From assembly GCA_937122485.1 (NCBI GenBank), contig CAKZKH010000236.1, positions 1 through 48,898 of the forward strand: a stretch of DNA of 48,898 nt. The letters are read 5' to 3'. The DNA is from an uncultured bacterium. GTDB taxonomy: Bacteria > Bipolaricaulota > Bipolaricaulia > Bipolaricaulales > Bipolaricaulaceae. The notes beneath the pieces are model-generated. The model was given only the letters and a program-made list of their open reading frames with translations, was not told the DNA's origin and made no database searches. Position numbers and translations under genes: made by a program. How positions within the stretch are numbered: the first letter of the stretch is position 1; each line of letters starts with the position of its first letter. Positions 1 to 48,898 of the stretch are shown here, piece by piece.

Positions 1-1389
1 GTAGAGGAAGTCCGGCTTCCCCTGAAACTTTTGGGCCAAGGCGACGAGGGCCTCCTCCGTCTTGAGGGCCTGGGTGAGGATCTGAGGCGCCCGGGCCAGC
101 TCTTGGCTGGCCGCGGCGAACCCCTCATCGCTGAGGTTGCCTCGGATTCGGGCCAACCGGAGTCCCAGGAGCATCAGGGCGGCCACCTGGGCGGTGAAGG
201 TCTTGGTGGCGGCCACGGCGATCTCCAAGCCGGCGCGGGTGTAGATCACCCCTTGGGCTTCCCGCTCCAGGGCAGAGCCCAACTTGTTGACCACGCCCAG
301 CACCCGCGATCCCCGGGCCTTGGCCTCCCGCACAGCTCCCAACGTGTCCGCGGTTTCCCCGGATTGGGACACGGCCACCACCAGCGTGCGCGCGTTCAGG
401 GCTGCGCCCTTGAACTGGAACTCGCTGGCGATCTCCGCCGTCACGGGAACCTGGAGGAGAGGTTCCCACAAGTACTCGGCGGCCACTGCGGCGTGGTAGG
501 AGGTGCCGCAGGCCACAAGGTAAATGTGGTCCACCGACCGAAGCTCTTGGGCCAGGCGGCCGTCCCATTCCGCGTGGAGCTGGTCGCGGAGGGTATCGGC
601 CACCGCTTGGGGCTGCTCATGAATCTCCTTGTGCATGTAGTGGCGGTGGCCCCCCTTCTGGGCCACCGCGTCGTCCCAGGGCACGCGGACGAACTGGGGT
701 TCCTTGGGGTGGCCGTCGCGGTTCCACACCTCCACCTGCCCAGGCCTGACCCGCACCGTGTCCCCCTCGTCCAGGAAGAGGAAGTCGCGGGTGTAGGGCA
801 GCAACGCGGGAGCATCGGAGGCGAGGAACCCCGCTCCGGGAAGGAGGCCCACAACCAGGGGGCTTCCCCAGCGGGCGGCCACGATCTCGTCAGGGTGATC
901 GGCGTGGACCACGGCGATCGCTAGGGCCCCCTGGGCGCGGGCAAAGGCCTTCTGGACCGCGGAAAGGAGGTCCCCCTTGTAGTACTCCTCCACCAGGTGC
1001 ACCAGCACTTCGGTGTCCGTGTCGGACACAAAGCGGTGCCCCGAGGCCCGGAGGGCGTCCTTGAGCTCCCGGTGGTTCTCGATGATGCCGTTGTGGACGA
1101 GGGCCAGCTTGCCCGAGCAGTCGGTGTGGGGGTGCGCGTTCTCCACTGTGGGTAGACCGTGGGTGGCCCATCGGGTGTGGCCAATCCCCAACGCTGCGGG
1201 GCAAGGGTTCGCGGCCAGGGCTTCCTCCAGCTCCCGGATCTTCCCGACCTTTCGGGCGAGCACGATCTGTCCCCCGTGCACGAGGGCCACACCCGCCGAA
1301 TCGTAGCCCCGGTACTCCAACCGGCGCAGGCCCTCCAGAAGGATCTTTTGCGCTGGACTGTTGCCCACATACCCCACGATTCCGCACAT
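1..1389 (-). CDS. glmS: Glutamine-fructose-6-phosphate aminotransferase, partial (C-terminus beyond window)
   Basis: Makes glucosamine-6-phosphate from fructose-6-phosphate and glutamine, the first step towards UDP-GlcNAc for the cell wall. The protein begins MCGIVGYVGN, so Cys2 becomes the N-terminal nucleophile of the class II glutaminase domain (about residues 1-220). Next come the first sugar-isomerase (SIS) domain, with VACGTSYHAA and VSQSGETADT, and the AATKTFTAQ stretch leading towards the second SIS domain. 463 codons are present of a usual ~600; the rest lies off the left edge. The start is fixed by the obligatory Cys2. A TATAAT hexamer lies 9 bases upstream and there is no ribosome binding site, so the mRNA is probably leaderless. 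Divergent from the gene at 1486. Identity is very secure. Confidence 0.97.
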   Translation of the reverse strand, partial: MCGIVGYVGNSPAQKILLEGLRRLEYRGYDSAGVALVHGGQIVLARKVGKIRELEEALAANPCPAALGIGHTRWATHGLPTVENAHPHTDCSGKLALVHNGIIENHRELKDALRASGHRFVSDTDTEVLVHLVEEYYKGDLLSAVQKAFARAQGALAIAVVHADHPDEIVAARWGSPLVVGLLPGAGFLASDAPALLPYTRDFLFLDEGDTVRVRPGQVEVWNRDGHPKEPQFVRVPWDDAVAQKGGHRHYMHKEIHEQPQAVADTLRDQLHAEWDGRLAQELRSVDHIYLVACGTSYHAAVAAEYLWEPLLQVPVTAEIASEFQFKGAALNARTLVVAVSQSGETADTLGAVREAKARGSRVLGVVNKLGSALEREAQGVIYTRAGLEIAVAATKTFTAQVAALMLLGLRLARIRGNLSDEGFAAASQELARAPQILTQALKTEEALVALAQKFQGKPDFLY

Positions 1390-1398
1390 GGCAAGGCG

Positions 1399-1404
1399 AT
1401 TATA
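1399..1404 (-). promoter_or_regulatory. -10 element of glmS (leaderless type)
   Basis: TATAAT on the minus strand followed by 9 bases and the glmS ATG. No clear -35. Transcription would start at or next to the start codon. Confidence 0.6.
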
Positions 1405-1448
1405 GCCCGAATGTAACGTAGCCCATGGTCGGCCGAGGGGCCGATGGC

Positions 1449-1454
1449 TATAAT
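1449..1454 (+). promoter_or_regulatory. -10 element for the bifunctional-nuclease gene
   Basis: Perfect TATAAT, 31 bases before the ATG at 1486. Unlike its divergent neighbour glmS, this gene keeps a leader with a Shine-Dalgarno sequence (GAGGAGGGG at 1471-1479). Confidence 0.6.
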
Positions 1455-1485
1455 GGGCGGCGAGGTGCGCGAGGAGGGGATTCAC

Positions 1486-2007
1486 ATGAAGGAAGCTGAG
1501 GTCAGGGCGCTGCTTCTTGATCCCACGACCAAGACGCCGGTCTTGCTCTTGCAGGATCGGAATTCCACCAAGGCTATGCCCATCTGGATTGGGGAACCTG
1601 AGGCGATGTCCATTGCCTTAGCCCTGCAGGGACACGCCTTCCCGCGCCCGCTATCCCACGACCTGATGAAGCACTTGCTCACCACCTTGGGGGGGTGGTT
1701 GGAGCGGGTGGTGATCACCAGCGTGCAGGAGAACACCTACTTTGCCACCCTGGTGGTCCGGGACGCCACCGGGGCCCTCCAGGACATCGACGCTCGCCCG
1801 TCGGACGCTGTGGCCCTGGCCCTGCGCACCCAAGCCCCCATCTACGTGGCGGACGAGGTGTTCGATAAAGTGGCCATCGATTCCCCTCTTGCCGAGGAAG
1901 AGCAGTTCGAGAAGTTCGTCGAACAGGGACTGCGCCTTACGGAGTTCCGGCGGCGCCTATCCGATCCCGAAGGAAAAGCCAGCGGTCCGGAAGAGGATCA
2001 AGCGTAA
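1486..2007 (+). CDS. Bifunctional nuclease family (DUF151) protein
   Basis: 173 residues. Matches the DUF151 / bifunctional nuclease domain by pattern: PIWIGEPEAMSIALALQG near residues 25-45, RPLSHDLMKHLLTTLGG after it, and DARPSDAVALALR near residue 105. The C-terminus is charged and low in complexity. Members of this family in plants and some bacteria have been reported as DNases/RNases; in most bacteria the role is unknown. An ATG at 1444 would lie upstream of and inside the -10 hexamer, so I place the start at 1486, behind a good Shine-Dalgarno site. Its 3' end overlaps the 3' end of the convergent gene 1937-2629 by 71 bases. Family assignment is firm, function is not. Confidence 0.88.
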   Translation: MKEAEVRALLLDPTTKTPVLLLQDRNSTKAMPIWIGEPEAMSIALALQGHAFPRPLSHDLMKHLLTTLGGWLERVVITSVQENTYFATLVVRDATGALQDIDARPSDAVALALRTQAPIYVADEVFDKVAIDSPLAEEEQFEKFVEQGLRLTEFRRRLSDPEGKASGPEEDQA

Positions 2008-2629
2008 ACAGGTCCCGCAACTCCAACCCCAGGTTCGTCCGCAGCTCCACAATGCGAACCTCCAAGGGGGGGACTTCCCAATTCTCTCGCACCACGATCC
2101 GCGTGGGTAAGTTCGTGGTCGGGTCGAACTGGAGCACAGTCTCGGCTGTTCCGGGGGGAAAACCTCTCACCGCGAAGGTGTCCTGGTCGAGGCGGGCCAA
2201 GCTCAAGCGGCCTTGGCGGAGAGCGGCCTGAACCTCCCCTGGGCTGGGAACTTCCAGGGAGAACGTGTTCGGGGGGAAGCGCAGCTCGATGGCCAGGTTC
2301 ATGTCCGGGCGGTGGTGGAGGAGGAGCTGTTCCTCGGGGACAGTTCGGAAGGCGTATATGTGCCCTTGGAGCGCCGAGGGGCTCTGTACCTCCAAGCGCA
2401 CGCTGGTGGGAGCGAGGTAGAGGATTGTGGCGTCGATCGGGCTTTCCCCACCGCGCTGGAGTCGCACCAGGGCTCGCGCATCGCGGACGGCGGCCCAGGC
2501 GTTCGCTGCGGCCGTGATTCGCTCGGCCACGCGGAGAGGGGAGGCCGGATCCAACCAGGGCCAGGCCCACACCAGCACCCCCAGGGTGATCCCCACGAGC
2601 AGAACAACCGCCACCGGCCAGAGGTTCAT
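1937..2629 (-). CDS. Membrane-anchored LolA-like / lipoprotein-sorting-like protein
   Basis: 230 residues. A single N-terminal hydrophobic segment (MNLWPVAVVLLVGITLG...) acts as signal anchor or uncleaved signal; no lipobox cysteine is visible. The rest is beta-rich, and a region with FDPTTNLPTRIVVRENW resembles the outer-membrane lipoprotein-sorting (LolA/LolB-like) fold, in which strands alternate with 'D..T.LP..I' turns. By analogy it may handle lipoproteins or sense the envelope, but I recognise no exact family. The start at 2629 is chosen because TATGAT lies 7 bases upstream; an ATG at 2641 would lie inside that hexamer. Divergent from pgk, convergent with the DUF151 gene. Confidence 0.75.
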   Translation of the reverse strand: MNLWPVAVVLLVGITLGVLVWAWPWLDPASPLRVAERITAAANAWAAVRDARALVRLQRGGESPIDATILYLAPTSVRLEVQSPSALQGHIYAFRTVPEEQLLLHHRPDMNLAIELRFPPNTFSLEVPSPGEVQAALRQGRLSLARLDQDTFAVRGFPPGTAETVLQFDPTTNLPTRIVVRENWEVPPLEVRIVELRTNLGLELRDLFTLDPLPDRWLFLRDRIGAAGTP

Positions 2630-2636
2630 CCCCGCA

Positions 2637-2642
2637 ATCATA
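2637..2642 (-). promoter_or_regulatory. -10 element of the LolA-like gene (leaderless type)
   Basis: TATGAT on the minus strand, 7 bases, then ATG at 2629. No ribosome binding site. Confidence 0.5.
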
Positions 2643-2702
2643 CCGGCCCCTGGTTGCCCGGGGGCCCGGGCCAGCCTAGAATGCGCGCGGGGTGATTGGC
2701 AC

Positions 2703-3884
2703 GTGCAATTGCGAGCAATCCGAGGATTGAAGGTCGAAGGTCGGCGGGTCCTTTTCCGGGCCGATCTCAATGTGCCCCTTGACGGCCAGCGGGTGGCCGA
2801 GGATGGCCGCATCCGGGCTGTGCTCCCCACCCTCCAGTGGCTGCTGGATCGGGGGGCCAAGGTGGCGGTTTGCTCCCACCTGGGTCGCCCCGATGGACGC
2901 GTCGTGGAAGAGCTCCGCTTGGGCCCTGTGGGCGTGCGGTTGGGGGAGCTCCTTGGGCGCCCCGTTCCCCGCCTGGGGGTTTGTGTGGGGCGGGAGGTCC
3001 AAGAAGCGGTAAGCCGCCTCGAACCTGGATCGGTAATCCTCCTGGAGAACGTGCGGTTCCACCCCGAAGAGGAGGAGAACGACCCGGAGTTCGCCCGGAG
3101 GCTGGCCGCGCCGTTCGACCTGTTTGTGAACGACGCATTTGCCACGGCCCATCGGGCTCACGCCTCCACCGTGGGGGTGACCCGCTACTTGCCCTCCTAC
3201 GCGGGGTTCCTCATGGAACGGGAGGTGGAGGTGCTGGGAGGGCTTCTGGAGAATCCCCGCCGCCCGTTTTACGTCCTGGTGGGGGGCAAGAAGGCCAAGG
3301 ACAAGCTGGGGGTGCTCACCGATCTCCTCCCCCATGTGGACGGGTTCCTGGTGGGTGGGGGCGTGGCGTTCACCTTCCTCCTTGCCCGTGGCGATTCCAT
3401 CGGTAGGTCCGTGGCTGATGCAGATTTGGTGGATACGTTGAAAGATCTGATGGGTAAGGCCGACGCCCAGGGCAAGAAGATCCATCTCCCGGTGGATGTG
3501 GTGGCGGCTCCGGAAGTTTCGGCTCAAGCCGAGAGCAAGACTGTTCCGGCCGACAAGATCCCTCCGCAGTGGATGGGGTTGGACATCGGACCGGAGACGG
3601 CCGCGGCCTACGCCCGCATCGTCAAGGAGGCCGGTACGGTTGTGTGGACGGGCCCCATGGGGGCGTTTGAGTTTGCGCCGTTCGCCCGGGGGACGAAGGC
3701 CATGGCCGAGGCCCTGGTCTCCTCCAAGGCGTTTACGGTGGTGGGAGGGGGGGAGACGGGGGAGGCCGTGGAGAAAATGGGCCTTGGGGAGAAGTTCGGG
3801 TACATCTCCACCGGGGGCGGTGCTACCTTGGATTTCTTGCGGGGGAAGTCCATGCCGGCCCTGGAGCCCCTTCGGGCGAGCTAA
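2703..3884 (+). CDS. pgk: Phosphoglycerate kinase
   Basis: Glycolysis/gluconeogenesis: transfers phosphate between 1,3-bisphosphoglycerate and ADP. 393 residues, the normal bacterial length. Clear motifs in order: FRADLNVPLD (about 20), CSHLGRPDG, ENVRFHPEEEEND, NDAFATAHRAHAS, GGKKAKDKLGVL, GPMGAFEF and VVGGGETGEAV near the C-terminus (nucleotide site). The start is a GTG giving VQLRAIRGLKVEGRRV; GGGGTGA at 2690-2696 is a weak ribosome site and TAGAAT at 2677-2682 a possible -10. It ends 46 bases before tRNA-Gly, which has its own promoter. No gap gene adjoins it. Confidence 0.97.
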   Translation: MQLRAIRGLKVEGRRVLFRADLNVPLDGQRVAEDGRIRAVLPTLQWLLDRGAKVAVCSHLGRPDGRVVEELRLGPVGVRLGELLGRPVPRLGVCVGREVQEAVSRLEPGSVILLENVRFHPEEEENDPEFARRLAAPFDLFVNDAFATAHRAHASTVGVTRYLPSYAGFLMEREVEVLGGLLENPRRPFYVLVGGKKAKDKLGVLTDLLPHVDGFLVGGGVAFTFLLARGDSIGRSVADADLVDTLKDLMGKADAQGKKIHLPVDVVAAPEVSAQAESKTVPADKIPPQWMGLDIGPETAAAYARIVKEAGTVVWTGPMGAFEFAPFARGTKAMAEALVSSKAFTVVGGGETGEAVEKMGLGEKFGYISTGGGATLDFLRGKSMPALEPLRAS

Positions 3885-3892
3885 CCGGCGAG

Positions 3893-3921
3893 TTGACGAT
3901 GCCCCGGCAGGGCAGTATCCT
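3893..3921 (+). promoter_or_regulatory. Promoter of tRNA-Gly
   Basis: TTGACG (3893-3898), 17-base spacer, TATCCT (3916-3921). The mature tRNA 5' end is 9 bases after the -10, which helps calibrate the -10 to +1 distance in this genome. Confidence 0.75.
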
Positions 3922-3930
3922 CCTTCACGC

Positions 3931-4006
3931 GCGGGCGTAGCTCATTTGGTAGAGCGTCAGCTTCCCAAGCTGAAGGCCGCGGGTTCGACTCCCGTCGCCC
4001 GCTCCA
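3931..4006 (+). tRNA. tRNA-Gly (anticodon CCC)
   Basis: Full cloverleaf: acceptor GCGGGCG/CGCCCGC, D-arm GTAGCTCATTTGGTAGAGC, anticodon loop TTCCCAA on a TCAGC/GCTGA stem, T-arm GCGGGTTCGACTCCCGT, discriminator T and an encoded CCA. Confidence 0.95.
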
Positions 4007-4027
4007 ACGCACGGGAGGTGTTCCCCT

Positions 4028-4624
4028 CTGTCCCTTGTCCTGACTTTAGAAACCCTGGCCGAGCAGGCCCGACGTTGCACCCGCTGCGGTCTAGCCCAGG
4101 GGCGGAAGAGCGTCGTGTTCGGGGAGGGCCACCCCCGGGCGGCGGTGATGTTGGTGGGGGAGGGCCCTGGGGAAGTGGAAGACGACACGGGGCGGCCGTT
4201 CGTGGGGCCGGCCGGCCAGCTCCTCACCGACATCTTGAAGTCGGTGCACATCGCCCGCGAAGACGTGTACATCACCAACGTGGTCAAGTGCCGGCCCCCG
4301 GGGAACCGTGTCCCGACCAAAGTGGAGATGAAGGCGTGTTGGCCCTGGCTCGCTGCCCAGATCGCGTTGATCAATCCCAAGGTCGTGGTCACCTTGGGCA
4401 ACACGCCCACCTCGTGGTTTCTCTCCTCCGACCAAGGTATCACCGAGTTGAGGGGGCGGTTCCATCGGTGGAAGGGGGGCATTGAAGTGTTTCCCATGTA
4501 CCACCCCAGCTATCTTCTGCGCAACCAAAGCCGGGCCCGGGGGAGCCCCAAACACCAAACATGGCTGGACGTTCAGGCCCTCAAGGACAGGCTGACACTC
4601 CTTTCCCTGACCCCGGCGGGTTGA
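4028..4624 (+). CDS. Type 4 uracil-DNA glycosylase (4Fe-4S)
   Basis: Removes uracil from DNA at the start of base-excision repair; type 4 enzymes are typical of thermophiles. Motif A is VGEGPGEVEDDTGRPFVGPAGQLL, motif B region YHPSYLL, with TNVVKCRPPGNR and PKVVVTLGN between them. The first ATG/GTG/TTG codon in frame (GTG 4115) would remove the CTRC pair of the iron-sulfur cluster and the conserved helix ETLAEQARRCTRCGLAQGR. That stretch is open and matches the family, so translation must begin upstream. I chose CTG 4028, 9 bases after GGGAGG (4013-4018); CTG 4040 is an alternative. No ATG, GTG or TTG exists in frame after the tRNA. Downstream TPR gene overlaps by 4 bases. Confidence 0.88.
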   Translation: MSLVLTLETLAEQARRCTRCGLAQGRKSVVFGEGHPRAAVMLVGEGPGEVEDDTGRPFVGPAGQLLTDILKSVHIAREDVYITNVVKCRPPGNRVPTKVEMKACWPWLAAQIALINPKVVVTLGNTPTSWFLSSDQGITELRGRFHRWKGGIEVFPMYHPSYLLRNQSRARGSPKHQTWLDVQALKDRLTLLSLTPAG

Positions 4625-5088
4625 GCCCCGGGGAGCGGGCGGCGCGGGTGAGGGAGGCCCTGGCCCAAGCCGAACAGCTCCGGCAGGCCCGTCGGTTCAA
4701 GGAAGGCATCGATCTGTTGGTGGAGGCGCTCCGCTACGGCGTGGACAAAGCCCAGGTCTATTTTCGGTTGGGGAACCTGTACTTCGACGCCGGGGACCTG
4801 GATCGGGCGGAGTACGCCTACGGCCGCGCGGTTCAGGAGGATCCCCGCCACGCCTCGGCCCACCACAACCTCGGCGTGGTTTACCGCAAGCAGGGGAGAA
4901 TCTCCGCTTCGGTCAAGATGCTCAAGAAGGCCCGCTCCCTGGAGTTGCGCTACCCTCCCAAGGTCGAGGTCAACGAGGGCCAACGCCGGTTCTTGAAGGC
5001 CTTGGCTTGGCGGCTCACCCTGATCCCCTTGGGGTTTCTGGTGGCCGTGCTCCTGCTGTTGTGGATCGTGGGCCGGTTCTTCCGCTAA
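4621..5088 (+). CDS. TPR protein with C-terminal membrane anchor
   Basis: About 155 residues. At least two tetratricopeptide repeats are visible (AQVYFRLGNLYFDAGDLDRAEYAY and ASAHHNLGVVYRKQGRISAS), followed by a basic segment and one C-terminal transmembrane helix (LIPLGFLVAVLLLLWIVG). It would be a tail-anchored scaffold facing the cytoplasm. I place the start at TTG 4621, which overlaps the UDG stop as TTGA and so allows translational coupling; an in-frame ATG at 4561 would give 20 more residues but lies deep inside UDG and has no ribosome site. Function unknown. Confidence 0.75.
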   Translation: MSPGERAARVREALAQAEQLRQARRFKEGIDLLVEALRYGVDKAQVYFRLGNLYFDAGDLDRAEYAYGRAVQEDPRHASAHHNLGVVYRKQGRISASVKMLKKARSLELRYPPKVEVNEGQRRFLKALAWRLTLIPLGFLVAVLLLLWIVGRFFR

Positions 5089-5097
5089 CCCCGCTTT

Positions 5098-6096
5098 TCA
5101 CGCGATGTACTGGTCGTAGAGGCTCTGGGCCCGCTCGGGTGAGTTGACGCCGTGCACGAGGGCGCGCCCGTCCGGAAAGACCACGAAGCGGGCCTCCCCG
5201 GCCTGGAAAAAGAGGAGCCCGTGGGACAAGCGCACCTTCCCCAGCGGGGCCAGCCGCTGGGCCAAACCGGCAAGGTCCAGCTCCCCAGGGCGGCGCGGCC
5301 TTACTTGCACCACATCTCCGCATAGCAGGGCCGTACCAGACTGTTGCCTAAGAAACTCGAAATCCCTCTGCCCGCAGCTTGGGCAGCTCGGCGAGCGCTG
5401 CATCTCCACCACCTGGGTCCGCTTGGTCCACAGGTCGAGGTAGAACAGTTCGCCGGGGCGCAGGTCCGGGCTTGCGGTCAAAGTCTGGATCGCAGTGGCG
5501 GCCTGGACGGCAGCCAGTGCCTTGGGTACCGGTCCCAAAATCCCCGCTTGGGCACAGGTGGGCAGCGCCCCGGGGGCCGGAGGATGGGGAAAAACACAGC
5601 GCAGGCATGGCCCCTTCTCCGGAACGATGGGCATGGTCATTCCGTAGGTGGCCAGCACGGCCGTGTAGACGTAAGGGATACGGTGCTTCACGCAGGCGTC
5701 GTTGAGGAGGTAGCGGGTCTCCATGTTGTCCAGGCCGTCCACCACCGCGTCCACCTTGGGCACCCATTCTTCGGCGAGTTCCCCGTCGAAGTGGGCGACG
5801 AGGGGCTCCACCACGGCGTCGGGGGCGATGGCCCGGAGCTTGTCGGCCGCGGCCCAGGCCTTGGGCTGACCCAATTCGGCGGGGGTAAACAAGCTGACCC
5901 GGTGGAGGTTGTGCACTTCCACAATGTCCCGGTCGACCAGGATCAAGTGGCCCACGCCGGCGCGGAGGAGGGCCTCGGCGGTGTGGGTGCCCAACGCTCC
6001 ACAGCCCACCACAAGCACCCGGCCCTTCCCCAGCCGAGCCTGCCCCTCGGGGCCCACCTCGGGAAGGACATGGTGACGGGCGAACCTATGCTCCAC
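5098..6096 (-). CDS. ThiF/MoeB/HesA-family adenylyltransferase
   Basis: 332 residues. The E1-like fold begins VLVVGCGALGTHTAEALLRAGVG (nucleotide-binding Rossmann motif), then LVDRDIVEVHNLHR, PKAWAAADKLRAIAP and DGLDNMETRYLLND. A zinc site is suggested by CLRC (about residue 170) and CPSCG (about residue 250). Such enzymes adenylate the C-terminal glycine of a ubiquitin-like sulfur carrier (ThiS or MoaD) for thiamine or molybdopterin synthesis. About 85 residues after the zinc pair form a small extra domain as in many ThiF homologues. No carrier-protein gene lies beside it, so thiamine versus molybdopterin cannot be decided. The start is GTG 6096. Convergent with the TPR gene (9-base gap). 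Confidence 0.88.
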   Translation of the reverse strand: MEHRFARHHVLPEVGPEGQARLGKGRVLVVGCGALGTHTAEALLRAGVGHLILVDRDIVEVHNLHRVSLFTPAELGQPKAWAAADKLRAIAPDAVVEPLVAHFDGELAEEWVPKVDAVVDGLDNMETRYLLNDACVKHRIPYVYTAVLATYGMTMPIVPEKGPCLRCVFPHPPAPGALPTCAQAGILGPVPKALAAVQAATAIQTLTASPDLRPGELFYLDLWTKRTQVVEMQRSPSCPSCGQRDFEFLRQQSGTALLCGDVVQVRPRRPGELDLAGLAQRLAPLGKVRLSHGLLFFQAGEARFVVFPDGRALVHGVNSPERAQSLYDQYIA

Positions 6097-6187
6097 GGTC
6101 CCTGATTGTTTCGCAATAGCCCAAGGCCAGCAACTTTCGTGGCCGGCAGGCGTTCTCGGGGTTAGACTGCAAGGCTAGGAGGTCGTG

Positions 6188-6628
6188 ATGGCAAGAGTCT
6201 TCGTCTCTGTGGTGTGCGTGGGGCTTGTGGGGTGGGCGGCTGCCGCTCAGCCCGTGGACCCTGCTTTGGTGGTTCAGGTGTCGGTGGCCACGGTCACCTC
6301 GTACATCGGGGGCGCGCTGGGGGCGGAGTTGGGGACGGCCATTGCCCGCTGGGCGGGGTGGAGCACGATCGGAGGGCACTTGGCGGGGATTGTGATGGGC
6401 TATGCGGGCTATGCCCTCGGGGCCACCGCGGGGTCCGGCCTGGGGGTGGCCCTCAGCGGACGGTTGCTTGGATTGGAGGGCAACGTCGTATTGGGCTTTG
6501 TGGGTTCAGGAGCGGGAACGGCTTTGGGCTTTGGGATCGCGGCCACCTTCAATACGGAAGGCGCCTTCTGGCTGAGTCCACCCTTGGCCGCCCTCTTGGG
6601 TACGTTGGGCTACCGCCTGAATCGCTAG
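6188..6628 (+). CDS. Glycine-rich exported/membrane protein, unknown
   Basis: 146 residues. A signal-like N-terminus (MARVFVSVVCVGLVGWAAAAQP) is followed by about 110 residues of small, hydrophobic Gly/Ala-rich sequence with recurring G-x-x-x-G spacing (GGALGAELG, GHLAGIVMGYAGYALGATAGSGLG, GFVGSGAGTALGFG), a pattern seen in tightly packed membrane helices. It ends with a conserved-looking LLGTLGYRLNR. The start is ATG 6188 behind AGGAGG (6177-6182); an adjacent in-frame GTG 6185 is too close. I do not recognise a family. Confidence 0.7.
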   Translation: MARVFVSVVCVGLVGWAAAAQPVDPALVVQVSVATVTSYIGGALGAELGTAIARWAGWSTIGGHLAGIVMGYAGYALGATAGSGLGVALSGRLLGLEGNVVLGFVGSGAGTALGFGIAATFNTEGAFWLSPPLAALLGTLGYRLNR

Positions 6629-6773
6629 CGCCGAGGGCGTAGACCCAAGGACCCGCATCCTGGCCGGTCAAAGGCCCGCAGGCACAGCCGAACTCACCGT
6701 TCGCCGGGTCCCTGTGGGGAGATTCCCGACTCCGGGCTGTGACGGTCCAGAGGGCTACCCTGCGCTGGGGCCT

Positions 6774-7789
6774 CCCCCCCCACCTTGCCCTGGGGTCCAA
6801 AACGGTGTGCAGGAGGTCCAAGAAGAACACGGACGGCCCAAGGCGCTAGGCGTACACCCCGGCGGCGCCCACAATCACGGGAACGTCGGTGAGGCCGATG
6901 GCCTTGTACACGAGTGTCCCGAGCCCGCTCCACGCAGACACAATCTCCAGAGTCACTGATCCCATCCAGGAGCTGATGAGAATCTGGCCGAAGGAAGTGA
7001 TGACCGTGGGAAGGCTGGCCGCAACACGTGCCGCCGCTGGAGAATCCGCCGGGGCGTGTCTTTGGCCACCTTCACGCAGTCCTCCATCGAGCTGAGGAGG
7101 AAGAAGGTCCGCCTGGAGAACTTCCCTGGAAGATTCCGCCCACGAACCAGGCGGAGACCGAAAGGATGAGGTGGGGGACCAGGGAGGTGAAAACGGCCAA
7201 GGCTCCTTGGGCAGGGGGTACGTCCACCGTGCTCCCCTACGGCGACACCCGCGAGGATGAGGCGATGAGGACGATCCCGGAGAACCAAGCGGGAGGACCG
7301 GAAGGGGGGGCCAAGGGCACCACGAGGCCATCGAAGGTTCTTTCTCAATGCCTGGAGAGGTTTAGGGGCAAGGAATGAGCAGTGAAAGGGAAGGTCAGCT
7401 GAGAGAGAGGACGATGGCGCGAAGGTGTCAGGGATCGCCTCGAGGAGAATGTGGCGGACCTCACTGGAGGGAGTGAAGCTGAGGATGATGGCGTGGACCA
7501 AGTGGCGCAAGCTCCGATGAGCCCAGGGTCTGTCCAGTCCGCACTCCCGGCGCTTCTGCTCCACCAGGGTGTTGTACATCTCTCGGTACTTTTCAGGTTT
7601 GAGCTGGCTGCGCAGGGGTTCCAGGATAGCCGCCGCTTCCCCCCGAACGAGGACCTCCCCCACCTTGTCCAGCTGGCGGCCCATCGCGGCGATCACCACC
7701 GTGATCTGCACCTCGACTGCCACCGCCAACACCAGCAAGGCCGCTCGGACCGCTGTGTACCATGCCAAACGGAGCAAATCCCCGCCCAT
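6774..7789 (-). pseudogene. Decayed DppB-like peptide ABC transporter permease
   Basis: Pieces of one permease lie in order in three frames. N-terminal piece from ATG 7789: MGGDLLRLAWYTAVRAALLV..., then YNTLVEQKRRECGLDRPW and LLEAIPDTF. Middle piece: WFSGIVLIA, an in-frame TAG (7237-7239), then STVDVPPAQGALAVF and VPHLILSVSAW. The next piece, AARVAASLPTVITSF, continues through SWMGSVTLEIVSAWSGLG and DVPVIVGAAGVYA before a stop. The last piece is VFFLDLLHTVLDPRARWGG. All match the usual order in dipeptide/oligopeptide permeases (binding-protein-dependent transport inner-membrane component). At least three frameshifts and two stops make it non-functional. No partner permease, ATPase or binding protein remains. 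Confidence 0.85.
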
Positions 7790-8036
7790 CGTCAACCCCT
7801 GAGGACGTGCCTCAAGTACGAGGGCTAGGTGGAATGCAGGACGAAAGGGAAAGAGAGTCAACGCCTGCGCGGAGTCGAGCTGAGCGCGATCCGCAGGCTG
7901 CGTTCGTCTTCCCCGCAGGGCAGGTTCAGCTGGTTGGGGCAGTCGCCCTTCGCCGGCCCTGCATGGGGCCCGAGGGCGTCCCGCTGCGCCAGGGGGCCTT
8001 CTCCCAGCTGAGGCCAGGGTATAGAATGCCCAAGGG
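7790..8036. other. No gene recognised (upstream of pseudogene and HIT gene)
   Basis: About 250 bases between the dead permease and the HIT leader. No ORF shows family-like composition. A possible -10 for the HIT gene (TATAGA / TAGAAT) lies at 8020-8027. Confidence 0.5.
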
Positions 8037-8079
8037 CTTGTGCGGCTGCAGGTGTCGGGGCCGGTACAGGTTGCACAAG
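8037..8079 (+). promoter_or_regulatory. Leader hairpin reaching the HIT gene ribosome site
   Basis: CTTGTGC (8037-8043) is exactly complementary to GCACAAG (8073-8079), whose last three bases are the start of the Shine-Dalgarno AAGGAGG (8077-8083). The stem could hide part of the ribosome site. Confidence 0.4.
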
Positions 8080-8089
8080 GAGGCCGGGC

Positions 8090-8521
8090 ATGGAGCGTTG
8101 CGTGTTCTGCCAGATCGTGGCCAAGGAAAGCCCCGCCAGCGTGTTTTACGAGGACGGGCTCGTTTTGGGCTTCCTGGACATCCGGCCGATCAACCCTGGC
8201 CACGCCTTGATTGTTCCCCAAAAGCATGCAGCCGCCTTGGCCGAGCTGGACGAAGAAACCGGCCGGCGGATGTGGACCGTGGCCCAGCGCACGGCCGTGG
8301 CCCTGCGCGGCTCGGGAGTAAGATGCGAAGGCGTGAACCTCTGGCTGGCTGACGGCAAGGCCGCGTTCCAAGAAGTGCCTCATGTGCACCTCCACGTGGT
8401 CCCCCGCTTCTTCGGCGATGGATTCCGGTTCGTCGTGGGTCCCCGGGAGATTCCCGCCCGGGAGGAACTCGATGCCCTTGCTTTCCGCATCCGCCAAGCT
8501 TGGCCTGGCCCTCCGAGGTGA
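8090..8521 (+). CDS. HIT-family (histidine triad) nucleotide hydrolase
   Basis: 143 residues, the full family length. Begins MERCVFCQIVAKESPAS, contains IRPINPGHALIVPQKH, and carries the triad HVHLHVVPR, whose middle histidine is the nucleophile. These enzymes hydrolyse nucleoside phosphoramidates or dinucleoside polyphosphates (Hint/Fhit branch); the exact substrate cannot be read from sequence. The paired cysteines at residues 4 and 7 and a later histidine suggest a structural zinc site, as in several Hint proteins. The start has a strong AAGGAGG 6 bases upstream. The DUF72 gene follows after 4 bases, so the two are probably co-transcribed. Confidence 0.92.
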   Translation: MERCVFCQIVAKESPASVFYEDGLVLGFLDIRPINPGHALIVPQKHAAALAELDEETGRRMWTVAQRTAVALRGSGVRCEGVNLWLADGKAAFQEVPHVHLHVVPRFFGDGFRFVVGPREIPAREELDALAFRIRQAWPGPPR

Positions 8522-8525
8522 GCCC

Positions 8526-9263
8526 ATGCCGGGAAGGCTTTGGATCGGTACGAGCGGGTACAACTATGGAGGGTGGCGGGGCTCCTTTTATCCCCCGGAT
8601 TTGCCCTCCAAGGATTGGCTTTCCTTCTACGCCCAACACTTTTCCACCGTGGAGCTCAACGTCACCTTCTACCGGCTTCCCCGGCCCACAAGCTTTGCCA
8701 ACTGGCGTGCCCAAACGTCCGAGGATTTCGTGTTTTCCCTCAAAGGCCATCGGAGGATCACCCACCTCAAGAAATTGGGGGATGTGGAGAGAGAAACGCG
8801 CCAGCTTTTCGCCCATGCCCAGGAGCTCAAGGAAAAGCTTGCGGTCGTTCTTTGGCAGTTCCCTCCGCAGTTCAAGGCCGATTTGGGAAAACTTCGGGCG
8901 TTTTGCGATCTTCTCGGGGAGGTAGCTCCCCAAGTGCGCCAAGCTTTTGAGTTTCGTCACCCCTCGTGGTTCGTCCCCGAGGTTTACGCGCTCTTGGAGA
9001 AGCAAGACATGGCTTTATGCGCGGTGGACGCTCCGGACTGGCCCAGTGGGGAGCAACCCACTGCCGATTTTGCTTACGTGCGGTTCCACGGCCGGGCGGA
9101 CCTGTACTTTTACACCTACAGCCGAGACGAGCTTGGGGAGTGGGGGCGTCGGATTTCATCTTGGCTCAGGCAGAACGTGGACGTGTTTTCGTACTTCAAC
9201 AACACGGGCGGAGACGCGCTGAAAAATGCCAAGGAGCTCTTGGGGCTCATAACCCACGCTTAA
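8526..9263 (+). CDS. DUF72 family protein (YecE-like)
   Basis: 245 residues of a TIM-barrel-like DUF72 protein. Typical pieces: WIGTSGYNYGGWRGSFYP at the N-terminus, YAQHFSTVELNVTFYRLP, FSLKGHRRITHLKKL, VLWQFPPQFKAD, EFRHPSWF, YVRFHGRADLYFYTYS and VFSYFNNTGGDALKNA at the C-terminus. The family is widespread and its biochemical role is not settled. Start ATG 8526, 4 bases after the HIT stop. Confidence 0.9.
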   Translation: MPGRLWIGTSGYNYGGWRGSFYPPDLPSKDWLSFYAQHFSTVELNVTFYRLPRPTSFANWRAQTSEDFVFSLKGHRRITHLKKLGDVERETRQLFAHAQELKEKLAVVLWQFPPQFKADLGKLRAFCDLLGEVAPQVRQAFEFRHPSWFVPEVYALLEKQDMALCAVDAPDWPSGEQPTADFAYVRFHGRADLYFYTYSRDELGEWGRRISSWLRQNVDVFSYFNNTGGDALKNAKELLGLITHA

Positions 9264-9663
9264 CCCCGGAGCCAAGGAAGGGGGCCACGACTTTCACATC
9301 TCCAAAAGCTTCCCCGTTCGAATTGGAGAAGCCTAAGCGCGCTCGGTTCTTGAAGCCTGGAGGTCTGGCCGGCGTTTTCGCCCGTGCGACGTCAAATGGT
9401 GGGGATTGGCGTTCTCGTCGGTCTTCCTGGACGAGACATCGCTCGGCTCCTTGGGGGCCTACGTATTGTCCCGTTCCTTGTGTCCCTAAGATGGCGCCGG
9501 CCTCTTGCAAGAGAACAGGCGAACAAAGGAAGAAACCGCCACGAATGGAAGAAAAGGTGGAGAGCGAACCTATAGCCAAGGTGCTTCTGAAGTCGGCGGC
9601 TGGGCGAGGGGAAGCTCGCCGGATTGGCGAAGCGGAGATGGGAAACTACCCTGCCGGGTAGAT
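9264..9663. other. 400 bases without a recognisable gene
   Basis: No reading frame shows a known motif, a good ribosome site or family-like composition. It lies directly beside the mobile-element remnant and looks like decayed sequence. Confidence 0.5.
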
Positions 9664-9688
9664 TGTCGAGTTTCAAAGAAGTGTGACA
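9664..9688 (+). repeat. Left inverted end of the IS remnant
   Basis: TGTC-N-AGTTTC then TGTGACA; about 70 percent agreement with the reverse complement of the right end, with a one-base length difference. Confidence 0.45.
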
Positions 9689-9771
9689 GGGGGGTGCAGG
9701 GAGGGGGAGCAAGGGGGGGGCACCGCGGCAAGCTCACTAGGGGTCAAGGAACAAACCTGGGAAGTGACCCG

Positions 9772-10073
9772 ATGACCGTCGAGGCCAAGGTCCACGGTTT
9801 TCGGCTCCATCCACTCCGCCGAGCGGAGGGCCTGGGGATCGTGGATGCCCGCACCAAGCCGGGGCACGCGGGGACGAACGGGTTCGTGGAGCGACTGAAG
9901 GGTACGATCGCCCACGAACACGGGCGGGTGGCGTTCCGGCGGAGGTAGTTCACCTGGGCCCACCAACGCCCGCCGCCTCTCGACGCGGTTCTAGGGTTCT
10001 ACAACGGGCAGCGCGCCAAGGGTACCGCACCCAGGGACGCACCCCGGCGGAGGTGTTCTGGGGCGTGGCCTGA
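9772..10073 (+). pseudogene. Transposase C-terminal fragment, IS481 / rve integrase type
   Basis: The reading frame gives DARTKPGHAGTNGFVERLKG and TIAHEHGRVAFRRR, then a TAG where the family has Tyr, then FT. After this comes LDAVLGFYNGQR, a frameshift, and GYRTQGRTPAEVFWGVA with a stop at 10071-10073. This is the end of the DDE catalytic core (the NGFVER glutamate is the last catalytic residue) plus the usual 'FYN..R.H.GYR..GRTPAE.F' tail. The N-terminal DNA-binding part and the first catalytic aspartates are absent. Cannot be functional. Confidence 0.8.
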
Positions 10074-10097
10074 CGCATCCGTCCAGGAGGCCTAGTG

Positions 10098-10123
10098 TGT
10101 CAACGGTATTCCGAAACTGGACA
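10098..10123 (-). repeat. Right inverted end of the IS remnant
   Basis: 26 bases from TGTCAACGG to CTGGACA; partner of 9664-9688. The upp promoter begins 7 bases further on. Confidence 0.5.
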
Positions 10124-10130
10124 ATGTAGG

Positions 10131-10158
10131 TTGACCGGGCGGCGGGCCTGGGTACGCT
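10131..10158 (+). promoter_or_regulatory. Promoter of the upp cassette
   Basis: TTGACC (10131-10136), 16-base spacer, TACGCT (10153-10158), 11 bases, then ATG 10170. No ribosome binding site, so leaderless or nearly so. Confidence 0.65.
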
Positions 10159-10169
10159 AACCGCCCAGC

Positions 10170-10793
10170 ATGAGCAAGTTTGTTCTTGTGGAACACCCGC
10201 TCATCCAGGCCAAGCTCACCAAGCTGCGCGATCGCCGCACGGATCGGCTGCAGTTCCGCCAGATTCTGGAGGAGCTCACCGCGCTCATGGTCTACGAAAT
10301 CACACGGGACTTCCCGGTGGTGGGTGTGGAAGTGGAGACGCCCCTGGAGCGGGCCTCCGGCGTGGAGCTGGCGCGGCCCGTGGTGTTGGTGCCCATCCTC
10401 CGGGCCGGGATTGTCATGTTGGATGGGGTGTTGGCCCTTGTTCCCAGCGCCCGGGTGGGGCACATCGGCATCTACCGGGACAGGGCCACGTTGAAACCCG
10501 TGGAGTACTTCGTCAAGCTTCCCAACAACCTGGGGGAGGCGTTGACGATCGTGGTGGACCCGATGCTGGCCACAGGGGGGTCGGCCGCTCTGGCGGTGGC
10601 TTTGACCAAAGAGAAGGGAGCGCGCGACGTGCGGTTCCTTTGTCTGGTGGCGGCTCCGGAGGGGTTGCGGACCCTGCATGCGGCCCATCCAGACGTGCCC
10701 GTGTACGCGGCCGCCCTGGATCGCCAGCTGGACGAGCACGGGTACATCCGACCTGGGCTGGGGGACGCGGGGGATCGGTTGTTTGGAACCTGA
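10170..10793 (+). CDS. upp: Uracil phosphoribosyltransferase
   Basis: Pyrimidine salvage: uracil + PRPP gives UMP. 207 residues, the usual length. Family pieces: VEHPLIQAKLTKLRDRRT at the N-terminus, RPVVLVPILRAGIVMLDGV, GHIGIYRD, the PRPP loop VVDPMLATGGSA and PEGLRTLHAAHPDVPVY near the C-terminus, ending GDAGDRLFGT as UPRTases do. First gene of a four-gene run (upp, SDR, isomerase, MFS) with gaps of 9, 4 and -4 bases. The promoter lies only a few bases beyond the IS remnant. Confidence 0.97.
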   Translation: MSKFVLVEHPLIQAKLTKLRDRRTDRLQFRQILEELTALMVYEITRDFPVVGVEVETPLERASGVELARPVVLVPILRAGIVMLDGVLALVPSARVGHIGIYRDRATLKPVEYFVKLPNNLGEALTIVVDPMLATGGSAALAVALTKEKGARDVRFLCLVAAPEGLRTLHAAHPDVPVYAAALDRQLDEHGYIRPGLGDAGDRLFGT

Positions 10794-10802
10794 GGTGGGA
10801 AC

Positions 10803-11540
10803 ATGAAAAGGTGTGCAGTGGTAACGGGGGGGTCGCGGGGGATCGGGGCTGCTACCGTGGTCAAGCTCGCCTCCCAAGGGTACGACGTGGCGCTGACGTA
10901 CAGGACCCAGCGCACAGCGGCCGAAGAGGTAGCGGCCACAGCCCAGCGACTGGGGGCCCGAACTGTGCTCATCCAAGCGGACTTGGCCGACCTGGAACGG
11001 GCGCGGGCCGTGATCCACGAGGCCGCTGATGCCTTGGGCGAACTGCACGTGCTGGTCAACAACGCAGGCTACGTGCAGCGGGTCCCCTGGGAGGACGTGT
11101 CCCTTGAGGACTGGGAGCGGATGATCCGGGTAGGGCTCACCGCCGCGTTTGTCTGTGCCCGGGCCGCCGTTCCCTACATGAAGGAAGCAGGGTTTGGTCG
11201 AATTGTGAACGTGTCTTCCCTGCGGGCCCTCACCGGGGCCCCTCATGGGGTGCACTACGCCGCGGCCAAGGCCGGCCTCTTGGGCCTCACCCGCTCCTTG
11301 GCCCTGGCGTTGGCTCCCTTCCGCATCACCGTGAACGCTGTCTGCCCAGGCTACGTAGCTACGGACATCAACCGCGAGGCCCTGGCCACGCGGGGCCCCG
11401 AGATTCGCGCCCAAATCCCCTTGGGCCGCCCAGCCGAGCCAGAAGAGGTGGCGGCCACCATTGCCTTTTTGTGCAGCGAGGAAGCGGGGTACATCACAGG
11501 CCAAACGCTCTCCCCCAACGGGGGCCTGCGCATGGACTGA
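10803..11540 (+). CDS. Short-chain dehydrogenase/reductase (FabG-like)
   Basis: 245 residues, classical SDR. Cofactor loop TGGSRGIG at residues 8-15, NNAG near 88, catalytic Ser in VNVSS (about 140), YAAAK (Tyr-x-x-x-Lys, about 155-159), and the GQTLSPNGG C-terminus typical of 3-oxoacyl-ACP reductase relatives. An Arg-rich segment after strand 2 (TYRTQRTA) hints at NADP(H). Although FabG-like, it sits with a sugar isomerase-like protein and a transporter rather than with fatty-acid genes, so a polyol or sugar dehydrogenase role is as likely. Ribosome site AGGTGGGA, 3 bases before ATG. Confidence 0.9.
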   Translation: MKRCAVVTGGSRGIGAATVVKLASQGYDVALTYRTQRTAAEEVAATAQRLGARTVLIQADLADLERARAVIHEAADALGELHVLVNNAGYVQRVPWEDVSLEDWERMIRVGLTAAFVCARAAVPYMKEAGFGRIVNVSSLRALTGAPHGVHYAAAKAGLLGLTRSLALALAPFRITVNAVCPGYVATDINREALATRGPEIRAQIPLGRPAEPEEVAATIAFLCSEEAGYITGQTLSPNGGLRMD

Positions 11541-11544
11541 AAAC

Positions 11545-12351
11545 ATGGACCTGTCCCGCGTCGGTCTTTCCACGTTCCTTTTCCCGGGCATGAACCTGCC
11601 CAAGTGGCTGGAGCTTGCTCGGGCGCTGGGCCTGGGGGGCGTGGAACTTCGGGCCGATCCCCTCTGCGCTTACCCCCCCGAGCTCGCTGTGTCTGAGCGA
11701 AGCAGGCTGAGGCACCAAGCCCAGGAGCTGGGGCTGTGGTTGACCGTCCACGCCCCCATCTACGATGTCAATTTCACTTCGACCAATCCCGCCCTTGCCG
11801 CAGCCAGCCTCGGGGAGGTAGCCGCGTCCTTGGACCTCGCCCATGACGTGGGGGCAGACTTGGTGGTCCTTCACCCTGGCCATGTCCATGAAGACTATGC
11901 CCAGCTGGACGGAGCTGTGGAGGCCGCGTGGCAGCGGATGATGTTCTGTTTGGAGCTGTTGCTGGCCAAGGTGGAGGGAACAAGCGTGCGGCTGGCTCTG
12001 GAGAACAAGCAGCGGGCTCGGGTACGGGACCTTGTCCTCACCTGGGAAGAACACCGGCGGGTCTTGGATGCTCTCCCCGCTTTGGGTGCGTGTTTGGACC
12101 TTGGGCACCTGTGCACGGTGAACGGGGACTTCCGTCCGTACCTTCAGGCGTTGGAGGGGAGACTCCTCCACGTCCACCTCCACGATAACCAGGGGGAGCG
12201 GGACGAGCACCTGGGCTTGGGAAGGGGGTCTGTTCCCTGGCTGGCGTTCTTGGGTGAGCTCGACCGGGTGGGCTACCGCGGCCGTCTGGTACTGGAGATA
12301 CCGGACCCTGAAGCCTTACGGGTTTCGGTGAGGCTCATCGCCCGGGTATGA
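11545..12351 (+). CDS. Sugar phosphate isomerase/epimerase-like TIM barrel (AP endonuclease 2 superfamily)
   Basis: 268 residues. The pattern of a xylose-isomerase-like TIM barrel is clear: LGLGGVELRADP, WLTVHAPIYDVNFTS, GADLVVLHPGHVH, LALENKQRAR with the metal-binding Glu, LGACLDLGHL, LLHVHLHDNQGERDEHLGLG and LVLEIPDPEAL. The metal ligands (Glu in ALENK, Asp in CLDLGH, His in VHLHDN, final Glu in LEIPD) are all present, so it should bind a divalent metal. The substrate is unknown. Starts 4 bases after the SDR gene and overlaps the transporter gene by 4 bases (ATGA). Confidence 0.85.
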   Translation: MDLSRVGLSTFLFPGMNLPKWLELARALGLGGVELRADPLCAYPPELAVSERSRLRHQAQELGLWLTVHAPIYDVNFTSTNPALAAASLGEVAASLDLAHDVGADLVVLHPGHVHEDYAQLDGAVEAAWQRMMFCLELLLAKVEGTSVRLALENKQRARVRDLVLTWEEHRRVLDALPALGACLDLGHLCTVNGDFRPYLQALEGRLLHVHLHDNQGERDEHLGLGRGSVPWLAFLGELDRVGYRGRLVLEIPDPEALRVSVRLIARV

Positions 12352-13616
12352 GGGCCCCGGGCTGGTACGGTGCTTTCTTGGTGGGGAACATGGCCATGGG
12401 GGCCGCTTCAGCCCTGCTTCCCCTTTACGCCTACTTCCTTGGCGGGACAGCGGCGGACGTGGGGGCCCTCGCGGCGGTGGGGAGTCTGACCAACGTGCTG
12501 GCGAGCCTATTTTGGGGGAAGCTGGCTGACCGCACGCGCAGGCGGAGGCCGTTCGTGGTGCTGAGCTTCGCCGGGTTCGCCCTGGCCTACGGTTTGCTTC
12601 CCTTGGTGGGGCGTCCCGGTCCCCTCTACCCCCTGAACGTGTGGGTGGCCTTCACCTGGATGGCCAGCGCCCAAATGGCGATCTTGTTCCTCCTTTCGTC
12701 TCTGCCCAGGGAACTGTGGGAACGGGAACTGGGGAGGTTCAACGCCTACTGTGGGGTGGGCTGGACGCTGGGCTTGGCCCTGGGGGCCGTGTGGGTCACA
12801 GTTCTGGTTCCGCTCACAGGGGAGGCGTGGGGTCTGCGGTCCCTCGGCGTGGTGGTCGCGACTTTGGCCCTGGTGGCTACGGGTTTGGCGGGACGGAGCA
12901 TCAAGGACACCGGGGGCAAGGTGGAGGCACCGGCCTTCCGGGAGTTCGCCGCCACGATGGGCGGCTACCTGTACGAGATCCTGCGGTACGGCCCGGTACA
13001 GCTGTATGAGGTGCTGCGGCCCTCCCAGGTGGTCCGGTTTCTTCAGGGCAAGACGGTCTTTGGTCCCGATCTGATTCTCGTGTACTACGCCGGCCTCCTC
13101 ACGTTTGTGGGGTTCTCCATGGTCTTTGCCCCGTTTCCGGTGTTTGTCCGCCAGAAGTTGCTGTGGCCCAACGAGTTTGTGTTTGCCCTGTATGTGGCCC
13201 ACCACGGGGTGAGCGTGGTGGCCTTCTCCTGGGCCCGTAAGGCCGTGGCCCGGTGGGGCCATCGTCCTGTGGCCTCGTTGGCCCTTGTTAGCCGAGCGGG
13301 GATGTTCAGCGCGCTGGTGTTCATGGGCTCGGGGGCCAAGTGGGCTCTTCCCGCGCTGTTCGGGTTGTTTGGGGCGACGTGGGCGATGTTCCACCTGGCG
13401 ATGACGGCGGTGGTGTCCCGCTTGTCCCCGGCCGGACAACAAGGGCAGGGACTTGGCCTTTACAACGCGGTGGCCGGGCTAGGAAGCGTGTTGGGTTCGC
13501 TGGGTGGGGGGTTCCTTGCGGAGTGGATTGGCTTCCCCGCCGCGTTCCTCTCTGGGGCAGCGCTCCTCGTCCTCACCCTCCCCATCCTTCTTGTGGAGGG
13601 TCGCCCCGTACCCTAA
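12348..13616 (+). CDS. Major facilitator superfamily transporter
   Basis: 422 residues, about 12 hydrophobic helices in two halves with a longer central loop (about residues 185-240). The first cytoplasmic loop has WGKLADRTRRRRPFVV, a variant of the MFS motif A (G-x-x-x-D-R/K-x-G-R-R/K). The last helices carry QGQGLGLYNAVAGLGSVLGSLGGG. Substrate unknown; its translational coupling to an isomerase-like and a dehydrogenase-like gene suggests sugar or polyol uptake. Ends tail to tail with rpmF, the two stop codons overlapping. Confidence 0.88.
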   Translation: MRAPGWYGAFLVGNMAMGAASALLPLYAYFLGGTAADVGALAAVGSLTNVLASLFWGKLADRTRRRRPFVVLSFAGFALAYGLLPLVGRPGPLYPLNVWVAFTWMASAQMAILFLLSSLPRELWERELGRFNAYCGVGWTLGLALGAVWVTVLVPLTGEAWGLRSLGVVVATLALVATGLAGRSIKDTGGKVEAPAFREFAATMGGYLYEILRYGPVQLYEVLRPSQVVRFLQGKTVFGPDLILVYYAGLLTFVGFSMVFAPFPVFVRQKLLWPNEFVFALYVAHHGVSVVAFSWARKAVARWGHRPVASLALVSRAGMFSALVFMGSGAKWALPALFGLFGATWAMFHLAMTAVVSRLSPAGQQGQGLGLYNAVAGLGSVLGSLGGGFLAEWIGFPAAFLSGAALLVLTLPILLVEGRPVP

Positions 13617-13804
13617 GCCTCTTTCTCCTTGACCTGGAGGACTTGCATCCCGTTGTAGTACCCGCAGTGGGGGCACACGCGATGGGGGAGCCGGAACTCC
13701 TGGCACTGGGGGCAGGTGGTGGCCGGCATGAGGGAAGCGCGCCAGTGGGTCCGGCGCAAACGTACTTCCCGGTGGGACTTCCGCGACTTGGGTACAGCAG
13801 CCAT
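13613..13804 (-). CDS. rpmF: Ribosomal protein bL32
   Basis: 63 residues. Begins MAAVPKSRKSHREVRLRRTH, as L32 does, with a zinc ribbon CPQC...CPHCGYYNG that includes the Tyr-Asn-Gly motif typical of the family. Strong ribosome site AAGGAGG 7 bases before ATG 13804. Last gene of the minus-strand run tkt - tRNA - RNase H-like - dtd - rpmF. Not followed by plsX as in many bacteria; here plsX sits elsewhere, after tRNA-Leu. Confidence 0.95.
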   Translation of the reverse strand: MAAVPKSRKSHREVRLRRTHWRASLMPATTCPQCQEFRLPHRVCPHCGYYNGMQVLQVKEKEA

Positions 13805-13830
13805 GAGCGTCCTCCTTGGAACTCGGGTCC

Positions 13831-14280
13831 CTATTGTGCCCGCGGCCGCTCCAAGATCAAGGTGACAGGTCCATCGTTGACCAGAGCCACTTCCATTCGG
13901 GCCCCGAACCTGCCGGACTGGACTGGGAGGCCCTCGGCCCGGAGGAGGCGCACGAACAGTTCGTACAGCTCGGCCGCCTTCTCCGGAGGGGCCGCTTGGG
14001 TGAAGTCCGGGCGGCGCCCGTGCAGGCAGTCCCCGTACAAGGTGAACTGGGACACGCACAACACTTCCCCGTGAACGTCGCGGAGAGAACGGTCGAACTT
14101 CCCTCCCTGGTCGGGAAAAACGCGCAGGTCAGGTACCTTGCGGGCCCAGAACTGGAGGTCCTCCTCTGTATCCTGGGGGCCGATCGCCACAAGGAGGAGC
14201 AGACCCCGTCCGATGCGAGCCAGCTCCTCACCCTCCACCGTCACCCGGGCCTCACGGACCCGTTGCAGGACGATGCGCAT
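13831..14280 (-). CDS. dtd: D-aminoacyl-tRNA deacylase
   Basis: 149 residues, the family length. Hydrolyses D-amino acids (and glycine on tRNA-Ala) from mischarged tRNAs. Has MRIVLQRVREARVTVEGE at the N-terminus, the catalytic SQFTLYGD (family SQFTLY), RRPDFTQAAPPEKA and the second cross-subunit motif VNDGPVTLILE (N-x-GP). The start is one base after the RNase H-like stop codon, so the two are translationally linked. Confidence 0.95.
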   Translation of the reverse strand: MRIVLQRVREARVTVEGEELARIGRGLLLLVAIGPQDTEEDLQFWARKVPDLRVFPDQGGKFDRSLRDVHGEVLCVSQFTLYGDCLHGRRPDFTQAAPPEKAAELYELFVRLLRAEGLPVQSGRFGARMEVALVNDGPVTLILERPRAQ

Positions 14281-14281
14281 G

Positions 14282-14806
14282 CTAAGGAAGGTGAGAGCGG
14301 AGGGCCCGGACCTGGGCGTGGACCTTGCGCAGTTCCTCCAGGGGTAGGCTTTCGATCAAGATGCCAATCTCCCGGAGGAGTTGGCTTCTTTCCCGTTCCT
14401 GGCGGTTGCGTTCGAAGAACGCGGCCTCGGCGAGACGATGGGCACTGTTGTTCCCTTCCCGCTCCACGAAGTTCACCCGCCACTTGGGGAGACGGGACAG
14501 GGCCTCCAAGGCCAGCCGGTTCAAGTGGGCCAGATGGGGTTCGCGAACCTTGTACACGCCGTTGATCTGATTGGCCAGAAGTTGACTATCGGTGAGGAAC
14601 ACCACATCGTCCGGGGCGTGCTGGACGGCCAGCCGGGCCCCTTCAATCAAAGCCTTGTACTCCGCGACGTTGTTGGTGGTCCGGCCAATCACTTTGCCCA
14701 CTTGCTGGATCACGCGGCCCTTCTCGTCGGTGATGACCACCCCCACCGAGGCCTCCCCGGGGTTGCCCCGCGAGCTCCCGTCCACGTGCACAAAAAGCTT
14801 CTTCAT
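14282..14806 (-). CDS. RNase H-like protein (RNase HI family)
   Basis: 174 residues. RNase H fold: VHVDGSSRGNPGEASVGVVI carries the first catalytic Asp, NNVAEYKALIEG the Glu, VFLTDSQLLANQINGVYKV the second Asp, and the segment FVEREGNNSAHRLAEAAF the N-x-x-A-H/D-x-L-A motif. A short charged C-terminal region (about 45 residues) follows. It would cut RNA in RNA-DNA hybrids; it is of the 'reverse-transcriptase-like' RnhA branch rather than E. coli-like. The ATG is 3 bases after the last base of the tRNA(CAT) gene and no ribosome site exists, since the upstream sequence is the tRNA acceptor stem. Confidence 0.9.
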   Translation of the reverse strand: MKKLFVHVDGSSRGNPGEASVGVVITDEKGRVIQQVGKVIGRTTNNVAEYKALIEGARLAVQHAPDDVVFLTDSQLLANQINGVYKVREPHLAHLNRLALEALSRLPKWRVNFVEREGNNSAHRLAEAAFFERNRQERERSQLLREIGILIESLPLEELRKVHAQVRALRSHLP

Positions 14807-14809
14807 GTT

Positions 14810-14881
14810 TGGGCCCGGCAGGCCTCGAACCTGCGACCAACCGGTTATGAGCCGGCTGCTCTACCCCTGAGCTACGGGCCC
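14810..14881 (-). tRNA. tRNA with CAT anticodon (elongator Met, or Ile2 if lysidine-modified)
   Basis: Cloverleaf: acceptor GGGCCCG/CGGGCCC, D-arm GCTCAGGGGTAGAGC, anticodon loop CTCATAA on GCCGG/CCGGT, T-arm GCAGGTTCGAGGCCTGC, discriminator A. CCA is not encoded (AAC follows). The paired 1-72 end and the absence of three G-C pairs next to the loop rule out the initiator. I cannot separate Met from Ile2 by eye. It begins 10 bases after the transketolase stop and ends 3 bases before the RNase H-like ATG. Confidence 0.93.
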
Positions 14882-14891
14882 CTACGGGATG

Positions 14892-16964
14892 TTAGTGCTG
14901 GCCTTGGGAGGAAGCAACTCGGGCCCAGACCCGGTGAGCGGCCTCCACCACGGCCTCGGTCGTCATGCCCAGTTGGGCTAAGACCACCGGCCCAGGGGCA
15001 CTGGCGCCGAACCGGTCGATGCCTACAACCTCTCCCGCCGGGCCCACGAACTTGTGCCAGCCCAAGGTGCGCCCGGCCTCCACCGCCACCCGGGCCTGTA
15101 CCCCTGGAGGCAACACGCTCGCCCGATAGCTCTCCGGCTGCTCACCAAACAGTTCCCAGCTGGGCATGGCCACCACCCGCACCTTTCGGCCTTCTTGCAC
15201 CAGTTTTTTCCCGGCAGCCAAGGCCACGTGCACTTCAGAACCCGTCCCAAGGAGGATGATCTCAGGGGTCTCCGGGTGGGAGTTCCACAGCACGTAGGCG
15301 CCCTTGTGGAGCTCGGTTGGGGAGGCCAGGGTGGAGCGGTCGAGCACAGGGAGGTCCTGGCGGGTGAGGACAAGGGCGGTGGGGCCATTTCGGGCCAGGG
15401 CGGTGATCCACGCCTCGCGGGTCTCGTTGGCGTCGGAAGGGCGAAGGACCACCAGGCCGGGGATGGCGCGGAGGCTGACGAGGTGCTCCACGGGCTGGTG
15501 GGTGGGGCCGTCTTCCCCCACGCCCACCGAGTCGTGGGTGAACACGAAAACCACGGGCGTTTCGCTTAGGGCCGCCAGGCGGATGGGCGGCCGCATGTAG
15601 TCGGAAAACACAAGGAACGTGCCCACAAAGGGGCGGAGGCCCCCGTGGCGGGCCATCCCCACGGCAATGGCCCCCATGGCGTGCTCCCGCACCCCAAAGT
15701 GCAGGTTTCGTCCCCCATAATTCCAACCCCCGCCCACCGCCCCCTGCGCCTTGCCTTGTTCCCCAGGGGCTTGGAAATCGCCCTTCCCCTTGAGCCAGGT
15801 AAGGCACGAAGGGTTCAGGTCCGCAGACCCCCCGATCAGTTCGGGAACGCGCTCGCCCAGGGCCTGAAGCACCGTTTCCGAGGCCTTGCGGGTGGACAGG
15901 CCCTTTGGACTGGGAGGAAACTCAGGTAGGCCTTTGTTCCAAGCCTCGGGCAGAGTGCCTTGGATTCGACGCTGGAACTCGCTCCCCAAGTCCGGATGAA
16001 CCTGGGCGTAGCGGTCCACAAGCTTTTGCCAGGCTGCTTCTTTCCGTTTTCCTTCTGCGCGGGCATTCATGTGGGCGTGGACCTCTTCGGGGACGAAAAA
16101 CGGGGGATGTTCGGGCCAACCGAGCGCCCGCTTCGCCCCCTTGAGCTCCTCTTGCCCCAGGGGTGAACCGTGGGCGTGGAAAGTTCCCGCCTTGGTGGGC
16201 GCGCCGTAACCGATCACCGTGCGCACACAGATGAGCGAGGGTTTGTCCCTTTCGGCTTTGGCCAGAAAAAGGGCCTGGTCGATGGAGGCAAGGTCGTTCC
16301 CGTCAGGTACTTCCATCACTTGCCAGCCCATGGCTTCAAACCGGCGGCGTACGTCCTCGGTGAAGCACAGTTCCGTGGACCCGGCAAGCGAAACTCCGTT
16401 GTGATCGTAGAGCACGATGAGCTTGCCCAAGCGGAGGTGGCCCGCCAGGGCGCAGGCTTCGCCGGCTACCCCCTCCATAAGGTCCCCGTCGCTGGCGAGA
16501 ACAAAGGTGAAGTGGTCGACGATGGTGAACCCGGGGCGGTTGAACCCATGGGCCAGGTGAGCTTCGGCCATGGCCATACCCACGGCATTGGCGATTCCTT
16601 GGCCCAGGGGGCCTGTGGTGACCTCTACCCCCGGGGTCAGCCCGGCTTCGGGGTGCCCGGGGGTGCGGCTGCCCCACTGCCGGAAGTTCTCCAGTTCCAC
16701 CAAAGGCAGGTCGTAGCCAGTGAGGTGGAGGAGGGCGTAAAGAAGGGCCGAACCGTGGCCGGCGGAAAGAACAAAGCGGTCGCGGTCGGGCCAAGAGGGG
16801 TTTTGGGGGTTGTGCTTGAGGTGTTTTTTCCACAGCACGTAGGCCATGGGGGCCGCCCCCAAAGGCAGCCCGGGGTGCCCGGACTGGGCTTTCTCCACCA
16901 TGTCCGCAGCCAAAAACCGCACGGCGTTCACGCATCGAGCGTCCAACTCCGTCCACATCGCCAT
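14892..16964 (-). CDS. tkt: Transketolase
   Basis: Thiamine-diphosphate enzyme of the pentose phosphate pathway, moving two-carbon units between sugar phosphates. 690 residues, full length. Visible: [18 protein letters not shown] (about 30), [19 protein letters not shown], the ThDP motif [13 protein letters not shown] ending in LYDHNGVS, the pyrimidine-domain stretch [19 protein letters not shown] with its catalytic Glu/His, and the C-terminal domain with [10 protein letters not shown]. The start MAMWTELD at 16964 is chosen because TATAAT lies 7 bases upstream; no ribosome site. First gene of the minus-strand run to rpmF; divergent from purB. Confidence 0.97.
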
Positions 16965-16971
16965 GGGCTGG

Positions 16972-16977
16972 ATTATA
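16972..16977 (-). promoter_or_regulatory. -10 element of tkt (leaderless type)
   Basis: TATAAT on the minus strand, then 7 bases and ATG 16964. No ribosome site. Confidence 0.65.
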
Positions 16978-16996
16978 GGCTCCCCCGGTGTCCCAG

Positions 16997-17025
16997 TTGG
17001 CAAGAACGCGGACGTCCTCTATCCT
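16997..17025 (+). promoter_or_regulatory. Promoter of purB (leaderless type)
   Basis: TTGGCA (16997-17002), 17-base spacer, TATCCT (17020-17025), 10 bases, ATG 17036. Sequence between -10 and ATG is pyrimidine-rich with no ribosome site. Confidence 0.7.
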
Positions 17026-17035
17026 TTCCCCGACC

Positions 17036-18352
17036 ATGTGGGAAAGGTACGCCCTCTCACCGATGAAGGACCTCTGGACCCTGCAGCGCCAGTACGAGCT
17101 GTGGCTGCGGGTGGAACTGGCCGCTTTGGAGGCCCTGGAAGACCTGAACAAGGTTCCCCTCGGTACAGCCCACCGAATTCGCAGCCAGGTCCAAATTCGG
17201 CCCCAGCGCATTCTGGAACTGGAGCGGGAAGTGGGCCATGACCTCGTGGCTTTCCTGTGGACGCTGGAGGAACAGATCGGACCGGAAGGCCGCTGGCTCC
17301 ACTACGGCCTCACCTCCTCCGATGTCAAAGACACCGCCCTAGCCCTCGTTCTCCTCGAAGCCTTGGACCTCCTTGTGCTCAAGCTGGAGAAGCTCCAGGC
17401 AACCCTCAAAGGATTGGCGTGGCGGCACAGAACGACGGTGATGATGGGGCGAACCCACGGGCAGTGGGCCGAGCCCACCACCTTCGGCCTCAAACTCTTG
17501 GGTTGGTTTGAAGAGGGCCGGCGCGTGGAGGAGCGGTTCCGGCGGGCCCGGGAGACCATCGCCGTGGGCAAGCTCTCCGGTGCGGTGGGCACCCACGCCT
17601 TTTTCCCTCCAGAGGCCGAAGCCCGCGCTCTAGGCCAACTTGGACTGCAGCCGTGCCCGGTGACCACCCAGGTCGTTTCCCGGGACCGTCACGCCGAAGT
17701 CCTGTTTGCCCTGGTTTCGTGCGCCTCCTGGATTGAGAAGATCGCCCTGGAGGTGCGGCACTTGTCCAGGTCCGAGGTGCGGGAAGTGGAAGAGGGCCGA
17801 CCGGAGGGCTCCTCAGCCATGCCCCACAAGCGCAACCCCATTCTTTCGGAGCGGCTTTGTGGACTGAGCCGGGTGGTGCGCGCGAGCCTGGCTCCGGCCT
17901 GGGAAAACAACGTCCTCTGGCATGAGCGGGACATGTCGCACTCCTCGGTGGAGCGCGTGCTTTTTCCCCAAACGTTCATCTTGGTCGATTACATGCTGGA
18001 CCGGGCCCGGCAGCTTGTGGGCGAGCTTCGGGTTTTTCCCGCGCGCATGGAGGCGCGGCTGAAGGAGGCCAAGGGTCTTCCCTTCTCGGAGGGGCTGTTG
18101 TTGGCCTTGGTGCAGGCCGGGATGGGCCGGCGGGCCGCCCACGAGAAGGTCGCGGAACTTACCCACCGGGCCCAAGCCGAACAGCGGGACCTTGCAGAGC
18201 TGGTCTTGGAAGATCCCGTGATCCGAAGCTACCTGTCCCCGGCCAGGGTGCGGTCCATCTTCAGCCTGGAACAACTCTCTACCCAAGCGGAGGCCGCTTT
18301 CACCCGGGTTTTCGGGGAGAAACAAGGCTATAATGGGGACGATCATGCTTAG
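17036..18352 (+). CDS. purB: Adenylosuccinate lyase
   Basis: Purine synthesis: splits SAICAR and adenylosuccinate, releasing fumarate. 438 residues. The N-terminus MWERYALSPMKDLWTLQRQYELWLRVE matches the family's 'M..RY....M..LW' start, which fixes the start codon. Further motifs are HYGLTSSDVKDTALAL (substrate site), MMGRTHGQWAEPTTFGLK (catalytic His) and the fumarase/aspartase signature GSSAMPHKRNP (about 275) with its flexible catalytic serine loop. purA lies 3 kb on, beyond ileS, so both enzymes of the IMP-to-AMP route are close. Confidence 0.97.
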   Translation: MWERYALSPMKDLWTLQRQYELWLRVELAALEALEDLNKVPLGTAHRIRSQVQIRPQRILELEREVGHDLVAFLWTLEEQIGPEGRWLHYGLTSSDVKDTALALVLLEALDLLVLKLEKLQATLKGLAWRHRTTVMMGRTHGQWAEPTTFGLKLLGWFEEGRRVEERFRRARETIAVGKLSGAVGTHAFFPPEAEARALGQLGLQPCPVTTQVVSRDRHAEVLFALVSCASWIEKIALEVRHLSRSEVREVEEGRPEGSSAMPHKRNPILSERLCGLSRVVRASLAPAWENNVLWHERDMSHSSVERVLFPQTFILVDYMLDRARQLVGELRVFPARMEARLKEAKGLPFSEGLLLALVQAGMGRRAAHEKVAELTHRAQAEQRDLAELVLEDPVIRSYLSPARVRSIFSLEQLSTQAEAAFTRVFGEKQGYNGDDHA

Positions 18353-18395
18353 TGGTCGCTTGGCTCGGTTGATTATTCTGCCCCGCACGGGGCAG
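18329..18395 (+). promoter_or_regulatory. Possible ileS promoter and leader hairpin
   Basis: TATAAT at 18329-18334, within the last codons of purB, then a hairpin CTGCCCC-GCAC-GGGGCAG at 18378-18395. The predicted ileS leader is about 120 bases. No T-rich tract follows the stem and no T-box core is visible. Confidence 0.4.
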
Positions 18396-18459
18396 GCCTA
18401 GCTTCGACTTCAACCGCAGTGGATCCGGCAAGAAACCCAAGAAGTTTTCGTGATGGTGG

Positions 18460-21400
18460 GTGGGCCTGGTGAAGGAGGGGATTTTGGGGTTCCGAAAACT
18501 GGAAAAGGATCCGGGGCAGCGCGAAGCCGCTGTCTTGGAGTTCTGGGAGAAAACCAGAGCGTTCGAGCACAGCGTGGAGAAGCGGCAGGGCGCCCCGCGG
18601 TTTGTGTTCCACGAGGGGCCACCCACGGCCAACGGCAAACCCCACTTTGGCCACCTCCTCCCCCGCCTGTACAAAGATCTGTTCCCCCGCTACAAAACCA
18701 TGCGGGGGTACCACGTGGCCCGCAAGGCCGGCTGGGACTGCCACGGGCTGCCCGTGGAGCTGGAGGTGGAAAAGGAGCTGGGGGTCTCCACCAAGGCCGA
18801 AATCGAAAGGTTCGGGGTAGAACACTTCGTCCAGAGGTGCAAAGCCTCCGTCAACCGGTACATCAAGGATTGGGAGGCCATGATCCGCCGGTTCGGCTTC
18901 TGGATCGACTTGGAACACCCGTACATCACCTACAAAGACGAGTACATCGAGACCCTGTGGTGGGCCATCAAGAGGATCCATGAGGCCGGGCTTCTTTACC
19001 GGGGCTACAAGATCCTGCCCTACTGCCCCCGGTGTGGGACTTCGCTTTCTTCCCACGAGGTGGCCCAGGGCTACCGCGTTGTGGCCGACCCCTCGGTGTA
19101 CGTGAAGATGCCCATCGTCGGCGGGTCCGCGGCCTTCCTGGTGTGGACCACCACGCCCTGGACCTTGCCCGCCAACGTGGCCTTGGCCGTGCATCCCAGG
19201 GCCGGTTACGTGGAGGTGGACTTGAAAGGCGAGCGCCTGATCCTGGCCTCCCCGCGGGCTGCGGCCGTGGTGGGCCAAGGGGCCCAGGTCGTGCGGGAGA
19301 TGAGGGGCCAGGACTTGGTGGGCCTCCCCTACGAACCCCTGTACCCCCTGAGCCAGGACAAGCGGGCCTACCGCGTGGTCGAGGCCGACTTCGTGTCCAT
19401 GGAGGAGGGTACAGGGATCGTCCACATCGCCCCGGCCTTCGGAGAAGAAGACTTCGCCCTGGGCCAAGCGATGGACTTGCCTTTCCTCCAGCCCGTGGAC
19501 CGCACGGGCGCGTTTACCGAGGAGTTTCCCCTGGCCTGCGGGATGTTTGTGAAAGACGGGGACAGAAAAATCCTGGAGGACCTTGGGCAGCGGGGCCGGC
19601 TTTGGAAGCTGGAAAGCTATGAGCACGACTACCCCTTCTGCTGGCGGTGCGACACGCCCCTCCTCTACTACGCCATGACCTCGTGGTTTGTGGCCACGAC
19701 CCGACGGGCCCTGGAAATCCTTGGGGAAAGCAAGAAGATCCGGTGGCATCCGGACCACGTGGGGGAGGGGCGGTTTGCGGATTTTTTGCGCACGATCCGG
19801 GACTGGGCCCTCTCCCGGGAGCGGTACTGGGGCACACCGCTTCCGGTGTGGACCTGCTCCGCCTGCGGGGCCCAGCGGGTGGTGGGCTCCCGGGCGGAAC
19901 TGGTGCGGAACGGCGTGGACCCCCGCCTGGCCGCCAAGGTGGAGCTGCACCGTCCTTACGTGGACGAGGTGCTGCTTCGCTGCGGCTGCGGGGCCCTCAT
20001 GCGCCGGGAACCTTACGTGCTGGACACCTGGTTCGACTCCGGGGCCATGCACACCGCCCAGTGGCACTACCCGTTTGAAAACGAAGAGCTCTTTCGCCAG
20101 TCCTACCCCGCGGACTTCATCAGCGAGGCCCTGGACCAGACCCGAGGCTGGTTCTACACCCTGTTGGTGACCGGGGTCCTCCTCCACGGGGAAGCTCCGT
20201 ACCGGAACGTGTTGGTGACGGGAATGGGCTTGGACGAGAAGGGCCAGAAGATGAGCAAGTCCCGGGGCAACGTGCTCGATCCCATTCCCCTGGCTGACGA
20301 GCACGGAGCGGACGCCATCCGGTGGTACTTGGCTTCGGAAGCGGCTCCGTGGATGGAGCGGCGCCTGTCCGTGGAGGGCGTTCGCCAGGCCCGGTTCGGG
20401 TTCTTGGACACCGTGCGTCATTGCCACGACTTCTTTGCCCTGTACGCAGGGATCGATGGGTTCAAGCCCGGCCGGGGGGCTGTTCCCTGGGAGACGCGGC
20501 CCGCGTTGGACCGATGGTTGAGGTCCCGCACGGCGCGGATGGTGGAGAAGGTGACCCAGGCCCTGGACGGCTACGACGTGGTGGACGCCACGCGGGAACT
20601 GGCGGCGTACGTGGACGATCTGTCCAACTGGTACATCCGTTCCTCGCGGCCCCGGTTTTGGGGCGAAGGTCTAACCCAGGACAAGATCGCGGCCTACGAG
20701 ACCCTATACGCCGCGCTCAAGACGCTTGCCTTGGTGTTGGCCCCGTTCGTGCCTTTCTTGGCCGAATCCCTGTGGACATCGCTGCGGACCGATTCGGATC
20801 CCCTGTCGGTCCACTGGGCGGCCTGGCCGGAACCCGAGGGCCGCGAACCGGCGTTGGAGGAGCAGATGGCCCGTGTGCGAAGCGTGGTCTCCCTGGGTTT
20901 GGCCGCCCGCAACCAGGCCAAGGTCAAGGTCCGCCAGCCCCTGCCGGCCCTGCACGTGGTGACTAAGGTGGGGGACGAGGGGATCCCTGAGGAGCTGTGG
21001 GCCCTGGCCCGGGGAGAACTGAACGTGGAGGCGATTCGGCGCGTGCCGGACTTGAACTCCCACCGCCGGCCCAAATTGAGTCCTGACTTTCGCTCTCTGG
21101 GTCCGCGGTTGGGCCCTAAGGCGCCCAAGGTGGCCCAAGCTCTGGCCCACGCCGATCCCCGCCCCCTGGCCCAGCAGCTCCTTGAGCAAAAAGAGATCAC
21201 CCTGACGGTGGACGGCGAGCCGGTGAAATTGAAAGATGACGAAGTGAAGCTGGAGTGGCTTCCTGAAGAGGGTTTTGTTGTGTGGGAAGAGGTCCAAGGG
21301 GCTGTGGCGTTGGACCTGCGCTTGACCGAGGAGCTCAAGGCCCAGGGCGACCTGCGGGAGCTCATTCACCGCCTGCAGCTGGCCCGCAAGGAAGCGGGGT

Positions 21401-21597
21401 TTGAGGTGACCGACCGCATCCAGTTGGGCTACAGTGGCGAGCTGGGAAAGATCTTTGAGCGTTTCGCCCCAAAGATCGCCGAGGAGGTCCTGGCCGTGGG
21501 CCTGGAGCCCGGGGAGCTTGCGGACGCGGAACACACCGAGGAACTGGAGATTCACGGGAAGAAGGGGCAGGTGTGGCTGAGGCGGGTGAGGAATTGA
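18460..21597 (+). CDS. ileS: Isoleucyl-tRNA synthetase (Thermus-like, type 2 family)
   Basis: 1045 residues. Class I motif HIGH appears as PHFGH in EGPPTANGKPHFGHLLP, followed by FPRYKTMRGYHVARKAGWDCHGLPVE. The editing domain is recognised by VWTTTPWTLPANVAL and GTGIVHIAPAFGEED; KMSKSRGN sits near residue 600. The sequence resembles Thermus IleRS (also about 1043 residues) much more than E. coli IleRS; that type is the eukaryote-like form often insensitive to pseudomonic acid. A CPRC near residue 190 and paired cysteines near 475 suggest zinc sites. Start is GTG 18460; GTG 18469 is an alternative. Its stop overlaps the purA ATG by one base. Confidence 0.96.
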   Translation: MGLVKEGILGFRKLEKDPGQREAAVLEFWEKTRAFEHSVEKRQGAPRFVFHEGPPTANGKPHFGHLLPRLYKDLFPRYKTMRGYHVARKAGWDCHGLPVELEVEKELGVSTKAEIERFGVEHFVQRCKASVNRYIKDWEAMIRRFGFWIDLEHPYITYKDEYIETLWWAIKRIHEAGLLYRGYKILPYCPRCGTSLSSHEVAQGYRVVADPSVYVKMPIVGGSAAFLVWTTTPWTLPANVALAVHPRAGYVEVDLKGERLILASPRAAAVVGQGAQVVREMRGQDLVGLPYEPLYPLSQDKRAYRVVEADFVSMEEGTGIVHIAPAFGEEDFALGQAMDLPFLQPVDRTGAFTEEFPLACGMFVKDGDRKILEDLGQRGRLWKLESYEHDYPFCWRCDTPLLYYAMTSWFVATTRRALEILGESKKIRWHPDHVGEGRFADFLRTIRDWALSRERYWGTPLPVWTCSACGAQRVVGSRAELVRNGVDPRLAAKVELHRPYVDEVLLRCGCGALMRREPYVLDTWFDSGAMHTAQWHYPFENEELFRQSYPADFISEALDQTRGWFYTLLVTGVLLHGEAPYRNVLVTGMGLDEKGQKMSKSRGNVLDPIPLADEHGADAIRWYLASEAAPWMERRLSVEGVRQARFGFLDTVRHCHDFFALYAGIDGFKPGRGAVPWETRPALDRWLRSRTARMVEKVTQALDGYDVVDATRELAAYVDDLSNWYIRSSRPRFWGEGLTQDKIAAYETLYAALKTLALVLAPFVPFLAESLWTSLRTDSDPLSVHWAAWPEPEGREPALEEQMARVRSVVSLGLAARNQAKVKVRQPLPALHVVTKVGDEGIPEELWALARGELNVEAIRRVPDLNSHRRPKLSPDFRSLGPRLGPKAPKVAQALAHADPRPLAQQLLEQKEITLTVDGEPVKLKDDEVKLEWLPEEGFVVWEEVQGAVALDLRLTEELKAQGDLRELIHRLQLARKEAGFEVTDRIQLGYSGELGKIFERFAPKIAEEVLAVGLEPGELADAEHTEELEIHGKKGQVWLRRVRN

Positions 21598-22826
21598 TGC
21601 CGGCCACGGCCGTGATTGGGGCTCAGTGGGGGGACGAGGCCAAGGGAAAAATTGTGCACCTTTTGGCCCGGGAGGCCCAGGTGTGCGTGCGGTTCAACGG
21701 CGGCCCCAACGCCGGCCACACCGTCACCGATGCTTTGGGAACCGCCCGCCTGCACCTCGTCCCCTCGGGGGCCTTGTACCCCCACTGCCTGGGGGTCATC
21801 GGCCACGGGGTTGTGGTCGACCCTTGGGCTTTGGAAGGGGAACTGGGGGAGCTGAAGGCCCAGGGGAGGTCGCAGCCCCGGCTCTTTCTTTCGGAACGTT
21901 GTCACTTGATCCTGCCCCACCACAGGGTGCTTGAGGAGGAGGAAGGCACCGCCGCTCGCCTCGGGACCACCCGCCGGGGCGTGGGCCCAGCCTACACCGA
22001 GCGGACCGCCCGCCAAGGCCTGCGCCTGGCCGATCTCCGCCATCCCGCCCATGTGCGGGAGCGCTTGGAGGAACTGGCTCGCCGCGGGGGAGGCTTTGAC
22101 CCGCACGCCGTGGCCCGGGAACTCTCCCAGTTTTGGGAGGGCTGGAGTTCTTCTATAGGCGACGGGCAAGGCCTCATTGGTGAGGCCCTGGACCGCGGGG
22201 AGCACGTGGTGTTTGAGGGCGCCCAGGGCACGCTCCTCGACTTGGACTTCGGGACTTATCCCTACGTGACCTCTTCTACCACCACCGTGCACGGCGTGGG
22301 TTGGGGCACGGGCGTAAGGGTGGAATTGGACCGTGTTGTGGGGGTGACCAAGGCGTACACCACCCGCGTGGGAGAGGGCCCCTTCCCCACCGAGGACCAC
22401 GGGGCGGTCGGAGAGTGGCTGAGAAGGAAGGGCAATGAGTACGGGGCCACCACGGGTCGGCCCCGCCGCTGCGGCTGGCTCGACCTCGTGGCCCTCCGCT
22501 ACGCCCACCGCCTCAACCGGTTCAGTGAGCTCGCTCTCACCAAGCTTGACGTGCTTTCCGGGCTGGAGGAAGTCAAGATCTGTACGAGCTACCGCGTGGG
22601 GGGCCGCAGGGTCGAGGACTTCCCAGCTACCGTCGAGGAGTTGGCCCAGGCCGAGCCGATCTACCAGACCCTGAGGGGCTGGAAGGAAGAGCTGGCCCGG
22701 GCACGCTCCCCCGAGGAGCTTCCCGAGCGAACTCGGGCTTTCCTCACCTGGGTGGAAAATGCGGTAGGGGTCAAGATCCGCTGGGTAAGCGTGGGGCCGG
22801 GCACAGACGATGTGATCGTTCTGTAG
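21597..22826 (+). CDS. purA: Adenylosuccinate synthetase
   Basis: First committed step from IMP to AMP (GTP + aspartate). 409 residues, slightly shorter than the usual ~430. GTP-binding N-terminus [19 protein letters not shown], then [11 protein letters not shown] (catalytic His), [73 protein letters not shown] and VGPGTDDVI at the C-terminus. Translation is coupled to ileS by TGATG. Good match throughout. Confidence 0.97.
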
Positions 22827-22838
22827 TTCCCGGAGCGG

Positions 22839-22866
22839 TTGAGGAGTGGGGAAAGGCCTCTATAAT
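22839..22866 (+). promoter_or_regulatory. Promoter of rplM
   Basis: TTGAGG (22839-22844), 16-base spacer, TATAAT (22861-22866). A short leader with AAGGAG (22880-22885) precedes the GTG start. Confidence 0.65.
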
Positions 22867-22891
22867 TGCCCGAGTCGCCAAGGAGAACAAC

Positions 22892-23335
22892 GTGCACAAG
22901 ACCTACATGGCCAAGAAGGAAGACGCCGGCATCACCTTCACCCGTCAATGGTTTGTCGTGGACGCAACGGGCCAGCCCCTCGGGCGGTTGGCCTCTCAGT
23001 TGGCCTTGATCCTTCAGGGCAAGCACAAGCCTTCGTACACCCCCCACTTCGACGTGGGGGACTACGTGGTGGTGATCAACGCCGACAAGATCCTTCTCAC
23101 GGGGAAGAAGTGGGACCAGAAAATGTGGTACTCCCATTCGGGGTATGTGGGTCACCTCCGGGCTTTGCCTTACCGAGAGGTGCAGAAGAAGCACCCCGAG
23201 ATTCCCCTCAAGCTTGCTGTGCGCCGGATGCTCCCCAAGAACGAGCTAGGGCGGCGGATGCTGCGCAAGCTCAAGATCTACCCGGGCCCCGATCATCCTC
23301 ACCAGGCCCAGACTCCCCAAGTGTTGCCGTTGTGA
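22892..23335 (+). CDS. rplM: Ribosomal protein uL13
   Basis: 147 residues. Begins with [20 protein letters not shown] (GTG start), then [47 protein letters not shown] and [24 protein letters not shown], the standard L13 order. GTG 22892 is supported by AAGGAG 6 bases upstream. In most bacteria rpsI (uS9) follows directly; here it does not, and the next gene is an unrelated secreted protein. Confidence 0.96.
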
Positions 23336-23342
23336 CGTTCAG

Positions 23343-23357
23343 CCGCCCGCCGGGCGG
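23343..23357. terminator. Weak hairpin after rplM
   Basis: CCGCCC-GCC-GGGCGG, 8 bases after the rplM stop, without a T-tract. Possible terminator. Confidence 0.35.
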
Positions 23358-23485
23358 GTGACACACGTCCGGCTTCCCCCTGACAAACGATCGCGGCCAG
23401 GCCGCCTTGTTTCCTCCCGTGGGTCCCTTCCTCCCAGTAGGCTGGGGCGACGATGCCTAAGCAGAACAGGGGGTGATCCCGGTTA

Positions 23486-23514
23486 CAGACAGCCTGTCTG
23501 AACGCAGGTAGACT
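23486..23514 (+). promoter_or_regulatory. Promoter with palindrome before the PKD protein gene
   Basis: The perfect palindrome CAGACAG-C-CTGTCTG (23486-23500) overlaps the -35 position of a promoter whose -10 would be TAGACT (23509-23514, 17-base spacing from CAGACA). Candidate operator. The gene's ribosome site and ATG lie 20-40 bases downstream. Confidence 0.4.
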
Positions 23515-23551
23515 GAGCATGGTTCGCGGCAAAGTCAAGGAGGTTGATCGT

Positions 23552-25762
23552 ATGGTGAGGAAGATCAGTATAGTTCTGTTGCTTAGCCTTGCTACGGCCT
23601 GGCCGTTGGCAGCCCAGGGGTTCATCAAGGTCGTTCAGGGCGCCCGGGAGGTTTCCGTCCAGCCGTTGGCGGGTGCGCGGCCGGCTCGGGAATACTACGC
23701 CTACGATTCCGGGCAGTCCCGCAGCACCAACGAGTTGGCGGAGGCCAACACCGCTGTGTTCTTCTTGTACCGGGAGCCGGGTACAGCCCAGCTGTACCTG
23801 TTTGTCATCTTGAACAAGGCGGACACAGGGTCCGGGGGCACCGCCAACTTCTCCTTCAAGGACCTGCCCGCAGGGGCGGACTTTGTACTCAAGGACGATG
23901 AGGCGGGTATCCCGTTCCTGGCCCTGTTCCTCCCCGAGCTGCGGGACACCTATACCCGCACCAACGCCCAGTACGACGTGAGCTGGACGTTCGAGGCCAA
24001 CCGCACCGACGGCGGGGTGCTCGGCCCCCTGGGAGAGGAGTTCAAGCTCACCGTGACCCCGGGGTCCCTGACTGGAATCCAGAGGATCGTGTTCAAGTAC
24101 GGGAACATCAACGCCCCGACCCGGCTGGAGCTCAGCACCACGGAGAGCTTTGTCATCCAGGCCCTGAAGACCCAGCCCCCCGTGGCCCGGTTGGTTCTCA
24201 CCCCTGCGGCCCCTCGGGCCAAACAGACCATCACCTTCGACGCCAGCGGGAGCACCGACCCCGACGGGCGAATTGTCGAGTACAAGTGGGATTTCAACGG
24301 CGATGGCGTGGTGGACCTCACCAGCACCGAGGCCCAGGTGCGCTACGCCTATCCCGCGGGGGGGAGCTTCACCGTGCAGCTCACGGTCAAGGACAACACG
24401 GGGGTGGAGAGCTCCATCACCGTACCCTTGTTTGTCTCCCCTATCACCGTGACGGTGGTCCGCTCCCTGTCGGTCATGACCGCCTTGCCGGGGTACACCT
24501 TCCGCGTCCAGGTGAGGATCCACACCGACCAGGATCTTATGGGGGCGGGCTTGGACGAAGACCCGCCCGTGGGTTGGGAGATCACGCCGGTGTCCAACGC
24601 CGGGGCGGTGTTCAAGCGGTCGGAGGTCCAATGGGTGTTCATGGACACCATCAAGGCCGGGACTGAGCGGGTCATCATCTACGATGTCACCGTGCCCAAG
24701 GCCGACGTGATGTTGGCCCTCCGCCTGCCGGCCCAGTTCTGTATCACCGGCATCTTCCAGGCCAAGGTCCCCGACATTCAGCTGGAAGTGGGCAACGAAA
24801 GCTGCTTCGTGGTGAGCGATTGTCTGCCCATTCTCGAGGCGGTGGCCCACCTGGTGCCAGCCTCGGCGCCGGGTGAGGAGGACAAGCTGGATCTCCGGCT
24901 CTCCGAGGCCATCACCCAGGAGCAGCTGATGCGGGCTGTGGAGCTCTGGCGCACCGATCGGCCTTTGGTGGGGACCTGTGGCGAGCGCATCAGCTTGGAA
25001 ATGCTCAAGAGGATCGCGGCCTACGCCACCCTGTGCGTGGCGGTGGACCAGCCGCTGCCCCAGCTTCCCACCCCCAAGGTGCAGGCCCGGCGCACGATCC
25101 TGGCTCCCATCCCCTGCGAGGGCGTGGTGATCGGGTTCTACGACAGCCGGGGCAATCCGTTGGGGAACAAGTTCACGGTCAAGGTGGAGATCACCACGGA
25201 CCGCGACGCCTACGGGGTGGGGCTGGACGAGGATCTGCCCGTGGGCTGGCGGGTGACCCCGATCCAGAACGATGGGTTCACCTACAAGCCTGGGGTGGAC
25301 CAGTGGGTCCTGCCGGGTGTGCTCAAGGCCGGTCAGACCAAGACCATCATCTACCAGGTGGAGGTGCCACCCACGATCAGTGTGGAGACCACCCCGCCGG
25401 ATCCCTGCCGGGTCATCTCGGCGGAGACCGTGGTGGGCAAGGTGGACACCGGTCACCCCTGCGTGGAGGTGGACGTGGAAGGCCAGAGCCGGGTAGAGCT
25501 CACCGACTGTCTCCGGGTCATCGTGGCCATCTCCCGGTGGGACGTCACGCGGGACACCATTGATCTGACGCTGTCGGACAAGATCACGTTCCTCCAGGTC
25601 CAGCGGGCCATTGCCTTCTGGCTTGAGGGGACCAAGGTCCCGCGAACCTGCGCCCCGGGGATCGTGGACTACGAGACGATGAAGCTGATCATCGCCTTGT
25701 GGCTGACCGGTACCCCCATCTGTGAGGCCCTCCCCTCCCGAGCGCCGGGGTACTGCCGATAG
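23552..25762 (+). CDS. Secreted PKD-domain protein with a ~200-residue tandem repeat
   Basis: 736 residues. Signal peptide about 1-22 (MVRKISIVLLLSLATAWPLAAQ). Residues 23-205 form an N-terminal beta-rich domain. A PKD domain covers about 210-297 (DASGSTDPDGRIVEYKWDFNGDG, YAYPAGGSFTVQLTVKD). Then a unit of about 200 residues occurs twice (about 300-503 and 515-728). Each copy has a beta-sandwich with GLDEDxPVGW and W...xxKAGxxxxIIYxVxVP, a cysteine-containing strap ending in (S/T)DCL, and a helical piece with LSxxITxxQxxRAxxxW...TC. Several cysteines are paired by position and may form disulfides outside the cell. Ribosome site GGAGG before ATG 23552. Probable surface or cell-wall protein; no enzyme motif seen. 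Confidence 0.85.
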   Translation: MVRKISIVLLLSLATAWPLAAQGFIKVVQGAREVSVQPLAGARPAREYYAYDSGQSRSTNELAEANTAVFFLYREPGTAQLYLFVILNKADTGSGGTANFSFKDLPAGADFVLKDDEAGIPFLALFLPELRDTYTRTNAQYDVSWTFEANRTDGGVLGPLGEEFKLTVTPGSLTGIQRIVFKYGNINAPTRLELSTTESFVIQALKTQPPVARLVLTPAAPRAKQTITFDASGSTDPDGRIVEYKWDFNGDGVVDLTSTEAQVRYAYPAGGSFTVQLTVKDNTGVESSITVPLFVSPITVTVVRSLSVMTALPGYTFRVQVRIHTDQDLMGAGLDEDPPVGWEITPVSNAGAVFKRSEVQWVFMDTIKAGTERVIIYDVTVPKADVMLALRLPAQFCITGIFQAKVPDIQLEVGNESCFVVSDCLPILEAVAHLVPASAPGEEDKLDLRLSEAITQEQLMRAVELWRTDRPLVGTCGERISLEMLKRIAAYATLCVAVDQPLPQLPTPKVQARRTILAPIPCEGVVIGFYDSRGNPLGNKFTVKVEITTDRDAYGVGLDEDLPVGWRVTPIQNDGFTYKPGVDQWVLPGVLKAGQTKTIIYQVEVPPTISVETTPPDPCRVISAETVVGKVDTGHPCVEVDVEGQSRVELTDCLRVIVAISRWDVTRDTIDLTLSDKITFLQVQRAIAFWLEGTKVPRTCAPGIVDYETMKLIIALWLTGTPICEALPSRAPGYCR

Positions 25763-25794
25763 TCTCAAGGTCGCTGATCTTCCTCACGGATATG

Positions 25795-25827
25795 GAGGGC
25801 GGGGGCCGCCCAGCGGCCCTCGCCCTC
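25795..25827. terminator. 15-bp hairpin between the two secreted-protein genes
   Basis: Stem 25795-25809 / 25813-25827 with loop CCA, one G-T wobble and otherwise perfect. There is no T-tract after it, and the next gene's ribosome site (AAGGAG, 25832-25837) follows at once. It could be a terminator, an attenuator or a 3'-end stabiliser. Confidence 0.5.
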
Positions 25828-25843
25828 AGCTAAGGAGATAACC

Positions 25844-26488
25844 ATGCGCAACCTTCTTGGTGTTGTAGGAGCACTGGCAGCGTGTTGGGCCGGTCTGGCT
25901 CAAGGGCTGGTCCTGGAGGTTTCTACGTACACCCCCAACCCCGGCGCGGCGATGGGGTTCCAGGTCCGGGGTGCTCCAGCTGGGGCCCAATTCCGTTGGG
26001 ACTTTGATGGAGATGGAAAGGCCGACCTCACTACCGCTCACCCCACGGCCCAGTGGACCGTGCCCCAAGGAGCCTGGGAGACGGTCGTGGAGGCCGTGGA
26101 AAGTGGGCGTGTCGTCGGGTCAGCGCGGGCGCTCATCGTGGCCGACGCCAACCTGGGAGCCTCACGCACGGTCCGGCTCGTGGGAGGAACTGTTGAGGTC
26201 ACGATCTCCGTTCGGGCGAAGACCACGGTCATTGCTCCGGGGATCGAGGAGTCCATTCCCCCTGGCTGGGTGCTCGTGGTGTTGGACGACGGCGGAGCCC
26301 TGTACAAGATTGGAGAAACCCTCCAGGCGATCTGGCCCACCATCCTCGATCCGGGGTGGGAGGCAAAGCTCGTGTACCGCTTGCACCCACCGGCTGCCGG
26401 GGCCACGGCCCGTCTTTCCGGAAAGGCCAGCGGTTACGTGGCTGGGGCGCGGGTGGAAGTGAGGATCGCTGGGGCCGTGGGCTTCTAG
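25844..26488 (+). CDS. Small secreted protein sharing the repeat module of its neighbour
   Basis: 214 residues. Signal peptide MRNLLGVVGALAACWAGLAQG. A truncated PKD-like stretch (AQFRWDFDGDGKADLTT) lies near residues 43-60, and one copy of the beta-sandwich found twice in the preceding protein near 120-195, with PGIEESIPPGWVLVVLDDGG, then YKIG, a Trp and WEAKLVYRLHPP. It lacks the helical piece and most of the cysteines. Good ribosome site AAGGAG 6 bases before ATG. The two proteins probably act together at the surface. Convergent with the phospholipase-D-like gene, with overlapping stop codons. Confidence 0.82.
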   Translation: MRNLLGVVGALAACWAGLAQGLVLEVSTYTPNPGAAMGFQVRGAPAGAQFRWDFDGDGKADLTTAHPTAQWTVPQGAWETVVEAVESGRVVGSARALIVADANLGASRTVRLVGGTVEVTISVRAKTTVIAPGIEESIPPGWVLVVLDDGGALYKIGETLQAIWPTILDPGWEAKLVYRLHPPAAGATARLSGKASGYVAGARVEVRIAGAVGF

Positions 26489-27537
26489 CCCAGGGGACGG
26501 GCCCTCTTCCACAGGGACTCGAAACGGGACCGGAGGGCCCAGGCTAGCTCAGGGGTGGCGAAGAAGGCCACCCCCGCTTCCACGTTCCGGGCCAGCGAGT
26601 AGTAGGACCAGTTGGCCGAGCTCACCAACACGTCTCGGTCGTCCACAATCAAGCACTTGGCGTGGAGAACGCTATCGGGGTGATCCAGGCGTACTTGGGC
26701 CCCGTAGGAGACCAACAAGGCTCCCGCCAAACGGTTGTCCTGGGCCACTTCGGGAAACAAGGCCCCGTCCTCGAGAAGCACGCGCACGCGTACACCGCGG
26801 CCCAGGGCCCGGCGCAGGGCCTCGAGGATTCTGTTCGAGGGACTGTCGGGGTACTGGGGGTAGTAAGCGAACCGATACAGGAGCACGTCCACCGAGGACT
26901 GAGCCCGGTCGATCATGGCGGGAAGGACTTGGGCGTGAAGTGAGCTCGTGGGGAGCTCGAGAAGGGGGAGAACGTGGGGGACTTCCTCCGTGGGCAGGGG
27001 CAGCCGGGTCTTCACCTCCACCCGGCCTTCCCACAGGATGGTGAAGAACTGGGCGAAGGCCTGAGCAAGCTCCGGACAATCCAGGGCGAGGTCCACCTGG
27101 GTGCTTCGGGTGAGGGCAGTGGACGTCCAGTGCGTGGAGCCGACCACAACCCATCGCCGGTCCACCACCAGGAACTTGGCGTGGAGGGTAACCCCGGCAG
27201 GGTCCTCCCGCACCGACACCCCGCGCTCCGCAAGGAACGTCAGCGCCCCACGCTGTTCCGGCAGGAGATCCGTCTCTCTCCGCTCGAGGAGTACCTGGAC
27301 CTTGACACCCCGGGAGGCGGCTTGGGCTAGGGCGGTGAGGAGGCCGTGGGTTGCTCCAGCGGCGGGGTAAAGCCGGAGGTCGGACAAGGCCACCAGGACT
27401 TCCTCTCTTGCGGCCGAGGCAAGCTGGGTGACGAACTGCTCGTAGTAAGGCGCACCCACCTCGCTCACCAAGGGCACCACGGGGAAGGCCGCCGCGGTGA
27501 GGGCGACCCACAGGACCACAATGGCGACTGGCTTCAT
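26485..27537 (-). CDS. Secreted phospholipase-D-like (HKD) protein
   Basis: 350 residues. Signal peptide or anchor MKPVAIVVLWVALTAAAFPVV. Two HKD motifs: HAKFLVVDRRWVVVGSTHWTS (about 138-158) and HAKCLIVDDRDVLVSSANWS (about 295-314), each with His, Lys, Asp and a following Gly/Ser-Ser-x-N/H-W. Both half-sites are intact, so one catalytic centre can form. Family members hydrolyse or transfer phosphodiesters (phospholipids, cardiolipin, sometimes DNA). Export argues for a phospholipid or extracellular substrate, but the target cannot be read from sequence. The start is preceded by TATCAT and 8 bases, no ribosome site. Confidence 0.88.
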   Translation of the reverse strand: MKPVAIVVLWVALTAAAFPVVPLVSEVGAPYYEQFVTQLASAAREEVLVALSDLRLYPAAGATHGLLTALAQAASRGVKVQVLLERRETDLLPEQRGALTFLAERGVSVREDPAGVTLHAKFLVVDRRWVVVGSTHWTSTALTRSTQVDLALDCPELAQAFAQFFTILWEGRVEVKTRLPLPTEEVPHVLPLLELPTSSLHAQVLPAMIDRAQSSVDVLLYRFAYYPQYPDSPSNRILEALRRALGRGVRVRVLLEDGALFPEVAQDNRLAGALLVSYGAQVRLDHPDSVLHAKCLIVDDRDVLVSSANWSYYSLARNVEAGVAFFATPELAWALRSRFESLWKRARPLG

Positions 27538-27544
27538 CCCCAGC

Positions 27545-27551
27545 TATGATA
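27545..27551. promoter_or_regulatory. Overlapping divergent -10 hexamers
   Basis: TATGAT on the plus strand (27545-27550) and TATCAT on the minus strand (27551-27546) share five base pairs. The plus ATG (27560) is 9 bases and the minus ATG (27537) 8 bases from their hexamers. The intergenic space is only 22 bp. Confidence 0.6.
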
Positions 27552-27559
27552 TTTGCCCC

Positions 27560-29956
27560 ATGGCAAGGGAACTTCTACCTGCGGAGCTGCGCCGCACTTG
27601 TCCTCCCGAAGTCTTCACCTTTCGCACGACCGATGAGCTTGAACCCCTGGCAGGGATCATCGGTCAGGATCGGGCCGTGGAGGCCCTCCAGGTGGGTCTG
27701 GCGCTTCGCCAACCCGCCCATCGGTACAACGTGTTCGTCACCGGGGAACCGGGGTTGGGGAAGACTTCGGCGGTGGCCCACTTCCTCCGGGAGATTTCCT
27801 CCACCTTGCCCACCCCTCCCGACATCTGCTACGTCCACAACTTTCAGGTTCCCCATGCCCCGCGGTACTTGCTTGTTCCGCCTGGGCGGGGCCGGGAGCT
27901 CCGCCTGGACATGGAGCGGTGCGTGGAGTTCTTGGCCCGGGAGCTGCCCAAAATCTTGGAGAGCGAGGAATTCAAGGCCCGGGCCAAGCGGGAACGAGAG
28001 AAGTTCGGGCAGCGCCGGGAGGAGGTTTTCCGGCAGCTGGAGCAGCGCGCTGCCGCCCTGGGGTTCGCCATTCAACGAACCCCCGTGGGGGTGAACACGA
28101 TTCCCCTCAAGCCGGATGGGACCCCCTTTTCCCAGGACGAGTACCAGGCCCTTTCCCCCGAGGAGCAGGCCGGGATCCTCCACCGCCAAGAGGAGCTTCA
28201 GGAGAGCGTGCGGGAGACTTTCCAAAAGCTGGGGGAGCTCGAGGAGTCCTGGCAGGAGATCCAGCGCGACATCACCAAGCGGGCGGTCCAGTTCATGATC
28301 GCCCCCCGATTTGCCCAGCTGCGAGCCAAGTACGCAGGTTTGGACCGGGTGCAGACGTTTCTCAAGGAAGTGGAGAACGATGTGGTGGAGAATGCCCACC
28401 AGCTTCAGGGTGGCGAGAAGAAACCCCCACTCCCCCTTCCCTTCCCGTTTCCTGAGGCCCCGGACCGCTTTGCTCGCTACAGGGTGAACGTGATCGTGGA
28501 CCGCACCGGTCAGCAAGGGGCTCCGGTGGTGGTGGAAGAAAATGCCACGTACACCAACTTGTTCGGGACGATGGAGCGGAAGGTGCAGTTCGGGGTGGTC
28601 ACCACGGACTTCACCCAGATCCGAGCAGGTTCCCTTCACCGGGCGAACGGGGGGTTCCTGGTTCTTTCCGCCTCAAACCTTTTGCGGTTTGGCTTGAGCT
28701 GGGAAGCGCTCAAGATCGCCCTCAAGGGTGGGGAGATCCGCATCGAGGATCCGGCCCAGATGTTGGGCTTGGCCTCCACCGAGGGGCTGCGCCCGGAACC
28801 GGTGCCCTTGGACGTCAAGGTGATCATCATCGGTTCACCGTACCTCTACTACCTCCTCCACTACTACGACGACGACTTTCGCAAGCTCTTTGCCATTCGA
28901 GCGGACTTCGATCGGGAGATGCCCTGGACCGAGGACACGGTCCAGGCCCTTGCCCGGTTCATTCGAGCCCGGCGGGACATCAACCCCTCTCTGCTCCCCT
29001 ACAGCCCGGATGGGGTGGCGCGGGTGGTGGAGTGGGCTGCGGAGATGGCCGGCGACCAGAAAAAGCTCACCACCCACTTTGGTCAGCTGGCGTCTTTGGT
29101 GGACGAGGCCAGTTTCTGGGCCCGGGAGGAATGGGCCTCCCTCGTCACCGCTCAGCACGTCCGAAAGGCCATCCGCAAAGGGCGGCGACGACATGCCCTC
29201 CTTGCCGAACGGATCCGGGAATGGATCGCCCGGGGCAAGATCGTGGTCAACGTCCACGGGACGGCGGTGGGGCAGGTCAACGGTTTGGCCGTCATCGATC
29301 TTGGAGACTTCGCCTTTGGCAAGCCCACGCGCATCACGGCCAACGTGTTCACCGGAAAGTCCGGGGTGGTGGACATCGAGCGGGAGGCCGAGCTGGGAGG
29401 CAAGCTCCACACCAAGGGCGTCCTCATCCTCAAGGGCTACGTGGGCGAGCGGTTCGGAGGGCGGCAACCGGTGTCCTTCTCGGCCAGCTTGGCGTTGGAG
29501 CAGACGTACACCGGGGTGGAGGGGGATTCGGCCTCGGCGGCCGAGCTCTACGCCCTCCTTTCTGCGCTGTCCGGCGTGCCCTTCAAACAAGGGGTGGCCG
29601 TCACCGGGGCGATCGATCAAAAGGGGCGCCTCCAGCCCATCGGGGGCGTGAACGAGAAAGTGGAAGGGCACTTCCTGGTGTGCCAGGAGCTGGGCCTTAC
29701 CGGGGACCAGGGCGTGATCATCCCCAGCGGCAACGTGGATGACCTCATGCTCCCTGAGGAGGTGGTGGAGGCCGTCGCGGCAGGCAAGTTCCACCTCTGG
29801 GCCTGCGACCATGTGGAACAAGGCCTGTCCGTCCTCACCGATGTCCCCATAGGGGAACGGGATTCAGAAGGGCACTACCCCCCTGAGTCCCTGTTTGGTA
29901 GGGTGGAGCGGAGGCTGGAAGAGATCCGGTCTGTACTGGAAAAAGACGAGGGCTAG
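27560..29956 (+). CDS. Lon-family ATP-dependent protease (S16, AAA_32 type)
   Basis: 798 residues. N-terminal AAA region with Walker A GEPGLGKTSA (about 70-79), a long charged coiled-coil-like insert (about 130-290), a second AAA part (VDRTGQQGAPVVVEENAT, HRANGGFLVLSA, KVIIIGSPYLYYLL) and a C-terminal S16 protease domain. The catalytic serine is in EGDSASAAELYALLSALSGV and the lysine in NEKVEGHF. This is the 'Lon-like / YcbZ' group, not classical LonA: there is no N-terminal substrate domain. Role: turnover of damaged proteins. ATG 27560 follows TATGAT by 9 bases; no ribosome site. Ends tail to tail with the SHMT-GcvT gene (4-base overlap). Confidence 0.92.
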   Translation: MARELLPAELRRTCPPEVFTFRTTDELEPLAGIIGQDRAVEALQVGLALRQPAHRYNVFVTGEPGLGKTSAVAHFLREISSTLPTPPDICYVHNFQVPHAPRYLLVPPGRGRELRLDMERCVEFLARELPKILESEEFKARAKREREKFGQRREEVFRQLEQRAAALGFAIQRTPVGVNTIPLKPDGTPFSQDEYQALSPEEQAGILHRQEELQESVRETFQKLGELEESWQEIQRDITKRAVQFMIAPRFAQLRAKYAGLDRVQTFLKEVENDVVENAHQLQGGEKKPPLPLPFPFPEAPDRFARYRVNVIVDRTGQQGAPVVVEENATYTNLFGTMERKVQFGVVTTDFTQIRAGSLHRANGGFLVLSASNLLRFGLSWEALKIALKGGEIRIEDPAQMLGLASTEGLRPEPVPLDVKVIIIGSPYLYYLLHYYDDDFRKLFAIRADFDREMPWTEDTVQALARFIRARRDINPSLLPYSPDGVARVVEWAAEMAGDQKKLTTHFGQLASLVDEASFWAREEWASLVTAQHVRKAIRKGRRRHALLAERIREWIARGKIVVNVHGTAVGQVNGLAVIDLGDFAFGKPTRITANVFTGKSGVVDIEREAELGGKLHTKGVLILKGYVGERFGGRQPVSFSASLALEQTYTGVEGDSASAAELYALLSALSGVPFKQGVAVTGAIDQKGRLQPIGGVNEKVEGHFLVCQELGLTGDQGVIIPSGNVDDLMLPEEVVEAVAAGKFHLWACDHVEQGLSVLTDVPIGERDSEGHYPPESLFGRVERRLEEIRSVLEKDEG

Positions 29957-32900
29957 TCCTCGCCGGCCATGGGCAGCGTTTCCTTGCGGAGGAACCGGGC
30001 TGCGACGGTCACGGGAAGGGCTGGGGTTGTCCCCGCCGGCATGGCTTGAAACTCTGTCCCCTCCTGTACTTTGCGAAGGGCAACGACGGCCATTCCCACC
30101 TGCCCGTGTTCCAGCACCACGGCGCTGGTGACCCAGCCCACTTGGGTTCCAGACCTATCGGCCAACGCTGCTCCGGCCCGGAGCGGCCGCTGACCCGGTG
30201 CCACCGTGAACCGGATCAACTCCCGCTGCCAGTTCTCCCACGCCCGGAGGTAAGCCGACCGGCCCACAAAGAACGCCTTGTGCAACTTGACGTAGGGGGC
30301 AAAACCCGCCTCGTGGGGCAGGACCTTGTGCGGGCCAGCCAGCTCATGGCCGTACAGGGGTAGGCCGGCTTCGGTGCGGAGGGAGTCCCGGGCCGCCAGG
30401 CCGCAGGGCACCAGCCCGTGGGGTCTGCCCGCTTCCACCAAGGCTTCCCACAGCCGTAGGGCCTCCGCCTGGGGCACCAAAAGCTCGTAGCCCAAGGGTT
30501 CCCCGGTGTAGCCCGTCCGCGTGCAGATGACCTCCACCCCCAAGGGGTGAAGCTCCACGAGCTCGGTGCGGCGCAGGGCCACCAACCGGCGCCTGTCCAC
30601 CGCCGGGAGCAGCCGCACAAGGATCGAGCGCGACAGCGGCCCCTGCAGAGCCCAAAGCGTCCAGGGCTCCTTTTCCCGCTTGAGGTCCCTGAGGCTGACA
30701 GGGCCGTCCGGCTCAACCCAGGGCCGGTCGGGGTCCAGCTGGACCTTTCCCTCGAGGATGGCGTTCAGCCAAACCCAGTCCTTGGCTTCGTTGGCGGCGT
30801 TGACCACCACCAGGAACTTGTCCTTGGTCAACCGGTACACCATGAGGTCGTCGAGGACCTGGCCCTCCGGGTCGAGGAGGAAGGCGTACTGGGACTGTCC
30901 GGGCCTGAGCCAGCCCGCGTAGTTGGTGGTCGCCAGGTTCAGAAAGCTTTCGGCGTAACGGCCGGAGACTTCAAAAGCACCCATGTGCCCGAGGTCGAAC
31001 AGCCCGGCCCTCTCCCGCACAGCCTTGTGCTCGGCCCAGCTCGACCCGTACCACAGGGGCATTTCGTAGCCAGCAAACTCCGCCATCTTGGCCCCGGCCC
31101 GAACATGCCAGGAATGAAGAGGCGTGCGGTCCACCGGGCGATCGGGAACTTCAAAGGTGTAGGCTTGACGAGCGGAGGCTCCTTTAAGGCCGGTTCCCCC
31201 CACCATGTAGGGCTTGTGCAGGGCAAAAAGGTCGGGATGAGCCTTGCAGGCTGCACGGGTGTCTCCTTCCACCCCGGCGAACACGGACTCCAAGACCTTG
31301 CTCGTCGGGTTGGCCTTCCCAATGGTGATCTTCTGGCTGCCGTCCAGGGTGAACTGGGCCTCGAGCTCTCTTTCCTCGACCACGGCCGGCCCCTGGACCT
31401 TGCGGTAAATGTCCTTGGGATCGAAGAGCACGTACCCGTCGGAGAGGGCGGAGAGCCAGTCCTTGAGGGCCGCGGTTCTCTCGCTCGGGCAGAGGAGGAC
31501 GAACTGCTCACGCCCCAGGCCATCGTTGGGCAGACGACCGATGAGGGCCTGAGAAAGAACTTGCCCTTCTCCGCTGAGGAACAGGGCCTTGCGGGCCTGA
31601 CCCGGATCCAACGAGAGCACGTGAGCCGTGGAAGCTTCGTGGAGAAGTTGAGCGCACCGCCCGCCGCGAACCACAAGCACCCCGGAGCGCTCTTTCCTGG
31701 GCTTCTCCCGGGGCGTCCCTCCGAACTTCTCCACCAGGGCCGCCACCCGATCCCGGGCTTCCTGGAGCACCCCAAGGGGCACCTTCCCCCGGGGCAGGGG
31801 GCCCGTCACCCCCAGGTAGTGGAAGGGGCGGATTTGGGTGAGGACCATCGCCGTGATCTCCGCGATCTCCTCCATTTCGGGCTTTCCCATGCCCCGTTGG
31901 GTGACCCAAGGGGTGCCGTACCGGACGCCCCGGGCGTCGGCCGCGGACAGGTCCCCGGGGATGGTGTTCTTGTTGGCCACGATGCCCACAAGGTCCAAGA
32001 TCCGAGCGGCGATTTCCCCCATGGGGTGCTGGCCGTTGGCCGCCCGCAACGGCCGCAGATCGAGGACCAAAAGGTGGGTGTCGGTTCCTCCATAGCAGAG
32101 GGTCAGCCCCTGCTTGGCCAAGGCAGCGGCGAGGTCCTTGGCGTTGTGCACGATCTTGTGCTGGAGGCGGCGGAACTCTGGGGTGCGGGCCAGGGCCATG
32201 GCGGCAGCGAGGCCGGCCCACTTGTTCACATGGGGTCCCCCTTGGGCGCCCGGGAACACCGCGGCGTCAATCCGGGCCGCAACGTCCGGGTCAAAGGACA
32301 GAATCACCGCGCCGCGGGGGCCGCACAGGGTCTTGTGGGTGGTGAACATGACCACGTCGGCGTAGCCCACGGGCGTGGGGTACGCCCCCGCCAGGGCCAT
32401 CCCCGCGGTGTGGGCAATATCGGCCAACAAGAAAGCCCCGCAGGAAGAGGCAATTTCCCGGAACTTCTTCCAGTCGGGCGCCCAGGGGTAAGAGGTGTAG
32501 CCGGCGATGATCAGTCGGGGTCTCTCTTTCTTGGCCAGTTCCTTGATTTGCTCGTAGTCCAACCGCTCGGTGTTGGGGTCCACCCCATACCGGACCATGC
32601 GGTAACGCTTTCCGGACTGGTGAAAGGGGGAGCCGTGGGAGAGGTGGCCCCCTTGGGCCAGCTCTAGGGCCATCACCGTGTCCCCAGGTTGCAGCAGGGC
32701 CTCGTAGATGGCCATGTTGGCCGCTGCGCCTGAGAGGGCTTGGACATTGACAAAGATGCTGTCGGGCCCCACGTCGGGCGTGGCGAAGGCCTCGGCCACC
32801 CGCCGACAGGCCAACGACTCCACCAGGTCTGCAAACTCCACGCCCTTGTAGAATCGGCGGTCGGAGTACCTGCGGAAGTACGCCAGCTGCTCAGGAAAAT

Positions 32901-33129
32901 CGGTGAGGCGGGCCTCGCCCTGGCGGAGCATCTCCTCCCGGGGGTAGCCCTCGGCGTAGATCGAGGTAAACGAAGAGGCCAGTGCCTCCCGTACAGCTTT
33001 GGGGGTGAGGGACTCCGAGGGGATCAAAATGATCTTGTCCCACTGCCGCTGCTCCTCCAGGCGGATGAGCTCGGCCAACGCCTGGTCAATCTCCTCCAAT
33101 GCCATGCCCAGAAGGTTGCGCTCGTTCAT
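29953..33129 (-). CDS. Serine hydroxymethyltransferase - aminomethyltransferase (GcvT) fusion
   Basis: 1058 residues in one uninterrupted frame. Residues 1 to about 470 are SHMT: IPSESLTPKAV, YAEGYPREEML, ADIAHTAGMALAGAYP and the PLP lysine in TTHKTLCGPRG (Lys266). Residues about 485-590 look like a worn GcvT/YgfZ folate-domain piece (CAQLLHEAS, QVLSQALIGRLPNDG, IYRKVQGPAVVEE). Residues about 667-1058 are a complete GcvT: RTPLHSWHVRAGAKMAEFAGYEMP, AGLFDLGHMGAFEVSG, LVVVNAANEAKDWVWL, RTGYTGEPLGYELLVP. Both halves use tetrahydrofolate and glycine/serine one-carbon units, so fusion could pass methylene-THF between sites. No gcvH or gcvP is in the window. ATG overlaps the upstream gene's stop by 2 bases of ATGA. 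Confidence 0.93.
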   Translation of the reverse strand: MNERNLLGMALEEIDQALAELIRLEEQRQWDKIILIPSESLTPKAVREALASSFTSIYAEGYPREEMLRQGEARLTDFPEQLAYFRRYSDRRFYKGVEFADLVESLACRRVAEAFATPDVGPDSIFVNVQALSGAAANMAIYEALLQPGDTVMALELAQGGHLSHGSPFHQSGKRYRMVRYGVDPNTERLDYEQIKELAKKERPRLIIAGYTSYPWAPDWKKFREIASSCGAFLLADIAHTAGMALAGAYPTPVGYADVVMFTTHKTLCGPRGAVILSFDPDVAARIDAAVFPGAQGGPHVNKWAGLAAAMALARTPEFRRLQHKIVHNAKDLAAALAKQGLTLCYGGTDTHLLVLDLRPLRAANGQHPMGEIAARILDLVGIVANKNTIPGDLSAADARGVRYGTPWVTQRGMGKPEMEEIAEITAMVLTQIRPFHYLGVTGPLPRGKVPLGVLQEARDRVAALVEKFGGTPREKPRKERSGVLVVRGGRCAQLLHEASTAHVLSLDPGQARKALFLSGEGQVLSQALIGRLPNDGLGREQFVLLCPSERTAALKDWLSALSDGYVLFDPKDIYRKVQGPAVVEERELEAQFTLDGSQKITIGKANPTSKVLESVFAGVEGDTRAACKAHPDLFALHKPYMVGGTGLKGASARQAYTFEVPDRPVDRTPLHSWHVRAGAKMAEFAGYEMPLWYGSSWAEHKAVRERAGLFDLGHMGAFEVSGRYAESFLNLATTNYAGWLRPGQSQYAFLLDPEGQVLDDLMVYRLTKDKFLVVVNAANEAKDWVWLNAILEGKVQLDPDRPWVEPDGPVSLRDLKREKEPWTLWALQGPLSRSILVRLLPAVDRRRLVALRRTELVELHPLGVEVICTRTGYTGEPLGYELLVPQAEALRLWEALVEAGRPHGLVPCGLAARDSLRTEAGLPLYGHELAGPHKVLPHEAGFAPYVKLHKAFFVGRSAYLRAWENWQRELIRFTVAPGQRPLRAGAALADRSGTQVGWVTSAVVLEHGQVGMAVVALRKVQEGTEFQAMPAGTTPALPVTVAARFLRKETLPMAGED

Positions 33130-34241
33130 AGGTTGTCCTCTCGACCGGGGAGGGGAAGGGGCCCGAAGCGGGGCTCCCGGTCCACGCCCCGCCAGGCCAG
33201 CTCGCTGGCCAAATACAAGCCTCCCGAGACCAAAGCGTGCCCGCCCAAAAGGAACGGTGTGGGGGAGGCCGCACAAGCCCGGATCAGATCCCGAAGCTGG
33301 GGGTGGCCAAGTTTTTCGTACTCCAAAAGGTCGGAAGCAAAGCGCTCCTCAGGAGGGGGCCAGACCCCGAGGTGGGCCATGTACACCCGCGTGTCCCACA
33401 CCACCACGTCCCCGTACTGGCCCAGAAGTGTGACCAGTTCGGCGGGCGTGCGGTTGCGGCCCATCACCCCGAGGAGGGAGCGCACAGCTCCCCGTTCGGC
33501 CCGGCCGCTGGACTCCATGCCCCGCTCTTCGGAGATAATCCGCATTCGACAGGCTGCATGTCGCTCCAACCAGCGAAGCAAGTGCCCTCCCACCCGGCCC
33601 ATCACCACCACCTCTTTCTCTGGGTCCACCAGGGCCCCCAGCAGGGCCTGGGCGGGCTGGGTAGGCAAAACGGAAAGCACCGCCCTCAGTTCGGAGGGAA
33701 GTTCAGGGTGGAGCGCCAAGATCCGCAGCTCCCCCGGGGTGTCGATGTCAAACTGGGTCCCTGCTGAGCGGGGAAGCTCGTAGCAGCGGTACCCCAGCTG
33801 CCAGAGGCGGATCCCCAAAGGGTTGTCGCGGGCAAGGTCGGGCAACGCACAGGGCGGGGAGAAGAGAAGGAAGTCGGTGGAGAAGAAGTTGTTGAGGATG
33901 GCGAATGGCGGTGCACAGGGCTCAGCCGTTACAAGGGCATCCAAATCGCTGTCGCTGAGGAGAAGGCCGCTCCCTCCGGAGAAGTACAACACCCGCTCAG
34001 CCTGGCAGGCCGAGGCGAGCTCCGCCAACCGCTGGCCAAAGGTCCAGGGACCAGGGGGATCGGGCTCGAGGTGGACGTCCACCTGGGACCAAGCAGCTGG
34101 CGTGGGTGTGGCCACCACCACGTCGTTCACTCCGGGGTGGTTGAGAAGTCGGCGGGCCAGGAGCCGTGCGGCCTCGGTCCGGGTTCGCCCTACCAGCCCT
34201 TCTGCCCCGCTATCGAACAGGAGAGCCACCGTGCGGGGCAT
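33126..34241 (-). CDS. Unknown protein with nucleotidyltransferase-like N-terminal half
   Basis: 371 residues, family not recognised. The first half begins MPRTVALLFDSGAEGL and contains AERVLYFSGGSGLLLSDSDLDALVT, followed by FDIDTPGELRIL. The order resembles GT-A-type nucleotidyltransferases (MobA/CofC-like), where such Asp pairs bind metal and nucleotide, but the usual N-terminal GGxSxRxG loop is missing. The second half (GRVGGHLLRWLERHAACRMRIISEERGMES...) contains a region like a separate alpha/beta domain (GDVVVWDTRVYMAHLG). It lies between rpsR and the SHMT-GcvT gene, overlapping the latter (ATGA), so it may belong to one-carbon or folate/cofactor metabolism. That is inference only. Confidence 0.7.
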   Translation of the reverse strand: MPRTVALLFDSGAEGLVGRTRTEAARLLARRLLNHPGVNDVVVATPTPAAWSQVDVHLEPDPPGPWTFGQRLAELASACQAERVLYFSGGSGLLLSDSDLDALVTAEPCAPPFAILNNFFSTDFLLFSPPCALPDLARDNPLGIRLWQLGYRCYELPRSAGTQFDIDTPGELRILALHPELPSELRAVLSVLPTQPAQALLGALVDPEKEVVVMGRVGGHLLRWLERHAACRMRIISEERGMESSGRAERGAVRSLLGVMGRNRTPAELVTLLGQYGDVVVWDTRVYMAHLGVWPPPEERFASDLLEYEKLGHPQLRDLIRACAASPTPFLLGGHALVSGGLYLASELAWRGVDREPRFGPLPLPGREDNL

Positions 34242-34250
34242 GGGGCCCGC

Positions 34251-34463
34251 CTAGGGTTTGTCTTCGTAGGGCAAGAGGGCGATCTTCCGGGCGCGGTCGA
34301 TCTCCCGGGCCAGCCAGTTCTGGTGCTTGGCGCACAGGCGCGTCATCCGCCGGGAGAGGATCTTGCCTCGCCGGTTCATGAACTGGCGGAGTGTCTCGGG
34401 ATCCGTGTACCGGAACGTCAGACCTTGATCGCACACGCGGCAGACTCTGCGGCGCTGAAACAT
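34251..34463 (-). CDS. rpsR: Ribosomal protein bS18
   Basis: 70 residues. MFQRRRVCRVCDQGLTFRYTD at the N-terminus shows the zinc-type CxxC of 'C+' S18, followed by LRQFMNRRGKILSRRMTRLCAKHQ and LAREIDRARKIALLPY, the family core. Third gene of rpsF-ssb-rpsR; the ATG meets the end of ssb (TAG/ATG overlapping at 34463). Confidence 0.95.
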   Translation of the reverse strand: MFQRRRVCRVCDQGLTFRYTDPETLRQFMNRRGKILSRRMTRLCAKHQNWLAREIDRARKIALLPYEDKP

Positions 34464-34861
34464 TAGAACGGAACCTCCTCTTCGGGCTCGGTAGGTGCCG
34501 GCTCAGGGGGGGCTTGGGGCTCGGTGGGTTTCGCGCCCAGGAAGTGGACGGCCTGGGCCACCACTTCTGTCACCCGCCGGCGGTCGCCGTTCTGGGTCTG
34601 GAAGGAGCGCGCGCGCAGCCTTCCGTCCACGGCCACCAGCCGCCCCTTTTTCAAGTAACTTGAACACACGTCGGCTTGCCGGCCCCACACCACCACAGGG
34701 ATGAAATTGGTCTCCTCTTCAGGTTGATCGGTCTCCGGGTTCTTCCACACCCGGTTGACCGCCAAGGTAAACCGGGCCAGAGGTAGGCCTTTCTGGGTGT
34801 AACGGACTTCCGGATCGTCGGTGAGGCGCCCGCTGAGGATCACCCGGTTGATGTCGCTCAT
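34463..34861 (-). CDS. ssb: Single-stranded DNA-binding protein
   Basis: 132 residues. Begins MSDINRVILSGRLTDDPEVRYT, an OB-fold SSB start, then ARFTLAVNRVWKNPETDQ, TNFIPVVVWGRQADVCSSYLKKGRLVAVDGRLRARSF, and a proline-rich acidic tail ending EEEVPF, the protein-interaction tip. Sits in the common rpsF-ssb-rpsR order. Start ATG one base after the rpsF stop. Slightly shorter than E. coli SSB because the linker is brief. Confidence 0.95.
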   Translation of the reverse strand: MSDINRVILSGRLTDDPEVRYTQKGLPLARFTLAVNRVWKNPETDQPEEETNFIPVVVWGRQADVCSSYLKKGRLVAVDGRLRARSFQTQNGDRRRVTEVVAQAVHFLGAKPTEPQAPPEPAPTEPEEEVPF

Positions 34862-34862
34862 G

Positions 34863-35165
34863 CTACTCTTCGTCCAACCGGACGATTTGGTGACGGAGGA
34901 TCGCATCCTCCATCACCAACCGGTCCTCTAGGTTGCGGATGCGGTCGGGGGGCAGGCTGAACGTCAAGGCCACATAGTACCCCTCGCGGAAGTGCTGAAT
35001 CTCATAGGCCAAGATGCGGGAACCCCATTCATCGGTGGTCTGCACGGTTCCCGATTCGCTTTGGATGAGCTGGTGCACGCGGGCGATCTTGCCCCGCCGG
35101 GCCTCCTCGTCCAAGTCCGGGCGAAGGATGTACACCATCTCGTACGTTCGGAGCTCAGGGGCCAC
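34863..35165 (-). CDS. rpsF: Ribosomal protein bS6
   Basis: 100 residues. VAPELRTYEMVYILRPDLDEEARRG start, ESGTVQTTDEWGSRILAYEIQHFREGYYVALTF, and the RNLEDRLVMEDAILRHQIVRL end are standard S6. GTG 35165 is chosen because AAGGAGG lies 7 bases upstream; longer upstream frames would run through the promoter. First gene of the ribosomal/SSB operon. Confidence 0.95.
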   Translation of the reverse strand: MAPELRTYEMVYILRPDLDEEARRGKIARVHQLIQSESGTVQTTDEWGSRILAYEIQHFREGYYVALTFSLPPDRIRNLEDRLVMEDAILRHQIVRLDEE

Positions 35166-35203
35166 GTCCGTCCTCCTTGGTGAAAGTTCCCATTTCAACT
35201 GCA

Positions 35204-35231
35204 ACTTTACCCACTGGGAGCGGGCTGTCAA
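35204..35231 (-). promoter_or_regulatory. Promoter of rpsF-ssb-rpsR
   Basis: TTGACA (35231-35226), 16-base spacer, TAAAGT (35209-35204) on the minus strand, about 40 bases before the GTG. Confidence 0.75.
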
Positions 35232-35272
35232 CCTCCTTGGGCTGGGAAGTTCGTTGGGAAGAAGGTTCATAC

Positions 35273-35301
35273 TTGACAGGGTGAAAGAAGTTCCCTATAC
35301 T
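35273..35301 (+). promoter_or_regulatory. Promoter of the HU gene
   Basis: TTGACA (35273-35278), 17-base spacer, TATACT (35296-35301): near-consensus, the strongest-looking promoter in the window. Confidence 0.85.
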
Positions 35302-35319
35302 AGGGCAACTTCGCCCTAG
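35300..35319. promoter_or_regulatory. Inverted repeat over the HU transcription start
   Basis: CTAGGGC-AACTTC-GCCCTAG, a perfect 7-bp arm pair starting within the -10 and spanning the expected +1. Candidate operator or 5' stem-loop of the HU mRNA. Confidence 0.5.
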
Positions 35320-35334
35320 GGAGGGGGTGTTAAA

Positions 35335-35658
35335 ATGAACAAGGGAGATCTGGTAGAGAGGATCGCGCAGCGGACTGGGCTGACAAAGAAAGACGCCCGG
35401 AAGGCTCTGGATGCCACCATCGACATCATCACCGAGGCCATCGCCGCCAACGAGGAGGTCCTTCTCACGGGGTTCGGGAAGTTCGAGGTCCGGACACGGA
35501 AGGCTTCTCAGAGGATCAACCCGCAGACCCAGAAGAAGATCATGGTCCCGGAGAAGGTCGTACCGGCCTTCAAGGCGGGCAAGAACCTCAAGACCCTGGT
35601 GAGCAAGCGCCTCAAGGTCACCCAGGAGCGCGGGCAGCTTCGGGTCCGCAGGGCTTAG
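35335..35658 (+). CDS. hup: HU-family DNA-binding protein
   Basis: 107 residues. MNKGDLVERIAQRTGLTKKDARKALDA and the DNA-binding arm region VLLTGFGKFEVRTRKASQRINPQT are typical of HU/IHF; VPAFKAGKNLKTLVS closes the fold. About 15 basic residues follow the usual end (KRLKVTQERGQLRVRRA), an extended tail that may add DNA contacts. A strong promoter and GGGAGGGGG ribosome site indicate high expression. Chromosome compaction is the expected role. HU versus IHF cannot be decided by eye; single-gene context favours HU. Confidence 0.93.
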   Translation: MNKGDLVERIAQRTGLTKKDARKALDATIDIITEAIAANEEVLLTGFGKFEVRTRKASQRINPQTQKKIMVPEKVVPAFKAGKNLKTLVSKRLKVTQERGQLRVRRA

Positions 35659-35670
35659 GTCTGGGGGTGA

Positions 35671-35699
35671 GGTGGGCGGCTCGCCGAGCCGCCCACCTC
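35671..35699. terminator. Strong hairpin after the HU gene
   Basis: 14-bp perfect stem (35671-35684 / 35686-35699) with a one-base centre, 12 bases after the HU stop. No T-tract follows. Confidence 0.7.
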
Positions 35700-35717
35700 G
35701 GACTTCTTAGGAGGCGG

Positions 35718-35786
35718 GGGGAGCAGGCCAACTCGTTGGCCGCTTGGGTGGGGCAGGGCGGCAGTTGCTCGTTGGGCCTGCTCCCC
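35718..35786. other. Long hairpin between HU and asnS
   Basis: A 12-bp perfect stem (GGGGAGCAGGCC 35718-35729 with 35775-35786) encloses 45 bases that can pair further (GCCGC 35738-35742 with GCGGC 35758-35762). It may be the asnS terminator on the minus strand or a structured RNA. Confidence 0.45.
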
Positions 35787-35866
35787 GAGCGTGCTGATCA
35801 TGAGGGCTGGCTCTCACAGGATGAGGAGTTCGATGGCCGTATTGTACCTCACCGCCGCGGGCCAGG

Positions 35867-37162
35867 TCAAGGGTACAGTCTTGTCAGCGTTCTTGCGAAG
35901 GGAATTGCTTCCCGGATGTGGGGGAGGCCGGCGATCCATGCGACAACACGCTCTACCCCCAGGCCGAAGCCGGAGTGCGGTACAGAACCCCACTTTCTTA
36001 GATCAAGGTACCAGCCGTACGGCTCCACGGGCAGGTTGTCCTCCCCCAGCTGCTCAAGGAGCTCTTGTTCTGTGTCCACCCGCTGGGAGCCCCCGATGAT
36101 TTCCCCGTAGCCCTCGGGGGCGATCAAATCGGCGCACAGCACGACCTGGGGATTGGTCGGATCCTTCTTCATGTAGAAGGGTTTGAGCTTGCGGGGGAAC
36201 CGCTCCACGAACACCGGGCGCCCAAACTCCTGGGACAGAGCGTCCTCGGCCTCGGCCCCGAAGTCGTCCCCGTGGTGGATGGGTACCCCCCGGCCCTGGA
36301 TCAGGCGTATTGCTTCATCGTAGGTGATCCGAGCAAAGGGGGGCCGCACTTCCTCCCGGAGCTTAGTGGCGTCGCGCTCCAGTTCCTCCAGTTCGCGGGC
36401 GCGGCACCGCACGACCGACTCCACCACGTAGCGGACAAGGTCTTCCTGGAGTTGGAGGTTCCCTTGGTGGTCGAGAAACGCTTGTTCGGCCTCGGCCATC
36501 CAAAATTCAATGAGGTGCTTGCGGGTCTTGGACTTCTCGGCGCGGAACACTGGACCAATCCAGTACACCTTGCCCAGGGCAGCGCACGTGGCCTCGAGGT
36601 AAAGCTGGCCCGACTGGGAGAGGTAGGCGGGCTGGCCAAAGTAGTCCAGGGAAAACAAGGTCGTCGTCCCCTCCACGGCGGTACCCACGATGATGGGCAC
36701 CTCGGTGGCCACAAACCCCCGCTGGTGGAAGAACTCGCGGATGGCCCACAGAACGCTGTCCCGAATGCGCAGGATCGGTACCTGCTTGCGCATCCGCATC
36801 CAGAGGTGGCGGTGGTCCATGAGGAACCCCACCCCATGTTCTTTGAGCCCGATGGGGAACGGCTGTTGGGGAATGTGGACGGCCTCGATCTTTCGCACGA
36901 GGAGCTCGTGCCCTCCAGGGGCCCGAGGGTCGGCTCGCACTGTGCCCCACATGCGAAGCGAACTTTCCTGGGGGAGGCTTTCCGCCAGTTCGAACGTGGC
37001 CGAATCCGCGTCGGGCGTCACCACGCCCTGAACCCACCCGGTCCCGTCCCTGACCAGCACGAATCGGACCTTCCCCGAGGAGCGCTTGTTCCACAGCCAC
37101 CCCTGGATGAGGACCTCGTTCCCTACGTGCTGGGGCAGATCCTCCACGTAAACCTGGCTCAT
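35867..37162 (-). CDS. asnS: Asparaginyl-tRNA synthetase
   Basis: 431 residues, class IIb. N-terminal OB domain with VLIQGWLWNKRSSGKVRFVLVRDGTG; catalytic motifs 2 and 3 as GPVFRAEKSKTRKHLIEFWMAEAEQAF and GFGLGVERVVAWIAGLPHIREAIPF. The 'HIREAIPF' ending and lack of an AspRS insertion domain favour AsnRS. IIGGSQRVDTEQELLEQL is the family's GG-Q-R segment. Start ATG 37162 with AGGAGA upstream. Last gene of tRNA-Leu-plsX-acpP-asnS, 13 bases after acpP. Presence of AsnRS does not exclude the indirect amidation route. Confidence 0.94.
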   Translation of the reverse strand: MSQVYVEDLPQHVGNEVLIQGWLWNKRSSGKVRFVLVRDGTGWVQGVVTPDADSATFELAESLPQESSLRMWGTVRADPRAPGGHELLVRKIEAVHIPQQPFPIGLKEHGVGFLMDHRHLWMRMRKQVPILRIRDSVLWAIREFFHQRGFVATEVPIIVGTAVEGTTTLFSLDYFGQPAYLSQSGQLYLEATCAALGKVYWIGPVFRAEKSKTRKHLIEFWMAEAEQAFLDHQGNLQLQEDLVRYVVESVVRCRARELEELERDATKLREEVRPPFARITYDEAIRLIQGRGVPIHHGDDFGAEAEDALSQEFGRPVFVERFPRKLKPFYMKKDPTNPQVVLCADLIAPEGYGEIIGGSQRVDTEQELLEQLGEDNLPVEPYGWYLDLRKWGSVPHSGFGLGVERVVAWIAGLPHIREAIPFARTLTRLYP

Positions 37163-37175
37163 CGTTCTCCTGGGG

Positions 37176-37439
37176 CTAACCCGCCCCCTTCTTGCGTTCC
37201 TTTTCCTGAACGTGGGCTTCGATGTAGGCGATGGCCTCCCCCACCGTGGCGATCTTCTCCACGTCCTGGTCAGGGATCTCGATTCCGAACTCGTCTTCCA
37301 TCTCCATGAGGAGCTCCACGGTATCCAACGAATCCGCGCCCAGGTCGTCCACCAACGAGGCCTCATCGGTGACCTCTTCCAGGTCCACCATGAGCTGTTC
37401 GGCGATGATTTCCCGCACGCGGTCGGCGATCTCGCTCAT
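37176..37439 (-). CDS. acpP: Acyl carrier protein
   Basis: 87 residues, acidic. The phosphopantetheine site is [20 protein letters not shown], with the serine in DSL. N-terminus [19 protein letters not shown] and the C-terminal [17 protein letters not shown] are typical; a short basic tail KERKKGAG is unusual for this acidic protein. Excellent ribosome site AAAGGAGGTGG. Follows plsX after 129 bases, with its own probable promoter. Confidence 0.97.
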
Positions 37440-37524
37440 CTGTCCCACCTCCTTTTCGGCGGGGGGCAACCCGCCCGGTGCACGTCTTGCCCACCCGGGT
37501 GGACAGTCCCCGGGTGCGCGGCGG

Positions 37525-37554
37525 AGCGTACCCGGACATGCCAAGGCTTGGCAA
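37525..37554 (-). promoter_or_regulatory. Possible acpP promoter with palindrome
   Basis: Minus-strand TTGCCA (37554-37549), 18-base spacer, TACGCT (37530-37525). The palindrome GCCAAG-G-CTTGGC (37540-37552) overlaps the -35, and a second, CCACCCGGGTGG (37491-37502), lies in the leader. Candidate site for a lipid-synthesis regulator. Confidence 0.4.
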
Positions 37555-37568
37555 GTCCATCCTGGGGG

Positions 37569-38540
37569 TTAGAAAGGGGGGAGTTGGGCGAGGAAGTCGG
37601 CCTGGCACACCTTGAACACGCGGCGAACAGCTCCGGCGACGGCCGGGGCATCGGAGCGGCCGTGGGCCACAAACACCAGGCCCCTTACCCCCAAAAGGGG
37701 GGCAGCGTTGTGCTCGCGGTACCCCAGGCCGCGGGCGACGGCCCGCAGGGCTGGCCGGGCTATCCAACCCCCCAGCCGAGCCCGCCGCGACCGGTGGAGC
37801 TCCCTCCGCAGAGCCTCTGTTACGGCCTCCACCCCGCCTTCCAGGGCTTTGAGGAACAAGTTGCCGCTGAACCCGCCTGTCACCACCACGTCCACCGGGC
37901 GCTCGGTGAGCACGTTGTGGGGTTCCACGTTGCCGCGGAAGTCGGGCCGCTGTGCGAGGAGGGCATGGGCCTGTTGGGTCACCGTGTCCCCCTTGTGGGG
38001 CTCGGTTCCGATGTTGAGGAGACCCACGGTGGGGAGGGCTACGTCGAGAACCACCCGGGCGTACGCCGCCCCCATCGAGGCGAACTGAAGGAGGTAGGGG
38101 GGTTTGGGGTCGGCCGAGGCCCCGGCGTCCACCAGGAGCACCTCTTTTCCCTTCAGGGTAGGGAGGGAAGCGCACAGGGCCGGGCGGTGGACTCCGGGCA
38201 GCCGCCCCAGGTGGAGGAGGGCGGTGGCCACCACCGCCCCGGTGTTCCCGGGAGAAAGGAAGGCTTCCGCCTGCCCCTGGGCGAGGAGGGCGAGCCCGCG
38301 GGCCAAGGAAGTGTCGGTCCGGCGCGCCGCTTCCACCGGCTTTTCCTCGGGGTCCACAAACAGAGGGCAATGGAGGAGGGAAACGTTGGGGAGGTCCGGC
38401 AGGTGGGGTTCGATTTGGCGGGCATCGCCCACGACCACGAGGTCCAGGGGGAGCTCCGCCGCCGCCTGAGCGGCCCCTGCGGCCAGCTCCCCGGGGGGCC
38501 GGTCGGCCCCCATGACGTCCACCACGATTCGGGGAGCCAC
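37569..38540 (-). CDS. plsX: Phosphate acyltransferase PlsX
   Basis: 323 residues. Makes acyl-phosphate from acyl-ACP for phospholipid synthesis. VAPRIVVDVMGADRPPGEL at the N-terminus (family VDAMGGD), FLSPGNTGAVVATALLHLG, VLLVDAGASADPKPPYLLQFA, GLLNIGTEPHKGD, and VDVVVTGGFSGNLFLKALEG are the conserved blocks. GTG 38540 aligns with the family start and begins 1 base after the CCA of tRNA-Leu; no ribosome site exists because the upstream bases are the tRNA acceptor stem. An in-frame GTG at 38525 would remove the first beta strand. Confidence 0.93.
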   Translation of the reverse strand: MAPRIVVDVMGADRPPGELAAGAAQAAAELPLDLVVVGDARQIEPHLPDLPNVSLLHCPLFVDPEEKPVEAARRTDTSLARGLALLAQGQAEAFLSPGNTGAVVATALLHLGRLPGVHRPALCASLPTLKGKEVLLVDAGASADPKPPYLLQFASMGAAYARVVLDVALPTVGLLNIGTEPHKGDTVTQQAHALLAQRPDFRGNVEPHNVLTERPVDVVVTGGFSGNLFLKALEGGVEAVTEALRRELHRSRRARLGGWIARPALRAVARGLGYREHNAAPLLGVRGLVFVAHGRSDAPAVAGAVRRVFKVCQADFLAQLPPF

Positions 38541-38541
38541 C

Positions 38542-38628
38542 TGGTGCCGAGGGTGGGATTTGAACCCACACAGGCCGAAGCCCACTGCCCCCTCAAGACA
38601 GCGCGTCTGCCAATTCCGCCACCTCGGC
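38542..38628 (-). tRNA. tRNA-Leu (anticodon GAG)
   Basis: Class II cloverleaf with acceptor GCCGAGG/CCTCGGC, anticodon loop TTGAGGG (GAG) on CTGTC/GGCAG, a long variable arm, T-arm GTGGGTTCAAATCCCAC and encoded ACCA. The next gene's start codon begins after one base. Confidence 0.95.
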
Positions 38629-38637
38629 GCGGTGGGG

Positions 38638-38666
38638 ATGGTATCGGAGGCTTCTCAGCCGATCAA
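38638..38666 (-). promoter_or_regulatory. Promoter of tRNA-Leu-plsX
   Basis: TTGATC (38666-38661), 17-base spacer, TACCAT (38643-38638); the tRNA begins 9 bases after the -10. Its -35 is 3 bp from the -35 of the divergent holA promoter. Confidence 0.65.
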
Positions 38667-38669
38667 GAG

Positions 38670-38697
38670 TTGTCACCCAAGCGGCCGAAGGTACCCT
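38670..38697 (+). promoter_or_regulatory. Promoter of holA (leaderless type)
   Basis: TTGTCA (38670-38675), 16-base spacer, TACCCT (38692-38697), 9 bases, ATG 38707. No ribosome site. Confidence 0.6.
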
Positions 38698-38706
38698 ACC
38701 AGGCCG

Positions 38707-39585
38707 ATGCTGGGCGTGTACTGGGGGGATCCCCTGCTTTGCGAACGGGCCCTGGCGAAGAGGCTCGCGGCCTTTGGCCCCGGGGAAAGACGGGTGTTGT
38801 GGGGCGATGAACCCTGCCTGGGCCCCCTCGTGGAGGAGCTCCGCAGCCTGGACCTCTTCTCCGCCCAGCGGGTGATCGTGGTACGGCGCGCCGATCCCCT
38901 CAAGGATGAACCTGTTCTTGTCCGCACGCTGGGTCGAGGACTTCCCCCCGGGCTTGGGGTGTTCTTCCTCGGGCAGGACTTGCGTGGGCCGTTGGCCCGC
39001 CAGGCCCAGGAGGCCTTGGGATTCCCTACGCCCAAGGGCGGGGAACTCAAGGCCTTGGCTCGGATCTTGCTCGAGGAGGCGGGGGTCCAGGGTCCTGATC
39101 ACCTCGTCGATTTGCTTGTCGAGGCCTGCGGTGGGGAAACCCTGAGGTTGGCTCAGGAAGTGGGGAAACTTGCAGTCTGGGGGGGAAGAAGACTCTCGCT
39201 GGATCAGGCTCAACGGCTCCTTGTGTTCTCTCAGCCCCTGGTTTATCCCTACCTTGACGCGCTGGGGCGGGGGCAGACGGGACCGGCCCTGAACGTGTTG
39301 CGCGAGCTCCTGCGCAGGGGCTGGTCAGCGCCGGCTTTGTTCTTCATGGTGGTGCGTCACATTCGGGACCTCCTCATGGTTCTGGGGGCCCGGGCGGAAG
39401 GAAGGCCGGCTCCTGGGCCGGACTGGCTTGTGCGCCGGCGGTTGGACCAGGCCCAGCGCTGGGGAGAAGCGCGGTTGGTGGAGCTGCTTGTTCTGGCTCA
39501 GGAGCTTGATGTGAAAGTGAAAACGGGCCGCCTCTCCGCCGAGGCGGCCCTCCAGCTCCTTACGCTTGCGTGGGCACCGGCCTGA
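38707..39585 (+). CDS. holA: DNA polymerase III delta subunit
   Basis: 292 residues. Clamp-loader subunit that opens the beta sliding clamp. The early part shows MLGVYWGDPLLCERALAKRL, then LRSLDLFSAQRVIVVRRADPLKD, the family's 'LFS..R.V.V...' stretch, and LRLAQEVGKLAVWGGRR. The C-terminal collar domain has PLVYPYLDALGRGQTGPALNVLRELLRRGWSAPALFFMVVRHIRDLLM and the KTGRLSAEAALQLLTL end, a good HolA pattern. Slightly shorter than the E. coli protein. Its last 26 bases overlap the 3' end of secD on the other strand. Confidence 0.85.
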   Translation: MLGVYWGDPLLCERALAKRLAAFGPGERRVLWGDEPCLGPLVEELRSLDLFSAQRVIVVRRADPLKDEPVLVRTLGRGLPPGLGVFFLGQDLRGPLARQAQEALGFPTPKGGELKALARILLEEAGVQGPDHLVDLLVEACGGETLRLAQEVGKLAVWGGRRLSLDQAQRLLVFSQPLVYPYLDALGRGQTGPALNVLRELLRRGWSAPALFFMVVRHIRDLLMVLGARAEGRPAPGPDWLVRRRLDQAQRWGEARLVELLVLAQELDVKVKTGRLSAEAALQLLTLAWAPA

Positions 39586-40918
39586 CAGGGATCCGCTCCC
39601 CTAGCCCCGTGGTCTCCAACAGAAGCCTGGACAGCACGAGCGCAGCGAACATGGAAGCCGCCACGCCCAGGCCGAGGGTGATGGCAAAACCCTCCACCGG
39701 TCCAGACCCCAACAAGAACAGGATTACGGCGGTGATGATGGTGGTGATGTTGGCGTCGAGCACGGCGGAGAGGGACTTGGCAAACCCTGCGGCCACACAG
39801 GCCCGCGGGGCCTTGCCGGTCCGGCGCTCCTCTTTGATCCGCTCAAAGATGATCACGTTGGCGTCCACCGCCATGCCCACGGTGAGGACCAACCCGGCGA
39901 TCCCCGGAAGTGTGAGGGTTGCTCCAAACCCCCGCAGCGCGGCGAACACGAGGAGCAGGTTCATCACAAGGGCGGCGTTGGCCGCCAGCCCCAGCCAGCG
40001 GTAGTACAGCACCATGTACACCAAGATGAGCCCGAAGCTCAGCACGAGGGCGAGGGTGCCCCGCCGGACGTACTCCGCTCCAAGGGTGGGGCCCACCGTC
40101 TGCTCTTCCATCACCTGGACGTTGGTGGGGAGGGCCCCGGAGCGCAGGACCACGGCCAGGAGCTTGGCCTCCTCCATGGTGAACCTCCCGGTGATCGTTG
40201 TGGAGTCCTGAATCGCCCGCCAGCCGCCCTGGGCGGCCTGTTTGATGCTCGCGCTCACAAGGGGAGCGGAGTACACCACGTTGTCCAACACAATGGCCAG
40301 CCGATCGTTGACCTGCAACCTGCGAAGGGCTTCCACAAACCGTTCCGCTCCAGCCCGGTTGAAGGTGAGGGCGATGAACAGGCCAGGGTTGCGGGGGTCT
40401 TGGGACAGTCGCACCTGGGCGTTGTCCAACACGTCCCCAGTCAGGAGGGCTTCACCTTCGACGAGGAAGAACTCCTTGCCGTCGTTGGAGGGGAAGATCT
40501 CCTGGAGGAGGGTGCGGCGGGCCAGGAGATCGTCGGCGTTGGTGGCGGCATCGATCACCTTGCGGAACTCCAACAGGGCGGTACGTCCAAGGAGCTGGCG
40601 AGCTTGCTCCGGGTCCTGGACCTTGGGGATCTTGACTTCGATGCGGTCCACCCCCAGAGGGCGGATCTCGGCGTTCACCATGCCGTACTGGTCGATCCGT
40701 TCCGAGAAGATGGTCACCAGGCGGTCCACCAGATCCTTTCTCCGCTCGGTCTCCATCTCTGCGGCCCCCTCGGCCTGGAGCACAAGCCGGACCCCCCCCT
40801 GAAGGTCCAGGCCAAGCTTGATTAGGTTCTGAAAGGGCCAGAACGGATAGAGAAGGCCCACCGAAGCGAACAGCAGAGCCAACACAGCCCCAAACCGGAT
40901 CCAATCGGAGCGCTTCAT
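39560..40918 (-). CDS. secD: Protein translocase subunit SecD
   Basis: 452 residues. N-terminal helix (IRFGAVLALLFASVGLLYPF), then LIKLGLDLQGGVRLVLQAE, the periplasmic P1 domain with RIEVKIPKVQDPEQARQLLGRTALLEFR, and five C-terminal helices with VGMAVDANVIIFERIKEERR, the conserved proton-path block. Helps late stages of Sec export using the proton gradient. secF normally follows; here the gene runs into convergent holA and no secF is in the window. Last gene of mgtE-membrane protein-yajC-secD; 11-base gap after yajC. Confidence 0.95.
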   Translation of the reverse strand: MKRSDWIRFGAVLALLFASVGLLYPFWPFQNLIKLGLDLQGGVRLVLQAEGAAEMETERRKDLVDRLVTIFSERIDQYGMVNAEIRPLGVDRIEVKIPKVQDPEQARQLLGRTALLEFRKVIDAATNADDLLARRTLLQEIFPSNDGKEFFLVEGEALLTGDVLDNAQVRLSQDPRNPGLFIALTFNRAGAERFVEALRRLQVNDRLAIVLDNVVYSAPLVSASIKQAAQGGWRAIQDSTTITGRFTMEEAKLLAVVLRSGALPTNVQVMEEQTVGPTLGAEYVRRGTLALVLSFGLILVYMVLYYRWLGLAANAALVMNLLLVFAALRGFGATLTLPGIAGLVLTVGMAVDANVIIFERIKEERRTGKAPRACVAAGFAKSLSAVLDANITTIITAVILFLLGSGPVEGFAITLGLGVAASMFAALVLSRLLLETTGLGERIPVRPVPTQA

Positions 40919-40929
40919 CTTCAGGTCAC

Positions 40930-41229
40930 CTACTTCCGGATCTTGTCCACGATACTGGCCTTGGATAGCCGGAGTTTGCCCTCTTCCACGGTGAGGACCA
41001 CCGTGGTGTCATCCAGTTCCTCTACCGTGCCGATGATGCCCCCAGCGGTCATGACCCGGTCCCCTCGCTTGATGGAGGAAAGGAGGGTCTGGTGCTCTTT
41101 CTGGCGGCGGCGCTGAGGGCGGATGAGGAGGAAGTAGAAGATGGCGGCGAACGCCACCAGCATGACCACCATCGTGATGAGGGATTGGGTCGTCTGGGCC
41201 TGGTCTGTCGTCTGTCCGTACCCGATCAT
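40930..41229 (-). CDS. yajC: Preprotein translocase subunit YajC
   Basis: 99 residues. One N-terminal transmembrane helix (SLITMVVMLVAFAAIFYFLLIRPQRRRQKEH, the family's 'F.L..RPQ..R.K' transition) and a small cytoplasmic domain with IKRGDRVMTAGGIIGTVEELDDTTVVL. Accessory to SecDF. ATG 41229 overlaps the upstream stop as ATGA; AGGAGTGA precedes it. Confidence 0.95.
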   Translation of the reverse strand: MIGYGQTTDQAQTTQSLITMVVMLVAFAAIFYFLLIRPQRRRQKEHQTLLSSIKRGDRVMTAGGIIGTVEELDDTTVVLTVEEGKLRLSKASIVDKIRK

Positions 41230-41708
41230 TGCATCACTCCTTTGTTCCAAATTCTCCACGTCCCGAGGGCCACATGCCCCACGGCCACGAGGGCCACTCC
41301 TGCCGTCCAAGCGAGAAAAGCCGCCCCTGAAAGGTTGCGAGCTAGGGCCACCACCTGGTGCAACAGGATGAAAACGGCGAGCCAAAGTATAGCGTACAGG
41401 CCCATGGCGAGCGAACGAGATCGGACAAGATCCAAGGCCACAGTGAGGACCACCACCCCCAGCCACCCCGCACGGAGCCAAACCACCTCCACCTGGCTCA
41501 GGGCGAGGAAGAACGCGGCTTGGGCAGGCAAAAGGCGAATTGGGGAGCCGCGGGCCAGTCCACCGCGCAGGGTTCGAATCAGCGCATACACCCACAGTGC
41601 GCCCAGGGCCAGGCCTCCCGCCGCTTGCCACGGGCCGGGGTGAAGGGGGAGCAAGACGGCCAACAGGATGAGGAGAAGGCTCCCCACGAGAAAGGCGACG
41701 GCCTTCAT
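41226..41708 (-). CDS. Hydrophobic membrane protein, unknown
   Basis: 160 residues with about five hydrophobic segments (first MKAVAFLVGSLLLILLAVLLPL). No family recognised and few charged residues other than RTLRGGLARGSP in the first loop. It overlaps mgtE by 4 bases at its start and yajC by 4 at its end, so it is translationally coupled to both. A role with MgtE or in membrane insertion is possible but not shown. Confidence 0.7.
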   Translation of the reverse strand: MKAVAFLVGSLLLILLAVLLPLHPGPWQAAGGLALGALWVYALIRTLRGGLARGSPIRLLPAQAAFFLALSQVEVVWLRAGWLGVVVLTVALDLVRSRSLAMGLYAILWLAVFILLHQVVALARNLSGAAFLAWTAGVALVAVGHVALGTWRIWNKGVMQ

Positions 41709-43021
41709 GCCAATCGGTGGATGAAGGCGGTGGCCAAGCCCAAGAACAGGCCGATGCCAATCAGGTCACCGATCGTTGTGGCGATGGGCCCGGACACCAT
41801 GGCCGGATCAATGCCCACACGCTTGAAGAAGAAGGGGAGGGTGCCCCCTGTGAGGCAGGCGCCCACCGTGGTCCCGGCCAGGGCCAGCCCGGCCACCAAC
41901 CCGAAGAATGGGCGGTGCCACATCACGGCTGCGATCAGGCCGATCTCTGCCCCGAGGGCCAGACCCGCCAACAGCCCCACCCGGACCTCTTTCCACACCA
42001 CCCAGGGCAGGTTGCGCCAGTCCACTAGGCCCAAGGCCATCCCGCGAATGGCCACGCTCAGGGCCTGAGATGCCGCGTTCCCGCTCATGTCGGCGATCAG
42101 GGGCATGAGCGAGGCCACGAAGGCGATTTGGGCAATCGTCCCCTGGAACCGGCTGACCAACGTGGCCACCGTCATGTTCAGCAGCACCAGGACCATGAGC
42201 CAGGGCAGGCGCTTCCGCACCGAGGTCTGGGGCGGATCCAGCGGTTGATCTTCTCCGGCCGGAATACCTCCCAGCCGCAGCACGTCTTCGGTGGTCTCCT
42301 GACGGATGACGTCGAGGACGTCGTCGATGGTGACGATGCCCAAAAGGGCTCCGGCATCGTCCAGGACCGGAAGAGCCATGTAGTTGTACTTGTCGAACAT
42401 TCGGGCCACTTCTTCCACGTCCATGGCCACCGGGAGGTAGACGAATTCGGTCTGCATGAGGTTGCGGATCGGGGCCTCGGGGCGGGCCAGCACCAGCTCC
42501 CGCAGGGACAGGACGCCCAGGAGTTTGCGGTCCTTATCCACCACGTAGGCGTAGTAGATCGTCTCGGCCTCTTCGGCCACGCGGCGCAGGTAATCGATGG
42601 CCTCTTGGACAGTCATGTCTCCGGGGAGGGTCACCACCTCGGTGGACATGAGCCCCCCGGCGGTGTCGGGGGGGTAAACCATCAGCTCCCGCAGGGTCTT
42701 GGCCTGCCGGGTCTCCAGGCGAGCCAGAATGTCCTGGACGGTGTGGGCGGGGAGCTCGGCCAGGAGGTCTACGGCATCGTCGGGCTCCATGTGGGAGAGG
42801 ATCTTCACCGCATCGTCCCTGTTGAGTTCAGCGAACAGGCGAGCCGCTTCCTCAGGGTCCATCTCCCCCAGGGGCGCCGCGGCCGCTCGCCTTTTGTACA
42901 GGCGGCGGAGAAGCTCGACTGCCTCCTCTTCCTCCAAAGCCAGAAGGATCTCGGCGACGTCCGCAGGGTGACGCCTCAACAGCTCGTGAACGTCCAGGGT
43001 CGGGGTTTCGTCCTCAGGCAC
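41705..43021 (-). CDS. mgtE: Magnesium transporter MgtE
   Basis: 438 residues. N-terminal helical domain (HPADVAEILLALEEEEAVELLRRL, LNRDDAVKILSHMEPDDAVDLL), two CBS domains with MSTEVVTLPGDMTVQEAI and YVVDKDRKLLGVLSLREL, and the following FVYLPVAMDVEEVA block. Five membrane helices follow, with PLIADMSGNAASQA and DPAMVSGPIATTIGDLIGIG; the last Asp lines the ion pore in Thermus MgtE. Cytoplasmic magnesium binding to the CBS/N domain closes the channel. GTG start with TATAGT 8 bases upstream, no ribosome site. Confidence 0.95.
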   Translation of the reverse strand: MPEDETPTLDVHELLRRHPADVAEILLALEEEEAVELLRRLYKRRAAAAPLGEMDPEEAARLFAELNRDDAVKILSHMEPDDAVDLLAELPAHTVQDILARLETRQAKTLRELMVYPPDTAGGLMSTEVVTLPGDMTVQEAIDYLRRVAEEAETIYYAYVVDKDRKLLGVLSLRELVLARPEAPIRNLMQTEFVYLPVAMDVEEVARMFDKYNYMALPVLDDAGALLGIVTIDDVLDVIRQETTEDVLRLGGIPAGEDQPLDPPQTSVRKRLPWLMVLVLLNMTVATLVSRFQGTIAQIAFVASLMPLIADMSGNAASQALSVAIRGMALGLVDWRNLPWVVWKEVRVGLLAGLALGAEIGLIAAVMWHRPFFGLVAGLALAGTTVGACLTGGTLPFFFKRVGIDPAMVSGPIATTIGDLIGIGLFLGLATAFIHRLA

Positions 43022-43029
43022 AGTGGCCC

Positions 43030-43035
43030 ACTATA
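43030..43035 (-). promoter_or_regulatory. -10 element of mgtE (leaderless type)
   Basis: TATAGT on the minus strand, 8 bases, GTG 43021. A weak TGGGCA 17 bases further upstream could be the -35. Confidence 0.6.
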
Positions 43036-43062
43036 GCGCGGAACCGTGGCCATGCCCACTGT

Positions 43063-43524
43063 TCACAGTGCGGCCCGAACCCCCAGGGAAATGAGAAGGA
43101 CCACAACGCCGGCCAACCCCACGCCCAGGGCGATGGCCGGTCCGGCCCGGCGCGGTTCCAGCCCCAGCAGGGCGGCGAGCAAGGCCCCTGTCCACGCTCC
43201 CGTCCCGGGAAGGGGAACGCCCACGAACAGGACCAGAGCCCAGCTGCCAAGCCGGTCGAACCTGGGGCTGTGGCGCCGCCGTTGCCAATCAAGGTACCGC
43301 CCGGCCCAGATCCCCAAGGGTTTGGGGAGGCGGGGAGCAAGAGGAACGAGCACCCGAAACATCCAGAGAAGAAGGGGAACAGGCAACAAGTTCCCGGCGA
43401 GGGCCAAGAAGAAGGTCACGGCCGGAGACAGGCCCAAGGCCAGGCCGAGGGGGATCGCGGCCCGCAGCTCAGCCACAGGCGAAATGGCCAAAATCAGAAC
43501 TTTGAGCTCAGCCGCCCCCTCCAC
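43063..43524 (-). CDS. Small multidrug export family membrane protein (PF06695-like)
   Basis: 153 residues, about four to five helices. Pattern of the Sm_multidrug_ex family: ISPVAELRAAIPLGLALGLSP at the N-terminus, NLLPVPLLLWMFR, then FDRLGSWALVLFVGVPLPGTGAWTGALLAALLGLEPRRA, a family hallmark with the paired P-L-P-G-T-G-A-W-T-G motif. Despite the name, transport of drugs is not well established. GTG 43524, with TAGAAT 6 bases upstream; no ribosome site. Divergent from cysS. Confidence 0.85.
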   Translation of the reverse strand: MEGAAELKVLILAISPVAELRAAIPLGLALGLSPAVTFFLALAGNLLPVPLLLWMFRVLVPLAPRLPKPLGIWAGRYLDWQRRRHSPRFDRLGSWALVLFVGVPLPGTGAWTGALLAALLGLEPRRAGPAIALGVGLAGVVVLLISLGVRAAL

Positions 43525-43530
43525 GGCCGC

Positions 43531-43536
43531 ATTCTA
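43531..43536 (-). promoter_or_regulatory. -10 element of the small multidrug export gene (leaderless type)
   Basis: TAGAAT on the minus strand, 6 bases, GTG 43524. Confidence 0.5.
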
Positions 43537-43542
43537 CCGGTC

Positions 43543-43572
43543 TTGCCCCGCCCAGGGGAACCCTTGTACGAT
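43543..43572 (+). promoter_or_regulatory. Possible promoter of cysS
   Basis: TTGCCC (43543-43548), 18-base spacer, TACGAT (43567-43572). A leader of about 12 bases still carries AAGGAGG (43579-43585). Confidence 0.5.
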
Positions 43573-43590
43573 GGGGCCAAGGAGGCTTTG

Positions 43591-44967
43591 GTGCGCCTGT
43601 ATAGCACACTGACCCGCCAAGTGGAGGAGCTCCCCGTGACCGACGGCACAGTGCGGATGTACGTGTGCGGTCCGACGGTGTACGACCGCATCCACATCGG
43701 CAACGCCCGGCCGTTCATCGTGTTCGACGCCCTGCGCCGGTACTTGGAGTTCCGGGGCTACAAGGTCATCTACGTCCAGAACGTCACGGACATCGACGAC
43801 AAGATCATCCGCCGGGCCCACCAGGAAGGGGTCGACGCGAGGACCATTGCGGAGAGGTACGCGGCCGCCTACTTCGAAGACCTGGAGGCCCTCGGTGTCC
43901 GACGGCCCACCCACTCCCCTCGGGCCACGGAGTACGTCCCCCAGATGATCGAGCTCGTCCAGGAACTCATCCGCAAGGGCCACGCCTACGTGCTGGACGG
44001 CGACGTGTACTTTTCGGTGGGGAGCTTCCCTGACTACGGCAAGCTTTCCCGCCGCAGCCGCGAAGAGCAGGAAGCCGGGGCCCGGGTGGAAGTGGACGAG
44101 CGCAAGCGCGACCCCTTGGACTTTGCCTTGTGGAAGAAAAGCAAACCGGGGGAGCCCCACTGGCCGTCCCCCTGGGGCGAGGGCCGGCCCGGATGGCACA
44201 CGGAATGCGTGGTGATGTCCCGCCATCTCTTGGGGGAAACCTTGGACATCCACGCCGGGGGAAGCGACCTCGTCTTCCCCCACCACGAAAACGAGCTCGC
44301 CCAGGCGGAAAGCCTCACCGGGAAACCTTTTGTGCGCATCTGGCTTCACGTGGGGCTGCTCACGGTGCGGGGCGAGCGGATGGGCAAGTCCGTGGGGAAT
44401 TTTGAGTACGCCCGCGACGTGGTCGATCGCTATGGGTCTGAGCCCGTGCGGTACTTTTACCTCTCCCGCGACTGGCACAAGCCCCTGGACTTCTCCCACG
44501 AGGGCCTGGTCGAGGCCCAGCGGGCGGTGGAACGTGTGTACGACTTCCTGTGGGCGAACGAGGGAGGGTCGGCCCAGGCTGGGTCTGGGGACCTTGGGGC
44601 CTTGGAGAAGCGCTTCTTGGATGCCCTGGAGGAGGACTTCAATACGCCGGCGGCCATCGGGGTGCTCCAGGAGATCGTGGCCTGGGGGAACGTGGCCCGG
44701 CAAAGGGGCGATCCGGTTGGGGCTCAAGCCGCAGCAGCCCTGGTGCGCAAGCTGGGCCAAGCCCTGGGTTTGTTCCAGGAGCCCAAGCCCACGGTCCGCG
44801 GGCTAGAGGAGGAGCTGATCGGGGTTCTGGTGGAGCTGCGGGCGGAGCTGCGCAAGCGGGGTGCTTACGATCTGGCCGACCGCGTCCGCAGCCGGCTGGG
44901 AGAGCTCGGCATTGAGCTCCGCGACGGTCCTCAAGGCACGAATTGGACCGTGCGGCCCCGCACCTAG
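43591..44967 (+). CDS. cysS: Cysteinyl-tRNA synthetase
   Basis: 458 residues. Class [26 protein letters not shown] carries the HIGH variant HIGN and the zinc cysteine; [48 protein letters not shown] (zinc ligands C, H, E) follow. The KMSKS loop is changed to ERMGKSVGN, an unusual replacement of the first lysine by arginine and a glycine for serine. GTG 43591 is chosen, with AAGGAGG 5 bases upstream; a TTG codon directly before it is in frame. Overlaps the comM stop by 4 bases, tail to tail. Confidence 0.95.
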
Positions 44968-46481
44968 ACCTGGTCCAGGGGGAAGGCCCGGTACTGCAGG
45001 GCCTCGGCCACGTGCTGGGCCTGGATGGTCTCCGATCCGTCGAGGTCGGCGATCGTGCGGGCCACTTTGAGGGTGCGCACGTAGCCCCGGGCGGTGAGGG
45101 CGAACCGGTCCACGGCCCGGGCCAGGAGGTCCTTGGCTTGGGGACCCAACGGGCAGAACTGGCGGACCTCCCGCGGCCCCAGTTCGGCGTTGGTTTTGGG
45201 CCGCTTCCACCTCTGGCGCTGAAGTTCCCGAGCGGCGACAACCCGGGCCCGCACCCGCTCCGAGGGCTCGCCAGTCCCCTCGCCGAGAAGCTCTTCGCGG
45301 GTGAGCCGGGGCACCTCCACAAACAGGTCGATCCGGTCCAGGAAGGGCCCGGACAGTTTCTTGCGGTAGGCCACAATTTCGTGGGGCCGGCACCGACAAG
45401 GCCGCAGGGGGTCTCCCAGGTGGCCACACGGACAGGGGTTCATCGCCCCGATCAAGGTGAACGAGGCTGGGAAGGTTACGGAGATCCCTGCGCGCACCAC
45501 GGTGATCCTCCGCTCTTCCAAGGGCTGGCGGAGTGCTTCCAACACCTTGCGGTCAAACTCCGGAAGCTCGTCGAGGAACAACACGCCCAGGTGGGCCAAG
45601 GTGATTTCCCCGGGGCTGGGGATGCCATGGCCCCCGCCCACCATGCCCACGTAGGAGATCGTGTGGTGGGGAGAGCGGAACGGTCGGCGGTGCAGAAGCG
45701 GCCGGTTTGGGGGCAGCAACCCGGCCACCGAGTGAATCTTGGAAGCTTCCAAAGCCTCCTCGGGTGTGAGGGGCGGGAGGATGCCGGGCAGGCACTGGGC
45801 CAGGAGGGACTTGCCCGCTCCAGGAGGGCCGACCATGAGCACGTGGTGCCCGCCGGCCGCGGCAATCTCCAAGGCGCGGCGGGCGTGCTCCTGCCCCCGC
45901 ACAAGCGCAAGGTCGATCCAGTCCGGTGCCTCTTCTTCGGGGAGTCGCCGGGGACAGGGCGGAATGTCCTTCTCCTTGCGCAAGAAGCTCACCACGTCCC
46001 CCAGGTGGGCGGCGGAGTAGACGGTGAGGCCCTCGACCAACGCAGCCTCGGGGGCCGAGGACTCGGCCACAACAGCTTGGGAGGTTCCCGCGTCCTTGGC
46101 AGCTAGGGCCATGGCCAGCGTGCCCCGCACCCCTCGCAAGCTCCCATCCAGGGCCAGTTCACCCAAAAACAAGGTGTGGTGAACCCGGTCCGGGGGAAGT
46201 TGGCCCGTGGCCAAGAGAATCGTTACAGCCAGGGCCAAATCGAAACCGGCGCCTTCTTTGCGCAGGTCGGCCGGAGCGAGGTTGGCCGTGATCCGCAGCT
46301 GAGGAAACTCCAGTCCCAAATTGCGGATGGCCGAGCGCACTCGCTCCCGCGCCTCCGACACCTCCTTTTCCGGAAGGCCCACCACGGTGAAGCCCGGAAG
46401 CCCAGGGCTCACGTCGCACTGGACTTCCACCAGTCGGGCTTCAATCCCGAACGGGGTTGCGCTCAACACCTGGGCGAACAT
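44964..46481 (-). CDS. comM: ComM/YifB family Mg-chelatase-like AAA+ ATPase
   Basis: 505 residues. N-terminal ChlI-like domain (MFAQVLSATPFGIEARLVEVQCDVSPGLPGFTVVGLPE), Walker A HVLMVGPPGAGKSLLAQ (about 215), Walker B LFLDELPEF, MNPCPCGHLGD with paired cysteines, and a C-terminal DRFALTARGYVRTLKVARTIADL helical lid. ComM is a hexameric helicase aiding branch migration of incoming DNA in natural transformation. Start ATG 46481 fits the family; it overlaps yraN by 41 bases. No other competence gene is nearby. Confidence 0.93.
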   Translation of the reverse strand: MFAQVLSATPFGIEARLVEVQCDVSPGLPGFTVVGLPEKEVSEARERVRSAIRNLGLEFPQLRITANLAPADLRKEGAGFDLALAVTILLATGQLPPDRVHHTLFLGELALDGSLRGVRGTLAMALAAKDAGTSQAVVAESSAPEAALVEGLTVYSAAHLGDVVSFLRKEKDIPPCPRRLPEEEAPDWIDLALVRGQEHARRALEIAAAGGHHVLMVGPPGAGKSLLAQCLPGILPPLTPEEALEASKIHSVAGLLPPNRPLLHRRPFRSPHHTISYVGMVGGGHGIPSPGEITLAHLGVLFLDELPEFDRKVLEALRQPLEERRITVVRAGISVTFPASFTLIGAMNPCPCGHLGDPLRPCRCRPHEIVAYRKKLSGPFLDRIDLFVEVPRLTREELLGEGTGEPSERVRARVVAARELQRQRWKRPKTNAELGPREVRQFCPLGPQAKDLLARAVDRFALTARGYVRTLKVARTIADLDGSETIQAQHVAEALQYRAFPLDQV

Positions 46482-46809
46482 CTTCCTCCCGGAAGGCATC
46501 AGGGATGTGCACCAGGCCGTTGGGGCTCACGGCCACCACGTCGAACCGCACAGGGACAGGAGGTTTGCCGCTGAGGAAGGCCTGAGCCGAGCGCCAGAGC
46601 TTGGCCCGCTTGGCCGGGGTGATCGTCTCTGCAGGCGATCCGAATTCCGAGGAAGTACGGGCCCGCACCTCCACGAACACCAGGGTGTCCCCGTCTTTGC
46701 CGATGATGTCGATTTCTCCCCCCTGCCAGCGCCAATTGCGGGCCACGATCTTGAGCCCTTGGGAACGGAGCAACTCGCAAGCCTCGTTTTCCGCGTCCTT
46801 TCCCCGCAT
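46441..46809 (-). CDS. YraN family protein (UPF0102, endonuclease-like fold)
   Basis: 122 residues. The PD-(D/E)xK-like core is visible: GKDAENEACELLRSQGLKIVARNWRWQGGEIDIIGKDGDTLVFVEVRARTSSEFG, with Glu, Asp and E-x-R in place. Function in the cell is unknown; it is often next to ComM or rnhB. The start at ATG 46809 follows TATCAT by 10 bases; TTG 46818 is a longer alternative. Runs into comM by overlap, so the two are co-translated. Confidence 0.9.
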   Translation of the reverse strand: MRGKDAENEACELLRSQGLKIVARNWRWQGGEIDIIGKDGDTLVFVEVRARTSSEFGSPAETITPAKRAKLWRSAQAFLSGKPPVPVRFDVVAVSPNGLVHIPDAFREEDVRPGVERNPVRD

Positions 46810-46819
46810 GGCCTCCAAA

Positions 46820-46825
46820 ATGATA
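46820..46825 (-). promoter_or_regulatory. -10 element of yraN-comM (near-leaderless)
   Basis: TATCAT on the minus strand, 10 bases, ATG 46809. GGAGG lies within those 10 bases but only 2 bases from the ATG. Confidence 0.4.
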
Positions 46826-46883
46826 GCCTCTCACGCCTGGGAGTTGCGATGATCGTTTCCAACTGCATCGGCGCATTTCCTGG

Positions 46884-46911
46884 TTGGTATGTGGCCACCA
46901 GCCCTTATACT
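46884..46911 (+). promoter_or_regulatory. Promoter of the amidohydrolase gene (leaderless type)
   Basis: TTGGTA (46884-46889), 16-base spacer, TATACT (46906-46911), 9 bases, GTG 46921. No ribosome site. Confidence 0.65.
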
Positions 46912-46920
46912 GTTGGTTTT

Positions 46921-48207
46921 GTGAGGTTGTTGATTCGGGGAGCGGCGGTGATGCAGCGGCCGGAGGCCGAGGTGCTTCCCAAGGCCGACGTGATCATTGA
47001 GGGCCGAAGGTTTGCGGCCGTCCTCCCCGGCGGGGGAGCCCAAGGAGCCTTCGACCGCGTGATCGAGGGCGAAGGCCGTCTCCTTTTCCCGGGCCTGGTC
47101 AACGCCCACACCCACCTGGCCATGACCCTATTCCGCGGTCTGGCCGCCGACCTCCCTCTTTCCCGCTGGCTCAACGAGGAAGTCTGGCCCCGCGAGCGCA
47201 ACCTCACGGGAGAAATCGTGTACTGGTTCTCTCTCTTGGGCCTGGTGGAGATGATCCGCTCCGGCACCACGGCCTTTGCCGACATGTACTTTTTCATGGA
47301 GGACGTGGCCCGGGCGGTGGAGAAAGCCGGGGTGCGCGCGCTTCTTGCTCACGGGGTGATTGCCCCCACCCCGGACCGGGTGGAGCCCGAGCTCAACAAG
47401 GCCGAAAGTTTTGTGCGGGAGTGGGAGGGCAAGGCCGAGGGCCGCGTCCGCACCGCCCTTTCTCCCCACGCCCCCTACACTTGCGGGCCCGAGGTATGGA
47501 AGCGCGCCGTAGCTCTGGCTCGTGAGCTCAAGGTCCCCATCCACACGCATCTGGCCGAGACCGCGGACGAAGTAGAGCAGGTTCGGCGGGAGAGGGGCCG
47601 AAGCCCGGCCGAGTGGCTGGAATCCTTGGGTGTGTTCGCGGTCCCTGTGATCGCGGCCCACTGCGTGCACGTGACCGACAAGGATATGGAGATCCTGGCG
47701 GCCCACAACGCCACCGCGGTGCACTGCCCGACCTCCAACCTCCGCCTGGCCTGCGGCATTGCTCCGGTGGCCGAGATGCTGCGCCAAGGGGTCAACGTGG
47801 CCTTGGGCACGGATGGCCCCGGCTCTTCTGGTCGCCTCAACATGATCGAGGAGATGCGGCTGGCGGCGGTGCTGGGAAAGCAGAAAGCTGGGGATCCCCA
47901 GGCCATTTCAGCCCAGGAGGCCCTGGCCTTGGCCACCTGGCGGGGAGCGGTGGCGCTTGGTTTGGGCAAAGAACTGGGTACAATTGAGCCCGGAAAGCGG
48001 GCCGATGCGGTCTTGCTGGACCTAACCAAGCCTCATCTGCAGCCCGGCTACAGTGCGCGAGCGGATCTGGTGTATTCCGCCCAAGGAGCCGATGTGGCCA
48101 CGGTGGTGGTGGACGGCCAACCGCTGCTCCTGGAAGGAGAGCTCCAGACCGTGGATGATACCGAGGTGATCGAGCGCTGCCGGCAGTTGGCCCGCAAGTT
48201 CCAATAA
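46921..48207 (+). CDS. mtaD: Amidohydrolase of the MTA/SAH deaminase family
   Basis: 428 residues. Metal-dependent amidohydrolase: FPGLVNAHTHLAMTLFRGLAADLPLSRWL (first His pair; the 'FRG.A.DLPL..WL' run is typical of 5'-methylthioadenosine/S-adenosylhomocysteine deaminases), TALSPHAPYTCGPEVW, IHTHLAETADEVEQV, HCVHVTDKDMEIL, VHCPTSNLRLACGIAP and the Asp in LGTDGPGSSG. The C-terminus returns to the small beta domain with IEPGKRADAVLLDL. Deaminates MTA/SAH-type nucleosides to the inosyl forms; substrate choice within the family is inference. GTG 46921 follows its -10 by 9 bases. Confidence 0.88.
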   Translation: MRLLIRGAAVMQRPEAEVLPKADVIIEGRRFAAVLPGGGAQGAFDRVIEGEGRLLFPGLVNAHTHLAMTLFRGLAADLPLSRWLNEEVWPRERNLTGEIVYWFSLLGLVEMIRSGTTAFADMYFFMEDVARAVEKAGVRALLAHGVIAPTPDRVEPELNKAESFVREWEGKAEGRVRTALSPHAPYTCGPEVWKRAVALARELKVPIHTHLAETADEVEQVRRERGRSPAEWLESLGVFAVPVIAAHCVHVTDKDMEILAAHNATAVHCPTSNLRLACGIAPVAEMLRQGVNVALGTDGPGSSGRLNMIEEMRLAAVLGKQKAGDPQAISAQEALALATWRGAVALGLGKELGTIEPGKRADAVLLDLTKPHLQPGYSARADLVYSAQGADVATVVVDGQPLLLEGELQTVDDTEVIERCRQLARKFQ

Positions 48208-48215
48208 CCCTCCCT

Positions 48216-48242
48216 GGGCGAACGCCCGCTCGGGGACGGGCG
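48216..48242 (+). promoter_or_regulatory. rpsO leader with two mutually exclusive hairpins
   Basis: GGGC-GAAC-GCCC (48216-48227) competes with CGCCCG (48223-48228) pairing CGGGCG (48237-48242). The second stem ends one base before the Shine-Dalgarno TTGGAGG (48244-48250). This is the position where S15 autoregulation acts in other bacteria. Confidence 0.45.
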
Positions 48243-48256
48243 CTTGGAGGTGGAAC

Positions 48257-48529
48257 GTGGCGTTGTCCCAGGAAGAAAAGCGAGAGCTTGTCCACAAGTT
48301 CGGTCAAAACCCCCAGGATACGGGATCGGTGGAAGTGCAGATTGCCCTGCTTACCGCACGAATCCAGCAACTCACCGCGCACTTCACCGTGCACCGCAAG
48401 GACTTTCACTCCCGCCGGGGGCTCAACGTGCTGGTGGGGCGGAGGCGCCGGCTTCTTCAGTACCTGCGGCGAACCAATCCCCGCCGATACGCCCGGCTCA
48501 TTCAGGAACTAAACATCCGAGGTGTGTGA
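48257..48529 (+). CDS. rpsO: Ribosomal protein uS15
   Basis: 90 residues, standard length. [68 protein letters not shown] and the [19 protein letters not shown] end are all typical. GTG start with GGAGG 6 bases upstream. pnp follows after 4 bases, the common rpsO-pnp order. Confidence 0.96.
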
Positions 48530-48533
48530 AGGA

Positions 48534-48898
48534 ATGCCTGTAGTCACAGAAGAAACAACCTTAGGCGGAAAGACGTTACGGTTGGAGAGCGGCGGGTTGG
48601 CCCGACAGGCCGATGCCGCTGTTCTTGTTGCTTGGGGGGACACCAAGGTCCTGGTGACCGTGGTCTGTCAGCCCCTGGCCCAGGAGCTGGATTATTTCCC
48701 GCTCCGGGTGGACTTCGAAGAGCGGTTCTACGCCGGGGGCAAGATCCCCGGGGGGTTCTTCAAGCGGGAGGGCAAGCCCTCCGACGAGGCGGTGCTTGCC
48801 GCCCGCCTGATCGATCGGCCCATTCGTCCCCTGTTCCCCGAGGGGTACAGGGAGGAGGTGCACGTGGTGGCCACCGTGCTGTCGGCCGAGAAGGACGC
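48534..48898 (+). CDS. pnp: Polyribonucleotide nucleotidyltransferase, N-terminal part (cut by window edge)
   Basis: 121 codons present of about 700. First RNase PH domain: [88 protein letters not shown]. These include the conserved R-x-x-G-KIPGG-F-KREG and [12 protein letters not shown] blocks. Phosphate-dependent 3'-5' RNA decay and part of the degradosome. GAAGGA precedes the ATG closely. Confidence 0.97.

Follow-up and report, generated by a model that had tools for sequence, protein, structure and literature searches.

Initiation on leaderless mRNAs has been described chiefly in Deinococcus-Thermus and Actinobacteria. The mode has been argued to be ancient on evidence drawn largely from Deinococcus-Thermus, Actinobacteria, and archaea. 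In the TA-led leaderless genes of Zheng 2011 (PMC3160421), TANNNT lies about 10-12 bp before the translation start as a sigma70-type signal of single or operon-first genes without an SD, with distal genes being SD-led, and a leaderless layout has been reported in about 30% of ORFs in Deinococcus-Thermus (PMC3160421; PMC12340547). Leaderless initiation in mycobacteria follows an ATG/GTG-only rule that was found experimentally (Shell 2015, PMC4633059). Additionally, Thermotoga maritima has SD leaders of 11-17 nt and no leaderless transcripts (PMC3636130).

The window, i.e., the whole analyzed stretch of 48,898 nucleotides, is an entire contig (C236) of a Bipolaricaulaceae MAG (1.54 Mb, 246 contigs, 65% GC; hereafter G000). 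A preliminary description of the window proposed that at least twelve of its genes are transcribed as leaderless mRNAs from TANNNT hexamers placed 6-11 nt before the start codon. All twelve hexamers were present with the sequences and spacings as claimed, and the leaderless reading was supported by -35 spacing, exclusion of TTG starts, restriction to TU-first genes, orthologue conservation, and no clear excess in other phyla. The initiation mode itself is established (Zheng 2011; Zhong 2025) and is met here in a phylum, Bipolaricaulota, for which a literature search covering few subscription journals and no supplements found no report of leaderless initiation.

We estimate a probability of about 90% that ordinary housekeeping-sigma promoters put the transcription start at, or only a few bases from, the start codon, giving leaderless mRNAs. 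In the proposed mechanism, RNA polymerase would recognise a weak TTG -35 and a TANNNT -10, both of which are seen as sequence signals, and initiation about 7-9 nt downstream of the -10 would fall on the A or G of ATG/GTG. The resulting mRNA would carry a leader of 0-4 nt without an SD, and the ribosome with initiator tRNA would bind the 5'-terminal AUG/GUG directly, judging from other bacteria, while downstream operon genes and other first genes would rely on the SD and an intact anti-SD. A point against this mechanism is that spacers of 9-11 nt would put 1-4 nt ahead of the start codon if the TSS keeps its usual distance.

Extent and promoter character of the near-start boxes

Genes were called by codon usage only, with start choice uninfluenced by upstream motifs. 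The genome-wide figures for G000 refer to 428 kb of its 1.54 Mb. They were compared with 600 kb of G001, a genome of this family assembled as one contig, and 200 kb of G022, for which the G000 codon model was used to seed the caller. Further sets came from ten additional Bipolaricaulota loci, from parts of eight genomes that belong to different families of Bipolaricaulota, and from loci outside the phylum. Dinucleotide shuffles served as the chance baseline for TANNNT. An excess over shuffled upstream regions had been proposed in the preliminary description as a test of its claim, and such an excess was found, with TANNNT at a spacer of 6-11 nt in 44/181 TU-first genes of G000 versus 5.2 ± 2.1 in shuffled regions. 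The corresponding counts were 57/349 in G001 (9.6 shuffled), 12/82 in G022 (2.2 shuffled), and 39/122 in the ten further loci (4.9 shuffled), and in the window the box preceded 7 of 31 coding-only starts (binomial P = 2e-5). As in the first-gene restriction of TA-led genes, the share was 24% of TU-first versus 8% of operon-internal genes in G000 (13/170 of the latter, 3.2 shuffled).

Using the same pipeline, no clear excess was detected in other phyla, either at GC >= 50% (24/353 vs 18.5 shuffled) or at GC < 50% (36/243 vs 34.0 shuffled), or in E. coli (4/64 vs 6.3 shuffled), while plasmid stretches of Thermus (10/49 vs 1.7 shuffled) and Deinococcus (6/26 vs 1.2 shuffled) had the layout in 20-23% of TU-first genes. 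The leaderless extent in G000 is similar to that of Deinococcus-Thermus and does not go beyond it. In both, TANNNT precedes the start codon by about 6-11 nt and SD genes exist side by side with the leaderless ones; the modal spacer is 6-9 in Bipolaricaulota and 6-7 in Deinococcus-Thermus.

The hexamers might instead reflect chance, a by-product of A/T enrichment before starts, or upstream stop codons (TAA/TAG), a reading to which we give almost no credence. A/T enrichment is general in start regions, and the small excess in operon-internal genes would also fit this reading. Nevertheless, the counts far exceed dinucleotide shuffles, the spacer has sharp limits (6-11 nt, with almost none at 0-5 or 12-14), -35 elements are correctly spaced, and an upstream stop codon was used by 0 of the 44 G000 sites. 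This reading is refuted for the class, although individual weak sites may still be explained by it.

The promoter character of the boxes was apparent from a two-motif model with free weights, in which the -35 played no part in selecting sites. As the motif of the leaderless class it re-learned T-A-n-n-n-T at spacer 6-11, the second class having AGGAGG, and it put 37% of G000 TU-first genes in the leaderless class. Its mixture weights were as high for shuffled as for real data, since the motif adapts, and we therefore relied on the learned motif, the -35, and the start-codon tests rather than on these weights. Based on the sequence, the leaderless layout would apply to roughly 24-37% of G000 TU-first genes. 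As expected of sigma70-type promoters, 18/59, 23/77, 8/16, and 17/57 sites of four data sets had a TTG ahead of the -10 at a spacing of 16-18 bp, with about 0-1 at each other spacing. The combination TTG-N16-18-TANNNT at 6-11 nt was found in 57 of 734 TU-first genes in the four Bipolaricaulaceae sets (about 0.8 shuffled), compared with 2 at 12-14 nt and 27 at 15-23 nt in the same genes and 3 in 514 operon-internal genes. In this respect, Bipolaricaulota, where roughly one third to one half of the sites have a TTG -35, differ from Deinococcus, in which the motif reportedly works without a -35.

Starts of the leaderless class were ATG or GTG only, with TTG in 0/233 compared with 34/589 SD genes (P = 1.6e-5), which matches the mycobacterial rule (PMC4633059). 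The class further resembles that of mycobacteria and other Actinobacteria in lacking an SD and being mixed with SD-led genes, whereas the mycobacterial mRNAs were demonstrated by TSS mapping and ribosome profiling and those of Bipolaricaulota are read from sequence. In G000, an SD core preceded 43% of TU-first versus 64% of operon-internal genes, and the anti-SD CCTCCTTT was present at the 16S 3' end. With GGATCACCTCCTTTCT in the 16S tail and a homologue of S1 also found, SD initiation is intact.

The proposal that two tRNAs in the window begin 9 nt after their -10 was also borne out. The 5' end of tRNA-Gly (3916..4006, forward strand) lies 9 nt past TATCCT (3916-3921), and that of tRNA-Leu (38542..38643, reverse strand) lies 9 nt past TACCAT (38643-38638). 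The same box occurred at 7-11 nt, with a mode of 9, in 18 of 40 tRNAs of G000, G001, and G022, although tRNA 5' ends are not TSSs and this spacing is only a consistency check. RNase P RNA was not found, though the RNase P protein gene was.

Window sites and their orthologues

Eleven of the twelve sites emerged when in-frame starts preceded by TANNNT at 5-12 nt were listed, and the LolA-like site was found by pattern. A good -35 at 16-17 bp was identified for five genes: on the forward strand, upp (10131..10172; TTGACC, 16 bp, TACGCT at 10153-10158, 11 nt, ATG 10170), purB (16997..17038; TTGGCA, 17 bp, TATCCT at 17020-17025, 10 nt, ATG 17036), holA (38670..38709; TTGTCA, 16 bp, TACCCT at 38692-38697, 9 nt, ATG 38707), and an amidohydrolase gene (46884..46923; TTGGTA, 16 bp, TATACT at 46906-46911, 9 nt, GTG 46921), and on the reverse strand, mgtE (43019..43035; TGGGCA, TATAGT at 43035-43030, 8 nt, GTG 43021-43019). 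The remaining sites have weak -35 candidates. These are, on the reverse strand, glmS (1387..1404; TATAAT at 1404-1399, 9 nt, ATG 1389-1387), the LolA-like gene (2627..2642; TATGAT at 2642-2637, 7 nt, ATG 2629-2627), tkt (16962..16977; TATAAT at 16977-16972, 7 nt, ATG 16964-16962), the HKD/PLDc protein gene (27535..27551; TATCAT at 27551-27546, 8 nt, ATG 27537-27535), the small multidrug-export protein gene (43522..43536; TAGAAT at 43536-43531, 6 nt, GTG 43524-43522), and yraN (46807..46825; TATCAT at 46825-46820, 10 nt, ATG 46809-46807), and on the forward strand, the LonB-like protease gene (27545..27562; TATGAT at 27545-27550, 9 nt, ATG 27560).

The names glmS, upp, tkt, holA, mgtE, yraN, purB, and amidohydrolase were confirmed, as were those of the Lon-like, PLD-like, and small multidrug-export proteins. 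For the LolA-like entry, the hexamer and spacing held, but the protein had no Pfam match and its name is that of the preliminary description alone. The lack of a ribosome site had been claimed for most of the twelve genes, and we found no SD core in its usual position (-18 to -5) at any of them. In yraN, GGAGG lies within the 10-nt spacer, too near the ATG as had been described, and the site is ambiguous. The yraN and amidohydrolase sites are the weakest two of the twelve; for the latter, an alternative start at 46849 scores about equally.

Real promoters could also serve starts that lie further downstream, giving short SD-led leaders, as in rplM and in pgk and tkt of relatives, where an SD separates the -10 from a start that is about 15-27 nt away. 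This arrangement seems very unlikely for the leaderless class, in which no SD stands between box and start. In addition, class II glutamine amidotransferases require Cys2 to become the N-terminal nucleophile, and the glmS start is thereby fixed; the layout was present in 8/8 glmS orthologues, with GGCTATAAT-N8/9-ATGTGYGGNAT in 7/7 relatives. In 14/14 genomes, purB had a -35 (mostly TTGGC), TATCCT or TATGCT, and 6-10 nt to a suitable in-frame start that stands directly before the conserved RYAL. In most family genomes, the regions of homology to the Lon-like, upp, and purB products extend from about residue 1; for the LonB-like protease, they start at query residue 1-5 in the other genomes of the family.

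Bacterial genes commonly have alternative promoters, and the near-start promoters could be minor, with most mRNA being leadered and coming from more distant ones. We see only a slim chance of this, since most sites are without an SD, so that a leadered mRNA would have no ribosome site, and since conservation of the -10 and its spacing across genomes implies function. For any single gene, a second, more distant promoter may give a leadered transcript. Conservation in line with leaderless initiation extended to the LolA-like gene, whose layout was found in 11/11 genomes with spacers of about 5-7 in ten relatives, and to upp and holA, which are also leaderless-type in G001 (spacers 10 and 6, respectively). 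Between G000 and G001, the leaderless state of orthologues was associated (P = 0.014).

Some individual leaderless calls are nevertheless wrong by orthologue and sequence comparison, including the bifunctional nuclease and pgk in relatives. The motif model proposed GTG 1465 as a leaderless start of the bifunctional nuclease, which we rejected based on SD-led orthologues and on GAGGAGGGG, which in the window precedes the ATG near 1487. A leaderless pgk was likewise rejected, GGTGA being an SD whose GTG mimics a start, and the same GTG gave the false calls in relatives. A supposed start of ThiF at 6057 was a model artefact. Judging from its orthologues, the probable start is GTG 6096, preceded by AACAAT, a hexamer that does not fit TANNNT.

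Short SD leaders and spread in the phylum

Very short leaders are frequent among SD-led first genes, as in pgk, rplM, and tkt of relatives. In the window, pgk (2677..2705, forward strand) has TAGAAT (2677-2682), GGTGA (2691-2695), which pairs with UCACC of the 16S tail, and GTG 2703. The nearest matches of its product come from Candidatus Bipolaricaulota MAGs, at 68-74% identity, which places the organism in Bipolaricaulota and very probably in Bipolaricaulaceae, the family given for those MAGs. Similarly, rplM (22861..22894, forward strand) has TATAAT (22861-22866), AAGGAG, and GTG 22892, with 25 nt from -10 to start. In most family relatives, about 18-27 nt that include an SD separate the same tkt box from the start, and tkt appears from this comparison to have lost its leader in the present lineage, with TATAAT kept, the SD leader gone, and the ATG 7 nt away.

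These minimal SD leaders (predicted at roughly 8-19 nt) and the bimodal layout resemble T. maritima, although a leaderless layout is common in Bipolaricaulota and leaderless transcripts would form the shortest class, unlike in T. maritima. A more tentative and rather doubtful extension is that nearly all transcript 5' ends in Bipolaricaulaceae are minimal, either leaderless or with the shortest leader that holds an SD, with a depleted zone between; transcripts headed by a tRNA would begin about 0-4 nt ahead of its mature 5' end, and small indels would switch genes between states, as in tkt. If true, such a promoter-start architecture would be clade-wide and hitherto undescribed, and the ancestral status of leaderless initiation would become testable in a deep-branching phylum.

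Summed over the four Bipolaricaulaceae sets, the -35-supported test placed 44 of 734 genes at 6-11 nt and 31 at 15-26 nt. In other families of the phylum, it yielded 14/361 at 6-11 nt (0.8 shuffled) but proportionally more, 29, at 15-26 nt. The trait is thus strongest in Bipolaricaulaceae, and the other families show it weakly but do not lack it. A deep-branching phylum with Deinococcus-like usage and per-gene switches such as tkt could provide a comparative system for whether leaderless initiation is inherited or repeatedly gained. For annotation, SD-only gene callers will misplace many Bipolaricaulota starts.

Additionally, the -10 boxes of the HKD and LonB-like genes lie on opposite strands and overlap by 5 bp. 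The pair resembles the bidirectional symmetric promoters of E. coli and other prokaryotes, in which one pseudo-palindromic -10 serves divergent genes (PMC12825309). Seen in one genome only, it differs from these in that leaderless mRNAs are predicted for both genes, whose start codons are only 22 bp apart.

Divergent pairs with a predicted leaderless layout

The divergent HKD/PLDc and Lon-like genes (window 27535-27562), whose start codons are separated by 22 bp, have in common a near-palindromic -10 element, TATGATA, and would be leaderless on both sides. Among the divergent leaderless pairs examined, this overlap of -10 elements was the single case. Additionally, tkt and purB are arranged as a divergent pair (window 16962-17038) in several genomes of the family. 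The leaderless layout of purB was identified in all 14 of 14 genomes, whereas that of tkt was found in the window's genome only.

ThiF-family gene and pgk

Orthologues of the ThiF-family gene (window 5101-6096) start 6-10 nt downstream of AAAAT/AACAAT boxes, and this gene is probably an additional leaderless gene with a -10 element of non-TANNNT type. In pgk (window 2627-2705 and the compared loci L064-L073), GGTGA lies about 8 nt downstream of the -10 element TAGAAT/TAAAAT, close to where the mRNA is expected to begin, and the start codon comes after it. This GGTGA is a Shine-Dalgarno sequence that would sit at the extreme 5' end of the transcript.

RNase P and tRNA leaders

A search of the whole genome containing the window (G000) found no class A RNase P RNA, probably reflecting a gap in the MAG or a divergent RNA; rnpA matches were located on two of its contigs. 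In the window and stretches of G000, G001 (a single-contig genome of the same family), and G022 (a further compared genome), TANNNT lies 7-11 nt ahead of the mature 5' end in 18 of 40 tRNAs, and the leaders of these tRNAs would therefore be about 0-4 nt.

Follow-up and report, generated by a model that had tools for sequence, protein, structure and literature searches.

How a gene is translated when its start codon leaves no room for a ribosome site is the question raised by plsX in an uncultured member of the Bipolaricaulaceae. In the stretch of DNA analysed here (the window, 48,898 nucleotides of contig CAKZKH010000236.1), plsX begins almost immediately after a tRNA-Leu gene read from the same strand. 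The answer proposed below is that the cut that finishes the tRNA also makes the 5' end of the message.

Anatomy of the tRNA-Leu-plsX junction

With the tRNA end placed by ARAGORN and Rfam and the plsX start codon GTG at 38540-38538, the gap between the encoded CCA and plsX is 1 nt, exact to the base as originally predicted (Table 1). The GTG at 38540 can be accepted as the start because the homologous position is the start codon in all relatives of the family. In addition, the protein reaches 272.2 bits against the TIGR00182 equivalog model (cut-off 243.4) with a profile match from residue 4, as expected from the claim that this start fits the PlsX family. A Shine-Dalgarno (SD) site between tRNA and start codon is absent in the window, where there is one base only, which bears out the claim that a ribosome site has no space. 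The tRNA itself is the single Leu tRNA with a GAG anticodon found in the window's genome.

Table 1. Features of the window at its two tRNA-gene junctions
Feature	Position	Strand	Remarks
-35 element TTGATC of the tRNA-Leu promoter	38661..38666	-	TTGATC-N17-TACCAT
-10 element TACCAT	38638..38643	-	9 nt before the tRNA-Leu 5' end
tRNA-Leu(GAG)	38542..38628	-	ARAGORN and Rfam; encoded CCA 38544-38542
Single base G between CCA and plsX start codon	38541..38541	-	
plsX	37569..38540	-	GTG start, 323 aa, no SD possible; TIGR00182 272 bits, PF02504 266 bits
acpP	37176..37439	-	next same-strand gene; start taken from ORF translation
holA	38707..39585	+	TIGR01128 91.7 bits; divergent neighbour, bounds the promoter region
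tRNA-Met(CAT), no encoded CCA	14810..14881	-	TTGCTT-17-TAACAT (14917-14889) ending 7 nt upstream
RNase H-like gene	14282..14806	-	PF13456 80.8 bits; start 3 nt (AAC) past the tRNA-Met discriminator base

Conservation within and beyond the family

In all 26 family loci examined, tRNA-Leu(GAG) stands directly upstream of plsX, and in 20 of them plsX starts no more than 15 nt from the discriminator base, after a gap of 1 nt in the window and of 6-9 nt in the others. An SD is lacking in all 20 short leaders; the two regular-expression matches (ccAGGAccg) borrow the final A of CCA. A gap of exactly 1 nt occurs at no other plsX locus and comes from one MAG, that of the window. Because two single-contig genomes (G004, G014) show the arrangement as well, it is no assembly artefact of MAG contigs. 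Junctions of the Bipolaricaulota type are moreover seen in records titled Thermotoga, Neomarinimicrobiota and Caldisericota (L001, L010, L012), which are probably mislabelled MAGs.

The remaining six family loci (L034, L037, L039, L040, L041, L028) have spacers of 46-126 nt, with a U-tract touching the ATG. Among the three scanned, a terminator-like hairpin before the U-tract was called in L039 and L040 and not in L034. A U-tract of this kind, abutting plsX and preceded by a hairpin, is possibly a leaky terminator that sets the ratio of tRNA to mRNA. Given the U-tracts of these six genomes and the hairpin in two, a single mechanism may not account for every locus.

Two other families of the class, f2 and f8, also have tRNA-Leu(GAG) followed by plsX, with a spacer of 21-37 nt that mostly holds an SD-like site; class-level loci L057-L059, L061, L063, L065-L068 and L070-L072 were left out because their short stretches offered no alignable start. 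Since f2 and f8 retain the order together with such a spacer, the linkage is, on this comparison, old, and its SD-less form is probably derived at the family level. The original prediction had named relatives whose plsX has its own ribosome site as evidence against it; such relatives do exist outside the family. The anatomy of the junction and its conservation are solid. For annotation, the case is a warning that start codons abutting tRNAs may be real.

The same layout at other tRNA genes

The surroundings of tRNA genes were surveyed in four family genomes, and homologue searches were added for the junction genes. The window itself holds a second junction of a tRNA with a coding sequence, from tRNA-Met to an RNase H-like gene (14282-14881, minus strand). 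This gene starts no more than 15 nt from the discriminator base in 10 of 25 family loci, mostly 3-10 nt after the tRNA, and it provides an internal control: an SD is found in 11 of the 15 genomes with a longer spacer versus 1 of the 10 with a short one. In one locus (L155, G004:C1:1040331-1040843), one TAG is reported inside the RNase H-like match.

A third junction joins tRNA-Val(CAC) to a P-loop protein, with 21 of 23 family starts at most 15 nt from the discriminator base. These 21 leaders, of 6-12 nt and in many cases U-rich, contain no SD. The 180-aa P-loop protein of the window's genome has no Pfam match; on G000:C37 (L121/L206) the genes for RNase E/G, tRNA-Val(CAC) and the P-loop protein follow one another on one strand, the last starting 6 nt past the tRNA.

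Other cases are confined to single genomes. In G012 (L315, L320), RNase III begins after tRNA-Gln as CCA-1 nt-ATG, a geometry identical to that of plsX, and an amidase, GatA-like by reading, starts 5 nt after tRNA-Leu(CAG). The thyX gene after tRNA-Gln was rejected as a conserved junction, being seen in the window's genome and not in relatives. By contrast with these layouts, an SD is retained in most of the surveyed genomes at tRNA-Thr-tuf (tRNA-Thr(GGT), present in three of them) and at tRNA-Trp-secE, and the SD mechanism is therefore in use in the family. In all four surveyed genomes (L276, L279, L286 and G000 L099), tRNA-Phe(GAA) is followed after 37-50 nt by a gene whose N-terminus is shared among them; it is dnaA in G004 by Pfam and dnaA-like by sequence in the other three.

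The variety of these genes speaks against one part of the original prediction, namely that phospholipid synthesis is tied to tRNA maturation. Because unrelated genes (RNase H, the P-loop protein and, in single genomes, ThyX, RNase III and the amidase) share the layout, a lipid-specific coupling was rejected, and coupling of plsX to its tRNA is not supported beyond the trivial sharing of one promoter and one cut.

A proposed cut that finishes the tRNA and begins the message

With no room for a ribosome site after the tRNA, the tRNA-finishing cut probably also makes (nearly) leaderless messages. In this account, which we consider probable, RNA polymerase would start from the promoter 9 bp before tRNA-Leu(GAG) and read through into plsX and probably acpP. 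RNase P would make the 5' end of the tRNA, and a Thermotoga-type tRNase Z would cut at, or one base past, the encoded CCA. The identical cut would release the finished tRNA and set the plsX 5' end with 0-1 leader bases, and translation of this mRNA would then be leaderless. Among relatives, the cut would leave 6-9 nt before plsX, 6-12 nt before the P-loop gene and, for most RNase H genes with a short spacer, 3-10 nt. From the sequences we infer read-through, the site of cleavage and translation without a leader.

The enzyme required by this account was looked for in the window's genome. Its tRNase Z scores 250.7 bits against the T. maritima enzyme (1WW1) versus 54.6 against that of B. subtilis, and 265 bits against TIGR02650 (E 3e-79; below this model's cut-off of 507 bits) versus 123 against the general model TIGR02651. 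It lacks the PxKxRN motif, which has been tied to CCA anti-determination, as well as the GP motif and HST (PMC3161902 for the role of PxKxRN). The variant HEAT described for TM-type enzymes is not seen, since HEAT is retained, and the protein is best filed as TM-like, short of a proven TM-type enzyme. Enzymes of the TM type apparently do not read CCA as an anti-determinant (PMC3161902). That T. maritima tRNase Z cuts after CCA, as the original prediction stated, is confirmed by cuts mapped directly 3' of CCA for 45 tRNAs, some of the cuts falling one base past it (PMC7479834). At the window's junction, a cut one base past CCA would leave GUG exactly at the 5' end.

A different nuclease might separate the two RNAs. 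RNase E/G is above cut-off in 14 of 15 genomes, spacers are U-rich in part of the family, and E. coli processes tRNA precursors with RNase E (PMC3985628, PMC4681348). We nevertheless find it unlikely that RNase E/G takes the place of tRNase Z, as the window's junction CCA-G-GTG is G+C-rich and offers no AU-rich single strand, and a cut further downstream would destroy the plsX start codon. Any such cut would also call for trimming back to CCA by an exonuclease, and the usual enzymes for it were not detected: in 15 class genomes RNase PH gave no match above cut-off (12 weak matches are probably PNPase) and no RNB-domain exonuclease (RNase R/II) was found, while most control genomes were positive.

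Probable transcription from the tRNA promoter

A motif TTGANN-17-TANNAT stands 8-11 nt before tRNA-Leu in all 25 family loci tested, the 26th lying at a contig end, and is the top promoter match in the three loci scanned. Conversely, TAnnnT at -16..-12 of plsX is absent in all 20 short-gap loci, the window included, and in the window the whole 25 nt upstream of plsX hold no TAnnnT, the box expected of a leaderless promoter. Because a promoter precedes the tRNA and no TAnnnT box precedes plsX at the short-gap loci, a single transcript carrying tRNA-Leu and plsX is the simplest reading of the sequences, in agreement with the one upstream promoter originally predicted.

The competing view is that plsX is an ordinary leaderless gene, transcribed separately from the GTG or a site close to it by a promoter within the tRNA gene. 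Leaderless promoters are common among first genes of the relative G004, and TACAAT occurs just upstream of the ATG in the long-spacer genome L039. The lack of TAnnnT in 20 of 20 short-gap loci, where the region is conserved tRNA acceptor and T arm, makes such a start quite improbable, and a promoter inside the tRNA was rejected on this ground. A promoter scan likewise gave none inside the tRNA, although its threshold also misses the tRNA promoter itself.

It could also be argued that the closeness is meaningless, the product of drift in a compact genome, and that plsX is poorly translated in an SD-independent way from an uncut transcript. Chance drift alone could give a one-base gap; short gaps are usual in operons, no other genome has the exact 1-nt gap before plsX, and the thyX junction is missing from relatives. 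However, linkage in 26 of 26 loci and recurrence of the layout at other tRNA-gene pairs, with short SD-less junctions conserved for three gene pairs across the family, are hard to reconcile with drift. The SD reappears where the spacer is long, and a tRNA left on the transcript would block 30S binding beside the start codon. We rate this view as very improbable. Finally, initiation inside an unprocessed tRNA at GTG 38585, with GAGG of the anticodon arm as SD and 15 extra codons in an open frame, is hardly credible and was rejected: the openness is trivial because, by inspection of the letters, each of the three frames across the tRNA 3' half contains a GTG and no stop, the in-frame upstream start lies at 33, 36, 45 or 51 nt among relatives, with differences between genera, and is absent in L028 and L034, the tRNA would have to be unfolded, and it is from the proximal GTG that the protein matches the PlsX profile.

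Possible translation of the released message

SD and leaderless statistics were drawn from 400 kb of the relative G004 and 77 genes of the window's genome. Of 183 first genes in G004, 27 have TAnnnT at -16..-12 compared with 4-8 in control windows, and these genes are depleted in SD (p=0.0027); the window's genome gives 5 of 56 (controls 1-2). The family thus appears to have leaderless initiation as a native trait. For mycobacteria, a 5' AUG or GUG is enough for it (PMC4633059). Leaders of 6-12 nt, as in the relatives, are short rather than strictly leaderless.

The predicted 5' end of the released plsX mRNA folds at -36.8 kcal/mol over 61 nt (z -2.06) with the start codon inside the fold, and is about 8% unpaired in a 65 C model, while relatives vary. 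On this model, so tight a fold should hinder leaderless initiation; it may reduce or control the output of protein, or follow from the high G+C.

Proposed tRNA punctuation and known systems

The broader proposal is that tRNase Z makes the 5' ends of several housekeeping mRNAs as a standing, mitochondria-like mode of expression in the family, followed by (near-)leaderless translation. This we see as evenly balanced between holding and failing. If true, it would take in plsX, RNase H and the P-loop protein, as well as RNase III, thyX and the amidase in single genomes. Leaderless genes would then not need to come first in a transcript, as cutting out a tRNA would leave a distal gene without a leader, and gene layout would be linked to the loss of 3' exonucleases and to a tRNase Z that tolerates CCA.

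Parts of the scheme have precedents. The tRNase Z resembles the T. maritima type (1WW1; PMC3161902, PMC7479834) in sequence and in lacking the motif for CCA anti-determination, but differs in its HEAT and in a genome where CCA is encoded in 23 of 44 tRNA genes, about half. The leaderless genes of Actinobacteria and Deinococcus-Thermus (PMC3160421, PMC4633059) are similarly SD-less and have their ATG or GTG at the mRNA 5' end or close to it, but there transcription begins at this end, downstream of a -10 box, whereas here processing next to a tRNA is proposed to create it.

The open-access literature yielded no bacterial example in which processing of a tRNA gives rise to a leaderless mRNA. Bacterial tRNA-mRNA operons such as thrT-tufB and secG-leuU of E. 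coli are co-transcribed, as we infer for tRNA-Leu and plsX, and the tRNA-Thr(GGT)-tuf pair of three surveyed genomes resembles them, but their mRNA leaders keep an SD, whereas at the junctions described here 1-12 nt separate the start codon from the tRNA. In animal mitochondria, tRNA punctuation by RNase P and an ELAC2-type tRNase Z yields near-leaderless mRNAs. Unlike mitochondria, the bacterium has SD-led genes elsewhere and would use this mode for some genes only, with a tRNase Z of TM type by sequence, an encoded CCA and an own promoter for each tRNA. In both systems, tRNAs abut reading frames and leaders of about 0-12 nt lack an SD; if tRNA excision sets the mRNA 5' end here too, as proposed, the family would offer a free-living bacterial counterpart of mitochondrial tRNA punctuation.
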